Source: Geosiphon pyriformis
Taxonomy: Eukaryota; Glomeromycota; Glomeromycetes; Archaeosporales; Geosiphonaceae
Length of the DNA stretch: 64,000 bases
NCBI GenBank assembly: GCA_016748015.1
Contig: JAAOMT010000227.1
Span: forward strand, 121,239-185,238
Reading direction: 5' to 3'
The position numbers and the translations under genes were made by a program. The notes under the pieces were generated by a model. That model did not search any database. It worked only from the letters and a program-made list of their open reading frames with translations, and had not been told where the DNA came from. This document shows positions 1 through 64,000 of the stretch, piece after piece (position 1 is the first letter of the stretch; every line of letters begins with the position of its first letter).

Positions 1-106
1 TCTTAAATATGGACATTCCTTCCATAAAACGCATGTAATTACAAAATGAATGAATAGTTATGCATGGAAAACTGATTTACAAATTTGTTAAGCTCTACTC
101 TATGTC

Positions 107-378
107 TCAAGTTACGAAGTCGTTACCTGTCTTATTAGTTTCTATAAAGTGATCTTGTAATTTTTCCATCTGCAACTCCCATCTATCTTTACTCTTTTTT
201 AGCTCTTTCACTTCTTCTTCCAACTCTTCCTTTTCTTCTATCCACTTCTTCCTTTGCTTTTCGTCCACATCCTCCTCCTCTCTCAAATTCTTCTTTAATT
301 CATTTAACCTATCTAGCTTCTCCACGCATCTCCTATACTCGGTCGTAACCACCTCTTAATATCTTCAACGCTCGCCAT
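107..378 (-). pseudogene. Small coiled-coil ORF, copy 1 (frameshifted)
   Basis: The reading frame of about 80 residues is dominated by E and K with heptad-like L/K spacing (motifs KLDRLNELKKNLREEEDVD and QRKKWIEEKEELEEE), so it predicts a charged coiled coil. It is clearly a paralogue of the ORF at 20532-20816. The shared start is the ATG at 378-376, which lies in the same CACCATGG context in both copies. Here the first nine codons are out of frame with the rest, because the stretch between about 340 and 360 is shorter than in the other copy; this makes a frameshift and an upstream TAA. It could be a broken gene or the first exon of a longer one. Function is not recognised. Confidence 0.6.
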
Positions 379-1399
379 GGTGTTTTGTGTGTTTGTTATG
401 GTTTGGGAAGATATGGCCTAATATATGTTTGGTTCGTGTCAATGACGTTTCAGATCTTTGATTTATCAGTATAAATTTGCTATTTAGGTAACAAACCCGC
501 CTTTGTTAAATTACTAATTGTTTTTTTAATAATTATTGTATTATATTCATTAAATTATTTTTGTTTTGTTAAATTAACATTATTATTGTTTTATATATTT
601 TAATATTGAATAAAATTCGTTTTATTATTTTAAAATAAAAATAATTGTAAATTTTAAAATTGGAAAAAATTAAACCAGTATTAAATATATTTTTATTATA
701 TATATATATATATATATATAACTTTATATTAATTTTAAACTTATTAAATAAAATTTATATATTTAATTTATAAATAAAACAAATTTAATAATGTTATTTG
801 TATGTATTAATTAAATATAATTTAATTAAAACTTAAAATATTACTTACATATTTTTTATATATAACCAATAATTTAAGCTATATAAATTAAAAAAACTAT
901 TTGTTTTTATTTTATTTAAGTATTTAACAATTTTTTATTTTAATGCTTATTTAATTTTTTATTTTAAACATATTTATATATTTATATTTAATAACTTTTA
1001 CATTAATACTTTATATTTTTTACAAAATTATTAATTATTTATTTTTATTAATAAATTTATATTATTTAAAAGATATATATTATAGTTTTATAAATTTTTA
1101 AACAACAAAATAATAATAATAATAAAACTTTTAATATAAAAAAATTTTGGTATTTATTTTTAATAATCAATAAAAAAAATAATTTAAATTATTAAAACAC
1201 TAATAAATTTAATTATATATTTATTAAATGAGTCAATTTTTGTAAGTAATAAAACATAAATAATAATAAACTATTACTATACTTTTAAATTTTTTTATTA
1301 TTATTTTTATTATTTTTATTATTATTTATTTACTCAAATTTATAACAGAAAAGTAGTTTTTTTATAAAATTTTTATTTTATTTTTTATTTTTTTATTAA
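379..1399. other. AT-rich non-coding DNA, upstream flank of the duplicated coiled-coil ORF
   Basis: No coding capacity is visible. The stretch from 379 to roughly 1090 aligns by eye with 20817 to about 21400, the same flank of the second coiled-coil ORF, including the block around 660-690 and the block around 795-850. A TA dinucleotide run lies at about 698-720, and A- and T-rich tracts dominate the rest. The last part merges into the A-rich 3' tail of LINE-A. Confidence 0.6.
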
Positions 1400-1531
1400 T
1401 GTATTTAATAAATGAAGTTCAACTGCTATCTAATACATAGAACCAAATTAAGTAACCCAAACTAAATATAACTTATATACTTATTACATATGGCTAGCCA
1501 TTCAGACCAGACAAAGCAATACTAGACTTCT

Positions 1532-2307
1532 ATATTAATCTGCACAGCACCACCCAGACCAGAAAAGAAACAACATAGTTTATAATAACCAAAGTTAACT
1601 ACAAAAGATTCAATTACACTAAGCAACCTAATCACACCATCAGACAATAACAAAAACACACCACAAGACAGCCCAAAAATCACATCACCATCATAAACCA
1701 AACCAGCTCATTCCATATTCACCTTGTAACTAGACTTTACTAATCATGCCCTTTTATGATACAACTCCATGACAAACCTCACAAAATCAACAACCTGACC
1801 AGTAGTCTCTTTCCTATTATCGAAAGCACCATAAACTTTATTACACCACTCTTTCAATACAAACCTCTTATACAATATAGCATATAATCTAACATCTAAG
1901 AAGCATTAAGACAGAATACACAAAATGGCAAATGCAAATAAATTAGAAACACCAGCCAAAGTAGATTAATGTGCAGAAGCTTTAGCCAAAATTTCATTTC
2001 AAATACCAGCATTACAAACACAAGTAAAAGCATAATCAGAAAACTTCATTTCATTATACAATAAATACAACACTCCAAAGTAATACTTATTATATATTCT
2101 CTTTCTGACTACCACTGGTAACTGTCTGTGTATAGTCTTTATTAAATATGTACATAGGCAAGAAAACTTTCAACTAGTAAATTCAGCAAGCATATAAGAA
2201 TTAGAATACCACACCTTTGTGGTAGCAACCCAGTTTACACATTCGACTAACACATTTACAACCACATTATAACCTGGCCCAGCTTCCCAATGAGCTTGAC
2301 TAATTGA
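1532..2307 (-). pseudogene. LINE-A C-terminal region
   Basis: The frame continues past the RNase H for about 250 residues. It includes YLIKTIHRQLPVVVRKRIYN, a later block LYKRFVLKEWCNK, and ends with CCFFSGLGGAVQINIEV followed by TAG near 1531. LINE-B carries the same terminal block interrupted by a solo LTR. Function of the region is unknown. It is taken as part of the LINE polyprotein because frame and order are conserved in both copies. Confidence 0.75.
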
Positions 2308-2959
2308 CTAAAAAATATTTCTGACAAAATAACAAGTATTACCAAAAACAGCTGTGTCTTTAGCCACCAAAAAGTGCTCATACACTTCAGCCAACAGTAA
2401 AAAAGGAGACTGAGCAGCCACCCCAGCTGCCAAATCAGCCTTTATATTACCAGAAACCCTTGAATGTTTTCTAATCTTGACCCAAACTACATTCAGATTC
2501 TTCTCTCTGACCAAATTAGAAATATAATGCCTTTCTATCCAGCATGAGTTGCAAAAATCAGGTGCAGCAAATGACAATTCAGCTATGCAAATATTGATTG
2601 CAGCTTGGCTGTCGAGATACAAAACTACCGAACAAGAAGATAGAACACATTCCAAGGACAAAGCAACAGTCTACAGCTCGGCCATAGTAGAAAATAAAAG
2701 ACCACAGACCAAAACACCAACACATAGATTCAAAGCCAGAAAATAAGCAGCCATATCACTAGTAACTATAGCAGTACCAGCATCCTTTAGCAATCCATCA
2801 GTGAACACTTCAAAGAAGCCAGACCAAACCTTATGCAAACCATCTTTCACAACAAAAAATTCATCTGACTCAAGAATGTCTATGCCATATGGCTGACTGG
2901 ATATAGTAAAACCAGATAAAAGAAAACTTAAACCCAACAAATGCTCAGACACAACCACA
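2308..2959 (-). pseudogene. LINE-A RNase H domain
   Basis: Two pieces separated by one in-frame TAG (2668-2670) form an RNase HI domain. VFTDGLLKDAGTAIV carries the first aspartate, FSTMAEL the glutamate, YLDSQAAINIC the second aspartate, and VKIRKHSRVSGNIKADLAA the terminal H/N/AD motif. It would degrade the RNA strand of the hybrid. The RNase H lies after the RT in the same frame, as in RNase H-bearing LINE clades. Only the single TAG and a local frame change near 2990 break it. Confidence 0.88.
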
Positions 2960-4899
2960 AATCAGCAAGGAACAGAACCACATGAATCTAGCCTTTTTCA
3001 ATGATAAAAAGTTTTCCAATCTAACACTTCACCCTTTTTATCAAAAAGCTGATCACCAAAAACAACCCCAAAACACTTCAGAGAACAAACAAAATTGAAG
3101 TACAAAAACTTCCCAAGGATTAATAACAATAGATAATGACCAGGATTATGGAAAGTATTTGGAAGGTTGTTAACCAATGAAAGCTTATTGTCCAAAAAAA
3201 TTTTTATCATTTCAGCCAAAAAGTTATTTACCAGACTAATATGTAACTTAACAAAAAACTACAAAGAATTCAAAGGAGCCCAATTCAAAACCTGTAAGTT
3301 CAAGAATCTATGACTGAACAAATGTCCAAGAATGTCTATATTATTGGAAAAAAAAATCAGAACAGCCACATTTGCTTTAGACTGCACTTGCTCAAAAGGC
3401 TTCAAGCCATACAAGAAGGAATGATACAAAACTACATCTGAAAAATTATAGAGCAGACACACTTTTATTTTGAGATTCTTCTTGACTATAACATCCCACT
3501 TGCAACACACATTTGACAAAACAAAACTGAATTGAATTCAATAACTAATTATAGGCTGCAGAATAGCTGACACTAAATAAGAAAATTGCTTATTTGTAAT
3601 AGCTTTTTGAAATACAACATTAACAAAAAAATAAACATCAGAATGAGCCTTGGTAACACTCGGCTTGAACAAGTTATTGGTAAACAAAAAAATTTCCAGA
3701 TAACAATAAACATCATCTTTCTTGACAATTGTAATTGGTTAACCACAGATACTCAAAAAAATAACCCTAACCCTCTGATTTATGAGGATAGCCACTGTTT
3801 TTTTACTGTTGATAGAAATATCATTGATTTCAAAAAACTTGCTGGCAATCTTCAAAGCATACTGAGTGGAGGCCTAATAACTACTAACCCAAATAGTGTC
3901 ATCAACAAACACATCTGCTGCAAAAAATATAGTCATCCCACCACTATTTTCAACTCTGTCAGTCTTTGAAACAAACTTAGTATTAATTTAGTACTCACAC
4001 AAATGTTTATGTCTTTTAATTTTACACAAAAGTGAATCATAAAAGATCTTCCACAAAAGTGGTAAAAAAATCTCACTCTAATTCAACCTATCAAGCATCC
4101 TATAACCATTTGACAAACCAAAATTAATCATTACTCTGTTAATTCTATTCTCATAAATACTACTAAAAAACCAGATGAATTTTTCACATATTTTAATACA
4201 TCACAAGCTATTCCTTAAGTAGTACCATCTAATTGAATTGTACATTTTATGCATGTTTTGCAGAACCAACCAAACCTCTCTATTTTTTTCAAGAGCATCC
4301 TCAATCATTGATTCAACAGCAAACACAGAAGATTGTGTGGATGTACCTCTCAACACCAAAAAATTATTGTCCTAAAGAATATTGAACTTGCTGCATGCCA
4401 ACAAAATACAATCAAACAAAATTTTAGATAGGATTTTCCTAGCAGTTTTGATTAAAGGTATGAGTTATATGTTTGTAAGAACCCCATCCCAGTCATAAAG
4501 TTTAGAGATCATTGAAATTCAAGTCCTTTTCCACAAAGCAGGCACATTATCAACAGTCAAACATATATTCAACAGCACCAAAAGACATCCCAATACATCC
4601 TTACTATTATGTTTCTACAGTTTATTAGGAATGCCAGATAAGCCAGCAGCTTTACCATCAAGCAAACTGCCAACAACCAAGAGCAACTCATTCATACTGA
4701 TTGCATCTATTATGCCCGAAAAAGCATTATTCTTAACATAGTTTAATGGTACATACTAGTAAGCCCAGAGATTAGGTAACATCAAAGGCACTATACGTTT
4801 TCTTGTTTAACCCTCCATGATTCTATTTACATTTGATAACACCTTCTCTAGTTTCAAAACCAACTCATCATTCACCACTAAGTGATTCAAAACTACCTT
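2960..4899 (-). pseudogene. LINE-A reverse transcriptase
   Basis: Recognisable RT blocks appear in order: DGKAAGLSGIPNKL (about 4640-4700), TARKILSKILFDCI, RGTSTQSSVFAVESMIEDAL, then FGLSNGYRMLDRLN, and the catalytic box FVDDTIWV at 3909-3886. Both catalytic aspartates are intact here, unlike in LINE-B and LINE-C. The thumb and connection region continues through LVSAILQPIISY and LGHLFSHRFLNLQVLNW. Stops occur at several positions where R, Q or W is expected. The enzyme would copy element RNA at the nicked target. Confidence 0.9.
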
Positions 4900-6195
4900 G
4901 TGAAAAGGTCACTTCAAAACACTATGAATCATATTATCTTTATTGGAACAAAAATTTTCCATATGTATTACAATTGTTTTTCTAATAGAAGCCTCTTCAG
5001 CCAACCTTGACTTATGTATCTTAGACTTTCTATATTTTTTACAAGCTAATGACAAATGTTTAAAAACCACCACAGATTTCACTTTCAAACACACTAGATC
5101 AGCAAAATTATGAGCCTTAATATCATCCAAAGTTGATCATATTTTTATGAGATAATCAACCTCAAACATATTACCAGAGCTGAATTTTCTAACAATTTTG
5201 ACAACCAACAATTCCAAACCAAAAAACTTAGAAGAATGTTTATTTCTTAAACACTAAAACTCACTAAACCAATTTCTTAAAAATATTTCATCAACTGATT
5301 CCATTATTACCCTTTTTAAAATCATCTATATACCATCCACATTGCCACAGTACATAGCATTAGAGAATTTATCAGCAATCATTAAAAGCTTGGCAGAAGA
5401 ACAGTTCTTAAAATCAGCCCATTTGGAGCTATTAGCATCCTTGATTTTAAACTTTCAACAATTTTTGTTAGTTTGTTTGCACAAACTGTTTAAACAAACA
5501 TCTAAGAGCCCACCCAAGCTGATTGAAACCATAACTGCATTGTGATTAGTGTCAAAAAAATTGGAAACAGAGCAAATCTGATGACTAGTAACAGCAGATA
5601 ATAAATTCCTATTGACAAGAATATAATTAATTGTTTTTTCAACATTTTTGAAATTACTCCATATAGAAGCCTTTATCAAACAATAAGTCGCAAATGAATT
5701 AACCAAACCTAATTCCAAACAGAACTTAAAACTCGCACTTTTTCCAGACCTATTTTCATTAAAATTTCCACCCAAAACCACAAAAGTGCTAGAGTTAATG
5801 GCCTTTACAATTAGAGAGTTCACCTCTAAAGCCTAACCAAACCTAGTTTCAGAGAAAGTGCCAGCATATAAATCCAGAATCATAACCAAAAGCTTGCTCT
5901 TAAATAAAAGATGCATTAAAATAACCTAATTAGGAATCTCTTCCATCTTAAATACATGACAAGCCAATAAATTATTCATAATTATGGCCACTGCAGTACC
6001 AAAAAATTTTTTATCTAGGCCAGATATAAAAACATGTACACTCTTAAACCTATTAGCAATCTATGGCTTAACACTAGACCACAATTTGGTTTTCATAACA
6101 AAAAACACAAGACTATTAAAATTCATATGCCAATGGACAATATCTATTTGTTTTGCAAGAATATTAATACCTTGGACATTGCACATAGCAAATTT
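4900..6195 (-). pseudogene. LINE-A endonuclease (exo-endo-phos type) and linker
   Basis: The frame follows directly from the gag-like region. The segment begins with an N-terminal endonuclease motif (CNVQGIN, normally WNVRGLN) and a TKLW block, and contains VVLGGNFNENRSG at about 5740-5800. That block corresponds to the GDFN catalytic motif, with D changed to N. It is followed by SNFFDTNHNAVMVS, matching the SDH-type C-terminal motif. The endonuclease nicks target DNA to prime reverse transcription. The D to N change and several stops make it inactive. The linker to the RT (4900-5450) is lysine-rich and less conserved. Confidence 0.82.
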
Positions 6196-8170
6196 CACTT
6201 ATTGGAATAAAAAATATAATAAAGAACCCAAACCAGAACACAATTGATCTAATCTAGCCAACACTAAACTAATTAACTCTTCCAAAAACATCATCTTTAC
6301 TTCTAAGCCACCTATTTTATTAGTCAGCATCTTGAAGCTACTCAAACTGGGTACAACATCATTAACAACAGAGAGAGGAATAATCGGTGGCACTAGTGCA
6401 CCATCTAAAGCCATATCTGATTCCAAACCCAAGATTGATAATTCAGACACAGAAGAAAGAAAAACAAAAAATGAGGGCACCAAAAATACCAATTCTACAA
6501 AGCTTAGCTTTTTCACAATGACAGAAATCCAATCTGCCAAAAGTTTTAAAGAGCACTCTAAAGATGCCAAACAATCATTCAAACTAGAGACCACAAGAGA
6601 GTTAGAACCTAATGAGAAAGATTTTACACCTAGAAGTAAACCAGTGCCAGAAGTGACAGAATAAACCACTTGAGAAAAAAAGCCATCAGCAACTTGGACC
6701 CAAGTTTTCTCACTAAAAGAAACTGGGCAAACAATAAATGCCTGCTTTTTTTTATATATATTGGCCAAGCAAACCTGATTTTGAGAGATCACTATCTGCT
6801 TACCATACACACCAGAATTTCTACCCATTGAACACACATCAGAGACATGATTAAGTTGTTTACACTTAGCACAACAGGCCAAAGAAAGACCTCTTTGGTG
6901 CAAATTTACTCTTTTAAAAACTGGCAAAAAACCAATAACAGCATTTTTTGACTTCTTGTCACCAAAACAAATAACAGTACTTTTATTGTAAACATATAAA
7001 ACCAGATTATGGCCAATAAAACAGGTCTTTCTACCATATAAATTCAACAAATCTGACAAATTATAAGCTGTAGTACCAATTAAAAAAGTATAGAGCAGAG
7101 TCTGATGCTGATTCTTATTTATCTATGAATCTTTGTCATTAACAGTTAGAGCCACCTGCACTGAATTTTTATCCACAAGAACTGACTATTTAGAAATAAC
7201 TGAACAGACCACCTCTGAAGATTCAAACTCAATTAAAGCTTTCTGTCAAAGACCAATTAGCTGTAGCTTGATTGAATTAATTTTACCAAATTTAGAAAAG
7301 ACTGTTTCTACTGCTGATTTAAAAAGATCCACTGGAATTTTTTTAACAATTATTTCCCAATTGGTATGACCAGTTGTCTTTTTTACATCATTATTAACCA
7401 GAATTTTTTTGCAGATTGCCAAATTTTTTGCCTTATTCAAACTTGATTCAGATATAAAAAAGGATCTGATAATCCCTAAGAATTTCGAGGGAGTAGAAAC
7501 TTCTCCAAAACCATTTACATGATAAAAAATTTTTTTAACAGAAATTAATTTATCATCAATAGTCTTACCAGATACCATAGATAGCTCAATATCTAACACA
7601 AATGATTTAACTGATTCAAAGCTATGTTTTTTCAGAACACATAACTTAACAAATAGCAGCTGATTAGACCCAACAAATTTAGGTGCTGAGAGTACCAACT
7701 CAATATTATTATTATTTAGATTTTTAAAAGATAGTACTTTTGGTAGTTGCCCCAAGATGTAAGTCTTTGTTTATGTCTTTCTTGGAATTGTGTTGTCTAT
7801 CATATTGTCTGTATTCAAAGCATTGAAGTTGACATAGCTTGTCTTTTTAGTTATTGTGTTTTTTAAATTTTCAACATCCAATATCTCACTCACACTGCAT
7901 TTGTCATTTTCAATCTCACTATCCCAGAATATCTTATGTTCCTCACTTTCAGCTTGGAAAACATCAACAGAAATAAGACCAGCTAACAAATTTACTAAAC
8001 TACCAGTAACTTCAGGAATCTTAGACTTTCTGTATGAAGGGCCATAAGAGTAGATATTTTTAATATACACCTTTTTCTTAATGTTAGACCAGGTTCTTAA
8101 CCTAGTTGAAATAAAACCAGAACCACTAGCTGAAGTACTTACTGGATTTATAGCAACAAAAAAAGGCATG
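6196..8170 (-). pseudogene. LINE-A N-terminal gag-like region with zinc knuckle
   Basis: The start is the ATG at 8170-8168 (MPFFVAINPVS). Upstream in-frame codons exist but contain no ATG. A first stop lies near 7770, and a second at about 7245 sits where W is expected. The middle part (7755-7246) resembles an RNA-recognition-like fold in the related LINE proteins, with WEIIVKKIPVDLFKSAVE and SKFGKINSIKLQLIGL. A CCHC zinc knuckle (CAKCKQLNHVSDVC) lies at about 6835-6880. A long hydrophobic/serine-rich tail precedes the endonuclease. Its role would be binding element RNA in the retrotransposition particle. Assignment rests on order relative to EN/RT and on the knuckle. Confidence 0.8.
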
Positions 8171-8262
8171 TTGAAAGAAATAACTGAAGACAAAAGGGGA
8201 GAGGAAAAGGAAGTAAGCTAAAACTTTGACAAAATAAAGCTCTTATTGTGGTCAAGGAATTG

Positions 8263-8604
8263 ATAAAAGAAAAAAAAAAATTTTATAAAATTTTCAAAAT
8301 TTATTTTATTATTTATTTTATAAATAATTATTTATATTTACTATAATAATTAAAAAAATATTGTTTAAAACACAACAAAAATAACTTAAATTTTATTAAA
8401 CTTAATTTTTTGTTTTTTTGTTTAATTTATTTTTTTATTAAAAATTAATTTTATAGATAATTTTAAAACTTTTAAAACTTTTAAAACTTTTTTTTAAATA
8501 AGCATTTAGTTAAAATTTGTATTATTTATAATATATTTTTATTAAATTTATTAAAAACTTTTTTAAAAAAACAATATTTTTTTATTATTATTATGAGATT
8601 AATG
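8263..8604. other. AT-rich spacer between LINE-A 5' end and LINE-B 3' end
   Basis: There is no coding capacity. The segment is dominated by A and T runs and presumably holds the A-rich 3' tail of LINE-B (right side) plus a little older flanking DNA. No target-site duplication could be picked out with confidence. Confidence 0.5.
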
Positions 8605-8779
8605 AGTAAAGCCCAACTGTTATCTAATACATAAAACCAAACTAAATGGAATAAACTAAATACAGCTCATGTACTTACTATATATGGCTAGCTATTTAAA
8701 CCAGACAAGGCAATACTAAACACTCATATCTACAAATATATTACCATTTAAACCTGAAAAAAAACTACATATCTTGTAC

Positions 8780-9601
8780 TATTACAGTTCAAAGATTTAA
8801 TAAAAATTATAAATAATATAAATTAGCCAATCATAAAATAGCACAGCAACAATTTATAAAAAAAAAAAGAAATAATTTACAAATAACACCAAGCACTACT
8901 ATACAATAGCAGCAAGCACTATTGTGCAAAAGCAGCAAGCACTATTTTATAATAGCAGCAAGCACTATTTAGAAATAATAGAAATAGAGTATTACAAGAC
9001 ATTATTTTGTAAAACAATAATTATATATATATACAATAGTTTTTAATAATGAAAAATCTAATAGCTTTAATTAAAAGCAACAAATATCTAAATAAAATCT
9101 TATTCAAAAAGAATTAATAAAAATAATAAATTGAATTAATATTACAATTACGAAATTAACAATAGAATTCACATATCCTTTCGAGTGAATAAAACTATTA
9201 TTCCATCTATGAACCCTTTGGAAAAATAATTCCTGATCAAGATTATTCACGTGATTACTAATTAAATTGAAAAAGCTTTATTATATACTTAAGGAAATCG
9301 CAAAAAAGCCATTAATATTCCATGTTTCTAGATTAGAAAAACACATTAAGCAATTGCAAGAATAGCCTCAAAAAAAATCCCAAACAGTAAGTAAATTTCA
9401 GATTAGCCTCTGGGAAAGATTACATAATCTACAAAAACAATTAGAATTAAAGAAAAGACTTATATCACAACATCAAAAGAAAACCTTCAGTATATTATCA
9501 TTAATATCCAATATATAAAATTAAGGAACTCACAAAAAACTGATTGCAATTAAAATAAGATATCAACAATTAAAATATACCAAAAAAAACCTCCCATAAC
9601 A
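8780..9601 (+). repeat. Solo LTR, family T, inserted in LINE-B
   Basis: The element begins TATTACAG (ancestral TGTTACAG) and ends ATAACA, and is flanked by GTAC (8776-8779) and GTAT (9602-9605), a 4-bp target duplication with one C to T change. Removing it joins VVSFGRY to KICSFFSGL of LINE-B in frame. The same sequence occurs at 61768-62644, partly at 13605-14058, and inverted at 29834-30380. No internal protein region is present, so it is a solo LTR or LTR-like insertion. No coding potential was found. Confidence 0.8.
8890..8975. repeat. 23-bp tandem repeat in LTR family T
   Basis: About four copies of a 23-base unit starting CAAGCACTAYT and ending around AATAGCAG are in tandem. The other full family-T copy carries a more degenerate array of the same 23-base period at about 61870-61930, so the array belongs to the LTR and was not created locally. 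It could be an LTR enhancer-like array. Confidence 0.7.
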
Positions 9602-9605
9602 GTAT

Positions 9606-11011
9606 CTACCAAAACTAACAACAAAAAATTCTATAATACTAAGCATATAAACCACTCCATTTAACAACAAAGACACTACACAATGAGACAAACCTACAAC
9701 CATACTATTATTATTGACCAAACCAGTTTTTTTCATATTTACTCTATATTTGTATCTAACAACTCATACTTTGATATAATGTAATTCTACCACAAATCTA
9801 ACATATTTGATAAAAGTCAAAGCAGCTTTTTTCTTTTTCTCAAAAACCAAAACTGCCTTAGTGAGCCAATTACTTAACACAAAATCTTTGCAAATTACAG
9901 CATAAAAACCTATATCCAAAGAACATATCAAAAGTGAATACAAAACAGCTAAAAAAGATGGACAAAAAAGATTTGTCAAAAACATCTATTTTACAACAGT
10001 TTCTGCTAAAATGTTTTTACAAAGACAGATATCACCAAAACAAATAAAAACGTAATCAAACAACTTTATCTCACCATATAACAAGCACAGTACTTTAGAA
10101 TAAGCCTTGTTATACAATTTTTTTCTAACAGTTACCAACAGTTACCTATATATTGCTTTTATTAAGTAGATGTGCAAATTAGCCAATTTTTTACTAGTAA
10201 ATTCAGATAGCATATGTGAATCAGGTTGTCATACCATCACAATAACAGCCCAGTTAATCTTTTTAATCATAGAACTTAGAACCATATTATAACCAGAACC
10301 AGCTTTCTAATAAGCACAACAAATTAACTGGTATAGATTATGGACAAAGTGACAAGTATTACCAGAAACAACACTATCTTTAGCAACCAAAAACTGTTCT
10401 TGAATCTTAACTGGCAGAGAAAAAGAAGAAAAAGTGGCCTTACCAGCCAACACATTAGTCTTGACATTGTCCAAAATCTCTGAATAATTTTTAACTTTCA
10501 CCCAATTAACTGAAATATTTTTATTCTTAATTAAATTGACTATATGCAATTTCTTAATCTAACATTGATTATGGAAGTCAAGTACAGTAAACAAAACTTC
10601 AGAAACACAAGCATCAATTGTAAATTGGCTATCCAAATAAAAAACCACAGCACAAGATAACAAAACACACTTCAGAACCAAAGTAATAGCTTACAATTCA
10701 GCCAAAGTAGAAGACAAAAGTCCAAACACCTTAACCCTAATGCTCACATCTGTAGCCAAAAAGTAAGCAGCCACCCCATTTATCACATTGATAGAACCAG
10801 CACCCTTCAAGGACTTATCTGTATAAACTTCTATACAATCTGACCAAATCTCCAGCAAACTATTATGCATAACAGAGAACTTCTCAGAATTCAACACATT
10901 TAACACAAACAATTTGGAGTTAACAGTAAATTTGATTTCTAAAAAAATATTATTACACATAAACTTAGAAGCCAATATAAACCAATAAGAAACAGGGCCT
11001 TTTGGATTCAA
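9606..11011 (-). pseudogene. LINE-B RNase H and C-terminal region
   Basis: RNase H motifs are visible: VYTDKSLKGAGSINV near 10830, LSSTLAEL near 10700, a DSQ-type block near 10620, and VNWVKVKNYSEILDNVKTN near 10490. In the last of these the usual H-S-G-x-x-G-N is degraded to NYSEILDN. The C-terminal part includes IGFYAVICKDFVLSNWLTK near 9870. The region ends at the solo LTR; the final residues lie beyond it at about 8700-8779, and the frame reads through once the LTR is removed. Confidence 0.82.
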
Positions 11012-12158
11012 TTTTTTTTACCACCAAAATGTTTTTTAGTCCATTATTTTCCCTTTTTTGTCCAAAAATCTGTCATTAAATACAACTCCAAATTACTTTA
11101 GAAAAAGAACTAAGTTATAATACAAGAATTTCCTCAAGATGCCAGACATCAAAAATCTACCAGACTCATAAAAAACACTAGGCAAATTGTTCACTAAAGA
11201 TAGCTTATTCTCTAAAAATATTTTCACTATACCAGCCAAAAAATTATTTACTAAACTAATACACAACTTGACAAAAAACTGCAAAGAATTCAAAGAAGTT
11301 TATTCCAAAACTTGTAAATCCAAAAATCTATGTTCAAACAACTGCCCAAGAATACTACTGGTATTAAAAAAGGAAACTAGTAAAGCCAACTTCCCTCAGA
11401 TTGTACTTGCTTAAAAGATTTCAGATCATATAAAGAAGAATAATGTAAAATTTCATTGAGAAAATCGTGTGACAAATCAGTTTTTAACTTAAAACTCTTC
11501 CTAATCATAACATCTCATTTGTGACACATATTTGAAAAGATAAAACTAAATTGAGTCTGATAATTAACTATAGACTATAAAACAGCTGAAACCAAGTAAA
11601 AAAATAGTTTATCTGTAATCACTTTTCTAAGCATTACATTAGAAAAAAACCTGATATCCACATGAGCCTAAGCCAAACTAGGCTTGAAAAAATCCTTAAT
11701 AGACAGAAAAATACCCAAGTAACAATATGATTCACCTTTTTTAGTAATTGAAATTGGCAAACCATTAATGAAAAACAAGACAGATTTAACACCTTGATTA
11801 ATAAGAATAGCCACTGTTTTGTCATTATTAATTGAAATGTCATTAATAATAAAAAACTTACTGGCAATATTCAAAATGTACTGTACAGAGGCCTGACAAC
11901 TTTTGATTTAAATTGTATCATTAATAAAAGCACCAACAGCAAAAAAAAAAGTTTTTTCTCCAACAGTTTCAACTTTATTAGACTTAGCCACAATTTAGTA
12001 TGAATTCTGTATTTGCACAAGTGTTCATGTCTCTTTATTTTACACAAAAGTGGGTCATAAAAAATTCTCCAAAGAAGTAAGGAAAACATTTTACCTTGAT
12101 CCAGACTATCATGAACCTTATAACCATTTGAGAGTCCAAAATCTGTTATCACTTTATT
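11012..12158 (-). pseudogene. LINE-B reverse transcriptase, C-terminal half
   Basis: The piece begins just before FGLSNGYKVHDSLDQGKMFS and continues through LLWRIFYDPLLCKIKRHEHL. The catalytic box is at 11928-11917, where FVDD has become FIND, so the first aspartate of the pair is lost. The next blocks are FINGLPISITKKGES and YLGIFLSIKDFFKPSLA. Several stops and at least one frameshift (near 11980) interrupt it. The upstream RT fingers and palm start, the endonuclease and the gag-like part are absent because of the truncation. Confidence 0.88.
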
Positions 12159-12160
12159 GA

Positions 12161-12802
12161 ACTGCTGGACTTATAAGTGGAATGGCCAATTCTGTGCCAG
12201 TTACTTTATGTAGTTACATTGTAGTAAATATTAACTCTTTCCAGGAATTGCTTGTCTGAAAGCTCATTAAAAATGTGTAGTTATTTTGCTGTAAAATTCA
12301 ACTTTTTTACAAGAATTTGGTTTTCGAATATTTAATTTTTATTTAAAATGTGTAAAAGATGATTTGTTTTAATTAAGATCTCTAAAATAAGATACTATGA
12401 TAAGATATGAGAAGATAAATTTTCTTGAAGAAAGAAGCTTTTTTTTTATATAACTTGTTATAGTACTAGTTTTTGAACTTGCACTTTTCTTTTTGTTATA
12501 ATTTTGGGTAAACTAAAAATACATTTTGGCAAACTACAAGTTATTTCACTGAACTATTGATTATTTCGGCCAATTTTTATTAATTTTTATTAATTTTGAC
12601 TATGTTATATAGTTTAAGGTATTGTGTAATTTGATTATCTTAATTTTTATGGTACAAATTGGATTATTAATTAAATAATGATCTTTGATAATTTAATTAA
12701 ATAATAAGTAATAATAAAAATGATACTAATATATACTAATTAATAATAGAAATTATAAGAGTAATTTTATGCTAATTAATAGCTAAAATTCTACTGGTAA
12801 TA
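12161..12802 (-). repeat. LTR family S, fragment
   Basis: This is homologous to the right-hand 640 bp of the solo LTR at 25225-26195, and lacks an internal block of about 190 bp that the other copy has at 25513-25700. The right end (CTACTGGTAATA) matches the terminus CTACAAGTAACA of the other copy. The left end is missing and is joined to LINE-B. On the minus strand the sequence just outside the right end is purine-rich (AAGGAGGAGA), as expected of a polypurine tract before a 3' LTR. Confidence 0.72.
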
Positions 12803-12805
12803 TAA

Positions 12806-13448
12806 TCTCCTCCTTAAGATTGAGTTTCATCAAAGTCCAAGCACTATCTGTAATGTTGAGATAGTAGTCCAAAATAATTAAAGTAATCTGGTCTGAAAAT
12901 TGTTGAAATTTCAGATCTGTGAGCTTGTTAATATATTGAATTTTCATTGAATGAAGTATTGGATTTTGTAAAATATTTTTACAAGTATTAAATAGATCAT
13001 AAAGTCTAAAAGCTGCTTTAAGTTTGTAGCAAGTGTTTGTTAATCCAGCTGCTGTCTTAAATTCATTGTAGATTTGTTTTTGTATAGCTTCAGAAGTAAA
13101 GTTTATTGTTTCAAGTTCCAGTTTTTATTCATAAAGTGTTTTTTTAATTTGAAAATATCTATAAATAAGAGTATGTTTATTGTTTTGTTTATTGAGAAAT
13201 AGTAAAAGTTTTTGTTGAATTGTGGTATTTGGTAAAATGCCAATAGAAGCAAATAAGAGGTTTTCTTTTAAAGCTTGCTTTAAAAGTTCTGGTAATTGAT
13301 TTCCAATATAACTTCTTGTGTTTCTTCTATAGGAGTAATAATTTTGATAATTATTTACTACTAAAGCTGTGGTTTTTTTCTGAATGTATTGAATTTGACT
13401 TCCATTAATCGTTATGGATAAGTCAGGAAGTGTTTTTAAAGCTAACAT
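12806..13448 (-). pseudogene. Unrecognised ORF next to LTR S
   Basis: On the minus strand an open frame of about 107 residues (13448-13125) ends at TAA, and the same frame then continues for another roughly 105 residues to the LTR-S edge with no further stop. It is a single broken ORF of about 215 residues. It is rich in L, N, Q, I and K (YIGNQLPELLKQALKENLLF, NIKLLFN-like blocks). I recognise no domain. Its position immediately upstream of a purine-rich tract and an LTR suggests the 3' end of an LTR-element internal region, but the protein does not look like RNase H or integrase. It could instead be a host ORF. Confidence 0.4.
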
Positions 13449-13604
13449 TAGTTTTTGGAATATTTGTTAAATATTTTAGAGAATAATCATGATAAAAATA
13501 ACTAACTAATAAAAAAAAATAAAGAAGATTATTTTTAAATATAGGGTTTTTTATTTGTTTTTGGGTTTTAGTGTTTCTTGTAATTATTTACTATTTTTTT
13601 TTGG

Positions 13605-14058
13605 TGTATTATTAAAAAAATTATTGTAAAAGTTAAATATTATTTATTAAATAAAATTATTATTCATCAACTGAATTCTTTGGAAAAATAATTCCTGATC
13701 AAGATTATTCATGTTGTTACTAATTGATAAAAACTTTATTGTAAGAATTAAGAAAAATACTAAAAGCTATTATTATTTTATGTTTTTAAATTAAAAAAAC
13801 ATTTCAAACAATTGCAAAAATAACCTCAAAGAAAATTCCAAACAGCAAGTAGATTTCAGTTCAGCCTCTAAAAAGGAGTACATAAACACACACAATAATC
13901 AAAAATTGAAAAATAACTTCTATTATAACATCAAAAAAAAGTCTTCAGTATAACAGTAACATTGTTACACAAGTAGAATTGAGGAATTCATGAGAGACTG
14001 TTTGTACTTAAAATAGGATATTAACATTTAATATACCAAAAAAACAATTCCATAATAC
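13605..14058 (+). repeat. LTR family T, fragment
   Basis: The fragment aligns with the right half of the family-T LTRs: ATAATTCCTGATCAAGATT near 13688, the GCAAGTAGATTTCAG block, and the terminus CCATAATA. The left part, including the 23-bp tandem array, is missing or unrecognisable. No partner target duplication is identifiable. Confidence 0.7.
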
Positions 14059-14244
14059 TGGTTAGAATTACTAATTGTTTCTGAGTTTTTTATTGACAAA
14101 AAAATAAATGTAAGAAAATAAAAAGTTTTAATTTATGGAATTGCTAAATCGACCTATTTACAACATATAATATTATTTACATTATAGTTTTGTATTTAAC
14201 TATATATAAGAACATATTAACAAGTTTATAATCAAAGAGTTCTA

Positions 14245-15256
14245 GAATAAACTTAATAAGTTTTTATAAAATTACAGATTATATTCATATGATGTTATCA
14301 TCTTAAAAAACATCATATAGCTTTTGTAAAATAATACAAAGTTTTAACACCTTTACATATTTCCAAGGATATATAGTTACAAAACAATGCTCTTCTGCTA
14401 ATAATACTCATATTATTTTCAAATATGATCGGAAAAATGAATATATTGTTTCTAAAAAACTTGTATTAAAAGATCAATAACAAAAAACAGCAACTCAATT
14501 AACAAACTGCCCTTTTATTATATATATAAATAATTACTTAAAGTTAATGAATGCTGGTATTTAACAATTCACAATATAGAACATAATCATGAGTTATCTA
14601 ATAATATTGTTAGACATCCTGCTGTTTAATAACTTAAATCCAAATAGAAAGTATTAGTTTCACAAATATTAAGTAAAAACATTGCACCAAAAGCAATTTT
14701 AACAGTATTATAACAAGAAAATCTTGAACAACATGTAATTTCAAAAACTATTTATAATAAAAAAACACATTTTTGAAAAATAGAGCTTGCTAATTGTTCA
14801 TTTATACTAGTTTTATTTTATTTGGCATCTAGTAAATACAAATCATATTTTTATAATAATTAATCCTGAAGTTAATATTTCAACAATTATTCTAAGTTTG
14901 GATCCATTACTTGAAGAAATAAATTGAATATATCAACTTTTGGCTCCACATTAACAAGAAGCAATGTGCACTTAATTAATTCAGATTTTAATTATATCTC
15001 TTGCAATTAAGAATTTTTTTAATCAATAAACTTAAGAACATCTTTTAGGTACTTTAAATTGCTTTCAACAAAATATTGCTCATCAAAAATTATCTATTCA
15101 ACAAAATTTATTCTAATTTGAAATTATTGAAAATATTTTTTCTTAAATTCAAGTATGTAAATATAAAATTTGTAAGAAACAAAACCATAATATTTGGACT
15201 TGTCCACAACAAGGTGTTTTTTAATTATAAATTAATATCATGTGTTGTGAATAGTT
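14245..15256 (+). pseudogene. FAR1/MULE-type zinc-finger protein, degenerate
   Basis: Many stops are present, but a single frame from about 14245 reads GYIVTKQCSS, TATQLTNCPFIIYINN (about 14490-14530), then after a frame change WYLTIHNIEHNHELSNNIV (about 14555-14615) and APKAILTVL. That is the WRKY/FAR1-like DNA-binding zinc-finger pattern (C..., HNHE) seen at the N-terminus of MULE transposases and their domesticated relatives. A C-terminal zinc knuckle CKYKICKKQNHNIWTC (about 15155-15202) fits such proteins. The central DDE region is not apparent. Product: remnant of a MULE-related protein. Confidence 0.6.
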
Positions 15257-18200
15257 GATTTAGCAAAAAAAATGCAATTTTCTTAATTTATATATGTATT
15301 TATGGCTTTATTGTTATGATGAAAATGTTATTCCATTATTGAGTTATCATGTACAAATATATTTTATTTTTGTTTTTTTTGTTTTTCCTAGTCTATCTAC
15401 AACAGCTAACATCTTTAAAACCTAAAGACAATTTCTTTTTAGTATCAGTCATTAGAAAATAAAACTAGCATGATATTTTTTCAATTACAAATAAATTGAT
15501 TTTTTTATTGTAGTATTATAGTATAATTAGTAAAGCAATTGGAAAGAAGAGTTTGAATATTATCAAAAAGTGGCCAAAGATGAACATTGAGAAGCTCAAT
15601 TAATTTTGGGAATAATCTTACTTATTTGTTAATAAAGTTAAGAGCTTTAAAGTTTATGTAATTATTGATCATGAGATTTTTTGATATTTATTTTAATTAG
15701 TTTTTTTGATATTTTAAATTTTGATTATATCTATCAAACATGATATTAGATTATAGTCTTTTTTTTTGCTTTGAGTCTCAAGTCCAAAATTATAAACATT
15801 CTTTTGGCTTTAAAAAACAGCTAAAAATATTTGTGGTCAATAAATAAAGAAAGCATATAAAAGGAAGACTCGTGGAAAAATTGTTTAGGCTGGGAAAGAA
15901 TTTGGAGTTTGAGCAATAAGTATCATATATATATGTAATGCTTAGTTTATAATATATATGTTAATGCAAGTTCTATTTTTACTCATTTATTGTGAATGTA
16001 GATGATAAAATAATCAAGCAACATTTTGGCAAATAGGAACTGTATGAGATCAATTACACATCTAGTTCACAGATGTTTAAGTATTCAAATAAAATTACAG
16101 CCTATTTGGACAAATTTGTAAACAAGCTAAATGTTTTACCTCTATAGTTTAATTTATATATAACATTAAAAAGCTGCTAAATTATTATTTTTGTCTTAAT
16201 AGATAGATCTCAAAGTATCATTAAAGAAAAATATTGCCCAGAATTATCACAAAAAACACTATAACATTGATTACATACTCTATCAAGAACTTTTTAAATA
16301 ACTTAAGAATAATTAACAAAATATTACTCACTTTTAATCAATAATTAAGCAGTTAGTAAGAGTGGTTTTTGAATAAAAAAAAATTGAATATATACTGACT
16401 AACATATTTGGATTTATGACTTGAGATTGTGTTCCAAAATAGTTATTCAATCTGCCTTAGTGCATAATAAGATAGTGAATAGTTAGAACTCTGTATTATA
16501 ATAGACTGTTAATGCTATTTTTGTTGAATACTTAAGTGTTTCAGTTTATTTTTGAACTGGCATATTTGAGTTTATGACTTAAGACTTGTTTTAGAATAAT
16601 TATGCAGTCTGACTTTGTATATGTTAAAATTACTTGTTTTTATATATATTTTTTAGTTTTACAAAATTATTTTTAATTGTTTGTTATTACTAGCTATTGC
16701 TTGCTATTTCTGTTATTGTTTTATTCTTTTACACTATAACTAGTTATCTTATATTATGACTAGTTATTTTGTGTTTTTTTACATTATTGTGTTATCTTGT
16801 ATTATCTTGAATTATTATGTATTATTCTGTGTTATTTTATATTATCATATTTTTTTTATGTTATCATGCTTTAATCACATTTTTTTAATAATTTTTGGAT
16901 TGTCTTTTTTATTTAAGTAATACTGGTTAATTTTGTTAATTAAATTTGATAATATAAATCTTTTTCACATAATTTTAATAGTAATTTCTTTAGTATATTA
17001 TTGTAATTTTTGTATTAAAAATCATAAAAATTTTTGGTAATATTAAGAAAACAATTATAACATAATACACTAATAAATAACTCTTTTGCTAATATTTTAT
17101 TTTTAGAGTATAATAAAAAAAATACTAATAAATTTATGTTTTAGCAATAATTAGAAAATTATACTAAAATATGTAATATTTTTTTAATATTAAAAAATAT
17201 AAAAACACTTTCTGTTACTTATTTAAATAATATAAAGAGATAGCTATTCATTTTACAAAAAATAATGTGTTTTTTTTACTTATGACAACAAAAAAAAATA
17301 GTTATTACTTATAACACCAAAAAAAAATAGTTATTACTTAAAACTACTTTATATATTAAAATATTGTAATAAAATTAAAATATCTAAATATAATGTCTAT
17401 TGTTTTTTAACTATAAGCAATTATATTTATTTTTGTTATTTTATTTACAATACATATTTTTTAATACTTTTATTAATTGTATTATACAAAAAAAACTAAT
17501 ATTTAAGATAATAAGAATAATTAGTTAAACAAAAATAATCTACTAATTTAATTGATAATTTTTCTATTAATTTTAGACAAATACTAGTCTATAAAATTAT
17601 AAGATATTCTTAAAAAAAATAAGAAAACAACCAAATTTTTTATAATCTTAAGTCTTAAAAAGTTTTATAATTAAGAAATAAAAAAAAATTATAGTTTAAT
17701 ATATAAATTAGATTATATTTCTATATTTTAATTGACTAATATATTATGTATTATTTAAAATTATATAATATTGATATTTTTATATTTTTTTTATAATAAC
17801 ATAATATATATTTGTTTTCTTAGTTAATTTAGTTTTTAATTATAATAATTTAATTGTAATTATATTAAGTAAATTTATTTTTATAAATCCAATATAGTTT
17901 AATTTTAATCAACTTAACTGGTTAATTATATGTAAATAAAGTATAAATTATGTTTAATTTAAAATATTTTAATATTATATTGTATTAAACTATGTTTTAT
18001 TAAAACATAAAAAAAAATATACTGTTTGTTATTTTATAAAAAAATATTGCATTTATGTATTTTAATTAATGTTTTATAATTATTTTATTTATAATAACTT
18101 TATAATTATTGTTAATCTTAAATATTTTTAATTTTATTTTTACTACATTATGCAAAAAAATAGTTAATAAGCAAAAAATTAACACTTAAATCTGTTTATT

Positions 18201-18320
18201 ATTAAATGATTAAAATAAATTAGCTATAGCCCTATTATATATAATGTTTTTGAAATATAATGTTTTTTATTATATTTCCAATGTTTTTTCAGACAAGTAG
18301 TAATCTTATTTATGAAATTG
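15257..18320. other. Long AT-rich stretch without a supportable gene
   Basis: No coding region can be supported. There is a degenerate direct repeat of about 80 bp, spaced about 160 bp apart (around 16395-16470 and 16555-16625, sharing CATATTTGRRTTTATGACTT). A low-complexity tract built on GTTATCTTGTATTAT-like words lies at about 16690-16870. Two near-identical 35-bp units with ATAGTTATTACTTA lie at about 17295-17340. Both strands are otherwise saturated with stops. Confidence 0.55.
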
Positions 18321-19873
18321 TTAAACTTCAGCACCAAACTTTTCTAACCATTTTTTTTTATCAGTTATTTTCCATCTATTCGCATCCTCAACAGATACAA
18401 TAAATTGTTTCAGCACTCTCTTCAATTTATCTATTAACTCTAACAATGACATTTTTTTTTCAAACTTGATAATTGCAATGATTTGACACAATTTGATGTA
18501 GTTCTGAATAATTGTTTGACATAAATTGAATAGAAGTTGCAGCATGGTTGCAAGACCAAAATCAATAAAATAAAAACATTTATTTCTTCATATAATATTC
18601 CGAATTGTGATATTTCCATGTGTATAATAATTGGAGTGAATCTGTTTTAGACATAACCATAAATCCAGAATGATTTGAAAAAGGGTGTAATTATTTATAT
18701 TACTGTTATTAGAAATCCAAGATTCCAAAGATTGTTCTACAAAGTCTGTTATTATTGCTTGGAATCCTTCTATTGTATGGCCTTCAAAAAGAATTTTGGG
18801 AACACAAAAAAGATTGCTTAGTACATGTAATGCTGATATTTCTTGATAAATTTAAGAAAATTCAGAGTTTTTGCAGACCTCAATCTTCAATTAAAAAAAA
18901 TTAGTTGATCAATATAATAAGTTTAATATACAAATATGGGAATTAATATCTTTAGAACAGCCTTCTTTATTCCATAATCCTGTAATTGTACCAAAAATAC
19001 TAGACTCTCTTTTCCAATTCCGAGGTAAAATATAACTTGTACATGAATATTATTTCCAGAGTCTAATTTAATAATAAAATTTTTTTTGATAAAAGAAACC
19101 ATAAGATTTTTAGGAGTTAATAATAACTTAAGAGACATATAAGCCTTATTATTATTTGGAGAATTTTTTTTTTGCTAGATGCTTTTAACAAGTATTCATT
19201 ATAATAATGATTGATTAAGCCAGTGATAAGTGAAGCCATTTAAACATTCCATATATACAGTTTACTTTCTTCTATTGCCAATTTGTTTTGGGTTTTATTT
19301 ATGGTGACTTTCATAAATTGTCAATGGTTTCTGTCAGTTAAACATCTATAGAAGACTGATATTAAAGAAACATTTGTTGTAAGGTATATACTGACATACT
19401 TTACTATTTGTTTTTTTTCTGTTCTTGCTTTTGTCTGATCAGTTATATCATTTTTGACTTTTCAACCTAACTCTTTTGATAAATCAGGTGGATTATTCAT
19501 TAATTGACTATAGTATTGATTTAAATCAATTATAATATTAGCATAAGCTTCTTTTTCTTTTTTATTACTGTTATCTCCAAGTACAAGTAAGTTTTTCAAC
19601 CCCAAAAATTGTATTGTTTCATTTACAACATTTTTGCAAAATGGCTGGTGTTTTTTTACTTTATCTGATCTATTAATAGAAAATAATTTTTCAAATATTT
19701 GGGCACCAATCTGTGATAGTGTCTGTATCTTATTCTTCATCCTCCATATTTTTACCCAGTTATTTTGTATCATATATCTGTATACAGATGAGAAATTTTT
19801 GGATTTGCCTGTCTCAAGTTGTAATATCACTAATTGCAGGTCTGCAACTGTGTTTTTAGATTCTTGTGAATGA
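18321..19873 (-). pseudogene. Protein-kinase-like gene, degenerate
   Basis: Reading on the minus strand, the C-terminal half has kinase landmarks in order. They are a glycine-loop-like GIGKESLVFLVQ followed by KKAVLKI (about 19055-18960), a hinge-like block FQAIITDFVEQSLESW (about 18750), HGNITIRNII at 18620-18590 (catalytic loop, normally HGD/HRD, with D changed to N) and FIDFGLAT at about 18566-18546 (DFG). The tail ends RWKITDKKKWLEKFGAEV. The N-terminal 120 residues (19830-19462) are open but not recognised. Stops lie at about 18590, 18920 and 19460. Loss of the catalytic D and the stops argue for a dead copy. The family and role are unknown. Confidence 0.55.
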
Positions 19874-20531
19874 ATTAATGATAGTGAGGCACAAGTTAAA
19901 AAATAACAGTGAAAAAAGCAGTGTAGATGAAATGCAAAATTTAAAATAAAATTAGAGCATTGACATAAGAATATCTAAAAAAAATTATCGATCATAATAT
20001 CAGAAAACTCTATTATTGTGTCTATTCTATCCTATAGAAGTAAAAAGGAGAAAACAACATATTTGAAGCATGGATCCAGTTGATAAAATAAAACAGGATA
20101 TATGCAAATAGAGAACAGTAATAAATCCACAAGTTAGTCAACATCAAAAAAATTTCCATAAACAGATAATAAACAAGGCAGAAGTGATGCATTAAAAATA
20201 AACATTCATATCAAATGCTTATCTTTGTCTAAAAAAATAGGTTTGACAACAGAAAATAAGAGATAAAAAAAAAATAACCACTTGTTAGTCAGCTATCAGT
20301 CAATAACAAAAATGCATAACATAAACCAAAAAACACTTATTGAATTAAAAAAAAAAGCAGTAGAGGTAGATATGTAAACACGTTCAGAAAGTACATTACA
20401 CAAAAAAAAGGAGAATAAAACACAGACAGCAAAAAAAAAAACATTGTTAATTGTCATAAACTCTATTCTAACCTAGTATATACTATTCTACCACCCCAAC
20501 ACTTAAACAACAAATTCATAATAAAAGAAAA
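19874..20531. other. Non-coding interval between kinase-like remnant and coiled-coil ORF
   Basis: No coding signal or recognisable repeat is seen on either strand. Composition is A-rich on the plus strand. It could contain introns if the coiled-coil ORF at 20532-20816 and the kinase-like remnant downstream on the same strand were once one gene, but no convincing splice pair was found. Confidence 0.4.
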
Positions 20532-20816
20532 TCATATTATAAAGTTGTTACTTGTATCATCTATTGCTGTACATAGTTTTTCTGTCCATTTTAGCAACTT
20601 CTCTTTCCACTCATTTTTTTTTACTTTTAAATTATTTGCTTCTTCTTTGAACTCTTCCTTTTCTTTTATCCACTTTTTTCTTTGTTTTTTATCTATATCC
20701 TTCTTCTCTCTCAAATTCTTCTTTAATTCACTTAACCTATCTAGCTTCTTTACACATCTGTCATACTTGCTTTTAGCTTTTTTCAATGCTTGTTTAATAT
20801 TTTCAACATCCACCAT
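20532..20816 (-). CDS. Small coiled-coil protein, copy 2 (intact ORF)
   Basis: An intact ORF of 94 residues runs from the ATG at 20816-20814, in the CACCATGG context shared with copy 1. An in-frame ATG 12 bases upstream has no counterpart in copy 1, so the inner start is preferred. The protein is highly charged (KLDRLSELKKNLREKKDID, QRKKWIKEKEEFKEEANN) and predicts a coiled coil throughout, with no membrane segment or signal peptide. It may be a complete small protein or the first exon of a larger one, since such coiled coils often sit at protein N-termini. Function is unrecognised. It is one of the few unbroken ORFs in the window that does not belong to a transposon. Confidence 0.55.
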   Translation of the reverse strand: MVDVENIKQALKKAKSKYDRCVKKLDRLSELKKNLREKKDIDKKQRKKWIKEKEEFKEEANNLKVKKNEWKEKLLKWTEKLCTAIDDTSNNFII

Positions 20817-21739
20817 GGTGTTTTGCATGTTTGTTATGGTTTGGAAAGATATGGCTTATCAATATAAATTTACTATTTAGGTGACAAACCCATCTTTGTT
20901 ACAATATTAATTATTTTTATATTTTTAATGTTGTATAAAATTGGTTTTATTATTTTAAAATAAAAATAATTCTAAGTTTTAAAAATTAGAATTAATACTA
21001 TCAAAATTGGAAAAAATTAAACCAGTATTAAAATATATATTTATTATTATTTTGTAATTTTATATTAATTTTAAACTTATTAAATAAAAGTTTATGTATT
21101 TTAATTTAGAAATTATTTTTTATGTATTAATTAAATATAATTGAATTAAAACTTAAAATATTTAAAAAAAAATTTTACTTACATATTTTTTATATATAAC
21201 TAGTTATTAAAACTTATATTAAGTTAAAAAACTATTTGTTTATATCTTTATTTAACAACTTTTAATTTTAAACATATTTATATATTTAAGTTTAATAATT
21301 TTATTATTAATCTTATGTTATTACTTTATATTTTTTACAAATTTATTAATAAGTTAATTTTTTTTAAAATTTTAAATAATAATAATGTATTTTATTCCAA
21401 ATATTAAAATACTTAATTTTAAATAAAGTAATAAAAAATATTTTTTTAGCACTAATAAAAGCTTATAATATGATTTATTATAATTTTGTAAATAATTAAA
21501 ATATTTACTTATTTAATATAATATTAAATATTAAAATAAAAATAAATCTAAATAAAACATAAAAAAAAACTTCATTTTTTTCTATGTCCAAAATTCTCCA
21601 AAGAGCACTTTTTTAAAAAAAAAGTTTTTATTTTTTTTTGTTGTTTTTTTTCAATATTTTTTTAACTAACAACTTTTTCATTGTGAACTTGGAAACTATT
21701 TTAAGTAATAGCATATTTAAAAAAAAAGGTACTTAAAGA
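20817..21739. other. AT-rich non-coding DNA, duplicated flank
   Basis: The part nearest the ORF (20817 to about 21400) is the duplicate of 379 to about 1090: the same GTTATGGTTTGG...GATATGGC words, followed by the GGAAAAAATTAAACCAGTATTAAA block. The rest is AT-rich without coding capacity and presumably includes the 5' UTR of LINE-C at its right end. Confidence 0.6.
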
Positions 21740-23556
21740 TACTTTTTATGGTCTTGCTGGTGGTTTCTTCTTTCAAAAAAAAATAGTTGTTTTTGAAAAT
21801 ATTAAACACTCTGATAATAAAAAAAATATTTCTTTAATTAAGTCTGGATCTGATAATAGTATATATTTAAATATAAACAGTATGTTTAGTGATAATAAAA
21901 ATAATAGCATAACTAGTGTTAATAGTAAATCTTTTTTGAATTTGGCTGCAATTATTTTTAAAACAAAAAGAATAGTTATTGGTTTAAATTGTGGTTCCTT
22001 TTTCAGTTCTCTTAATTTTAACATAGATAAAAAAATTAGGTTCTTTCCATCTCCTTTTAATGTTTTTTTAAACAGAAGATGAGTGGATTCTAAAATAGTA
22101 AAAACTTAAGTAAAAGTACTTGTTAGAAAATTATTTGTCTTGGATATTAATCTTTTAGCAATAGAAAACAAATCAGCTATGGCAAAAACTCAGTTTATTA
22201 AAATTTTTTTTTCAACAATTAGTGGTTTTGGAAAAGGCCACTACTTTCTTAAAATTTGAAAAAATTATCAAATCTATGTTTATATTAGAAAAAAGCATGG
22301 TAAAGGCCACTTTATTGGCCAAAAAAAAGACATTATATTAAACAATAATTTTATAAAACAAGAAGTAAATTCAGATTTGGGCTGTGATAATTAAGGAAAT
22401 TCTCATAAACATGCCAAAAGAAATAATTATTGTTGTAATTGCTAAGTATAATCAAATTGTGTTAATCAAAATTCAACTCATTGAAATATAGCAGAAAACT
22501 GTGGTAAAGTTTGTCAATTCAAAACAAACTAATTAGTTGATGGCAAAATGATTATTCTTAATCGAAAAAAATTCTGTGTATATAGCCAAGACTATAGAAA
22601 ATCATGAGATTTGGGCATCTAAAGATTAGTTTAGGATGCTTTTGTTTATCTTGCCTATAGAAATAATAGCTCATGATTTGTGTACTCTATTAGAAGAAGT
22701 CAGTAGAAAAATCTGTATTATTAATTATTCACTTAAAACTGACAACCAGGTTTGCTGTGCTGTGATTGTTTTTAAATTAGATAAAAAACTGGAGTTTGTC
22801 TTTTACATGGAGCCAATTTTTAGTGGCATAAAACTTTCATAGGTTAAGATGAATTTGGTTTAGTGTAAAAAGTATGAGAGATTCAAACATTCTGCTTTAA
22901 AGTGTAATATAACAGATATATCTACTCCTAAGTTTTTAAAGTTATTTAAAAAAATGGTTTTAAATATAAGTTGTCTTTAGTTGACCAAATTATATGTAAA
23001 AAAAAGTGTTTATATTTCTCATTCTGCTGTTTTTGGTGACAAATTTTGGGCCCAAGTAACTTTACTTGCTATATCTCTTAATAATACTTATTTTGGTTTT
23101 AGTTCTGGTTTTTCTTCTTTTAGTACATCATATAATAAGAAAAATTTACCCATTGTACAAAATAATTTATCTATTAGTGCTTATTTGGTTTCTTTGGAAT
23201 GTTTTTTAGAGCTGTTGGTTAATCAAGTATCTGATATTATGCAGAAATTAAGTATTATGAATTTGGTGCTTTTGGTGTCTGCTTTTCAATCTCTTTTTTT
23301 CATAGTATCTGTTTTTTCAAAGTCGAATTTGGATCTAAATATGGTTTTGGATAATCCACTTATGCTATCTGTTTTTTTTCTTTGGTTTCAAATTATATGG
23401 TTTCAGATAGGTGTGAATAGATTAAAAATTTTAATCACTAAAGTAAGTGGATTGAAATCTAAAATAATGTCTCTTAAAGTTTTCATTAATATAGTTTTGA
23501 CAAAATTAGATCAGTTGTGTATTAGCTTAGATTCTTTGGTATCTCCTTTCTCTTAA
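21740..23556 (+). pseudogene. LINE-C N-terminal gag-like region
   Basis: The frame starts near YGLAGGFFFQKKIVVFENI (about 21744) and runs with several stops and frame changes to a TAA at 23556. The clearest part is the 191-residue open block 22981-23556, beginning LYVKKSVYISHSAVFGDKFW and ending LTKLDQLCISLDSLVSP. The block LDINLLAIENKSAMAKTQF near 22150 aligns with the LDIELSMVSGKTIDDK block of LINE-A, so the two LINEs share this architecture. The zinc knuckle (near 22875, CKKYERFKHSALKC) is recognisable, with a Y in place of the second C. Confidence 0.78.
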
Positions 23557-23559
23557 TAA

Positions 23560-25224
23560 GTAATCTGGTTTAAAAATTTGCTATATGTAATATTTGGAAT
23601 ATCAACATCTCTGCCAAGCAAAAAAATGTTGTTTATTAACATATGAAATTAGAAAATATGGTTTTTTTTGTAACAAAAATAAAGCTAAAATCTAATGTCA
23701 AACTGTAAATTGCAAATAAGTTTGATAAGATGTAATTTTTTATGTTTGGTTTAAAAAGAGTTTTTTTGGTGTTAGTATGATTATTATTATAAAAAATTTC
23801 TTAGCTTGACATGTTTTAAAAATGAAGGAGATTTCTAGTTATATTATTTTAATACAGCTTTTTTTTAAAGACAAGTTTTCAATTACAATTTTGGATTTGT
23901 ATGCTGGTATTTCTGTTGAAGTTAAATTTAGTCAGACATCAAATATTAATTTTTTTATTGCTAAAATGGTTAACTCCAGTATTTTTGTGGTCTTAAGTGA
24001 AGTTTTCAATAAAGATAAATCTAAGAAAAGTGCAAATTTCAAGTTTTATGCAAGTTTGAGTTTGGTTAACTTACTTAAAAGATATTTATTAGTTAGGACT
24101 TCTACTTGAAACAATTTAAAAAGTGTTGAAAAAGTTATTAATTACATTTTTGTGAATAAAAGTCTAATATCTGTAGTTGTCAACCATGTGATCAAATTAG
24201 TATTTGAATTTTTTGACACTGATTACAAGGCTGTTTTAATTTCAATCAGTTTAGGTGGTCTTTTAAATATTTATTTAAACAACATATACAAGCAAGCTAA
24301 CAAAGATTGTTGAAAATTCAAAATCAAAAATACAGATAATATCAAGTAGATATATTTTATAGATTGTTCTTTTGCTAAAATATTTTTGTGGTTAATTAGG
24401 TTTTTGAATACTAAGAGTTATAAAAACCTAAATTCTATATGGAATATTCTAAATAGAATAGTGGCAAATTCAATAGAGTTGGTTTTTTCTAAACAATGGT
24501 TCAATATTTTTAATTATTCTAAACACAAACATTTTTTTCAGTTTTATAGACTTGAATTGTTAATTGTTAAGATAGTCAAAGCTTGTAATCTAAATAATTG
24601 CTCAGAATTTGCTCACCTAGTTAAAATTTTGTCAGATTTTGATGAAATAAAAGCTGTTAAAGTTGTTAATTTGCTTAGTATAGATGCCAATTCCTTAGAA
24701 ATTATTTAATAACTATTAAAGTACAAAAAAAATTAATACAAATCCAAGTATTATGAATTAGAGTTGGCCAAAAATACATCTATAAACAAAGCAATTAAGA
24801 AACATATAGAAAACTTTAAATTAAATAAAAAAAGTATGATTAAAAGTGTTTTAAAACATTTTTTTAGTAAAGTGGTACTGGATTATTTGGTTGTTGAAGA
24901 TATATTAATTTTAAAGCTGATTGATGTAAAACTTAGAGTTGATAAAATTATGATAAGTTGGATGAAAAAGCACACAATACTTTTAGTGTTATCTGTATTA
25001 TAATCTTACCAATATGAATATTTGAGCTACATAAATAAGAACATTTTTTCTAAAGTTATAGATAAAATAAGCATGAATAATTTGGCTTTAGTTATTAGTA
25101 ATATACTTGATGGTAAGGCTGCTGGCCTTTTGGGTATTTTGAATAAACTATAGAAACATAGTAGAAATATGATATTAAGATGTCTTTTGAACCTGATTAA
25201 TGCTTGTTTATTACTTGATAACAT
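23560..25224 (+). pseudogene. LINE-C endonuclease, linker and start of RT
   Basis: The endonuclease is recognisable from VVLSEVFNKDKSKKSANFKF (about 23985-24045, the GGDFN box degraded to SEVFN) and FFDTDYKAVLISISLGG (about 24210-24260). The linker carries KHFFSKVVLDYLVVEDIL at about 24860. RT begins LDGKAAGLLGILNKL at about 25105 and breaks off after LLLDNI at the solo LTR. The next 18 residues, between the LTR and Gypsy-1 (26200-26254), read SAF, KN, VSIISKLYNW with two stops where W is expected. Confidence 0.83.
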
Positions 25225-26195
25225 TGTTACTAAAGGTTTTTGGTCTCTTTTCTTAATTGTTGTTAATGTCTGTCTGTTGCTAGTTTTATGTTTTCTGAAT
25301 GCAATCAAACCTCCAATAACTGAATTTATCTTCAAATTATCTTCTATAATTTGAACTACTGGGCTTATAAATGAAATAACCAATTCCATGCCAGTTACTT
25401 TGTGTAGTTATATTGTAGTAAACATCAACTTTTTCCCAGAAATTGCTCATCTGGAAGCTCACTAAAAATGTGTAGTTATTTTGCTGTGAAAGTCAACTTT
25501 TCTACAGAAATCTTGTCTGTAGGCTACCTTAATAATTGTAATAAGAAAATAAAAGAAAAATAAAAAAAGTATAAAAGAAATAGAATTTTGTTAAGAGAAA
25601 CGTTTTCTATTCAGGTTTGGAGTTACTAACAAATTACTGAAATTGGTAGCTAATTAATTTCGAAATGTTAATTGTGTTGAGAAAATTTCCAGTGTAATAA
25701 TTAAAGATTTGGGTTTCGAATATTTAATTTTTATTTGAAATATTTAAAAGATAATTTGTTTTAATTAAGATATCTAAAGTAAAGTACTATGATAAAATAC
25801 TATGAGAAGATATATTTTCTTGAAGAAAGAAGCTTTTTTTTATACAACTTGTTATAGTACTAGTTTTTGAACTTGCACTTTTCTCTTTGCTACAATTTGG
25901 GTAAACTAAAAATACATTTTGGCAAACTACAAGTTATTTTACTGAACTATTGATTATTTCGGCCAATTTTCATTAATTTCGACGAATTTTGACTATGTTA
26001 AATGGTTCAGGGTATTGTGTAATTTGATCATCTTAATTTCTATGGTACAAATCAAATTATTGATTGAGTAATAATATTTGATAATTTGATTAAATAATAA
26101 GTGATATTCAAAATAATAATAATATATACTAATTAATAATAGGAATTATAAGGGTAATTTCATGCTAATTAATAGCTAAAATTCTACAAGTAACA
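25225..26195. repeat. Solo LTR, family S, inserted in LINE-C
   Basis: The element starts TGTTACTAAAGG and ends CAAGTAACA, so it has short inverted termini TGTTAC/GTAACA. It is flanked by ACAT (25221-25224) and ATAT (26196-26199). Removing it restores the LINE frame. There is no internal protein region. A second, left-truncated copy lies at 12161-12802. The minus-strand orientation is suggested by the purine-rich tract beside the other copy. Confidence 0.8.
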
Positions 26196-26254
26196 ATATT
26201 TCAGCTTTTTAGAAAAACACTTGAGTCTCAATAATTTCTAAATTATATAACTGG

Positions 26255-27173
26255 TATTACAGATAATTATTTGGGGTCTCAAAGCAAATAACAAACCCAT
26301 AACTTGGTGCTTAATAATAGATACAATTGGTAATATCTGAAGATTTTGGTTGAGTTCCTTATATAATAAACAGAGATTCAATAGTTGTTTTTAGTAGTCT
26401 TCTAGAATCACAATTCCATCAATTTCTTTCTCAACTTGATGGCCAATACTTTTCTGGTAAGCAATCTGTATTTCTTACATGTTTTACTCACTTGCAGAGG
26501 TTTTTTATTAGGCAATCTTTGATGTCAATTTATTCAGCACTTAATCCTTAATTAATTAGTAAACAACAAAAAACAAAAAAAAAGATGAAAAATAAAAGGA
26601 AATAAAAAAATAAGCCAAGGCAATAAAAGTTAGTATTCCATTAATAGCTATGATCAAGAGCTATTGTTCTAGTGTAGTTAAGTAGTGAATTTTATCAATA
26701 TAAAGTGTTGATAAATAGAAAAGTGATTCAATTCTCAAACAAATAATAATAACATAGATTAGATAATAATAAGTGTATTTTATTTAATATTTGAGGATTT
26801 CACTTCTATTGATAGTAATTATTCTTAAAGTGATTCAATGAATAAGAAAGAATAAAGATTTTTATCCTAGAATAGATGTTTTTTTTGCTTCTAATACTAC
26901 TGCTATATATACATAATTCTTTTTACACAAAAAATCTTTTTTTGTTGCTAGATTTTCTGCAAAATCCTTGATTTTCTGAAACATCCAAAATTTCCTAAAA
27001 AATTCTCAACTTTTCTGAAATATCTTGAATTTCCTGAATAATCTTGAATTTTCTGAAACATTCAGAATTTTCTGAAAAACTCTTTTTTTTCTTCTATTCT
27101 AATTGGCTAGTTTATAGTCATGTGTTTTTACTTTTTTGATTATGTATTATTTTTTCTCTTTTTTAAGTATAAC
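26255..27173 (-). repeat. Gypsy-1 3' LTR
   Basis: It begins TATTACAG (ancestral TGTTACAG) and ends GTATAACA. It matches 59349-60267 along its length, including CATAACTTGGTGCTTAATA-type sequence near the left end. It contains a minisatellite of about 20-bp units built on TTTTCTGAAACAT at about 26945-27090. It abuts LINE-C on its left. Confidence 0.92.
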
Positions 27174-27192
27174 ATTATTTTCTTTTTTTTAA
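27174..27192 (-). other. Gypsy-1 polypurine tract (candidate)
   Basis: Immediately inside the 3' LTR the minus strand reads AAAAAAAAGAAAATAA before TGTTATAC, a purine run where plus-strand priming is expected. Gypsy-2 has AAAAGGAAGAAATAA at the same place (34767-34782). Confidence 0.6.
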
Positions 27193-29833
27193 TATTAAGC
27201 TTCATTAAAATCTCTTAATATTTTTTTTGTAATAATTCCATAATTTTTTTTCTAATATTATCTTATCTATTTTTCTATGGAGTTTTTCAAATTGGCTGTT
27301 GGTTATTTTTCTTTATTGATTAATAGATAAGCTACTGATTTCTGATTATAATAGTATCTTTAAATAGTTTTGAAATATAGTGTATATTTGGTAGATAGTT
27401 TTGATATATATACCCAAATTAGATTTCTTTCCAATAAAGTTTTTATGTCTTGTATAATCTTTTGATTAAAGACTCTTTTGGTTTTATTCATATATAAATT
27501 CTGAATCATTAATTTTTGTTTCAGATGCCAATAGCAATATAAGACTGGAAATTGTTCTATCTATTGATCCTAATTTTTTGTTGTTACTTCTCTTGGTTAA
27601 ATAATGACAGTTGGTTTTTTGAGAGCACTTTTTACTTTTTCAACAATTTTGTCAATATTATTGCTACTTTTTTTATGTATTTGTTGATATGATATAGTCT
27701 TTTTCTTTTCTCTTTTAGTGTTTTTATAGCAGATGGTTTAATGATTGATTGTTATTTTCATGTTTGTTTGTTGTTAATTTATGGCTTGAAATAATTGTTG
27801 TACTAGTTGGTAAATGTGGTCTGGAATTTCCATTTTCTGTTGTTATTGTCATGTGCTTTGGTTTCTTATATATTGTTTTAGTAAATTAGATCAATGTGTT
27901 TTGGTTCAATATGTATGATTGATTCCAAATCTCATGAAATCTTATCTGGTTTCACTAATATTTTTTGTACTCTCAATTGTAGAATACTATTAGTAGATAA
28001 TGATGTGTAGTGATATGGTTTTAGTCAATTACTATATGCTGTTTTGGCTAAGATTTTGTTGTTTTATCTTAGCTTGTATGCTTTATTTTCCAAAATTTTT
28101 TTAATGTGAAATGGTCCATTTTATTTGGGGTCAAACTTTCTATTCCATTGTTTTTCCACTTTGATATGATGTAAGAGTATTTTGCCTCCAATTTTGAATT
28201 TGACTGGTTTATCTAATAACTGGTTATCATGCCATTCTTTTTGTTTTTTTTGTGACTTTTAAATGTTATTAGTAGCTTTTCATCATTTATTTTCTAGCAT
28301 TTTTATTAAGTCATATGTTCTTCTTAACAATGTTTCTTGGAAATTGTCTTTTGTTATTGGTTCAATTGGATATGTATTAACTTTTATCTTAATTGATAAT
28401 ATTGCTGTTCTATTTATACTAACTCAAATAATATTGCTTGTGTAGTATCTTGCTTTATTATTCAGTAAGCAAATAGTACTGATGGTATAAACAAATCCTA
28501 TTTATCCTGGTTTTTTTGACTGATTTTGGCAATTGTTTTACACAATGTTCTGTTTAACTTTTTCATTAAACCATTTGTTTGTGGATGGTATGGTGATGAT
28601 AATAGTTTTTTGATTCCAAATTTTTGATTTAATTCTACTAGTGTTCTGTTTACAAAGTGAGTTTTTTGATCTGATAACAATTTTTTTGGACATTCATGTT
28701 AGCAAATTAGATCTTAATAAATGAATTCAGCTATGGATTCTGCATCTGCTTTGTAAATTGCTTTCACTTCTGGCCATTTTGTAAAATAATTCATGACTAC
28801 TACAATGTATCTGTTGCTTCTGCTAATAATTATTAATGGTCCAACTAAATCAATTCTAATCCAGTCAAATGGTTGTTCTACTTTAATTGGTCTTAATGAT
28901 TTACTTGGTCTTGTTCTTCTTCTTCTCTAACAAACATCATAATTTTGGATATATTGAATGATATCTGAATACATTGATAGTTAATAGTATCTTTTTTTAG
29001 TTTTTCCTATGATTGTTTCTTTATAGAAATGTCCTGCTATTAGATCTAAGTGTATGTTGAATAGTATTGTTTTTTTCTCTGGTTTTGTGATTACTTTGAG
29101 TGGTTGCTCTGGATTTTTTCTGTTTTTCCAATATAGTATATTTTGGTGAGTAATAAAATATTTTGATTGTTGTTTTATGTTGTTTTATTCTTTTTAAGAT
29201 AATTTTATTTTGAATTATTGGGTATTGATATAGTATTAGAGTTGTTAGTATTTTTGTGTATTCATTTTTTGGTATATTTTTGGATTTAAAATATTCTTAG
29301 ATTTGTTTTATCTATGACAAACTATTAACATTTCTATTTTTTTTTCCTTTTTTATAATGTACTGTATAATTAAATGGTAAAAGCTCTATTTTCTATTTCG
29401 CATAGTGATGATCTACAAATTTTTGCTTTTAAATAGATGTCAACTCTTTGTGGTCTATATAGACATCAAATTTTTGGCTTAAATATTCCTTTTATTTTAT
29501 TACAGTCCAATAAATGACCAAATGTTCTAGTACTGAAATGTCATAGTTTTTTTCAGCTGGACTTAAATTTTGACTAACATATACCACTGAATGTTCTCAT
29601 TCATCTACTTCTTTTTGCAATAATACTGCTTCCAATGTGTGATTAGATGCATTGGTGATAATAATAAATGACTTACTATAATCTAAATATAGTAATACTA
29701 GAGCTTGAATGAGTTTTTTTTTAAGATATTGAAAGCATTTTGTTGAGCTTCTGTCTATTCATATTTTATGTTTTTTATCTAAAGCTAGTGGAATGATTGA
29801 GCCAATTTGGAAAAGTTCTGAATGAAATACCAA
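27193..29833 (-). pseudogene. Gypsy-1 RNase H and integrase
   Basis: Integrase core sequence is clear at 28680-28498: a DQKTHFVNRTL block (catalytic D region), then FGIKKLLSSPYHPQTNGLM. The usual catalytic glutamate after NGLV is K here, a G to A change. The preceding zinc-binding and linker region lies about 28900-29100. RNase H remains at about 29290-29720 (HSVVYVSQNLSPAEKNYD, YIDHKELTS). Many stops are present. A long C-terminal tail with no recognised domain runs from about 28490 down to the polypurine tract. Confidence 0.87.
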
Positions 29834-30380
29834 TATTACAGAAAAGTTTTTTTGGTATATTTTAATTGTTGATATCTCGTTTTAATTGCAATTAGTCTTT
29901 CATAAGTTCCTTAATTTTATGTGTTAGATATTAATGATAATATACTGAAGGTTTTTTCTTAATATTGTAATATAAGTCTTCTCTTTAATTCTAGTTGTCT
30001 TTGTATGTTGTGTACTTCTTTCTAGAGACTAATCTAAAATTTATCTGTTGTTTGAAGTCTTTTCTGAGGCTATTTTTGCAATTGTCTGATGTGTTTCTCT
30101 AATCTAAAAACATGGAATGTTAATGGCCTTTTCGTGATTTTCTTAAGTATATAATAAAGCTTTTTTTCAACTTAATTAGTAATCACATGAATAATCTTGA
30201 TCAAAAATTATTCTTCCAAAAAGTTTAAAGATGGAATGATAGTTTTATTTACTAGAGAGGGTATGTAAATTCTATTGTCAATCTTGCAATTGTAATGTTC
30301 ATTCAATTTATTATTTTTATTAATTCTTTTTGAATAAAATTTTATTTAGATATTTGTTGCTTTTAGTTGAAGCTATCTGT
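29834..30380 (-). repeat. LTR family T fragment inserted in Gypsy-1
   Basis: The sequence is the reverse complement of the right half of the family-T LTR (AAAGCAACAAATATCTAAAT, CTTGATCAAAAATTATTCTT and CCAAAAAAACTTTTCTGTAATA on the minus strand). Its left terminus TATTACAG is at 29834. The right limit is approximate, because homology to Gypsy-2 resumes near KIVKNL at about 30380-30400. It interrupts the frame between RT thumb and RNase H. Confidence 0.75.
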
Positions 30381-31180
30381 TTTTTTATTATTAAGTTTTT
30401 AACAATTTTGATCTTATTTGGATCTGTCTTGATGCCATCTTTGCTGACTATATGTCCCAAAAACTTGAGTTTTATTTTTTCAAAAAAGCATTTTTCAGCA
30501 TTTAATTTCAATCTTGCTCTTCTTAATCTTTCAAATACTTGTTGAAGATGATAGAAATAATCATCAAATGTTTTTGAAAACACATTGGTGTCATCTAGAT
30601 ATATTATCACGAATTTTCATAGTAATTTAGTGTACACAATTTTTATAAATTGTTAAAAAATGGCTGAAGTATTTATCAATCCAAATGGCATTACATTAAA
30701 TTCAAAGTTTCTCTTTCTGGTAATAAATACTGTTTTTTCTTGGTCTTCTGGGCTCATGGCTACTTACCAATATTTACTGTCTAAGTCTAATGTCAAAAAC
30801 CATTTATTTTTTTCAAAAGTGTCAAATAATTCTTGAATTTATAGAGTTGGATAACTGTTTTCACAAGTTATACTGTTGAGCTTTCTATAGTTTACACAAA
30901 AGCAGATTTTTCTATTTTTCTTCTGGACAAGTACTACTAGTAATAATCATGGGCTTATTGATGATTGAATTAGCTCATTGTCCAATATTTGGTGGATTTC
31001 TTAATAGATGATTTTATGGCTGGCTGGTGGTATTCTGTATGCTTATTGTTTTATTGGCATTGCATCTTTGGTTTTGATTTGGTGATGAATGATATCAGTT
31101 TTGCCAAATTTGTTTTCATTTGCAAAAATGTTAGTAAAATTGTTAAGCAGCATCTTGAGTTGCATTTACTGCAGTAGATC
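30381..31180 (-). pseudogene. Gypsy-1 reverse transcriptase
   Basis: The catalytic box YLDDTNVFSKTFDDYFYHLQ is intact at about 30603-30545, followed by AEKCFFEKIKLKFLGHIVSKDG and TDPNKIKIVKN, the Ty3/gypsy palm and thumb. Upstream (30620-31100) are W-to-stop changes in the finger region: a GLINTSAIF-type block, the FSTLDL equivalent near 30780 and KQAYRIPP-type sequence near 31050. It would copy the element RNA primed by a tRNA. The C-terminus is cut by the LTR-T fragment. Confidence 0.9.
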
Positions 31181-31184
31181 TAAA

Positions 31185-32924
31185 TTACCTAAGTTTATTT
31201 GGTTTAGTTGTTCTGGCTGTAGTAAATAACACCATTTTTTTATAGATTACTTGTGATGTTACATCCACATATCTACATAACTGTGAAGAATTTAAAATAA
31301 TAGTTGGTGGTAGGTTTTTAACTTTAGTGTTCAAGTATTCCATGATAGTTTTAATTGGTATTTTAATGAGATTCCTCATTGTGTTGTGTATGAAAATTTT
31401 GATGTGTTTGTGGTTTTTGGCTAGTATATACAAGTTGGTGATAGCAATTTCTCTTAATTTGTAAATGCTGGTTTCCACTTCAAAAATTTGAGGCTGATTT
31501 CTTACTTTTCTTTCTATAACTAATATATACTAGTCATATAGTAGAATAGTAATTGATTAACTGATAAAAATAATTTTTTCCTTGTTAATTGGTTCCTCTT
31601 CTATTATATTAATTGGTATGTCTATTTTATTAATAAATCCAAATTTTTTTATTTCTTTGGCTATAATTCCTAATTTTTCCCTTGTTTTTACTAACACTAG
31701 CTGAGCTATTTTTACTAGAAATAAAAATATTGCCTATGTTATTTTTTTGTTTAGTTCTATTGTGTATCCTTTTTCTGAATCATTTTGTAATATTGCAATG
31801 ATATTTTCTATATATTTTGTATCAATTATTCTTTCTCTAATGTTAATCTTTTTTTTTGGTAAACTAAATCTGGATGCTAGCTAAATTATTGTTGTTGCTA
31901 AAATTTTCAGTGCTATTTTCAAATCTATACTGGTGCATGAGTGTGGTTTCAATCTAATGACAGCTTTTCTTGGATATTTAAAATCAAACTCTGCATCAGT
32001 ATTATACACACATTCTGGCATAATATTTTTATCATTATTACTGAACTATTTAAGTTTCTGTTCTTTGGAGAGATCAGAAAGTGTAATGTATTGTTTGGAG
32101 TTTGAAACAGAGTTTAAATAATTGTTGCCATTGTTGCCAATTTGAACAGAGCTGGAATTATTGTTATTATTATCATTGTCAGAATCTAAATTGAAATTGA
32201 ACTGTGATTCTGATTCTAATGCATAGCTGCTGATTGGTTCTTCTTTTTTTGGAATTGTGTAGATCATGTGTGATGGTAGATTGTAAATGAGATCACACTT
32301 ATTACAATATTAGAAGTCATATGGAATTAAGCAATATTGACAAAATTAAGTGTTCAACTGTTCTAACCACTGCTTTTGTTCTTTTTTGGTAAATGCTAAA
32401 TTCTGATAATGTTTATGAAATTGCTCGGAATTGTCCTCAATATTATTGAAAACATTGTCGGAAATATTAAAAGTTAAGATGTATTTGAGTTCAGAAAATA
32501 AAAATAAGTTGTTTTTAATTTTTAATAGTTTACTGGTCAAAGCACCTTCAACTTTGGCACTTGCTATTTTCCAGATTTTGTGCTTGTTATATGAATATTC
32601 TTCTAGATATCTAAGTGCTTATTTTTAGGTATTATCAATTGGGGTCATTTTTCTTATCCAGTTGTTTATGAAAATTATGTATTGACATATTTTGTTGCAT
32701 GTTTCTTCTTATCCAAAAATTTCATTCCATATTTTTTTATCAGGCAAAATTGCTTTACACACTAAGCAAGGTTTATTATCCCATTTTTCTTGTCACTTGA
32801 GTCACTCAAAATGTTCAAGAATGTATAAGTGGCAATAGAACTTAGTTGCTATTGGTTATTTTTTATTATTGCCATAGCATGTGTCTATTGTTGACAATTT
32901 TTTGCCACAATTAACACATATGAG
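31185..32924 (-). pseudogene. Gypsy-1 zinc-finger spacer, dUTPase and RT leader
   Basis: From the 5' side, the zinc-finger region starts ICVNCGKKLSTIDTC at 32919. A QFHKHYQNLAFTKKEQKQWLEQ block follows at about 32430-32350, then an acidic asparagine-rich stretch (32046-32267). The dUTPase-like domain is about 31985-31600: GFDL-type motif 1 at about 31950, SRFSL motif 2 and the IIDTKYIENI motif 3. The last part (31478-31185) holds FLQLCRYVD-type sequence leading to RT. dUTPase removes dUTP to limit uracil in cDNA. The domain is better preserved in Gypsy-2. Confidence 0.8.
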
Positions 32925-33997
32925 TCATACTGCAACAAAACCAGACAAAGTGAACATTTGTATTACCAAGAATTTCAGGAATTAAAATTTGTAATGTAAT
33001 TATTAAAATTTTCTATTTGTTTAATATTAAGTAATATATAAAATTACTTCTATATAAAAATAGTTAATATGAAGTTAATTTACATTAGATCTACTATGAA
33101 ATCCAAAAATTATAGTATTATTAGAAGTATTCTAAAAAAAAAACAAAATGAAAAAATTGCTCCTTATATTTTCAAAATAAATAATACTTAAACATTAAAA
33201 ACTTATCTAAAAAAAAAAAGAATTACTTATAAAATTTACCAAGAAAAAAAAAATAATAAATGTTAAGAAAAGAAAGAAGCATAAAAATGTATTATTAACT
33301 AATAAAAAGCAAAAATCTTTAAATGAAAAATAACTACTATTTTTTTTAATAGGTGGAATGAATTTTAATTTATACAGAAGAAGATTTCCTTAATTACTTT
33401 TTTACTTTCAATTAAAATTATTTTTTAGTCTTTTTGATTTTAATTTGAGCAGTTAATTGACCATTCTGTTGATCTTTTAATTTACTGTTTTCTTCTTTCA
33501 GATAATTAATTTTCTCTTTTAAACTTTTTATCTTATTCAACAACTTTTGCTTTTGCCTTTTACTTCATTTCTTGGATTTCTCTTGAAATTTGGTTATTTT
33601 TTCCCTTTTAATTTCTAAGACTTTTTTAGTCTCATTTAGTTGTTTTTGTAGGGAGTTTATTTGTCTTTCATAAAAAGTAGGCTGACTTATTTCTTCATGA
33701 GATAAGAGAAAAAGTTTTTTCTCTTCTAAATCTTCATTGTTTCTAATACAGTAACAAATATTCTTATTATTAACAATATCAAAATCTAACTTAGTTTGCA
33801 ATTTACCACATCTATTGCACTTTGACAATTCATTATCCCAATACTTTTCTTCACATCTTTCACAAACCATGTCATCTGAAATTTATTTTCTAGTTACTTT
33901 GCTATAAGATCTTATTTGGTAAACAGATTTATTATTTTTGTTTTCAAATTTAGAGCAAAAATCACAAGTTTTTTTACTTTTTTTTTCTAATTCTAAA
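32925..33997 (-). repeat. Left terminal inverted repeat of the giant element
   Basis: The repeat is homologous, in inverted orientation, to 55385-56461 over its whole length. The outer 450 bp are non-coding, with GAACATTTGTATTACCAAGA at 32951-32970 matching the reverse complement of the right end. The inner part is the 3' end of a zinc-finger/coiled-coil ORF. Homology resumes beyond Gypsy-2 at 43666 for roughly another 250 bp, so the repeat predates the Gypsy-2 insertion. Confidence 0.85.
33417..33997 (-). pseudogene. Left-arm zinc-finger/coiled-coil gene, 3' part
   Basis: This is the downstream part of a gene split by Gypsy-2. After the insertion point it reads VLELEKKSKKTCDFCSKFE, then, after a stop, MVCERCEEKYWDNELSKCNRC. 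Several CxxC pairs follow, then a coiled coil (FYERQINSLQKQLNETKKVL) and the end GQLTAQIKIKKTKK with a stop near 33417. The CxxC pairs suggest zinc ribbons. The paralogue at 55070-55974 has the same order and the same last residues. Role unknown; location in the arm suggests a DNA-binding or element-specific function. Confidence 0.7.
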
Positions 33998-34001
33998 ACT
34001 G

Positions 34002-34766
34002 TTGTTACAGATAATTATTTGGGGTCTTAAATCAAATAACAAACTTATAACTTAGTGCTTAATAGCTTTTCTGGTTAGTAATATCTGAAAATTTCGTGAA
34101 TTTAAAGGTTTGGTGTTCAGTTCTTTGTATAATAGACAAAGATTTAAGTATTGTAATCTATAGCTTTTCAAAATCGCAATTTTGTCAATTTTTTTCTCAG
34201 TGTAATGGCCAGTAATTCTCCTGGTAAGCTATTTTCTATTAAGTGTTCTATTCTTATTTTTGGGTCTTTTACCAGTTACTTTGATGTTGATAACTCTGTG
34301 CATTAATCTTTAATCAATTAGTAAACAACAAAAAAAAAAAAAAAAAAAAAAAAATACAAGAAAATAAAAAAGTTAAGCCAAGGCAATTAAGTTAATATTT
34401 TGTCAATAGCCATAATCAAGAGCTATTGTTTTAGTGTGGTCAAGTATTAATTACTATCAACACTTTATGTTAATAGTAGAAAGTGAATTAAGATAGCAAA
34501 TAGTTATTTATTGATATTTGTGATTTGGAATAGTTGCTTAAATAAAATCTAAACTAAGAGATCTGTCTTTTCTGCTTTTAATGCTTTTACTATATATATA
34601 TAATTTAGGTTCTACAAGATCACTCACATTTCTAAGTGATGTGTTATAACTTCTTAAACAATGCTCATATTGTTAAACAACATGCTCATATGCTAATTAC
34701 TACTCTCCTATTAGTCTATCTGTTTTTTCTACTATTTTTTTTTAGACATTTTCTTTATGAGTAACA
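34002..34766 (-). repeat. Gypsy-2 3' LTR
   Basis: It begins TGTTACAGATAATTATTTGG and ends ATGAGTAACA. It contains an A run of about 25 bases at 34330-34355 that is shorter and interrupted in the other LTR. A purine-rich tract lies immediately inside (minus strand AAAAGGAAGAAATAA, 34767-34782). Confidence 0.95.
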
Positions 34767-36780
34767 TTATTTCTTCCTTTTAATATTGAGCTCTGTCGAA
34801 ATTTTTACTTTGAATTAAGTTTAATATTTTTTTTTCTAATACTGTTTGTTCAACTTTATTTCTTATATCTTCAATTTGTGTGTTGTTCATTTTTCCTCAT
34901 TGGTTAATAGTGATTGTCTCCATGTCTGTGTGTAACAATATTTCTGGGTAATTTTGAAATATCATGTATAGTCAATAGATTGTTTTAATTTGTAGTGTTA
35001 GATTTGTTTTCTTTCTGATAATATTTCCAATATTCTATATTATTTCTTGATTGAATATCCTTTTGGTTGGATCCAGATATAATTTTTAAATGTTCACTTT
35101 TTGTCTTAACTGATAATAACAATATGGTATTAGAAGTTGTTTTATCTATTGCTTTCAATTTTCTTTTAAAAATTCTTCTGTTGAAATCATGATAATCATT
35201 TTTTTAAAGGTGTTTTTTACTTTCTTTATTATTTTATCTGACCAGTTTATTGATTGTTTCTGTAGTTGCTAGTATAGTGTACTTTTTCCTTTTTGTTTGG
35301 TGTTTCAATAGCAAATTGTTTGGTAGTTAATGACAATTTCTATGTTTAATTGCTGTTAACTTAAGGCCTAAAACAATTGTTAAGCTAAAGTGTGAATATG
35401 ATCTGGTATTTCCATTTTTTTTTGTTGTTTTTGTTGCATATACCATGTCTTTATATATTTTTTTAATTGTTCAATTTAACATGTTTGGTGTCAATAATGA
35501 TGATTGGTTCTAGATTTTATGGAATCTTATCTGGTTGGACTAGTATTTTTTATATTTTTAGTTGTGAAATATTATTGGTAGATAATAATGTGTAGTGATA
35601 AAGTTTTAGTCAATCACTATGTACTGCTTTGACTAAAATTTTGTTGTCCAATCTTAGCTTGTATGCTCCATTTTCTAAAATTTTTTTAATGTAAAATGAT
35701 CCATTCCATTTGGGATTAAACTTTCTACTCCATTGTTTTTCTGCTTTGGTATGATATAAAAGTACTTTGTTTCCAATCCTGAATTCAACTGGTTTGTCTG
35801 GTAATTGGTTATCATGTCTTTTTTTTTGTTTTGCTTATGACCTTTAAATGCTATCAGCTGCTTTTTGCTGTTTGTTTTCTAGTGTTTTCATTAAATTATA
35901 TGCTCTTTTCAACAATGTTTCTTGGAAATTGTCTTCTGTTGTTGGTTTAATTGGGTATGTATTGACTTCTATTTCAACTGGTAGTGTTGCTGTTTTATCA
36001 TATACTAATTCAAATGATGTCTTTTAAGTGGTATTTTGTTTTATTGTCTAATAAGCAAATAATACTAATAGTATCAACAAATCTCATTCATCCTGATTTT
36101 TTTGGCTGATCTTGGCAATTGCTTTACACAATGTTTTGTTGAACTTTTTAACTAAACCATTTGTTTGTGGATGGTATAGTGATGATAATAGTCTTTTATT
36201 CCAAATCTTTGACTTAGATCCTTAGTTGAATAACAATTCTTTTGGATATTTATGTCGACAAATTAGATTTTAATGAATAAATTTGACAACAGATTTTGCA
36301 TTTGCTTTTTGAATGGCTTTTGCTTCTGGCCATTTAGTAAGAAAATCCATAACTACTATAATATATTAGTTTCCTCTACTGGTAATTGTTAATGGTCTAA
36401 CTAAGTTGATTCTGACTTGATCAAATAGCTATTCTACTTTAATTAGTTTTAATGGTTTGCTGGTTCTTGTTTCTTCTCTTCTTTGACATACATTAGAGTT
36501 TTGAACATATTGAATAATGTCTGGATACATTAATGACCAATAGTATCTTTTTTTGGTTTTTTCCATAGTTGCTTCTTTGTGAAAATATTCTGTTGTTGGA
36601 TCTGAATACATGTTAAATAATATTGTCTCTTTCTCTGGTTCTGTAATTACTTTGATTAGTTGGTCTGGATTTCTTCTGTTCTTTTGATAAAGTGTATTTT
36701 AGTAAGTAATAAAGTATTTAGATTGTTGTTTGATATTGTTTTATTCCTTTTGAGATAATTTTTCCTTAAACTGTTAAGTA
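34767..36780 (-). pseudogene. Gypsy-2 integrase and C-terminal tail
   Basis: The zinc-binding domain is at 36611-36429: HKEATMEKTKKRYYWSLMYP, then VCQRREETRTSKPLKLIKVE, with the first cysteine of the pair replaced by S. The catalytic core follows at about 36430-36080 with many stops. NKWFS-type sequence stands where PQTNG is expected, and the region corresponds to SSPYHPQTNG in Gypsy-1. The tail down to 34783 contains a chromodomain-less lysine- and proline-rich stretch similar to Gypsy-1, with no recognised domain. Inactive. Confidence 0.85.
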
Positions 36781-37600
36781 TTTATATAATGCTATAGTTG
36801 TTAATATTTTTGTGTATTCATTTTTTTGTTATATTTTTGGGTTGAAATGTTTCTTAAATTTGTTTCATTTGTGACAAACCATCAGTATTTTCATTGTTTT
36901 TTTCTTTTTTATAATGTACTGTATACTTGAATGATAAAAGTTCTATTTTCCATCTGACATGGCAATTATTTCCAAATTTTTGCTTTTGGATTGATGTCAG
37001 TATATATATCAAATTTCTGGCTTAAGTATTTCTTTCATTTCATGACTGCCCAATAGATAGTTAAGTGTTTTAGTGCTGGTGTTCTATAGTTTTTTCTACT
37101 GAACTCAAACTTTGGCTGGTATATGCTACTGAATATTTTCTTCTATCCAGTTTTTTTTAAGATAGTACAGCTCTCAATGCTTGACCAGGTATATCAGTTG
37201 TAATAATAAATGGCTTGCTGTAATCTGAATATATTAGTACTGGTGCTTGGATAAGCTTTTTTCATAATATGTTGAAGGTTTTTTGCTGGGTTTCAGTCTA
37301 CTCATACTTGATATTTTTGACTTATAGTTGATAGAGTAATTAAGCCAGTTTGGAAAAATCTTTGATAAAGCAGCAATAATAACCTGTAAATCCCAAAAAT
37401 GCTCTTAGTTCTGTCAAGTTGGTTGGTATTAAAAAGTTTTTGACTATTTCAATTTTGTTTAAATCTGTTTTAATGCCATTTTTGCTCATAACATATTCCA
37501 AAAACTTGAGTTCTGTTTTGTCAAAGAAACATTTAGTTGAATTTAATTTTAATTCTACTCGTCTGAGCCTTTAAAACACTTGCTGTAGATGATAAAAATA
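36781..37600 (-). pseudogene. Gypsy-2 RNase H and RT thumb
   Basis: The thumb reads MSKNGIKTDLNKIEIVKNFL and LTELRAFLGFTGYYCCFIKDF (about 37500-37370). RNase H follows at about 37230-36950: FIITTDIPGQALRAVLS, KYSVAYTSQSLSSVEKTIE and the histidine-region TVHYKKEK. Stops occur at W and Q positions. This is the segment that in Gypsy-1 is broken by the LTR-T fragment, so it served as the reference for that insertion. Confidence 0.87.
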
Positions 37601-38199
37601 ATTATCAAATGTTTTTGAGAACACATTGGTATCATTCAAATATATGACTACAGATTTTTATAGTAGTCCAGTGTAAATGATTTCTATTAGCCATTGGAAC
37701 ATGGTTAAAGCATTCATTAAGCTGAATAGTATTACTTTAAATTCAAAGTTCTTTTTTTTTGTGGTAAATGCTGTCTTCTCTTTGTCAGCTGAATTTATGG
37801 CTACTTGCCAGTAATTATTGTTTAAATCAAGTGTTGAGAACCATTTTTTTCCTCTGAAAATATCAAATAATTTTTGGATCTGTAAAATTGAATAGCTGTT
37901 TCTATGGATAATACTGTTGAGTTTTTTATAATCTGGATTTTCCCATTTTTCTTCTGGACTAATACCATTGGTGATGACCATGGATTTATTGATAGTTGAA
38001 TTAACCTGTTGTCTAACATCTAATTGATTTTCTGTTGGATGATTTCATGGTTAGCTAATGATACTTTGTATGCTTGCTGTTTTATTGGCATTGCATCTTC
38101 AGTTTTGATCTGATGTTAAATTATGTTGGTTCTGCCAAATTCATTTTTATTTGCAAAAATGTTGGTGAAATTGTTGAATAACATTTTGGATTACATACA
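37601..38199 (-). pseudogene. Gypsy-2 reverse transcriptase
   Basis: RT blocks are QLSINPWSSPMVLVQKKNG (about 38000-37940), KKWFSTLDLNNNYWQVAIN (about 37850), EKTAFTTKK and the catalytic box VVIYLNDTNVFSKTFDN (about 37650-37600), where the first D of YLDD has become N. The polymerase is therefore dead even apart from the frameshift near 37960. In Gypsy-1 the same box is still YLDD. Confidence 0.9.
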
Positions 38200-39130
38200 T
38201 TAAAGTGGGTCTAAGTTTTCTATGTTCATTTGTTCTAATTGTTCTGGTTGGAGCAAATAATATTTGTTCTGTCCATAGATTATTTGTAATATAATGTCTA
38301 TATATCCACACAGTTGTAGAAAATCTGGAATAGAGCTTGGTGCTTGATCTTCAATTTTGGTGCTTATGTATCCAATAATAGTTCCTTCCAGTATTTCTAT
38401 AATATTTCCCATATTGTTATAGATGAGAATTTTAATGTGACTATAGTTCTTGGCTGGTATGTAGAAATTGACTAATCCAATCTTTTCTGATTCACAAAGT
38501 GTTGCTTCTGCTTCAAAAATCTGATTTTGATCCTTCACTTTTCTTTTTATAGCTAATATGTACTGATCATATAATGGAATAGAAATTGATTGATAGATGG
38601 AGATAATTTTTCCTTTGTCAATAACTTCTTTTTCTGCCATATTAATTGGTATATCTATTCTACTTATGGATCCAAATCCATTAATTTCTCTTGCCATAAT
38701 CTCTAGTTTTTCTCTACTTCCCATTGATACTAACTGAGCTATTTTAACCAGAGACAGGAATATTGCTGTGCTATCTTTTCATTTGGCTCTATGGTATAGG
38801 TTTTTTCAAAATCATTTTGTAGTATTGCAATAATATTTCTTACATATCTTGCATCAATTATTCCTCCTTTGATGTTAATTTCTTTTTTTACTAAACTACT
38901 CTTAGATGCTAGTTGAACCATTGTTGTTGTTGAAATCTCTAGTGCTATTTTTATATTAATGCAGGTGCATAAATATGGTTTCAATTTAATGGCATTTTTT
39001 CTCAAATATCTCAGATCAAACCCTACATTGGTATTATGTACATGTTCTGGCATGATACCTTCATCATTATTACTGAACCATTTTAGTTCCTGCTTCTTGG
39101 AGAGGTCAGGGAGCATAATATATTGTTTAG
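38200..39130 (-). pseudogene. Gypsy-2 dUTPase domain and RT leader
   Basis: The dUTPase motifs are readable in order. Motif 1 is NTNVGFDLRYL (about 39040-39010), motif 2 QLASKSSLVKKEINI (about 38915-38870), motif 3 GGIIDARYVRNIIAIL (about 38870-38820), and the C-terminal motif REINGFGSISRID (about 38690-38650, normally RGxxGFGSTG). The segment continues in frame for 110 more residues (FLQLCGYIDI, QPEQLEQMNIENLDPL) into RT. The domain hydrolyses dUTP. A dUTPase inside Pol between protease and RT is unusual for Ty3/gypsy. One stop near 38740 separates two long open pieces. Confidence 0.88.
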
Positions 39131-40010
39131 AATTTGAATTAGAGTTTGAATCATTATTGTTATTATTGTTAATTTGAATTGAGCTGAAACTATTGTTGTT
39201 GTCATTATTGTCAGAGTCTGAATTAGAATTGAACTATAATTCCAATTCTAATGCACAGCTGCTAATTGGTTCTTTCTCTACAGAGATCATGTAAATCATG
39301 CATGATAGTGGATTGTAAACAATGTCACAATCATCACAATATTTGAAGTTACTGAGAATTAAACAATGTCTGCATAGTCAGATATTCAACTGTTTTAACT
39401 GTTGCTTTTGTTTTTTTCTAATAGGTGTTAGGTTTTGGTAGTGCTCATGAAATTGCTCAGGATTGTCTTTGCTGTCATTAAAAATGTTCAAAGTTACAAT
39501 GTATTTGGGTTCAAGAAGAGTAAGTAAATTGTTTTTGATTTCTAGTATTTCACTGGTTGAAGCTCTTTTTGCTTTTGTGCTCACCATTTTCCAGATTTTA
39601 TGTTTGTCATATAGATACCCTTCCAATCATTACAGTACTCACTTCCAGATGTTGTTGATTGGAGTTTCTTTTCATATCTAGTTATTGATAAGAATTATGT
39701 ATTGACACAATTTATTGCATGTTTTTCCTCTTCCTAAAATGTTGTTCCATATTTCTTTGTCAGATAAAATAGTTCTACATGCTAAACAAGGTTTGTTATT
39801 CTATTTTTTTGTTGTTTGGATCATCTAAACTGTTTAAAAATGCATGGATAGCAGTAAAATTTAGTTGCTATTGGCCATTTTTTGTTGTCACTATAACATG
39901 CACCCATTGTAAACAATTTTTTGCCACAATTGACACATATGAGCTTGGGTCAATAATAATTTGTTTGAGATAGTATGGTGTATAGAATATACATAATAGT
40001 AGTTATTTGT
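39131..40010 (-). pseudogene. Gypsy-2 acidic and zinc-finger spacer
   Basis: An asparagine- and serine-rich acidic stretch (39131-39250) precedes, toward the 5' side, the QFHEHYQNLTPIRKKQKQQL block (39626-39378). A cysteine-rich region then runs to about 39950, with PKLICVNCGKKLFTMGAC at 39945-39890. The CxxC clusters predict zinc binding. The site matching 39925-39945 is where the giant element entered Gypsy-1. Function in the element is unknown; it lies between protease and dUTPase. Confidence 0.75.
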
Positions 40011-40730
40011 GCTAACTCTTCTTCTTTTTCCTTCTTTTTTTCTTTTTTCTTTTCTTCCCAAGTCAAAATTAATGGTAATTCATTGTGGTTATTATCAGAT
40101 TATGAAACTTGATAAGCCTTCCAGGTAGGGGTTTTTTTTTTCTTCAAATTTGATTAATGGTGCTAATATGGTGCTGTTTAGTTTGAAGTGATCACACATG
40201 ACTGGCATTCTTATATGTTGTTTGTTCTGACTAAGCTGTAGCTTTTGCATGTTCCAGTCAAGCACAGCATTGGTTTTGACTAGCCAGTCATTATCAATTA
40301 GTACTTAGTATTAAGTAGTTTCTATTACCAAAACTTTGATTGGTGTAATAATACTATTAACTTTAAATAAGAAATTATCAATCTTGTCAATAGAAGTTTT
40401 GGTTATTCTATTAGCTATTATTATCCTGGTGCTGGCAGCATAATTAACTCAGCAACTTAATTGGTCCATGAATTGTTGTGTGATGATGCTGTCTGCTAAT
40501 CCACTATCCAAAATCAGTTTAATAGTCTGTCTATTGACTTTAGTGTTAGTATACATAGCAGTGGTGAGTTTAATATTGAGTGCAGCTCCACTAAAAAGAG
40601 ACATTGTTGATTTTTTAAGTTCAAAGAAAAAGATGGCTGCAAGAAATTTGTCTTCCATAATAGTTGCTGAAGATATATTGCTAGTAAATGGCTCTTAATT
40701 GGTTTTCCAGTTGTTGAATATGGCATCTTC
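40011..40730 (-). pseudogene. Gypsy-2 aspartic protease
   Basis: The active-site loop is LILDSGLADSIITQQFMDQL (40520-40455). ASTRIIIANRITKTSIDKIDN and a hydrophobic block ending YQVLIDNDWLVKTNAVLD follow at about 40440-40260, as in retropepsins that cut Gag-Pol. DSG is intact here, but a stop follows the QLSC block. The same loop in Gypsy-1 reads LILNSDLTSSII, with the catalytic D changed to N. A lysine/glutamate-rich tract (about 40020-40060) separates it from the zinc-finger spacer. Confidence 0.85.
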
Positions 40731-42907
40731 TGAGGTAACTAAGAGACTTAAATAATTATGAGAATTCAAATTTTGATTATACCTAGTTCCCAAACTCCAC
40801 TGTTATAATTCTGATGGTTGATTTGATAAACTGGGGATTGGTTGGTACATAACTATTGCCAATTGCCAGTTTTGTTGAGTATGGGTGATTTTTGGTTTTT
40901 AATTTTTAGATGTTAAATAAGCTGAGTTTAATGACAATGTTTAAATTGGTTGGAGTTGATAAATTACTTGTGGCTGCAGTGGTTAATAAATTACTGGTGC
41001 TGTTGGCTAATAAATTAGAGGTACATATATTGGCTGTTGTGTCATTTGGGTGTAATGAAATTGATATTGATCCTAATTTAGATAATAACTTGGAGTTTGA
41101 AATCTGCAATTAGGGTTTTAGTATTGATTTTCTGATTGTAAGTTATTATAAAATCAGCAGTCAGCTCTTAGATGACATTGTTTGCCACAATTGTGGCAGA
41201 CACACATTTTTTGTTATCATGGTTGATTTGATGATAATGAGGAATATGACTGATTTTGGAAATAATTCATGTTTCCTGGATTATTGTGTCATTGGAGAGA
41301 TTAATAGATTGCCTGATTATTAGCTAAGTATCCTTTTAATTTCTGATTAATTGAATCACTGAATTGTTTCAGTTTAGAATTCAATTTAGATGATCCATTC
41401 ATTACTAGATTTATGGCTTGGGTGTGGTTGGCTTCTAATTAAGTGGTTTTAAAATTTTTGGCATAAATGACTGTGGCTTGAAAGTCTGCTAAATGTAATA
41501 GACATATACATTAGAGGATGCTACTGTACAGGCCTCTAATAAATTAATCCAAAATTTGTGGTATGATAAAATAATCAGCTTGTATTGCTTGAATTTGGTG
41601 CAGATTTCTGTAAAAGTGTTCCAAGTAAGTAGTGACTGCTTCAGTTTTTCCTTGTTTAATAGTAATAAAGGTGTTGGCTAAGCAGTTGATACTGTTATTA
41701 TTGCTAAAATATCACAGAAACTTAAGCTTAAATTTATTGAAATCTTGGAGTTTGTTGACCAAACTTTGATATCACAAGTTGGCAGTATTCTGGAGAAAAT
41801 ATAAAATGACTTGTATGGCTCTGGCATTGTTTCATTCATTGGCTGTGATGACTTTTTTTATATTGTTCAGCCATACTTGTGCATCATTTTTTTCACCAGT
41901 AAACTTTTCAAGCTTGACAATAGATACATATGTCATTGGTATAATTAGTGGTTGCTATTGTACTGGTAGTTGTTGAAGTAAGATTGGCAGCTGTTGCTAT
42001 ATTGGTTCAACAATCAGGTCAATTAGTGGTTGATTAATCATGATTACTAAAGGTAAGTTTTGCTAATTAATAAGATTGGGGTTTGGATTGTGCTGATTTT
42101 TCTGAGTTTAAATATTTAGAGTTTCAACTTCCAGGTTTTCTAAAATCAGGTTGTGATAATAGAATTTTTGATTGTTGTTTTCTTCTTCTTCTGATTTGGT
42201 TATTTCCCAGAAACTCACAATTCTGAAATCTGATTGAGATAGTGGTGATCAAAATCCTAATGGTATTAGTGATCACGATTTAAATCCTTCAAAATAATCA
42301 TTGTAAGTTCCTAATAATTCTGCTTTCTTTTGTTTACTTTGAAATAGAAGTCATTCAAATGTTGATGTCATATTTGATGTAAATATATCTGCTAATGTAA
42401 TATTGATAGTACTTCTAGGTGTGTGATGATATAATAGATATAGTGGAGATTCAATTTTTTGTTTCTTTTACATTGGTAATTGTATTTCTTTTGGAATTGC
42501 TGTTGGTGTTTGTAACTTTTTTTTACTCTTATCTGCATAGGTAATAGAGAATTGTTGTTGAGTATATCTTTTAATTTCTTGATAGATTTCCCTAATGATT
42601 GGTACAAAACTGTGATTTTGTAATAAACTGGTGTGTTGAATTAATTTTGTATAGAAATTTTTTCTTGCTAATTCAATGTCAACTGGTCTTCCTAGAAAGT
42701 CTGTGATTCTTTTGTTGATGTAAAAGTTGAAGGCTGATTCTATTGGATAATGGTTGTTGGTTAAGTCCAATTGTTAGCTGTACTGTTGAAATAAAAATTT
42801 GGCAAATTCTAAATGGTTTGTTCTTATTATTTCTGATTCTGCCACTTTTGAATGATTGCTGTTGGTGCTGGTTCTTTGTAGGATTATACTTTACAGGAAG
42901 CACTAAA
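40731..42907 (-). pseudogene. Gypsy-2 gag
   Basis: Gag runs from near the 5' LTR at about 42900 toward 40731. The N-terminal part includes FAKFLFQQYS, YPIESAFNFYINKRITDFLG (about 42740-42690) and QHTSLLQNHSFVPIIREIYQ. The capsid-like retrotransposon gag block is at about 41940-41580 (KLEKFTGEKNDAQVWL, YLEHFYRNLHQIQAIQADYF). A CCHC knuckle CHNCGKQCHLRADC lies at about 41201-41160. A proline/glutamine-rich linker leads to the protease. Stops and frame shifts are common. Confidence 0.88.
42892..42907 (-). other. Gypsy-2 primer-binding site (candidate)
   Basis: On the minus strand, two bases after the 5' LTR ends (GTAACA TT) comes TAGTGCTTCCTGTA. The equivalent in Gypsy-1 is TGGTGCTCTCTGTG, which begins with the TGG expected to pair with a tRNA 3' CCA. 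The tRNA was not identified. Confidence 0.5.
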
Positions 42908-43661
42908 TGTTACAAGTGATTATTTAGGATCTCAAATCAAATAACAAACTTATAACTTGGTGCTCAATAGCTTCTCTGGTTAGTGATATCTGAAGATTTT
43001 ATGAATTTGAAGGTTTGGTGTTGAGTTCTTTGTATAATAGACAGATATTCAAGTGTTGTAATCCATAAACTTCCTGGAATTACAATTCTGTCAATTTTTT
43101 TTTTAGCATAATAGCCAGTAATTTTCCTGGTAAGCTATTTTCTATCAAGTATTTTACTCTTATTTTTGGGTTTTTTACCAGTCACTTTGATGTTGATAAT
43201 TTCATGCATTAATCTTTAATCAATTAGTAAACAACAAAAAAAACAAACAAAAAAAAGAAAAAAAAAAATACAAGAAAATAAAGAAGTTAAGCCAAGACAA
43301 TTAAGTTAGTATCCTGTCAATAGCCATGATCAAGAGTTATTGTTTCAGTATAGTCAAGTATTAATTTTTATTAACATAAAGTGTTGATAGTAAAAAGTGA
43401 ATTGAAATAGCAAATAGGTATTTATTAATATTTGTAATTTGGAATAATTGGTTAGATAAAATTTAAACTAAGAGGTCTGTCTTTTCTGCTTTTAATGCTT
43501 TTGCTATATATACATAATTTAAGTTCTACAAGATTGCTTATATTCTCAAGTGATGTGCTATGACTTCTTAAGCAATGTGTTTACATGCTAACTATTACTT
43601 TTTTATTGGTCTATCTGTTTTTTCTACTATTTTTCTTTAGACTTTTTTTTTATGAGTAACA
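42908..43661 (-). repeat. Gypsy-2 5' LTR
   Basis: It begins TGTTACAAGTGATTATTTAG and ends ATGAGTAACA, and is homologous to 34002-34766 throughout. Visible differences are mostly transitions and small indels. It is followed by the target copy CTGT and then by the left-arm gene of the giant element. Confidence 0.95.
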
Positions 43662-43665
43662 CTGT

Positions 43666-44715
43666 GTATTTCAGTTCTCTCATTGTAATTTATTTTTTAT
43701 TTAAACTTGACTTTTACTTGAGCAATTATTTCTTGGTTGTAGAATTTTTTTTTTGATTAATTTTTGTAATTTTTGGAACTTAACTTTTGCTTTTGTTTTT
43801 AATTGCTTAAAAATGTTCTGTTTAATTGATAATTTGTTCTTTTTTACAGATAAAACAAGTAAAGATTTATTATTTAAGTAGAATAAATTCTTTAGATTTT
43901 CATTTTGTGTTTCACTATCAATTAATTGCTTATTTAATTTTTCTATTTTTTTGCTCTTTTAACTTGATTTTTCTTCCAACTTTTCAACTCAGGCTTCTAG
44001 ATAAGAAATCTTTACACTAGTATTTTTAAGTTTCTTGTTTTTCTCTTTTATGTCTTCTGTCTGATTTTTGCTTTATTTTTCACCAACTGCTATGACTTCT
44101 TTAACTTGTTTCTGTTCTATCTTTATTCTTTCTTCTAGTTTTTCTATCTCTGTCTTTAAATCTTTAATTCTTTCAACTTTACTTTCAATAATGTCTTTAA
44201 GAATTATATTCTTAGCTGGTTAACCAAAAATTTCATCTTTTTTTTATTTAAGAAAAAATATAAGCTCTTTGATTTCATAATTTTCAATCTTTTTTTAATT
44301 CAGTGGCTAATTCAGTGTCTTCAAAATAATCTATAATAATTCTCTCAAATACTTTTTCTAGATTTTCTTTACCTTTTTATTTATAATTGTGCATAAGACT
44401 ATGTTGAAAACAACCATTTATAAACTGATTTCTTAGAGGTTTGCTAATCAATTTTTTTAAATTTTGTTCAATATTCTTACTACAATGAGGAAATCTATTT
44501 TTTATATTTACCAATATTTGGTAAATTTGGTCAATTGCTTTTTGCTTAAATTCTGCTTCTTTTTGTTCACTTACTTCTAGATTTTTTAATTCAGTAATTT
44601 CTTGTTTTTTATTAGATAATTGCTTTTTCAATGTTTCAATTTTATTGATTAGTTCTTTATTTGCTTGTAGTTGTTTATTTATTATGTTTTTTATGATTTT
44701 TATTAATTATATTCT
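43666..44715 (-). pseudogene. Left-arm coiled-coil gene, 5' part
   Basis: The frame continues across Gypsy-2 into the zinc-finger part at 33997 (MRELKYT|VLELEKK). The best open piece is 44631-44377: MKKQLSNKKQEITELKNLEV, then FPHCSKNIEQNLKKLI. The rest is a heptad-rich coiled coil with stops (KLNKQLIDSETQNENLKNL, TKAKVKFQKLQKLIKKKI near 43790-43730). The piece from about 43900 to 43666 resembles 55150-55385 of the right arm (KAKEKFQ), so the inverted repeat extends this far. The upstream part differs from the right arm. Function is not recognised. Confidence 0.55.
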
Positions 44716-44802
44716 TCAATTTTTAATAAATACTTAATATCTTTTTTTTTATAAAAGCAATATTAAGTATATAATTATTTTATTAGTTTATTTTTAAATT
44801 TT

Positions 44803-46556
44803 CTATTCATTGTCAGCATAAATTAGTTTTGGACAAGTAACATTTTTAAATTTATTCTTTACAAATAGACAAATATTATTATAAAGGTATTCTTGTCTTT
44901 TGTAATCCAAAAGAGGTGGTGTTAACACTAAAATAAATAAAGCTTTAATTTTTTCAAAAATATCTGTTCTCCTAATTTTTAATAAATTAAATTCAACAAA
45001 AAAACCATTAGCAACTTTTTGAACTTTTACTGTACCAAAATTAGATGTTTTAAAAAAAAAATTTTGATATTTTTGTAAACTATTTAATTTTTTAAAATAA
45101 ATTTCCAAAATAGCTTTAATATCCAAATATTAAAAAATTTTTCCATCTTTATAATATTGAGCTTTATTTAATTCTGCTGGACTAGATTTTTTTACCACCT
45201 CAATCACATAATTCAAACAGTCTACTCTTGTTCTTCTATAGAGTTTTTAATCATCTTAAAATTGCTATCATATTTGAATTTAGTATGTTCTAGAACCATG
45301 AAATTTAATTCAATGTTTTCATAATAACCACAAATTACCAAATATAAATAAAACCAAACTGTTACATTGTTTTTATTTTGTCCACCTGCATTATTACAAG
45401 TAATCTTTAAATGTTTTTCATCTCTATTTATTTTCTTAATTTTATCAAAAATCATATTAAGAGTGTCATTGAGTTCTTTTTTTATAATTTTATCTTTATT
45501 AAAAACATAATTAATTTGTTTTTTTGCTGTTTTATCTTAAATACCAAATAAATAAACTTTACATAAACTAAAATAATAAATTTTACTTATTTGTTGATCT
45601 AAATAAGACACATGAACATTTTGGGTTTAATTATAACTATAATAAACAGTAGTATTAATACTGCAATATTGTGTTTTACTCTTTGAATATTTTTGGTTAA
45701 CTAGTTTTCTTTGTTCTTTTGCTAATTTTATATTTTTATTATAAAATTTTTTTTCTATTTTGGTCTTGAATAAATGTTCTTTAAATCTTTTGAGCAAATC
45801 TTTAGTTTCTTTTTTTTGGCAAACATTGTAATATAAACTATCTCTAAAATGTTAACAAGTATTACATAGATCAGTTTTTGGACTTATAATTTGAATTTTT
45901 GGTGTTAATTGATGTCATAATTTTTTGAAAGCATTATATTTTAAGGATTTTATATTATTATTATTTTCTTTTATACCAGCCAGAAAATTTTTGTGGACTG
46001 ATTTATAACTCATTTCAGCTGGTAAGAATACAATTGATTGAGTTATTCTATTGATACTTCTTTCTGGACTTGGCAATCTATAGATTTTTGCATAATTTTC
46101 TAGAAAATTCTTTACTACTTCTGTAATATCTTTGTCAATCACTATCTTAGTTATTCATTGAAGTATTTTTTTTATGTTATCATAAACTCTTGGTAAAAGA
46201 CTATTGTTTATCAGATAATTTCTAAGATTCTTAAAATAAGTTCTATTAATGCCCAACATATTGAGATAAGTTTTTTGACAAAAAAGAGTATTATGATCCC
46301 AGTAATAAAAAGTTCTTTTATTAGATCTAGTTTTCTTTTTAAAATGGCTGCTAGCACTTCTTGATCCACTATCTATGGCTTTAAGTTGGATTATTAAAAA
46401 TGTGTTTTTGTTCTGATTTAAAAAAAGCTTAAAAAAATTCTCTTAATTCTGCAAATTCTTCTTTGGAAATTCTTGAAGAACAACTACAATTACATCTTTT
46501 TTCTAAAAAATCAATGGCTTTTTAATATATATTAGAACTATTATATTTATTACTTT
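44803..46556 (-). pseudogene. DDE-like protein with GGQNKNN motif (candidate transposase)
   Basis: On the minus strand a protein of about 580 residues can be followed with stops and one frameshift. It starts with a cysteine-rich block CSCSSRISKEEFAELREFF (about 46500). Next are IYRLPSPERSINRITQSIVF and LPAEMSYKSVHKNFLAGIKE (46100-45990), then a CxxC..FRDSLYYN-type region. The core LKITCNNAGGQNKNNVTVWF is at about 45412-45353, then LEHTKFKYDSNFKMIK. After a one-base shift near 45245 come KLYRRTR and a C-terminus with QKVANGFFVEFNLLK. D-x-x-GGQNKNN with downstream HTKF...D recalls DDE-type nuclease families. Here the first D is N. It is the only candidate transposase inside the giant element. 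Confidence 0.65.
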
Positions 46557-46904
46557 TCATATATATACTTATCTTTATATATATAATTTATGTTTACTTT
46601 GTAGGTTTTTTTATTATGTTCAAAAGACATTATACCTGTATTATTACATAAATAAATTGAAAACAAAGTTCTCTTACATACTATCATTAGAATATTTGGT
46701 TCTTACTTTATTTTTAAAAACATCAATTAATGCTTTAAAATTATTTTTAGTCAAATCAACAATTAAAAAAATCAATGAACAAATTATTCTAACTCTTATA
46801 TATAAAATTTCAAAAAACATATTTACAATTAAGCAAAAATAAAATAAAATTTCTAAGCTAGAAGAGTATAATACTAAAATACAGTTATTACTTATTAGTT
46901 ATTC
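46557..46904. other. AT-rich non-coding interval
   Basis: The presumed upstream region of the DDE-like gene. TATATATA runs occur near 46557-46590. A 61-codon plus-strand frame (46657-46842) is leucine/isoleucine/lysine-rich without a recognisable domain, and is more likely chance in AT-rich DNA than a gene. Confidence 0.4.
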
Positions 46905-47310
46905 AATCTCTGTTTTTTCTTATTTATTATTTTTTCTCTTTTAACATTTGAAATAATATTATTATTGTTCAAATCATTACTTAAGGTTATTTGCTCACAT
47001 AAAAGTTCATTGATAATAGTAAACACTTGACAAACTTCATTTTTTAGAGTTTCTTAACAAGTACTTATTTTATCAAATGATATATGGTAGATATTTTGGC
47101 TTGTTGAAATTATGTCATAATTTGCTGAAAAAGCAATAAAAAACCAGCTTGTAATATCAATGACAATTCTATAAACACTATTATCTTTATGCTTGTATTT
47201 AGTATTTTCTTATATAAAATATTGTAATTCAATATCTATAGTCTATTAACAATTCTTATACAGAAAAATAAACTGTAAAATACTCTAGTAACAGCTCCCA
47301 ATTAAACCAA
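46905..47310 (-). pseudogene. Unrecognised broken ORF in the giant element
   Basis: One minus-strand frame reads for about 130 codons with four stops. It looks coding: QFIFLYKNC, KYKHKDNSVYRIVIDITSWF, IAFSANYDIISTSQNIYHI, then KNEVCQVFTIINELLCEQIT and a lysine-rich end NKKKQRLNN before a TAA. No domain is recognised. It may belong with the short open block at 48832-49030 on the same strand as exons of one gene, but no clean splice pair was seen. Confidence 0.4.
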
Positions 47311-49577
47311 ATTTTGTGCTACTCCCCCAAACAAATTCTGCATCTTTGCTTTAGTAATATATATAACATTTTGTTTGTAGTAAATTTGGAAGTTTAAAGA
47401 ATCTTAACCATGTGTTCCAGATGAATGTTATTCGATGCAAACACTAATTTTATCTGCATTCTTCTTAAGTACTTTTCAACAAAAGTGAACAGTGTTGTGG
47501 ATTATGCTAAATATAAATTCAAATTAAGTTGCTTTATTACTGTCACTAAGCATACCCAAATTATCTTGTCATTTTTGAATTTAGAGAACATAAATAAGCA
47601 ATTTGTTTCCAAATTGAAAAAAGTCGCAGTATGTTCTACATATTTTATTGTAACAATAAAAAATAGGTATTTTAAGATTTTTAATTAAAGAAATATACAA
47701 TGTATTATGTGTTATTTTTTCATATAATAACTAATTTTTCTTAATATTTTATATAATAGAAAATACAGCAAATACACAATCTAAAATCAATTCATTATTA
47801 CTGCAGAATAAATAAATCTTATGTTATAAATTTGATTTCAATGATGCTATCACTGAAATTTCAATTACATGATTTTGATTTTTATATAAATTAGTGACTA
47901 AATTTTAATAGCATAATAGAATTTTTAAATGTGGATCATTTTTCAAAAATTGTTACATGGTTATTTATATTATTTTACAATAGTTACCTTATTAAAAATA
48001 ATGCTATTATATGACAAGTCACAGATTTGTATATCAAAAAAAAAATTTTTTTTATAGACATGTAATTTTCAAGCTTTTTTATTATATCCTATATTCTAAT
48101 CAAATCTGATCAAAAGTTTTCTCATAATAATACAATAAATAAAATTTATAATAATAGGAGATTTAAAATGTTATATGGTTGGCTTGGTCTAAAGACCTCC
48201 TATTTTTGTGCCATATGATCAAAAATTTCAAAAATAGCAATTTTGTAATTCATTTAAAATACAATAAATTTTTTTTAAAAATTTTTGAAAATAGGGTTTT
48301 ACGTAATTTGGGGTTTAAAAATTATTTCATACTGCCAAATTTATATATAATGATCATGTGCTAATCTAAATTTAAAAATAATTTTTGTGGTTTGGTCTAA
48401 ATTTAGTAATAATCCTAAAAACCAAATTCCTCATGAACATAGTAAAGTACATGTTCTAAAAAAAAATAGAACTTTACAACAAATAATTTTTTTGAAAATA
48501 TCTCATTATTATATTAAAAATAAAGACTTATTCTATCAACTAATAATACTATTTTTTTAAAAAGTAGGACAGAAAGTGACTTTTATATTTTTAATATTTA
48601 TGCAAAATTTAAGAGATTTTTAGACTAAGCCAATTATAATAACACATACAAATTTAAAATATGAAATAAAAGAATCAATAAACTTAACAGTATAAAAGAA
48701 ACAAGAAACTAATAATATTACAAATAAGTAAAAATAAAATATTATTATTATATATTTACAAATTTAATTTTTATGAAAAAATTTAAGAATTGAACTTAAT
48801 AATTACCTTTTTTTTGGATATATTTAGAAATTTAAAATAGTATTATATATTTAGAACAAAGATAATTTTTTACCATTCTTTTATTTAAAGCATTATGAAA
48901 TTCAATTGTCTTCCAACTGGTATCTTTTGCTGCTAAATACAATTCAATATATAATTTGTAATCATTTACAAACTTATTTCTCATTTCAGTTATTTGATTA
49001 TAAAGCAATATACAAAACATGTTATAAGCATGCAAGAAAACAATGCACAAAACATGTAAAATTTGTGAAACAGCATGTAAATATGTTTATTAACACAACA
49101 GAAATGTTAATATTCTATTTACTAATAAAATAATGATTTTTTTTTTAATAAAGACAATATCCTGTTTATATAATTAAAGTAAAATATAATAAAAATAATT
49201 CACAAAATAAATTCCAAATTAATTTTATATAAGACTATTCCTCAAAATAATTAATATATATATATATACACACATATATATTTAAATTTAATTTTTCACG
49301 TAAAATAATGATTAGAATTAAATTTCATATATATTAAGATAATAAATAAATTCTAGCCAATAAACTCAATTAAATTTGTCGATCATTATTGACCAATCAC
49401 AAAGAAATTTTGTTATGCTAATCTTAATGTTAATACAAAATTTGTTTACTCTATAATTATGGCTATGCCTAATGAAAACAGATAACTTATTGATTTTTTT
49501 TTATGAGATCTAACACAATAGTAACCCTGCTTTTCCTCTGTCCATACTCTAAAACAGATTCTTGAATATTTCAATTG
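47311..49577. other. Mostly non-coding AT-rich interval with one short ORF
   Basis: A minus-strand open block at 49030-48832 (ITEMRNKFVNDYKLYIELYL, DTSWKTIEFHNALNKRMVK) has codon usage and composition like real protein and may be an exon of the gene represented at 46905-47310. A plus-strand frame at 47425-47688 has no recognisable feature. A TA/CA dinucleotide run lies at about 49254-49280. Nothing else can be supported. Confidence 0.4.
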
Positions 49578-49692
49578 CATGTCTTCCAAATGGAATATTT
49601 TAAACTTCTTAGATAAATGTGATCTGAAACAATTTGATCAGAAAATAGGGCTATACCTTAAATCTCTGGAAAAAATTGCCAATAAAGAAAAA
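49578..49692 (+). pseudogene. Possible first exon of the LPSGK gene
   Basis: An ATG at 49578 opens a frame MSSKWNILNFLDKCDLKQFD, continuing to KSLEKIANKEKG before a GTAAAA that could be a donor. Base composition and residues look coding, and the strand and order fit the multi-exon gene starting at 50073. The intron between them would be unusually long and would contain the GC-rich repeat at 49790-49968. The link is an inference. Confidence 0.35.
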
Positions 49693-49789
49693 GGTAAAAG
49701 ACAATAAAAAGCACTTATCCTGCTCAAAAAATACAGAATGGCAAGTGTTAGTTTAGAACTCCTGTTAAAGATTTGGTGGCATGGGAGGA

Positions 49790-49968
49790 ATCTAGAAGGT
49801 TTCTGTCATTCAAGTCTAGAAGGTAAGCCACAAAGCTAATGTTAGGGCCCAGGTGATCTAGAAGATTGCCTGGTGTTTAAGGCTAGAAGCTAACCTAACA
49901 TTGGCCCCACAGGGCGCGGACAATCTAGAAGGTTGGCCAAGTTTAAGGCTAAAAGCTGAACCTGTGGG
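49790..49968. repeat. GC-richer array of three 66-bp units
   Basis: Three tandem units start at 49790, 49856 and 49923, each opening ATCTAGAAGRTT and carrying RTCTAGAAG or GGCTARAAGCT about 30 bases later. They lie in a patch (GGGCCC, GGCCCC, GGGCGCGG) clearly richer in GC than the surroundings. No coding frame crosses them. Confidence 0.75.
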
Positions 49969-50072
49969 ATAAATAAAAAAGTTAGGAATTTGTTAATTAA
50001 AAATTTGCTAATTCTTTGAATCTTCTTTATTAAGGTGCTTAATCTGATTACAATTTGGCAAAAAAATAGAAA

Positions 50073-52090
50073 AGTGAGCATGAATCAACTAGTGCCATTG
50101 GTGAACCTTCAGTTTACCTTCATAATCCAACATTTATAGGAAATCCTTTGGTAAAAAATACTGGAAACATTAATGATAGGACTTTTAAATTATCTGAAGA
50201 AAGTGTGCCAAAAAGGAAAAAGAACAATGATCATAAAAAGATATATGTACACATTTTTTTAGATATATTTATTACTTTGTAATTTTATTCCTAATGAAGA
50301 CCTTAATATTTAGGATAATCCAAAACGAACAAAAACTATTGATAAAGCAGAAAATATAGATGATAGTAGGACAGATTCAGAATATGATAAGAAAAATTTA
50401 AACTATGACGATGATTTAGACTATGATAATAATAATGATAATGTAGATTATAATAACTACGATATCAATCCAAATATTGAGTTATCAGAAAAACAAATAC
50501 CAGTCCAAAATCACTTAAAGTACCCCAATAAAAACAGTTCAGACAATATTTGGAAGTTGCCTTCTGGCAAATCTATTAATAAAATAATTTGTGGCCCTAA
50601 AAATTTGCACAAATTGCAATAGGTTTTATCTTCTTTATTTCTTCTCTTTATGTTTCTTGATCTAACAAATTAGCCCATGTAATTTGTATATAGCCCATCA
50701 TATTTAAGTATTTTACACATTGGATCAAAAATCAGGAAGCCGGAATGGATTAAGCAAGAGAATTGGAATTATTTAAATTCAAGTGTTGAATATTCACATT
50801 ACAATTTATCAACCAAAATTGAAGATCTATTCAATGTACTATTAGAAACTGTAAGTACAAATAGTAAAAATGCTCATTTATTTTAATGAAAATGTTATTT
50901 ATATATTTTTATTATTAATTAATAACAGAATTCATTAAATAAGTATAAAAATTGTCTTTATAATATCACATTTGACCATGAGAAAAATATAAAAATGACA
51001 TTTGTAACAGATGTTCTATTATGGTTGTAAGTATAAAAGTTTTGTAGAAGTACTGTTTATTTCTCACAATTTATTTTTTAATTTATTTTAATTTTAAAGT
51101 GCAAAAAACATATTCAACACTAAAAATGAAGCATTGTTGAGATCATTTATGATTCATCTAGTACTACAATATCTTGTAAATACAACCAATCACATTATAT
51201 ATGTGCCGTATGTTTTTTGATTAAAATATCAAATTAATACTTTCATTTTTCTTTATAATATTAAATATGCAAGTTTTTTCAAAAAATAGAGGTAAGATTT
51301 ATCTTAAAGCTAATGCAAATTAGTGATTATTATGATGTAACTTCAAACCTGATAATGATAAACTCTTGGACATGAAAGTTGATGGTTCTTTCTAGTTTCC
51401 AAATGATAAAAGACTAGAAATTGGCATGGTTGAATTATCTAGTAGATACTTAACCAAGAATACACTTTGTTATTTAAAGAATCACGTAAAAAAAAATTGG
51501 GGATGCCATGATCTCTTTAATAAAATAATTAAAAAATACAATCATGATAACTATAAAATTCTGAAACATTTATGTGTTTGGTTTTTCTATATACATGGTA
51601 AGTTAATAGATAAGCTGAATTTTAATTTTTGCATTTGTTAATAAATTGTCTTTGCTTGTGCATAAATCTTGAAGTACAAATATGGGGCATAGATTTGCCT
51701 GTTGCAAAAACTTATTGAATGTTTCTTATTGATGTCTTTTATCTTCCAATCAGTTGGAATAACCATTATAAACTAGTCCACGCATTAAGGGTTTTGCAAA
51801 ATCTTAGGGTAAGAAAAATCTTCATTCCTTTGTATTGAAAGTATTGAAATATCTCATTTTGATCATTATTTATTTTCATACAGAGAGGTTTAAATGATTC
51901 TCTTAAGGTACTTGAAGAATTCAAAAAGTCACATCACCAAAATACAATTATATGCTTTCAATCTCCAACACTAAAAAGATATATGGGTGATGCTAAGAAT
52001 TCACCACAAAAACCTATGGGAAAAAAATCACATATCATAAATCCAGTAATGCATCACATGTATCATGATCATGATGATTCCAACAATTAA
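50073..52090 (+). pseudogene. Eight-exon gene with LPSGK motif, broken by C-to-T stops
   Basis: Exons: 50073-50246, 50314-about 50619, about 50693-50850, 50929-51026, 51100-51207, 51290-51597, 51675-51808 and 51884-52090. All but the second intron have clear GT-AG ends and keep phase; the clear introns are 67-83 bases. The protein has an acidic N-part (DDDLDYDNNNDNVDY), then DNIWKLPSGKSINKI, KPEWIKQENWNYL, TFVTDVLLWFAKNIF, EIGMVELSSRYLTKN, KNWGCHDLFNKI, LHVQIWGIDLPVAKTY and SHHQNTIICFQSPTLKRYM. Stops: TAG 50620, TAG 51321, TGA 51324, TGA 51333, TAG 51393, TGA 51716, each where Q or R would fit. I recognise it only as resembling a large family of uncharacterised proteins in mycorrhizal fungi. 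Confidence 0.7.
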
Positions 52091-53046
52091 TATGATCCAT
52101 TTTCACCATCTCCATCAAGACATTAAAGATGAAATTAAAGTTTTTATTTACTATACATTGAATTTAAATTTAATGAAACATTTTTTTAACATGATTATTG
52201 AATTATTGGTTAGCGAGTATGTGTAAAATTTATTTTGCATTCTTAAAATAATATTCTTGAGATATGAAATGGAAATTGTTAAGTCTTACTATAAAAGTAT
52301 AATAAAAAATTAATAAAGTAATCCACAATAAAACTTATTAATCATTATCAAATTGCATAATTTGCAATGTTTTTATTTATGATTTAGTCTTGATTTGATA
52401 CTGTAAACATTCAAATAATTATCACAATTATTTAATGGTTTTAATAAAAAGATAATTTAATTGTTTTAAAATTACAAAAGTTATCTTTTATTTGATTAAA
52501 TTTTAGTCCTTTAAATAATAAAATTACATGTTTTAAAATAATATAAATTATAAATTATATTGTAATAATTAAATAAATTAAAATACAATCTCTAGATTGT
52601 ATGAAAAGCTTATAGACTTCTCAGAAAATACAATCATAGTTAAAGATAACTTTTATTAAACATAATATAAAAATAATAAATAATATAATAATATTCTCCT
52701 CAATCTAACAATATGAATAATAATATAACATCTAAAACCTCTAATAAAATATATGATTACAATTATAATAATATCTTTAATTCTTTAGCACCATAACAAT
52801 AATACTGATTGTTAACAGGATTTTTTTGGATTACCAAATATGGTAATAAAAATTAATTACCAAATTAGAATTATTATATTTTTTTTTTGTGATCAATAAT
52901 AATTCAAAGATTGTTACAGATACCCTGTGATAAACATATTTGATTCATATTTTTTGGAATTTTTGATGACAGTCCGTTGCCAAAAATTTAATACTTTAGT
53001 TATATTTTAAATAAATAATAAGATATAAAAAATCTATTACTAAAAC
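52091..53046. other. AT-rich intergenic interval
   Basis: Between the end of the eight-exon gene and the start of the next plus-strand gene. There is no coding capacity, and poly-T and poly-A tracts are frequent. It may hold the terminator of the first gene and the promoter of the second, but no specific motif stands out. Confidence 0.45.
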
Positions 53047-54843
53047 ATGCAATCTGAAATTGATTCACTAAAGCAATGAATTTCTGAGCTTGAAACCAAG
53101 AATGCCAAGCTTTTAAAACAGGTTATGGAAGAGAATGCCAAGTGAAAAGCTGAAAATGCTGAGCTTAAGGCCAGAATCAAAGAGCTAGAGAAAAATAAAA
53201 TAGATACTACTAACCTTAAGGCTGAGAACAATAAGCTTAATACCAGGGTTGTAAAATTAGAACAGTCATCAAACAATATTACACACGAATTAGAAAATTC
53301 TGTTCTCTACAAAGCATCGTCTATAAAGTTGTGAGTGAAACTCTTCCAAAAATCAGTCATGGAGTTTTGACATGTCATACACTAATTGTTTATTAGAGTT
53401 TTGCAGAGTTTCGCATTTTGGGGGTTTTGACAATTGACAGATTTTTAATAGGTTGCACATTAATTGTTTATTAGAGTTTCAACAGAGTTTCAACTAGTCA
53501 CTAAGAGGTTTTGCCCATAACTTTAATCATTCGATATTTCTTCCAATATATGTGCACCCCCATCCAAGTCTAAATTGTTAGAAGATATAGAGACTGATAA
53601 TTTTCTAGATGTGCAGAGTAAGAAAGAGGTTAGTGATATGATAAGAAAGAAAAGCAAGAAAAAGAAACTTCAAACTCAAGGGTTACATAATACCTCTTTA
53701 CCAATGTCAACTCTGTTGATATTATCTGAAATATTAATTTCTAATGATAATTCACCTGAAGTCTTTAAAGCTCTGGACTTAAAAACCAAGAATCAAAATC
53801 AAATTAAAAGCCAAAACAAATTACACAAGAAAAAAGGAACTAAGAATATTGCTCAAGTGATAGCTGATGGCATTTAGGATGCACTTGCACACAGCTTCAC
53901 TGATAATATCCATTCAGAATTGAATCATGTGACTGAAATTTCAGTGATGGGCCATTATCAAAATTTTGATACAATTTCATTATTTGATTTAGTTCAATTA
54001 TTTGATAAAGCAACTAATGCTGAATATTATGCTATGAAAGCTAACCAGAAAGAAACCTTATGCTGGATCAACTATGGAAATGAATTCATAATTCAGTATA
54101 ATAATCTTATAAAAAATAGTAATAGCAAAATTGATAAGAAAAAGGCAAAAAGTATAATTTGTAATAAAATATTACTATTATCTGTAAAAAAAAATCCAAG
54201 GAAATAGAATTACAGCTTTCAGAAATTTTACATAAAACTTTATTTAGAAAACCCAAAAAGCTGTAAAGACATATAAGTTATTTGAAAAAATATACAAAGA
54301 TAAAATTAAGTATCTTAAAACATATAGCACAAATTCTATTTCAGAGTTAACCAATGATCAAATTCAAAAGATTATCAATAATAATAATATTTTTGATTAT
54401 GATAAGTTCAATATAAAAGAAAAATCAAATCACATGACTGAAATTTCAACAACATTTTGTTACCAAAATCATAAAACTGAAATTTTGCCTGAGGTAAATA
54501 TATCTATCAAATCCAAATCTTTAACTCTTCTGTAAAAATAAAGAACTTATTAGAAGCCAAGATAAGTATACCATTTGTATTTCATTCCAAAAAGGCTTTA
54601 TTAGAAACTGAGATAAATGTATTATTAGTATTTTAATCTCAAACTGAAACAAAGACTTTATCTAAGAAACAAAATAATCTAATCTATGACTATGCTTACT
54701 TTCATAATAAGATATTGTTGTAATATTCAAATCTATATAAAACATTTATTGCTAAAAAATTTGATTACTATAGAATTAATGAGAGATCATTATGCCCAAT
54801 ATGTAAACTAGATTATAAAGATGAAAAAAGTATAAAAAAGTAA
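53047..54843 (+). pseudogene. Coiled-coil protein gene in the right part of the giant element
   Basis: ATG at 53047 opens MQSEIDSLKQ, then TGA where R is expected, then ISELETKNAKLLKQVMEEN, another TGA, and AENAELKARIKELEKNKID, a leucine-heptad coiled coil. After an interval with a direct repeat (53300-53560, possibly an intron) come LEDIETDNFLDVQSKKEVSD (53575), a serine/asparagine-rich part, then FDLVQLFDKATNAEYYAMKA and LCWINYGNEFIIQYNNLI (53990-54110). After more stops comes KTFIAKNFDYYRINERSLCP with ICKL, a CxxC end, and TAA at 54843. It resembles an expanded uncharacterised family of mycorrhizal fungi. The stops seen are TGA or TAA in place of R or Q. Confidence 0.65.
53376..53500. repeat. 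Direct repeat of about 77 bp in the coiled-coil gene
   Basis: Two copies share TAATTGTTTATTAGAGTTT and a following AGAGTTTC, starting near 53382 and 53459. They fall in the non-open stretch between the coiled-coil part and LEDIETDNF, so they may lie in an intron or be a local duplication that broke the frame. Confidence 0.6.
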
Positions 54844-55069
54844 TACTAAAAAAAAGTAATATATAAATCTTTATGTATATAATGTATTAGAGTGTATAAT
54901 GTCCTAATTAAATCAAAATTAATTGGTAATCTGTCTATAAATCGGGACAAATAATCTACATTTAATAATAAATTTTGGATTAATAAAACATATCTCACTT
55001 TCTTTACTAATTAAACATTTTTATAAAAACATAAGTTTAATAAAAAAGTTAGATAATGAAGTGTGAATA
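54844..55069. other. Short AT-rich spacer before the right-arm gene
   Basis: No coding frame, and no feature beyond A-rich runs. It separates the end of the coiled-coil gene from the start of the zinc-finger/coiled-coil ORF of the right arm. Confidence 0.4.
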
Positions 55070-55974
55070 AAGCAAAAAAAGGCTGAAAAAGCATTGAATA
55101 AAACCATAGAATAAAAAAAATAACAAATATTTGAAACTGTGTTAAAGCATAATACTGTAATAGACAAACTTCAAGACCAAATAAATTTATTAGAAAATAA
55201 TTTAGCTACTAAAAATCAGAAAATAAACTGAAAAAATTATTTAACAACCAAAAAATTACCATCTTTACCAAAGAAACAAAAAGAAAATAGATTATGCAAA
55301 CTCAAAAAATTAATAAGTAAAGTAAAAAAAAAGGCTAAAGAGAAATTCCAGACTTTTATTGTTTAAAAGAACAAGTAAACCAATATGAGATTAAAATATA
55401 GAATTCTGAAAATAGCCCAGAGAGATAAACAAGAGTGTAATTTCTGTTTTCTAGATTTTAATAACCCAATTCTCCTTAATTTTAATACTGCTCCTGCTAT
55501 TTATCAAATAGTGATTCATAATACTCCTGATGGTTATTTTAACATTGTCTTTATCTGTGGTAAATATAAAAAAAATTATGATAATAATACTCTTTCATGA
55601 TGTGAAAAATGTGGTAGGTTAAAAAGGAATAGAAACAGATGTTTTTGTAGTCATTTAAAAACTAAATCAACTAAACTACTTTTTAACAAAGAACTATTTT
55701 TACAAGTCTTTAGTTTTTGCCTAGAAAATAAAACTAAAAAACTAGAAAATGAGTTATCAATTACCAAAAAAGAATTAAAAGTTGAAAGAGAAAAAATAGC
55801 CAAGTTTTAGGAAAAATCAAAAAAGTAAAGTAAAAAGCAAAAACAAGAATTATTAAATAAGATAAAAAGTTTAGAAGAAAAAATTAATCATCTAAAAACA
55901 GAAAACAAAAAATTAAAAGATTAACAGAATGGTCAATTAACTGCTCAAATTAAAGTTAAAAAGACTAAAAGATG
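55070..55974 (+). pseudogene. Right-arm zinc-finger/coiled-coil gene
   Basis: The plus-strand counterpart of the left-arm gene. It starts in a coiled coil (LKHNTVIDKLQDQINLLENN, KKLPSLPKKQKENRLCKLKK) with stops. It then reads MRLKYRILKIAQRDKQECNF at 55387, YFNIVFICGKYKKNYDNN, a TGA, CEKCGRLKRNRNRCFC (zinc-ribbon-like cysteine pairs), KELFLQVFSFCLENKTKKLE, and a second coiled coil ending NGQLTAQIKVKKTKR with TGA at 55974. Order and last residues equal the left arm. The initial MR-LKY and the CxxC spacing align with MRELKYT...CDFC there. The arms thus encode two related proteins reading outward. Confidence 0.7.
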
Positions 55975-56461
55975 ATCTTAATTGAAAATAAAAAAGTAAT
56001 TAAGAAAATTTCTCTCTGTATAATTCCAAATATTAAAGAAAATGATATTTATTTTTTTTTTAAAGATTTTTGCTTTTTGTTAGGTAATAATACATTTTCA
56101 TGCTTCTTTTTTTTCTTAAAATTTATTATTTTTCTTTTTTTTTGATAAATTTCATAAGTAATCTTTTTTTTTTTTAGATAAGTTTCTAATGTTTAAGTAT
56201 TATTTATTTTGAAAATGTAAGGAGCAATTTTTTCACCTTGTTCTTTTTTTAGAATATTTTTGATAGTACTATAATTTTTGGGTTCCATAATAGATCTGAT
56301 GTAGATTAACTTTATATTAACTATTTTTATATAGAAGTAATTCTATATATTACTTAATATTAAACAAATGAGAAATTTTAATAATCACATTACAAATTTT
56401 GATCCCTAAAATTCTTGGTAATACTAATGTTCATTTTGTCTGATTTTGTTGTAACATGTTC
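55150..56461 (+). repeat. Right terminal inverted repeat of the giant element
   Basis: Inverted counterpart of 32925-33997 plus 43666 to about 43900. The non-coding outer 450 bp match strongly, with TCTTGGTAATACTAATGTTC at 56413-56432. The inner limit is set where coiled-coil similarity fades, near 55150. The two arms differ mainly by transitions and A/T run lengths. Confidence 0.82.
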
Positions 56462-56469
56462 CATATAAG

Positions 56470-59332
56470 TTTAGGTTGACAATAGTTTATTTATGATGTG
56501 GTGTTGTATGAAGTATAAGTAGAAATTATGGCTTGGGGTTGTTTTTCTTCTCTTTTTTTTCCAGATTAGAATTAGCAGTAATTTGTTATAGTTGTTGTTG
56601 GTCCAAGAAACTTGGTAAGCTTTCCAAGTAGGTTTTTCTTTTTTTTCTTTGAACTCTATTAGTAAAACTGACACAGTAGTAGTCTTGAAGTAACTGTAAG
56701 TTACAGGTATTTGTATGTGTTGTCCATTTTGACTTAGCTAGAGCTCTTGCATAGTTCAGTCTAGTATTGTGTTGGTTTTGACTAGCCAGTCATTGCCAAT
56801 TAGGGCTTGGTACTGAATAGCTTCTATTATTAAAACTTTAATTGGGGTAATAATACCATTGACTTCAAAGAAAAAGTTATCAATTTCACCAATAAAAGTC
56901 TTGGTAGCTCTATTAGCAGTGATAATTCTGGCACTAACAGTGCAATCAACTCGGCAACTTAATTGGTCCATGAGTTGTCAAATAATAATACTGCTTGTTA
57001 AATCACTGTTAAGAATCAGTTTAATAGACTGATTATCAACTTTGGCATTAGTATATATTGTAGTGATGGGTTTTGTATCAAGAGTGGCTCCACTAAATAA
57101 TAATGTCAAGAAAAATTTTTCTAATTTAAAAGAAAAGATAACTGCAAGTAATTCATCCTTAGTACTAATTGCTAGTGAGATATTGTTGGTAAATATTGTT
57201 GGATTGGCATTCTGGTTGTTGGTTTGAGAGTTTTCTGGAGTCATAAGAAGACTTAAATAGTTTTGGAAATTCAAGTTTTAAATGTACCCAGTTCCCAAAC
57301 TCTGCTGTTGTAATCTTGATTGTTGGTTGGAAAAACTGGAGATTGGTTGATGCATGACCATTATCAATCTCCAATTTTGTTGGGTTTGGGTAATTTTTGG
57401 TCTTTGGTTTCTGAGTGCTATTTGAACTGAGTTTGGTGGTGTTTGAATTGATGAAGTTTGATAAATTATTTGTGGCTGCTGTAGTTGATAAATTACAGGT
57501 GTTGAAGTTTGATAAATTGGTGCTTAATAAATTGGCTGCATTATTTAAAAGTAATGAGACTAATATTGGTATTGTTCAATTGATAAATTGTTAGCATAGT
57601 TTGGAGTTTGAAATCTGCAATCAGGATTTTGATATTAATTTTCTGATCATAGGTTATTATTATAAACTTGGCAGCTAGTTCTGATGTGATTTTGTTTACT
57701 GCAATTGTAACAGACATGCATTTTTTGTTGTCATGACTAATTAGCTGATGATAATGGATGTGACTAATTTTGAGATTAACTGGAGTTTCCTAAATTGTTA
57801 CAATATTGTGAAGATTAATAAATTGTCTAATTGTTAACTAAGTATTCTTCTAATTTCTGATTGATTTAGTTGCTAAATTATTTTAATTTAGAATCCAATT
57901 CAAATAATCTGTTCATTACTAGGTTTACAGCTTGGGCATAATTGGCTTCTAGTTTAGCTGATTCAAAGTCTCAGGCATAGGTAACTATGGCTTGGAGTAT
58001 TACTGGATGTAATAGGCATACATATTGCAGAATGCTGCTGTGTAATTTGCAAATGAACTGATTTAAGATTTGTGGTTTTGTGAAGTAAGCTGTGTTAATG
58101 GCTTGAATTTGGTACAGATTTTAATGAAAACATTTAAAGTAAGTAGTGATTGCTTTTGTGTCTTCCTGTTTAATAGTGGTGAAGATATTGACTAGATAGT
58201 TGATACTGTTATTATTGCTAAAATATCTTAGAAACTCAAGTTTAAGCATGTTGAAATCTTGGGGTTTATTTGCCAAGCTTTGATATCATGAATCAGCAGT
58301 ATTCTGAAAAAAATATGGGATAGCTTGTAGTGTTTTGGTATTATTCTATCTATTAGCTGTGATGGTTTTTTCTATATCATTTAGCCACATTTGTGTATCA
58401 TCTTCTTTACCAGAAAATTTCTTAATTTTAGCAATTGGTACATAGGTTATTGGTGCTAAGATTTGTGGTTGTTGTTGAGATAATGCAGCAACTAGTGGTG
58501 GATTAACTATGATTACTGGAAGTAAGTTCTGTTGATTAATATTAATGAGGTTTGGATTGTTTTAATTTGGCTAAGTTTGAACAATCAGAGTTTCAATTTC
58601 TGGTTTTTCTAGGATCAGGTTTTGATAATTATTTATTCCTTGATCACTGTCTTCCTTTTCCTCAGATTTGGTTATTTTTCAAGAGCTGGTAGTTCTAAAA
58701 TCTGGCTGTAATAGTGGTAATTGGCATTCTGATGGCATAATTGGTCACAAATTAAATCCCTTAAAATAATTGCCATAGGTTTCTAATAGTTTGGTTTTTT
58801 CTTGTTTACTTTGAAACAGAATTCTAGCTAATAATGTTTTTATATTTGCTGTAAACATGTCTACTGATACTATGTTAATAGTATTTCCAAGTATGTGATA
58901 ATATGATAGATTGATTAGTAATTTAACTTTTGGTTTTTTCCAAATAAATAGTTGTATTAGTTTTGGGGTTTCTGTTGGTGTTTGTAATTTTCTTTTTCCT
59001 TTGTCTGCAAAAGTAATAAGAAATTTTTGCTTGGCATACTTTTTGATATTTCTGTTTATTTTTGTGATTAAGAGTGCAAATAAATAGTTTTGAAGAAGTG
59101 TGGTGCTTTAAAGTAGCTTACTAAAAAAATTGTTAAAAACAGATTCTGAATCTCTTTAACCTCTCAAGTAGTAGGCAATTCTTTTGTTAACATAATAATT
59201 GAAAGCTAATTCTGTTGGCCAATTTTTATTTGTTAATCCGAGATGAATATGGTAATGTTGGAATAAGAATTTTGCAAATTCCAAGTGGTTTGTCTCTATT
59301 TTTTGGTGCTAGTTCTCTGTAGAATTATATTT
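56470..59332 (-). pseudogene. Gypsy-1 gag and aspartic protease
   Basis: The 5' half of Gypsy-1, cut off from the rest by the giant element. Gag lies at about 59330-57680, with a CHNCSKQNHIRTSC-type knuckle near 57710. The protease has LILNSDLTSSII at about 57005 (catalytic D changed to N), then, after a stop, MDQLSCRVDCTVSARIITAN and FVEVNG-type sequence ending YQALIGNDWLVKTNTILD (56971-56756). The segment ends with INYCQPKLIC at the target site, continuing as VNCGKKLS at 32910. Confidence 0.88.
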
Positions 59333-59348
59333 CACAGAGAGCACCAAA
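59333..59348 (-). other. Gypsy-1 primer-binding site (candidate)
   Basis: Minus strand after the 5' LTR: TT then TGGTGCTCTCTGTG. The TGG start is what a tRNA 3' CCA would pair with. Gypsy-2 has TAGTGCTTCCTGTA in the same place, one G to A change in the TGG. Confidence 0.55.
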
Positions 59349-60267
59349 TATTACAAATGATTATTTGGGATCTTAAAGCAAATAACAAACCCATAACTTG
59401 GTATTTAATAGCAAATATGGTTGGTAATATCTAAAGGTTTTAATGAATCTGAAGGTTTTGATTGAGTTCTTTGTATAATGGACAAAAATTCAATAATTGT
59501 TTTTAGTTGCCTTCTGGAATCACAATTCTATCAATTTTTTTTTAGCTTAATGACCAGTACTTTTTTAATAAGCAATCCATATTTTTTACTTATTCTACCT
59601 ACTTGCAAAGATTTTTTACTAGGCAATTCTTAACATTAATTTATTTAGCACTTAATTTTTAATTAATTAGTAAACAACAAGAAACAAAAAAAAAGATGAA
59701 AAATAAAAGGAAATAAAAAAATAAGTTAAGACAATAAAAGTTAATATTCTATTAATAGCCATGATCAAGAATTATTGTTCTAGTGTAATTAAGTAGTAGA
59801 TTTTATTAACATAAAGTGTTAATAAATAGAAGAGTGATTCAATTCTTAAACAAATAACAATAATATAGATTGAATAATAATAAGTGTATTTTATTTGATA
59901 TTTGAGGATTTCACTTCTATTGATAGTAATTATCTTTAAAATAATTTAATAAATAGGTAAAAATGAAGATTTTTATCCTGGAATAGATGTTTTTTTTGCT
60001 TCTAAGCTACTACTATATATATATAATTTTCTTTACATAAAAATTTTTTTTTTATTGCTAAATTTCTTATAAAATCTTTGATTTTCTGAAACATTCAGAA
60101 TTTCCTGAAAATCCTCAACTTTTTTGAAATATCTTGGGTTTCCTGAAACATTTTGGATTTTTTGAAAAATCTTTTTTTCTTTTTCTCTATTCTAATTGGC
60201 TAGTTTATAGTCATGTATTTTCTCTTTTTTGATTATGTATTATTTTTTCTTTTTTCTAAGTGTAACA
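59349..60267 (-). repeat. Gypsy-1 5' LTR
   Basis: Begins TATTACAAATGATTATTTGG and ends GTGTAACA. It matches 26255-27173 over its full length, including the TTTTCTGAAACATT minisatellite at about 60070-60165. It joins LINE-C at 60268-60271 (CTAG) on its right. Confidence 0.92.
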
Positions 60268-60271
60268 CTAG

Positions 60272-61767
60272 GATAGTAACTTCACAAATACATGAACTAT
60301 TATTTTAATTAAAATGGCTTGTAAAATCTTTTCAAAAATCTTATCAGATCACATTTTTTTGGCTTGCAGTAAATCTAATATTCTTTAAGGTAACAACTTC
60401 TTGGTCTTAAAAAATATTTCAACCCAATCACTTGTTTTTGCTGTCAGTTCAATAGTAGAGAATGCTTTAAAAAAAGGCCACAAACTGTAATTAGTTTTAC
60501 AAAATATGCATAAAGCATATAAATTAGTGTAGTGGCATTATTTTAAAGCTAGTTTAAAATAGATTAAAATATATAATAGTTTTATTGAATTTTTTGGAAA
60601 CATTTACTTGAATAAAACAAACAAAGTAATAACTGATTTTGGTCTTTTAAACAGTTATAAAGTATTAAACAGACTTAATCAAAGTGAAATTTTTTTCTTA
60701 TTTTTCTGGAAAATTTTCTATAATTCTTTGTTATGTAAAGTTAAAAAACATGAGTATTTGTGTGATTACAGAATTGATTCAAGATATGTAGAAAAATTTA
60801 GCAGAATAAAAATCTAAGCTGATATGACTACTTATCTTGCTGCTGAAGCATTTATAAATGATACTATTTGAATAAACTATAATTAGACTACTATATAATA
60901 TATTTTAGACATAGCCAGTAAATTTTTTGCAATTAATAACATTTCTATAAACAATAAAAAAACTGTTACTATCCCTATTAATCAAAGAATTAGTAATGTT
61001 TCTTTAAGTATTAACAGTTTACTTATTGCAGTAATCAGAAAGAGCAAATTATATTATTATCTAAACATATTTTTGTCAATAAAAAAAATATTAAAGTCTA
61101 ATTTGATCAAAGCACAGTTGAATATACAATTCTTTTCAAACATAATATTGCAAAAAGCTATTTCTAATAAACAATTTTGTTATTTGGTTTTTTTGGTTTT
61201 ACAGTTTATCATTAATTACAGAATGCAATTTAGTTTCATTTTTAAGAATATTTGTACTAAATAAGACACAATGATTAGAAAGAGCCTAAAGCTTAAGTCA
61301 AATTTCTTACATGATTTTTTTATAGATGCTTTGTTGTATTTATTTTTTTATGGAGTAAAAACTTTTGGTCAAGTTTAAGCCAAAAACAAAATTTCTTCTA
61401 TTATAAGTTTTATGAACACTTTAAGTGTCTTGAAACGGCTTTTTATCTATTAGTATTTGAATTTGCAGATCTCAAATTGGTTACTGGTACATTCATTGTA
61501 TTATTTTATTAAGTTAAGAGTTAATTCTAAGAATAATTTTTTAGTCAATATTATGAAAAAATTTTATTTTGTGGTTTGTCTTTTTCTGTAACTATACTAA
61601 GTGCTTTTTGTTTTTCTAATAGAATGCCAATATCTGAGGTCTTTGGAAGCACAGATTTTTTTGAAGCAGTTTATTCTCTAAAGTGTTATAACATAGTGTT
61701 TGCAAAACAGTTGCTGAACAAGAAAAGTAGTTGCTTTGATTAAAAATGTTTTAAATGTTGGAAACAT
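60272..61767 (+). pseudogene. LINE-C reverse transcriptase
   Basis: Reads DSNFTNT, a stop where R is expected, then IILIKMACKIFSKILSDHIF, TQSLVFAVSSIVENALKKG, VITDFGLLNSYKVLNRL (60626), the catalytic box at 60851-60862 where FVDD is FIND, and INNKKTVTIPINQRISNVS-type sequence. The later part carries FLQFIINYRMQFSFIFKNI (61195-61250) and ends KCFKCWKH at the LTR. Both LINE-B and LINE-C have lost the first aspartate in the same way (GAT to AAT). Confidence 0.88.
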
Positions 61768-62644
61768 TGTTATGGTTTAAAAATTTAGCAAAAGAATCAT
61801 AAAATAATATAAATTATTCAAGCATAATATAGCACAGTAATAATTTTAGAAAGGTAATAATTAATATAATAACAAGTACCATCTCACAATAGTAATAAGC
61901 ACCAGCTCACAATAGTGGTTAACACCAGTGACAAACACCAGATTGAATACCAAAAAGAAAGTATTATAATGTTTTTTCTCGTAAAACTACAAACATATAT
62001 ATATAGTAGCTTTAATATTGAAAAAAACAATGATATTATTCAACAAGTCATAAAACAAATCATAAAAACAAGTTATTAAACAATTCATTCAACAGTTCTA
62101 CTTTAATTATCTTTTAGCCTTTACTTTTAAAATAAATATTCACAAAAACCTTTAATCAAAAAAAAATAAAAAAAAATAGAAAACTAAATGATCACAACCC
62201 AAAGTATTAAAAAACTTACTTGTATTATTTATTGAATAAAACTATCATTCATCAGCTAAATCTCTTGGAAGAATAATCTTTGATCAAGATTATTTATATT
62301 GTTACTAATTGATAAAAGCTTTATTATGAAAATTAAGAAAAACACTAAAGGCCATTAACATTCTATGTTTTTAGATTAGAGAAACACATCAGACAATTGC
62401 AAAGATAGCCTCAAAAAAAACCCTAAACAGTGGGTAGATTTCAGTTTAGCCTCTGGAAAGAAGTACATAAATACACACAACAATTAGAAATTGAGAAATA
62501 ATTTACATTGTAACATTAAAAAAAAAGTTTTCAGTATAATAGTAATATTATTACACAAATAAAATTAAGGAATTCATGAAAGACTGATTGCAATTAAAAT
62601 AAAATATTGGCAATTAAATATACCAAGAAAACCATTCTATAATA
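61768..62644 (+). repeat. Solo LTR, family T, inserted in LINE-C
   Basis: Begins TGTTATGG and ends CTATAATA, flanked by ACAT (61764-61767) and ATAT (62645-62648). Removing it joins WKH to LDSK of the LINE in frame. It is the longest family-T copy here (877 bp), with a degenerate 23-bp array at about 61870-61930. No coding potential. Confidence 0.82.
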
Positions 62645-62648
62645 ATAT

Positions 62649-63305
62649 CTAGATTCAAAAAACTCTATTTCTGTTTGGTTTAGCATAACTACTTGGTTTT
62701 TAAGAAACAAACTAACCACAGTTAACTGTTTGTCTTATTTCTTTGATGTGGGCTTCTTAAACTTCTATACAGCAGACTTAATTAGCAATACTAGGGATAT
62801 TTTGTTAAGATCTAGTTTAGATTCTTTTAATATGTATATAAATAGTTCTATTAAAAATTTTGGTTCAACTTTGGTTAATAGTAAAGTGGCTGCATTTTAT
62901 TCTGATGTTGATTTTAAAATTGAAATTAAAGTCCATAGTATTATGTTGTCAACTTTGGCCAAGCTTAAAGCTATCTTTTTTGTACTTGTTTGTGTTTCTG
63001 TAAGCAGTGGCATAACTGTTTATACAGACAGTCAGACTGCTATTTATGTTTGTATTAATAAGTCTAGATTGTTTTCACCTGACTTTAGAAAGTGTCTATA
63101 AATAGAATGATATTAGATTGTTAATATTATTAAAAAAAAATACTTGTAATGTTTTGAATTAAAATTAAAAAACATGTTAATATTGTAGATAATATGCATA
63201 TTAATAAGCTAGTCTTTGTCATTTGCTCTTTTAAGACAATCTTTTCTATTGTAGTCTGTAAGTTTTTTCTGTGTTTTGATAAGATAGTGTTATTTATAGA
63301 ACATA
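62649..63305 (+). pseudogene. LINE-C RNase H region
   Basis: Reads LDSKNSISVWF, then an open 123-residue stretch at 62730-63101 with MYINSSIKNFGSTLVNSK (the YTDGS box degraded to YINSS, losing the catalytic D), IMLSTLAKLKAIFFVL and ITVYTDSQTAIYVCINKSRL (second D intact). The terminal H-x-G-N-x-x-AD box is degraded to KKHVNIVDNMHINKL near 63175. The frame fades near 63305, where the LTR at 63321 begins. Confidence 0.83.
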
Positions 63306-63320
63306 AGAAGTATATTAACA

Positions 63321-64000
63321 TGTAAATTAGCCAATCAGAAATAGCCATAGTAAATGTGGAATTCCAGAATTTTTTTCAAGAGGAATTGCAAGATTCCAGA
63401 AATTTCAGAATTCTTGTACAAGAAATCGCAAGATTCCTGAATTCTTGGATTTCTCTCAAAAAAAATTGCAGGATTCCAGGAATTCCAGAATTTTTGGTGT
63501 GAAGAATTAAAAAATTGAGGAATCTCAATTATGTATATATAACAGTAGTATTAGAAGTAGAAAAAACAGACCTCTCAGTTTAGATTTGATCTAAGCAACC
63601 TTCCATTCACAAATATTAATAAATAATTATTCTTTATTTCCAATCTATTCTCTACTATTAACACTTCATGTTGATAGTAATTAATACTTAACCACACTGA
63701 AACAATAATTTTTGATCATAGCTATTGACAGAATACTAACTTGCAATTGCTTTTGTTTAAATTCTTTATCTTCTTTTATTTTTTATTTCTTTTGTATTTC
63801 TTTTTGGTTGACTAATTGATTAAGGATTAAAGCACTGAGTTATAAACATCATAGGGACTGGTAAAAAATCTGTGAAACAAGGGTAAAACACTCATAGATT
63901 TGAGGATAGCTTACCAAGAGAATTACCGGCCACCATACTGAGAAAGAAATTTAATGGAATTGCATTTCCAGAAGGCTACTAAAACAACTATTGAATCTCT
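63321..64000 (+). repeat. Partial LTR of another gypsy element (runs off the window)
   Basis: In this orientation the sequence is the complement-strand version of the Gypsy-1/2 LTRs: AAATTAGCCAATCAGAAATA matches the Gypsy-1 LTR start on its coding strand, and the last 150 bases match the region near the opposite LTR end. The element is thus on the plus strand, opposite to Gypsy-1 and -2. It carries its own minisatellite of about 41-bp units (GCAAGATTCC... at 63380-63490). About 100 bp of the LTR lie outside the window. It truncates LINE-C. Confidence 0.75.

Follow-up and report, generated by a model that had tools for sequence, protein, structure and literature searches.

The question raised by this locus is what occupies the long segment with inverted ends in the middle of the window, the 64,000-nucleotide stretch of Geosiphon pyriformis DNA analyzed here. 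The segment is very probably a dead composite copy from a family of cut-and-paste DNA transposons, with a DUF7869 transposase, two 3′ ends, and relatives in which UGA appears to stand for Trp.

One insertion within a gypsy element

Alignment of the window with itself pairs residues 32933–33630 with 56451–55763 in inverted orientation at 86% identity. The left terminal inverted repeat (32922–33640, plus strand) is a reversed copy of the 3′ end of the family, and the right one spans 55753–56462 (minus strand). An earlier note on this DNA had described inverted ends of more than 1 kb; the orientation is as described, and at the DNA level about 0.7 kb aligns, at 86%. The recipient of the transposon is an outer gypsy element (26255–60267, minus strand; LTRs at about 26255–27174 and 59349–60267). 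A second gypsy element is nested inside the transposon (34003–43661, minus strand) with LTRs of 764/754 bp (34003–34766 and 42908–43661) and the duplication CTGT. The left and right halves of the outer gypsy meet at the transposon ends, in agreement with the insertion within a gypsy element that had been claimed. The joined flanks match the nested gypsy, which is continuous at the corresponding place, about 39943, and thus supplies the empty site that the note had located in a related gypsy.

The termini of the paired copies described below usually start with GGGGCRTGCTGCAAC, and the window copy has GAGTCATACTG, compared with the 15 other paired copies. The boundaries were therefore set at 32922–56462 (23,541 bp including the nested gypsy) and the target-site duplication at ATAT (32918–32921 and 56463–56466). 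A single insertion with inverted ends had been proposed at 32925–56461, and only its exact limits are revised. The 8-bp duplication proposed with it, CATATGAG/CATATAAG, includes bases of the element and is replaced by the 4 bp ATAT on comparison of 16 pairs; the empty site is identical under the 8-bp and 4-bp readings. Removal of the nested gypsy and its CTGT duplication leaves 13,878 bp, consistent with the ~13.9 kb previously estimated. These data show that the segment is one insertion with inverted ends inside another gypsy element.

A family of paired termini in the genome

The 124.7-Mb assembly was searched for family copies. The terminal 33-mer gives 59 genome matches at ≤3 mismatches, the left end of the window copy included, and its reversed control gives none at this threshold. 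The 25-mer core of the terminus occurs 142 times in the genome (100 places listed). Among the matches listed, a number of termini are paired, plus followed by minus, at spacings of 0.36–8.6 kb. Sixteen pairs were compared (window, L009–L017, L019, L023, C309, C330, L035, and L036); L017 was shifted by one base, and L034 and L037 were left out because one terminus of each is altered. The flanking 4-mer is identical in 13 of the 16 pairs compared to a shuffle mean of 8.5 (p = 0.001). The duplications of these 13 pairs are ATAT, AAAT, or ATTT, all of the form AWWT, and the flanking 4-mers of L011, L019, and L036 are not identical. The identical 4-mers in 13 of 16 pairs set the duplication length at 4 bp and the element at 32922–56462. 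The conserved termini of the family are written as GGGGCRTGCTGCAACAAAACCAGACAAAGTGAAC/GGGGCRTGCTGC ends. Terminal inverted repeats are short in L010 (41 bp) and L009 (56 bp), and the repeat alignments extend over 153–486 columns in L011, L012, L013, L015, L016, L017, and L019.

The note had left room for end sequences that are never paired in inverted orientation elsewhere; the other genomic copies do form inverted pairs with target duplications. A genome search with the ends, which it had suggested, recovers the expected paired copies, with duplications of 4 bp rather than 8 and with interiors that differ while the transposase is kept. Miniature derivatives of 0.36–0.47 kb (L034–L037) carry the family termini, and these suggest movement in trans. 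On contig C96, identical termini at 299315–299347 (minus strand) and 318180–318212 (plus strand) face outward about 19 kb apart and are possibly another rearranged pair.

Two 3′ ends in the window copy

Those relatives in which a transposase and both ends are present (L009, L010, L016, L019, and L023) share the order 5′ end, interior, transposase, 3′ end. Matches to an accessory gene were obtained in L009, L010, L039, L040, and the right end of the window copy, and the gene lies between the transposase and the 3′ end in these four relatives; no match was found in L016, L019, and L023 at the threshold used. The window transposase runs leftward to the left end, like a reversed copy of the relative C402. 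The right end (55042–56467; 1.43 kb) matches the same 3′ end of C402, giving two inverted 3′ ends. The end part of accessory gene 2, with a zinc-ribbon and a coiled coil, was located at 33565–33882 (minus strand), adjoining the nested gypsy, from its ORF and a protein-level match between the left and right ends. Its probable remains at 43701–44706 (minus strand) were assigned from position and weak matches to C402, and the second inverted copy of its end, within the family 3′ end, is at 55042–55810 (plus strand). An internal 5′ terminus was not recognizable in the window copy with up to 8 substitutions allowed. Judged by sequence, both ends of the window copy are copies of the family's 3′ end, and they flank 8.4 kb. 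The composite copy in the window shows that an element of this kind is able to carry along 8 kb of unrelated DNA flanked by two like ends.

The two 3′ ends, the failure to find an internal 5′ terminus at ≤8 substitutions, and a right side that has no transposase match could also mean that the left and right ends come from different elements, brought together by two independent insertions or by an assembly join. We consider this improbable. The two ends adjoin the outer gypsy at a single point and share ATAT, the flanks, once joined, match the related nested gypsy, and the ends are 86% identical to each other compared to 79% and 74% to the C402 copy. These observations favor a single composite insertion.

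The DUF7869 transposase and known transposon classes

The window transposase is a pseudogene (44803–46442, minus strand) with in-frame stops and one frame break, and two of its three candidate catalytic Asp residues are replaced by Asn. DUF7869 (PF25273) scores 60.8 bits in L010 and 40.9 bits in the window, with a gathering cutoff of 26. The enzyme of the family is a DUF7869 transposase with a putative DDD, RNase H-like core. A sequence search of the PDB returned three vimentin rows only (E 0.5–0.7), Foldseek matched nothing at E 0.001, the window had no Rfam match, and the name DUF7869 was found in no paper of the literature searched. In the transposase tree, the window copy groups with P0135 of Gigaspora rosea (100/93), environmental proteins, L021, and L022, and a clade (93/90) shared with Ambispora and Diversispora takes in the other 15 Geosiphon rows. 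The placement of the window transposase apart from the other Geosiphon rows is only suggestive, because the composition of the window copy, L021, and L022 is marked as unusual in the tree.

A TIR transposon with a DDE-like gene and additional genes had been recognized previously, and a DUF7869 transposase, an accessory gene, and passengers are indeed present. The UGA-coded transposase of the relatives, the two 3′ ends, and a passenger matching another fungal order were absent from that description. It had also raised the prospect of an undescribed class of very large, cargo-carrying TIR transposon. The 13.9 kb left after removal of the nested gypsy, the variable interiors, and the absence of DUF7869 by name from the literature searched speak for such a class. 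It is nonetheless unlikely, since paired relatives span just 0.36–8.6 kb among the matches listed, and the ATAT/AAAT/ATTT duplications and swapped non-transposase parts match those described for amoeba Sola2 (PMC3627910). The window copy is long because of its 8.4-kb interior and the nested gypsy. The data support a variable-interior, Sola2-like family with a recoded transposase, likened to Sola2 by its duplication and swapped part.

Sola2 includes the Sola2-Fanzor chimeras of Dictyostelium fasciculatum and Polysphondylium pallidum (PMC3627910). As described there, Sola2 elements resemble the Geosiphon family in their terminal inverted repeats, in 4-bp AT-rich duplications of the exact set ATAT/AAAT/ATTT, and in a transposase part that is kept while the other part is unrelated between elements; the comparison covers duplications, ends, and the swapped part. 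The Geosiphon family differs in its use of UGA for Trp and in the longer end repeats of many copies, and no Fanzor was noticed in it. KolobokP elements are likewise TIR elements with a DDD/E transposase and have been termed composite-like (PMC9587614), whereas the Geosiphon family duplicates a 4-bp AWWT. A homing endonuclease was not found among the Pfam matches of the Geosiphon family.

Pack-MULE, MULE, hAT, P, and Zisupton elements make duplications of 8–9 bp, and Polinton/Maverick elements make duplications of 6 bp. Membership in MULE/hAT/P/Zisupton or in Polinton/Maverick was rejected on the 4-bp duplications of the paired copies. Pack-MULEs and Mutator-like elements are similar in being TIR elements that bear gene pieces but differ from the Geosiphon family, which has a 4-bp duplication and a DUF7869 transposase. 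MULEs have been proposed as spreaders of gene families in Rhizophagus (PMC8647823).

Variable interiors and passenger genes

Of the eleven interiors compared, eight come from copies that have both ends (window, L009, L010, L013, L016, L017, L019, and L023) and three from copies of which the retrieved stretch includes a single end (L022, L025, and L038); L011, L012, L015, and others were not included. By blastn, 3 of the 55 interior pairs share >80 bp, one of which consists of two copies of the same element (L022/L025), and tblastx adds the pair L010/L038. The interiors differ between copies, and the transposase is kept. Nine passenger ORF pieces were searched against Pfam. Both L019 pieces pass the cutoff of a fungal protein-kinase family, and L023 has a kinase-like match below the cutoff. 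The longest passenger ORF, in L022 (1290–3896), is open for 869 aa, contains 12 TGG codons, and matches no Pfam family; the transposase of the same copy is heavily decayed.

The 8.4-kb interior of the window copy (46650–55040) has, besides itself, 29 short partial genome matches, the longest about 350 bp, in a search that skips very common words. Partial matches of 67–86% fall at 49562–49980, and the interior is otherwise almost matchless. Passenger gene 2 (50070–52226, plus strand) is broken into two ORF pieces with no Pfam family, one of which has two weak genome matches (40% and 34%). Passenger gene 1 (53527–54535, plus strand) is also broken, and its single genome match is itself. Its 13 database matches include named proteins from Entrophospora (two), Acaulospora, Dentiscutata, Gigaspora, and Racocetra, and the closest is from Entrophospora sp. 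SA101. Passenger 1 and Entrophospora P0121 are identical at 107 of 124 residues. Sixteen of the 17 differences fit C>T/G>A changes in the window, none fits the reverse change only, and one fits neither. The same changes fit 19 of 23 differences from Entrophospora P0133 and 11 of 12 from P0127 (62 residues), and the corresponding values are 11/17 for Gigaspora (72 residues), 21/40 for Dentiscutata, 18/45 for Racocetra, and 16/46 for Acaulospora; the share explicable in this way among random residue pairs is 9%. The pattern is consistent with a source shared recently with Entrophospora or one of its near relatives and with subsequent decay, and suggests that the passenger moved between fungal orders. 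A contaminated database entry could also produce the Entrophospora match.

TGA codons at Trp positions of the transposase

UGA is a stop codon in ordinary fungal genes. Transposase codons were compared in 26 copies, consisting of the fetched loci and the window that match P0134 at 1e-8; well-kept copies are over-represented because 10 of the 26 (L040–L049) are C309 and nine other better match rows. In 13 of the 26 copies, the in-frame stops are solely TGA, and 37 of 37 are at five conserved Trp positions (6,317 codons). These clean copies were chosen by stop count and include L010 (4338–6143), L038, L040–L044, L046, and L047; L015 and L039 are short. The 16 copies that have no more than one other stop contain 46 TGA at Trp, 23 TGG at Trp, and 3 other stops, and all 26 copies together contain 63 TGA at Trp, 15 TGA elsewhere, and 58 TAA/TAG. 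A 14-copy tree built without the Trp-site codons requires at least 2, 3, 2, and 1 TGG/TGA changes at positions 133, 212, 312, and 403, respectively. All 14 tree copies have TGA at position 85, where the window copy has TGG and four fungal gene models have Trp. Downstream of position 85, the first TGA, the median dN/dS is 0.093 and the maximum is 0.282 (59 of 78 pairs with a value), and this part of the transposase is under purifying selection. Frames in which TGA is read as Trp extend for 612 (L009), 602 (L010), and 559 aa (L038) and are otherwise ≤272 aa. The accessory gene also has TGA/TGG switches, at three columns. Because TGA lies at Trp positions, switches with TGG, and is followed by sequence under purifying selection, UGA appears to be read as Trp in the better-kept transposase copies.

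The position 312 Trp, beside the first candidate catalytic residue, is absent from 18 of the 19 named fungal gene models that span it, and the position 133 Trp is present in 12 of the 17 that span that position. Five of seven Geosiphon gene models stop at 402, just ahead of the Trp/TGA site at 403. Truncated or gapped models are expected if annotators encountered TGA at these places. Passenger ORFs are TGA-free by construction (open in the standard code) and serve for contrast rather than as a test. The frame of a LINE copy in L018 contains 1 TAA, 2 TAG, and 3 TGA, counted without regard to residue, and makes a weak control. There are no tRNA genes in the window, and the only tRNA in 23 loci is a tRNA-Gly beyond the element end in L023. 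A tRNA-Trp pattern matched two tRNA-Gly-like places in the genome; the pattern missed even an ordinary tRNA-Trp, so the result has no bearing on Trp tRNAs.

The TGA codons could instead be ordinary TGG>TGA decay in a family whose copies are all dead. Repeats at this locus have strong transition decay, 10 of the 26 copies have at least two other stops, and selection of the 13 clean copies by stop count, with 10 of 26 copies taken from better match rows, leans the same way. Decay alone does not account well for the pattern. The 46 TGA at Trp compare with 3 other stops in the 16 copies with at most one other stop, even though decay could also produce stops by TGG>TAG and by C>T at CAA/CAG/CGA. 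None of the 13 clean copies is without TGA at Trp, there are at least 8 TGG/TGA switches at Trp sites in the 14-copy tree, and dN/dS after the first TGA stays at a median of 0.093 and a maximum of 0.282. We judge that decay is probably not the explanation.

Mollicutes-related endobacteria read UGA as Trp, and their GC3 is expected to be lower than 0.34–0.41. The recoded transposase could be native to such bacteria and the nuclear copies immigrants, which we think doubtful. GC3 is 0.34 over the 13 clean copies and 0.41 in L010, above the expectation for these bacteria; the copies lie on fungal contigs up to 2.7 Mb; and two pattern scans of prokaryote genomes detected no relative. One scan of IMG/VR gave no relative. 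Geosiphon does harbor Mollicutes-related endobacteria (PMC13315312), and gene transfer from host to such bacteria has been reported (PMC10507103). The entries of a Candidatus Moeniiplasma glomeromycotorum MAG include a DUF7869 protein, P0051 (57%), either as contamination or as a true endobacterial copy. P0051 falls outside the clade that holds the named fungal rows in the tree, and the presence of host contigs in endobacterial assemblies has been reported as a possibility (PMC11423566).

UGA might be decoded by readthrough, with a suppressor tRNA, after A-to-I editing, or because the family has its home in an endobacterium. A wider proposal, which we consider evenly balanced, is that Geosiphon and related fungi have a multicopy nuclear family of DNA transposons that uses a UGA=Trp dialect for its transposase and accessory gene and the standard code for its passengers. 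Its transposition would need regulated UGA decoding (readthrough, suppressor tRNA, or conversion of UGA to UGG by A-to-I editing) or a partner genome with UGA=Trp sharing the cytoplasm, and passengers would be ferried between fungal orders. Ciliate nuclear genes are similar in that a stop codon serves as an amino acid codon (PMC4967479), whereas the apparent recoding in Geosiphon is seen in one transposon family. Other Geosiphon genes are annotated in the standard code, with a BUSCO score of 93.2% (PMC9453076). A survey of the titles and abstract openings of literature on UGA-as-Trp readthrough in nuclear transposases found nothing on such recoding. For a specialist, the surprise would lie in the apparently recoded transposase of the better-kept copies. 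If UGA is truly sense, the family would be a fungal mobile element gated by translation or editing, a new means of holding or regulating a transposon that annotation has overlooked. Two questions become testable, namely the decoding of UGA as Trp and gene movement between distant fungal orders.

Probable order of insertions and proposed mechanism

The proposed mechanism builds on what is established above: the ends and their duplication, the empty site, the nesting, the match to DUF7869, the variability of the interiors, and the decay. The DUF7869 transposase would bind the conserved GGGGCRTGCTGCAACAAAACCAGACAAAGTGAAC ends and excise the element, and insertion at AWWT would give the 4-bp duplication. 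Since the Trp sites of the least decayed relatives carry UGA as well as UGG, their enzyme could be produced only where UGA is translated as Trp. The window copy lacks the 5′ end, and an inverted second 3′ end stands in its place; this second end may derive from two neighboring elements or from an inverted duplication before insertion. The two 3′ ends would then have carried the transposase and 8.4 kb of unrelated DNA into the gypsy as one composite unit. The nested gypsy inserted afterward, and C>T/G>A decay broke the genes.

The K2P distances are 0.162 between the transposon ends, 0.161 between the nested LTRs, and 0.165 between the outer LTRs. The simplest reading is that the outer gypsy, the transposon, and the nested gypsy arrived in that order and in quick succession, and that the transposon ends hardly differed when the element inserted. 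Equal K2P values of the ends and LTRs would also result from shared hypermutation. Transitions make up 82 of 100 differences between the ends, 94 of 105 between the nested LTRs, and 120 of 128 between the outer LTRs, and transversions are more numerous between the transposon ends than between either LTR pair. The transition-dominated differences of the LTR and terminal-repeat pairs in the window mark a strong C>T/G>A-like decay of repeats.
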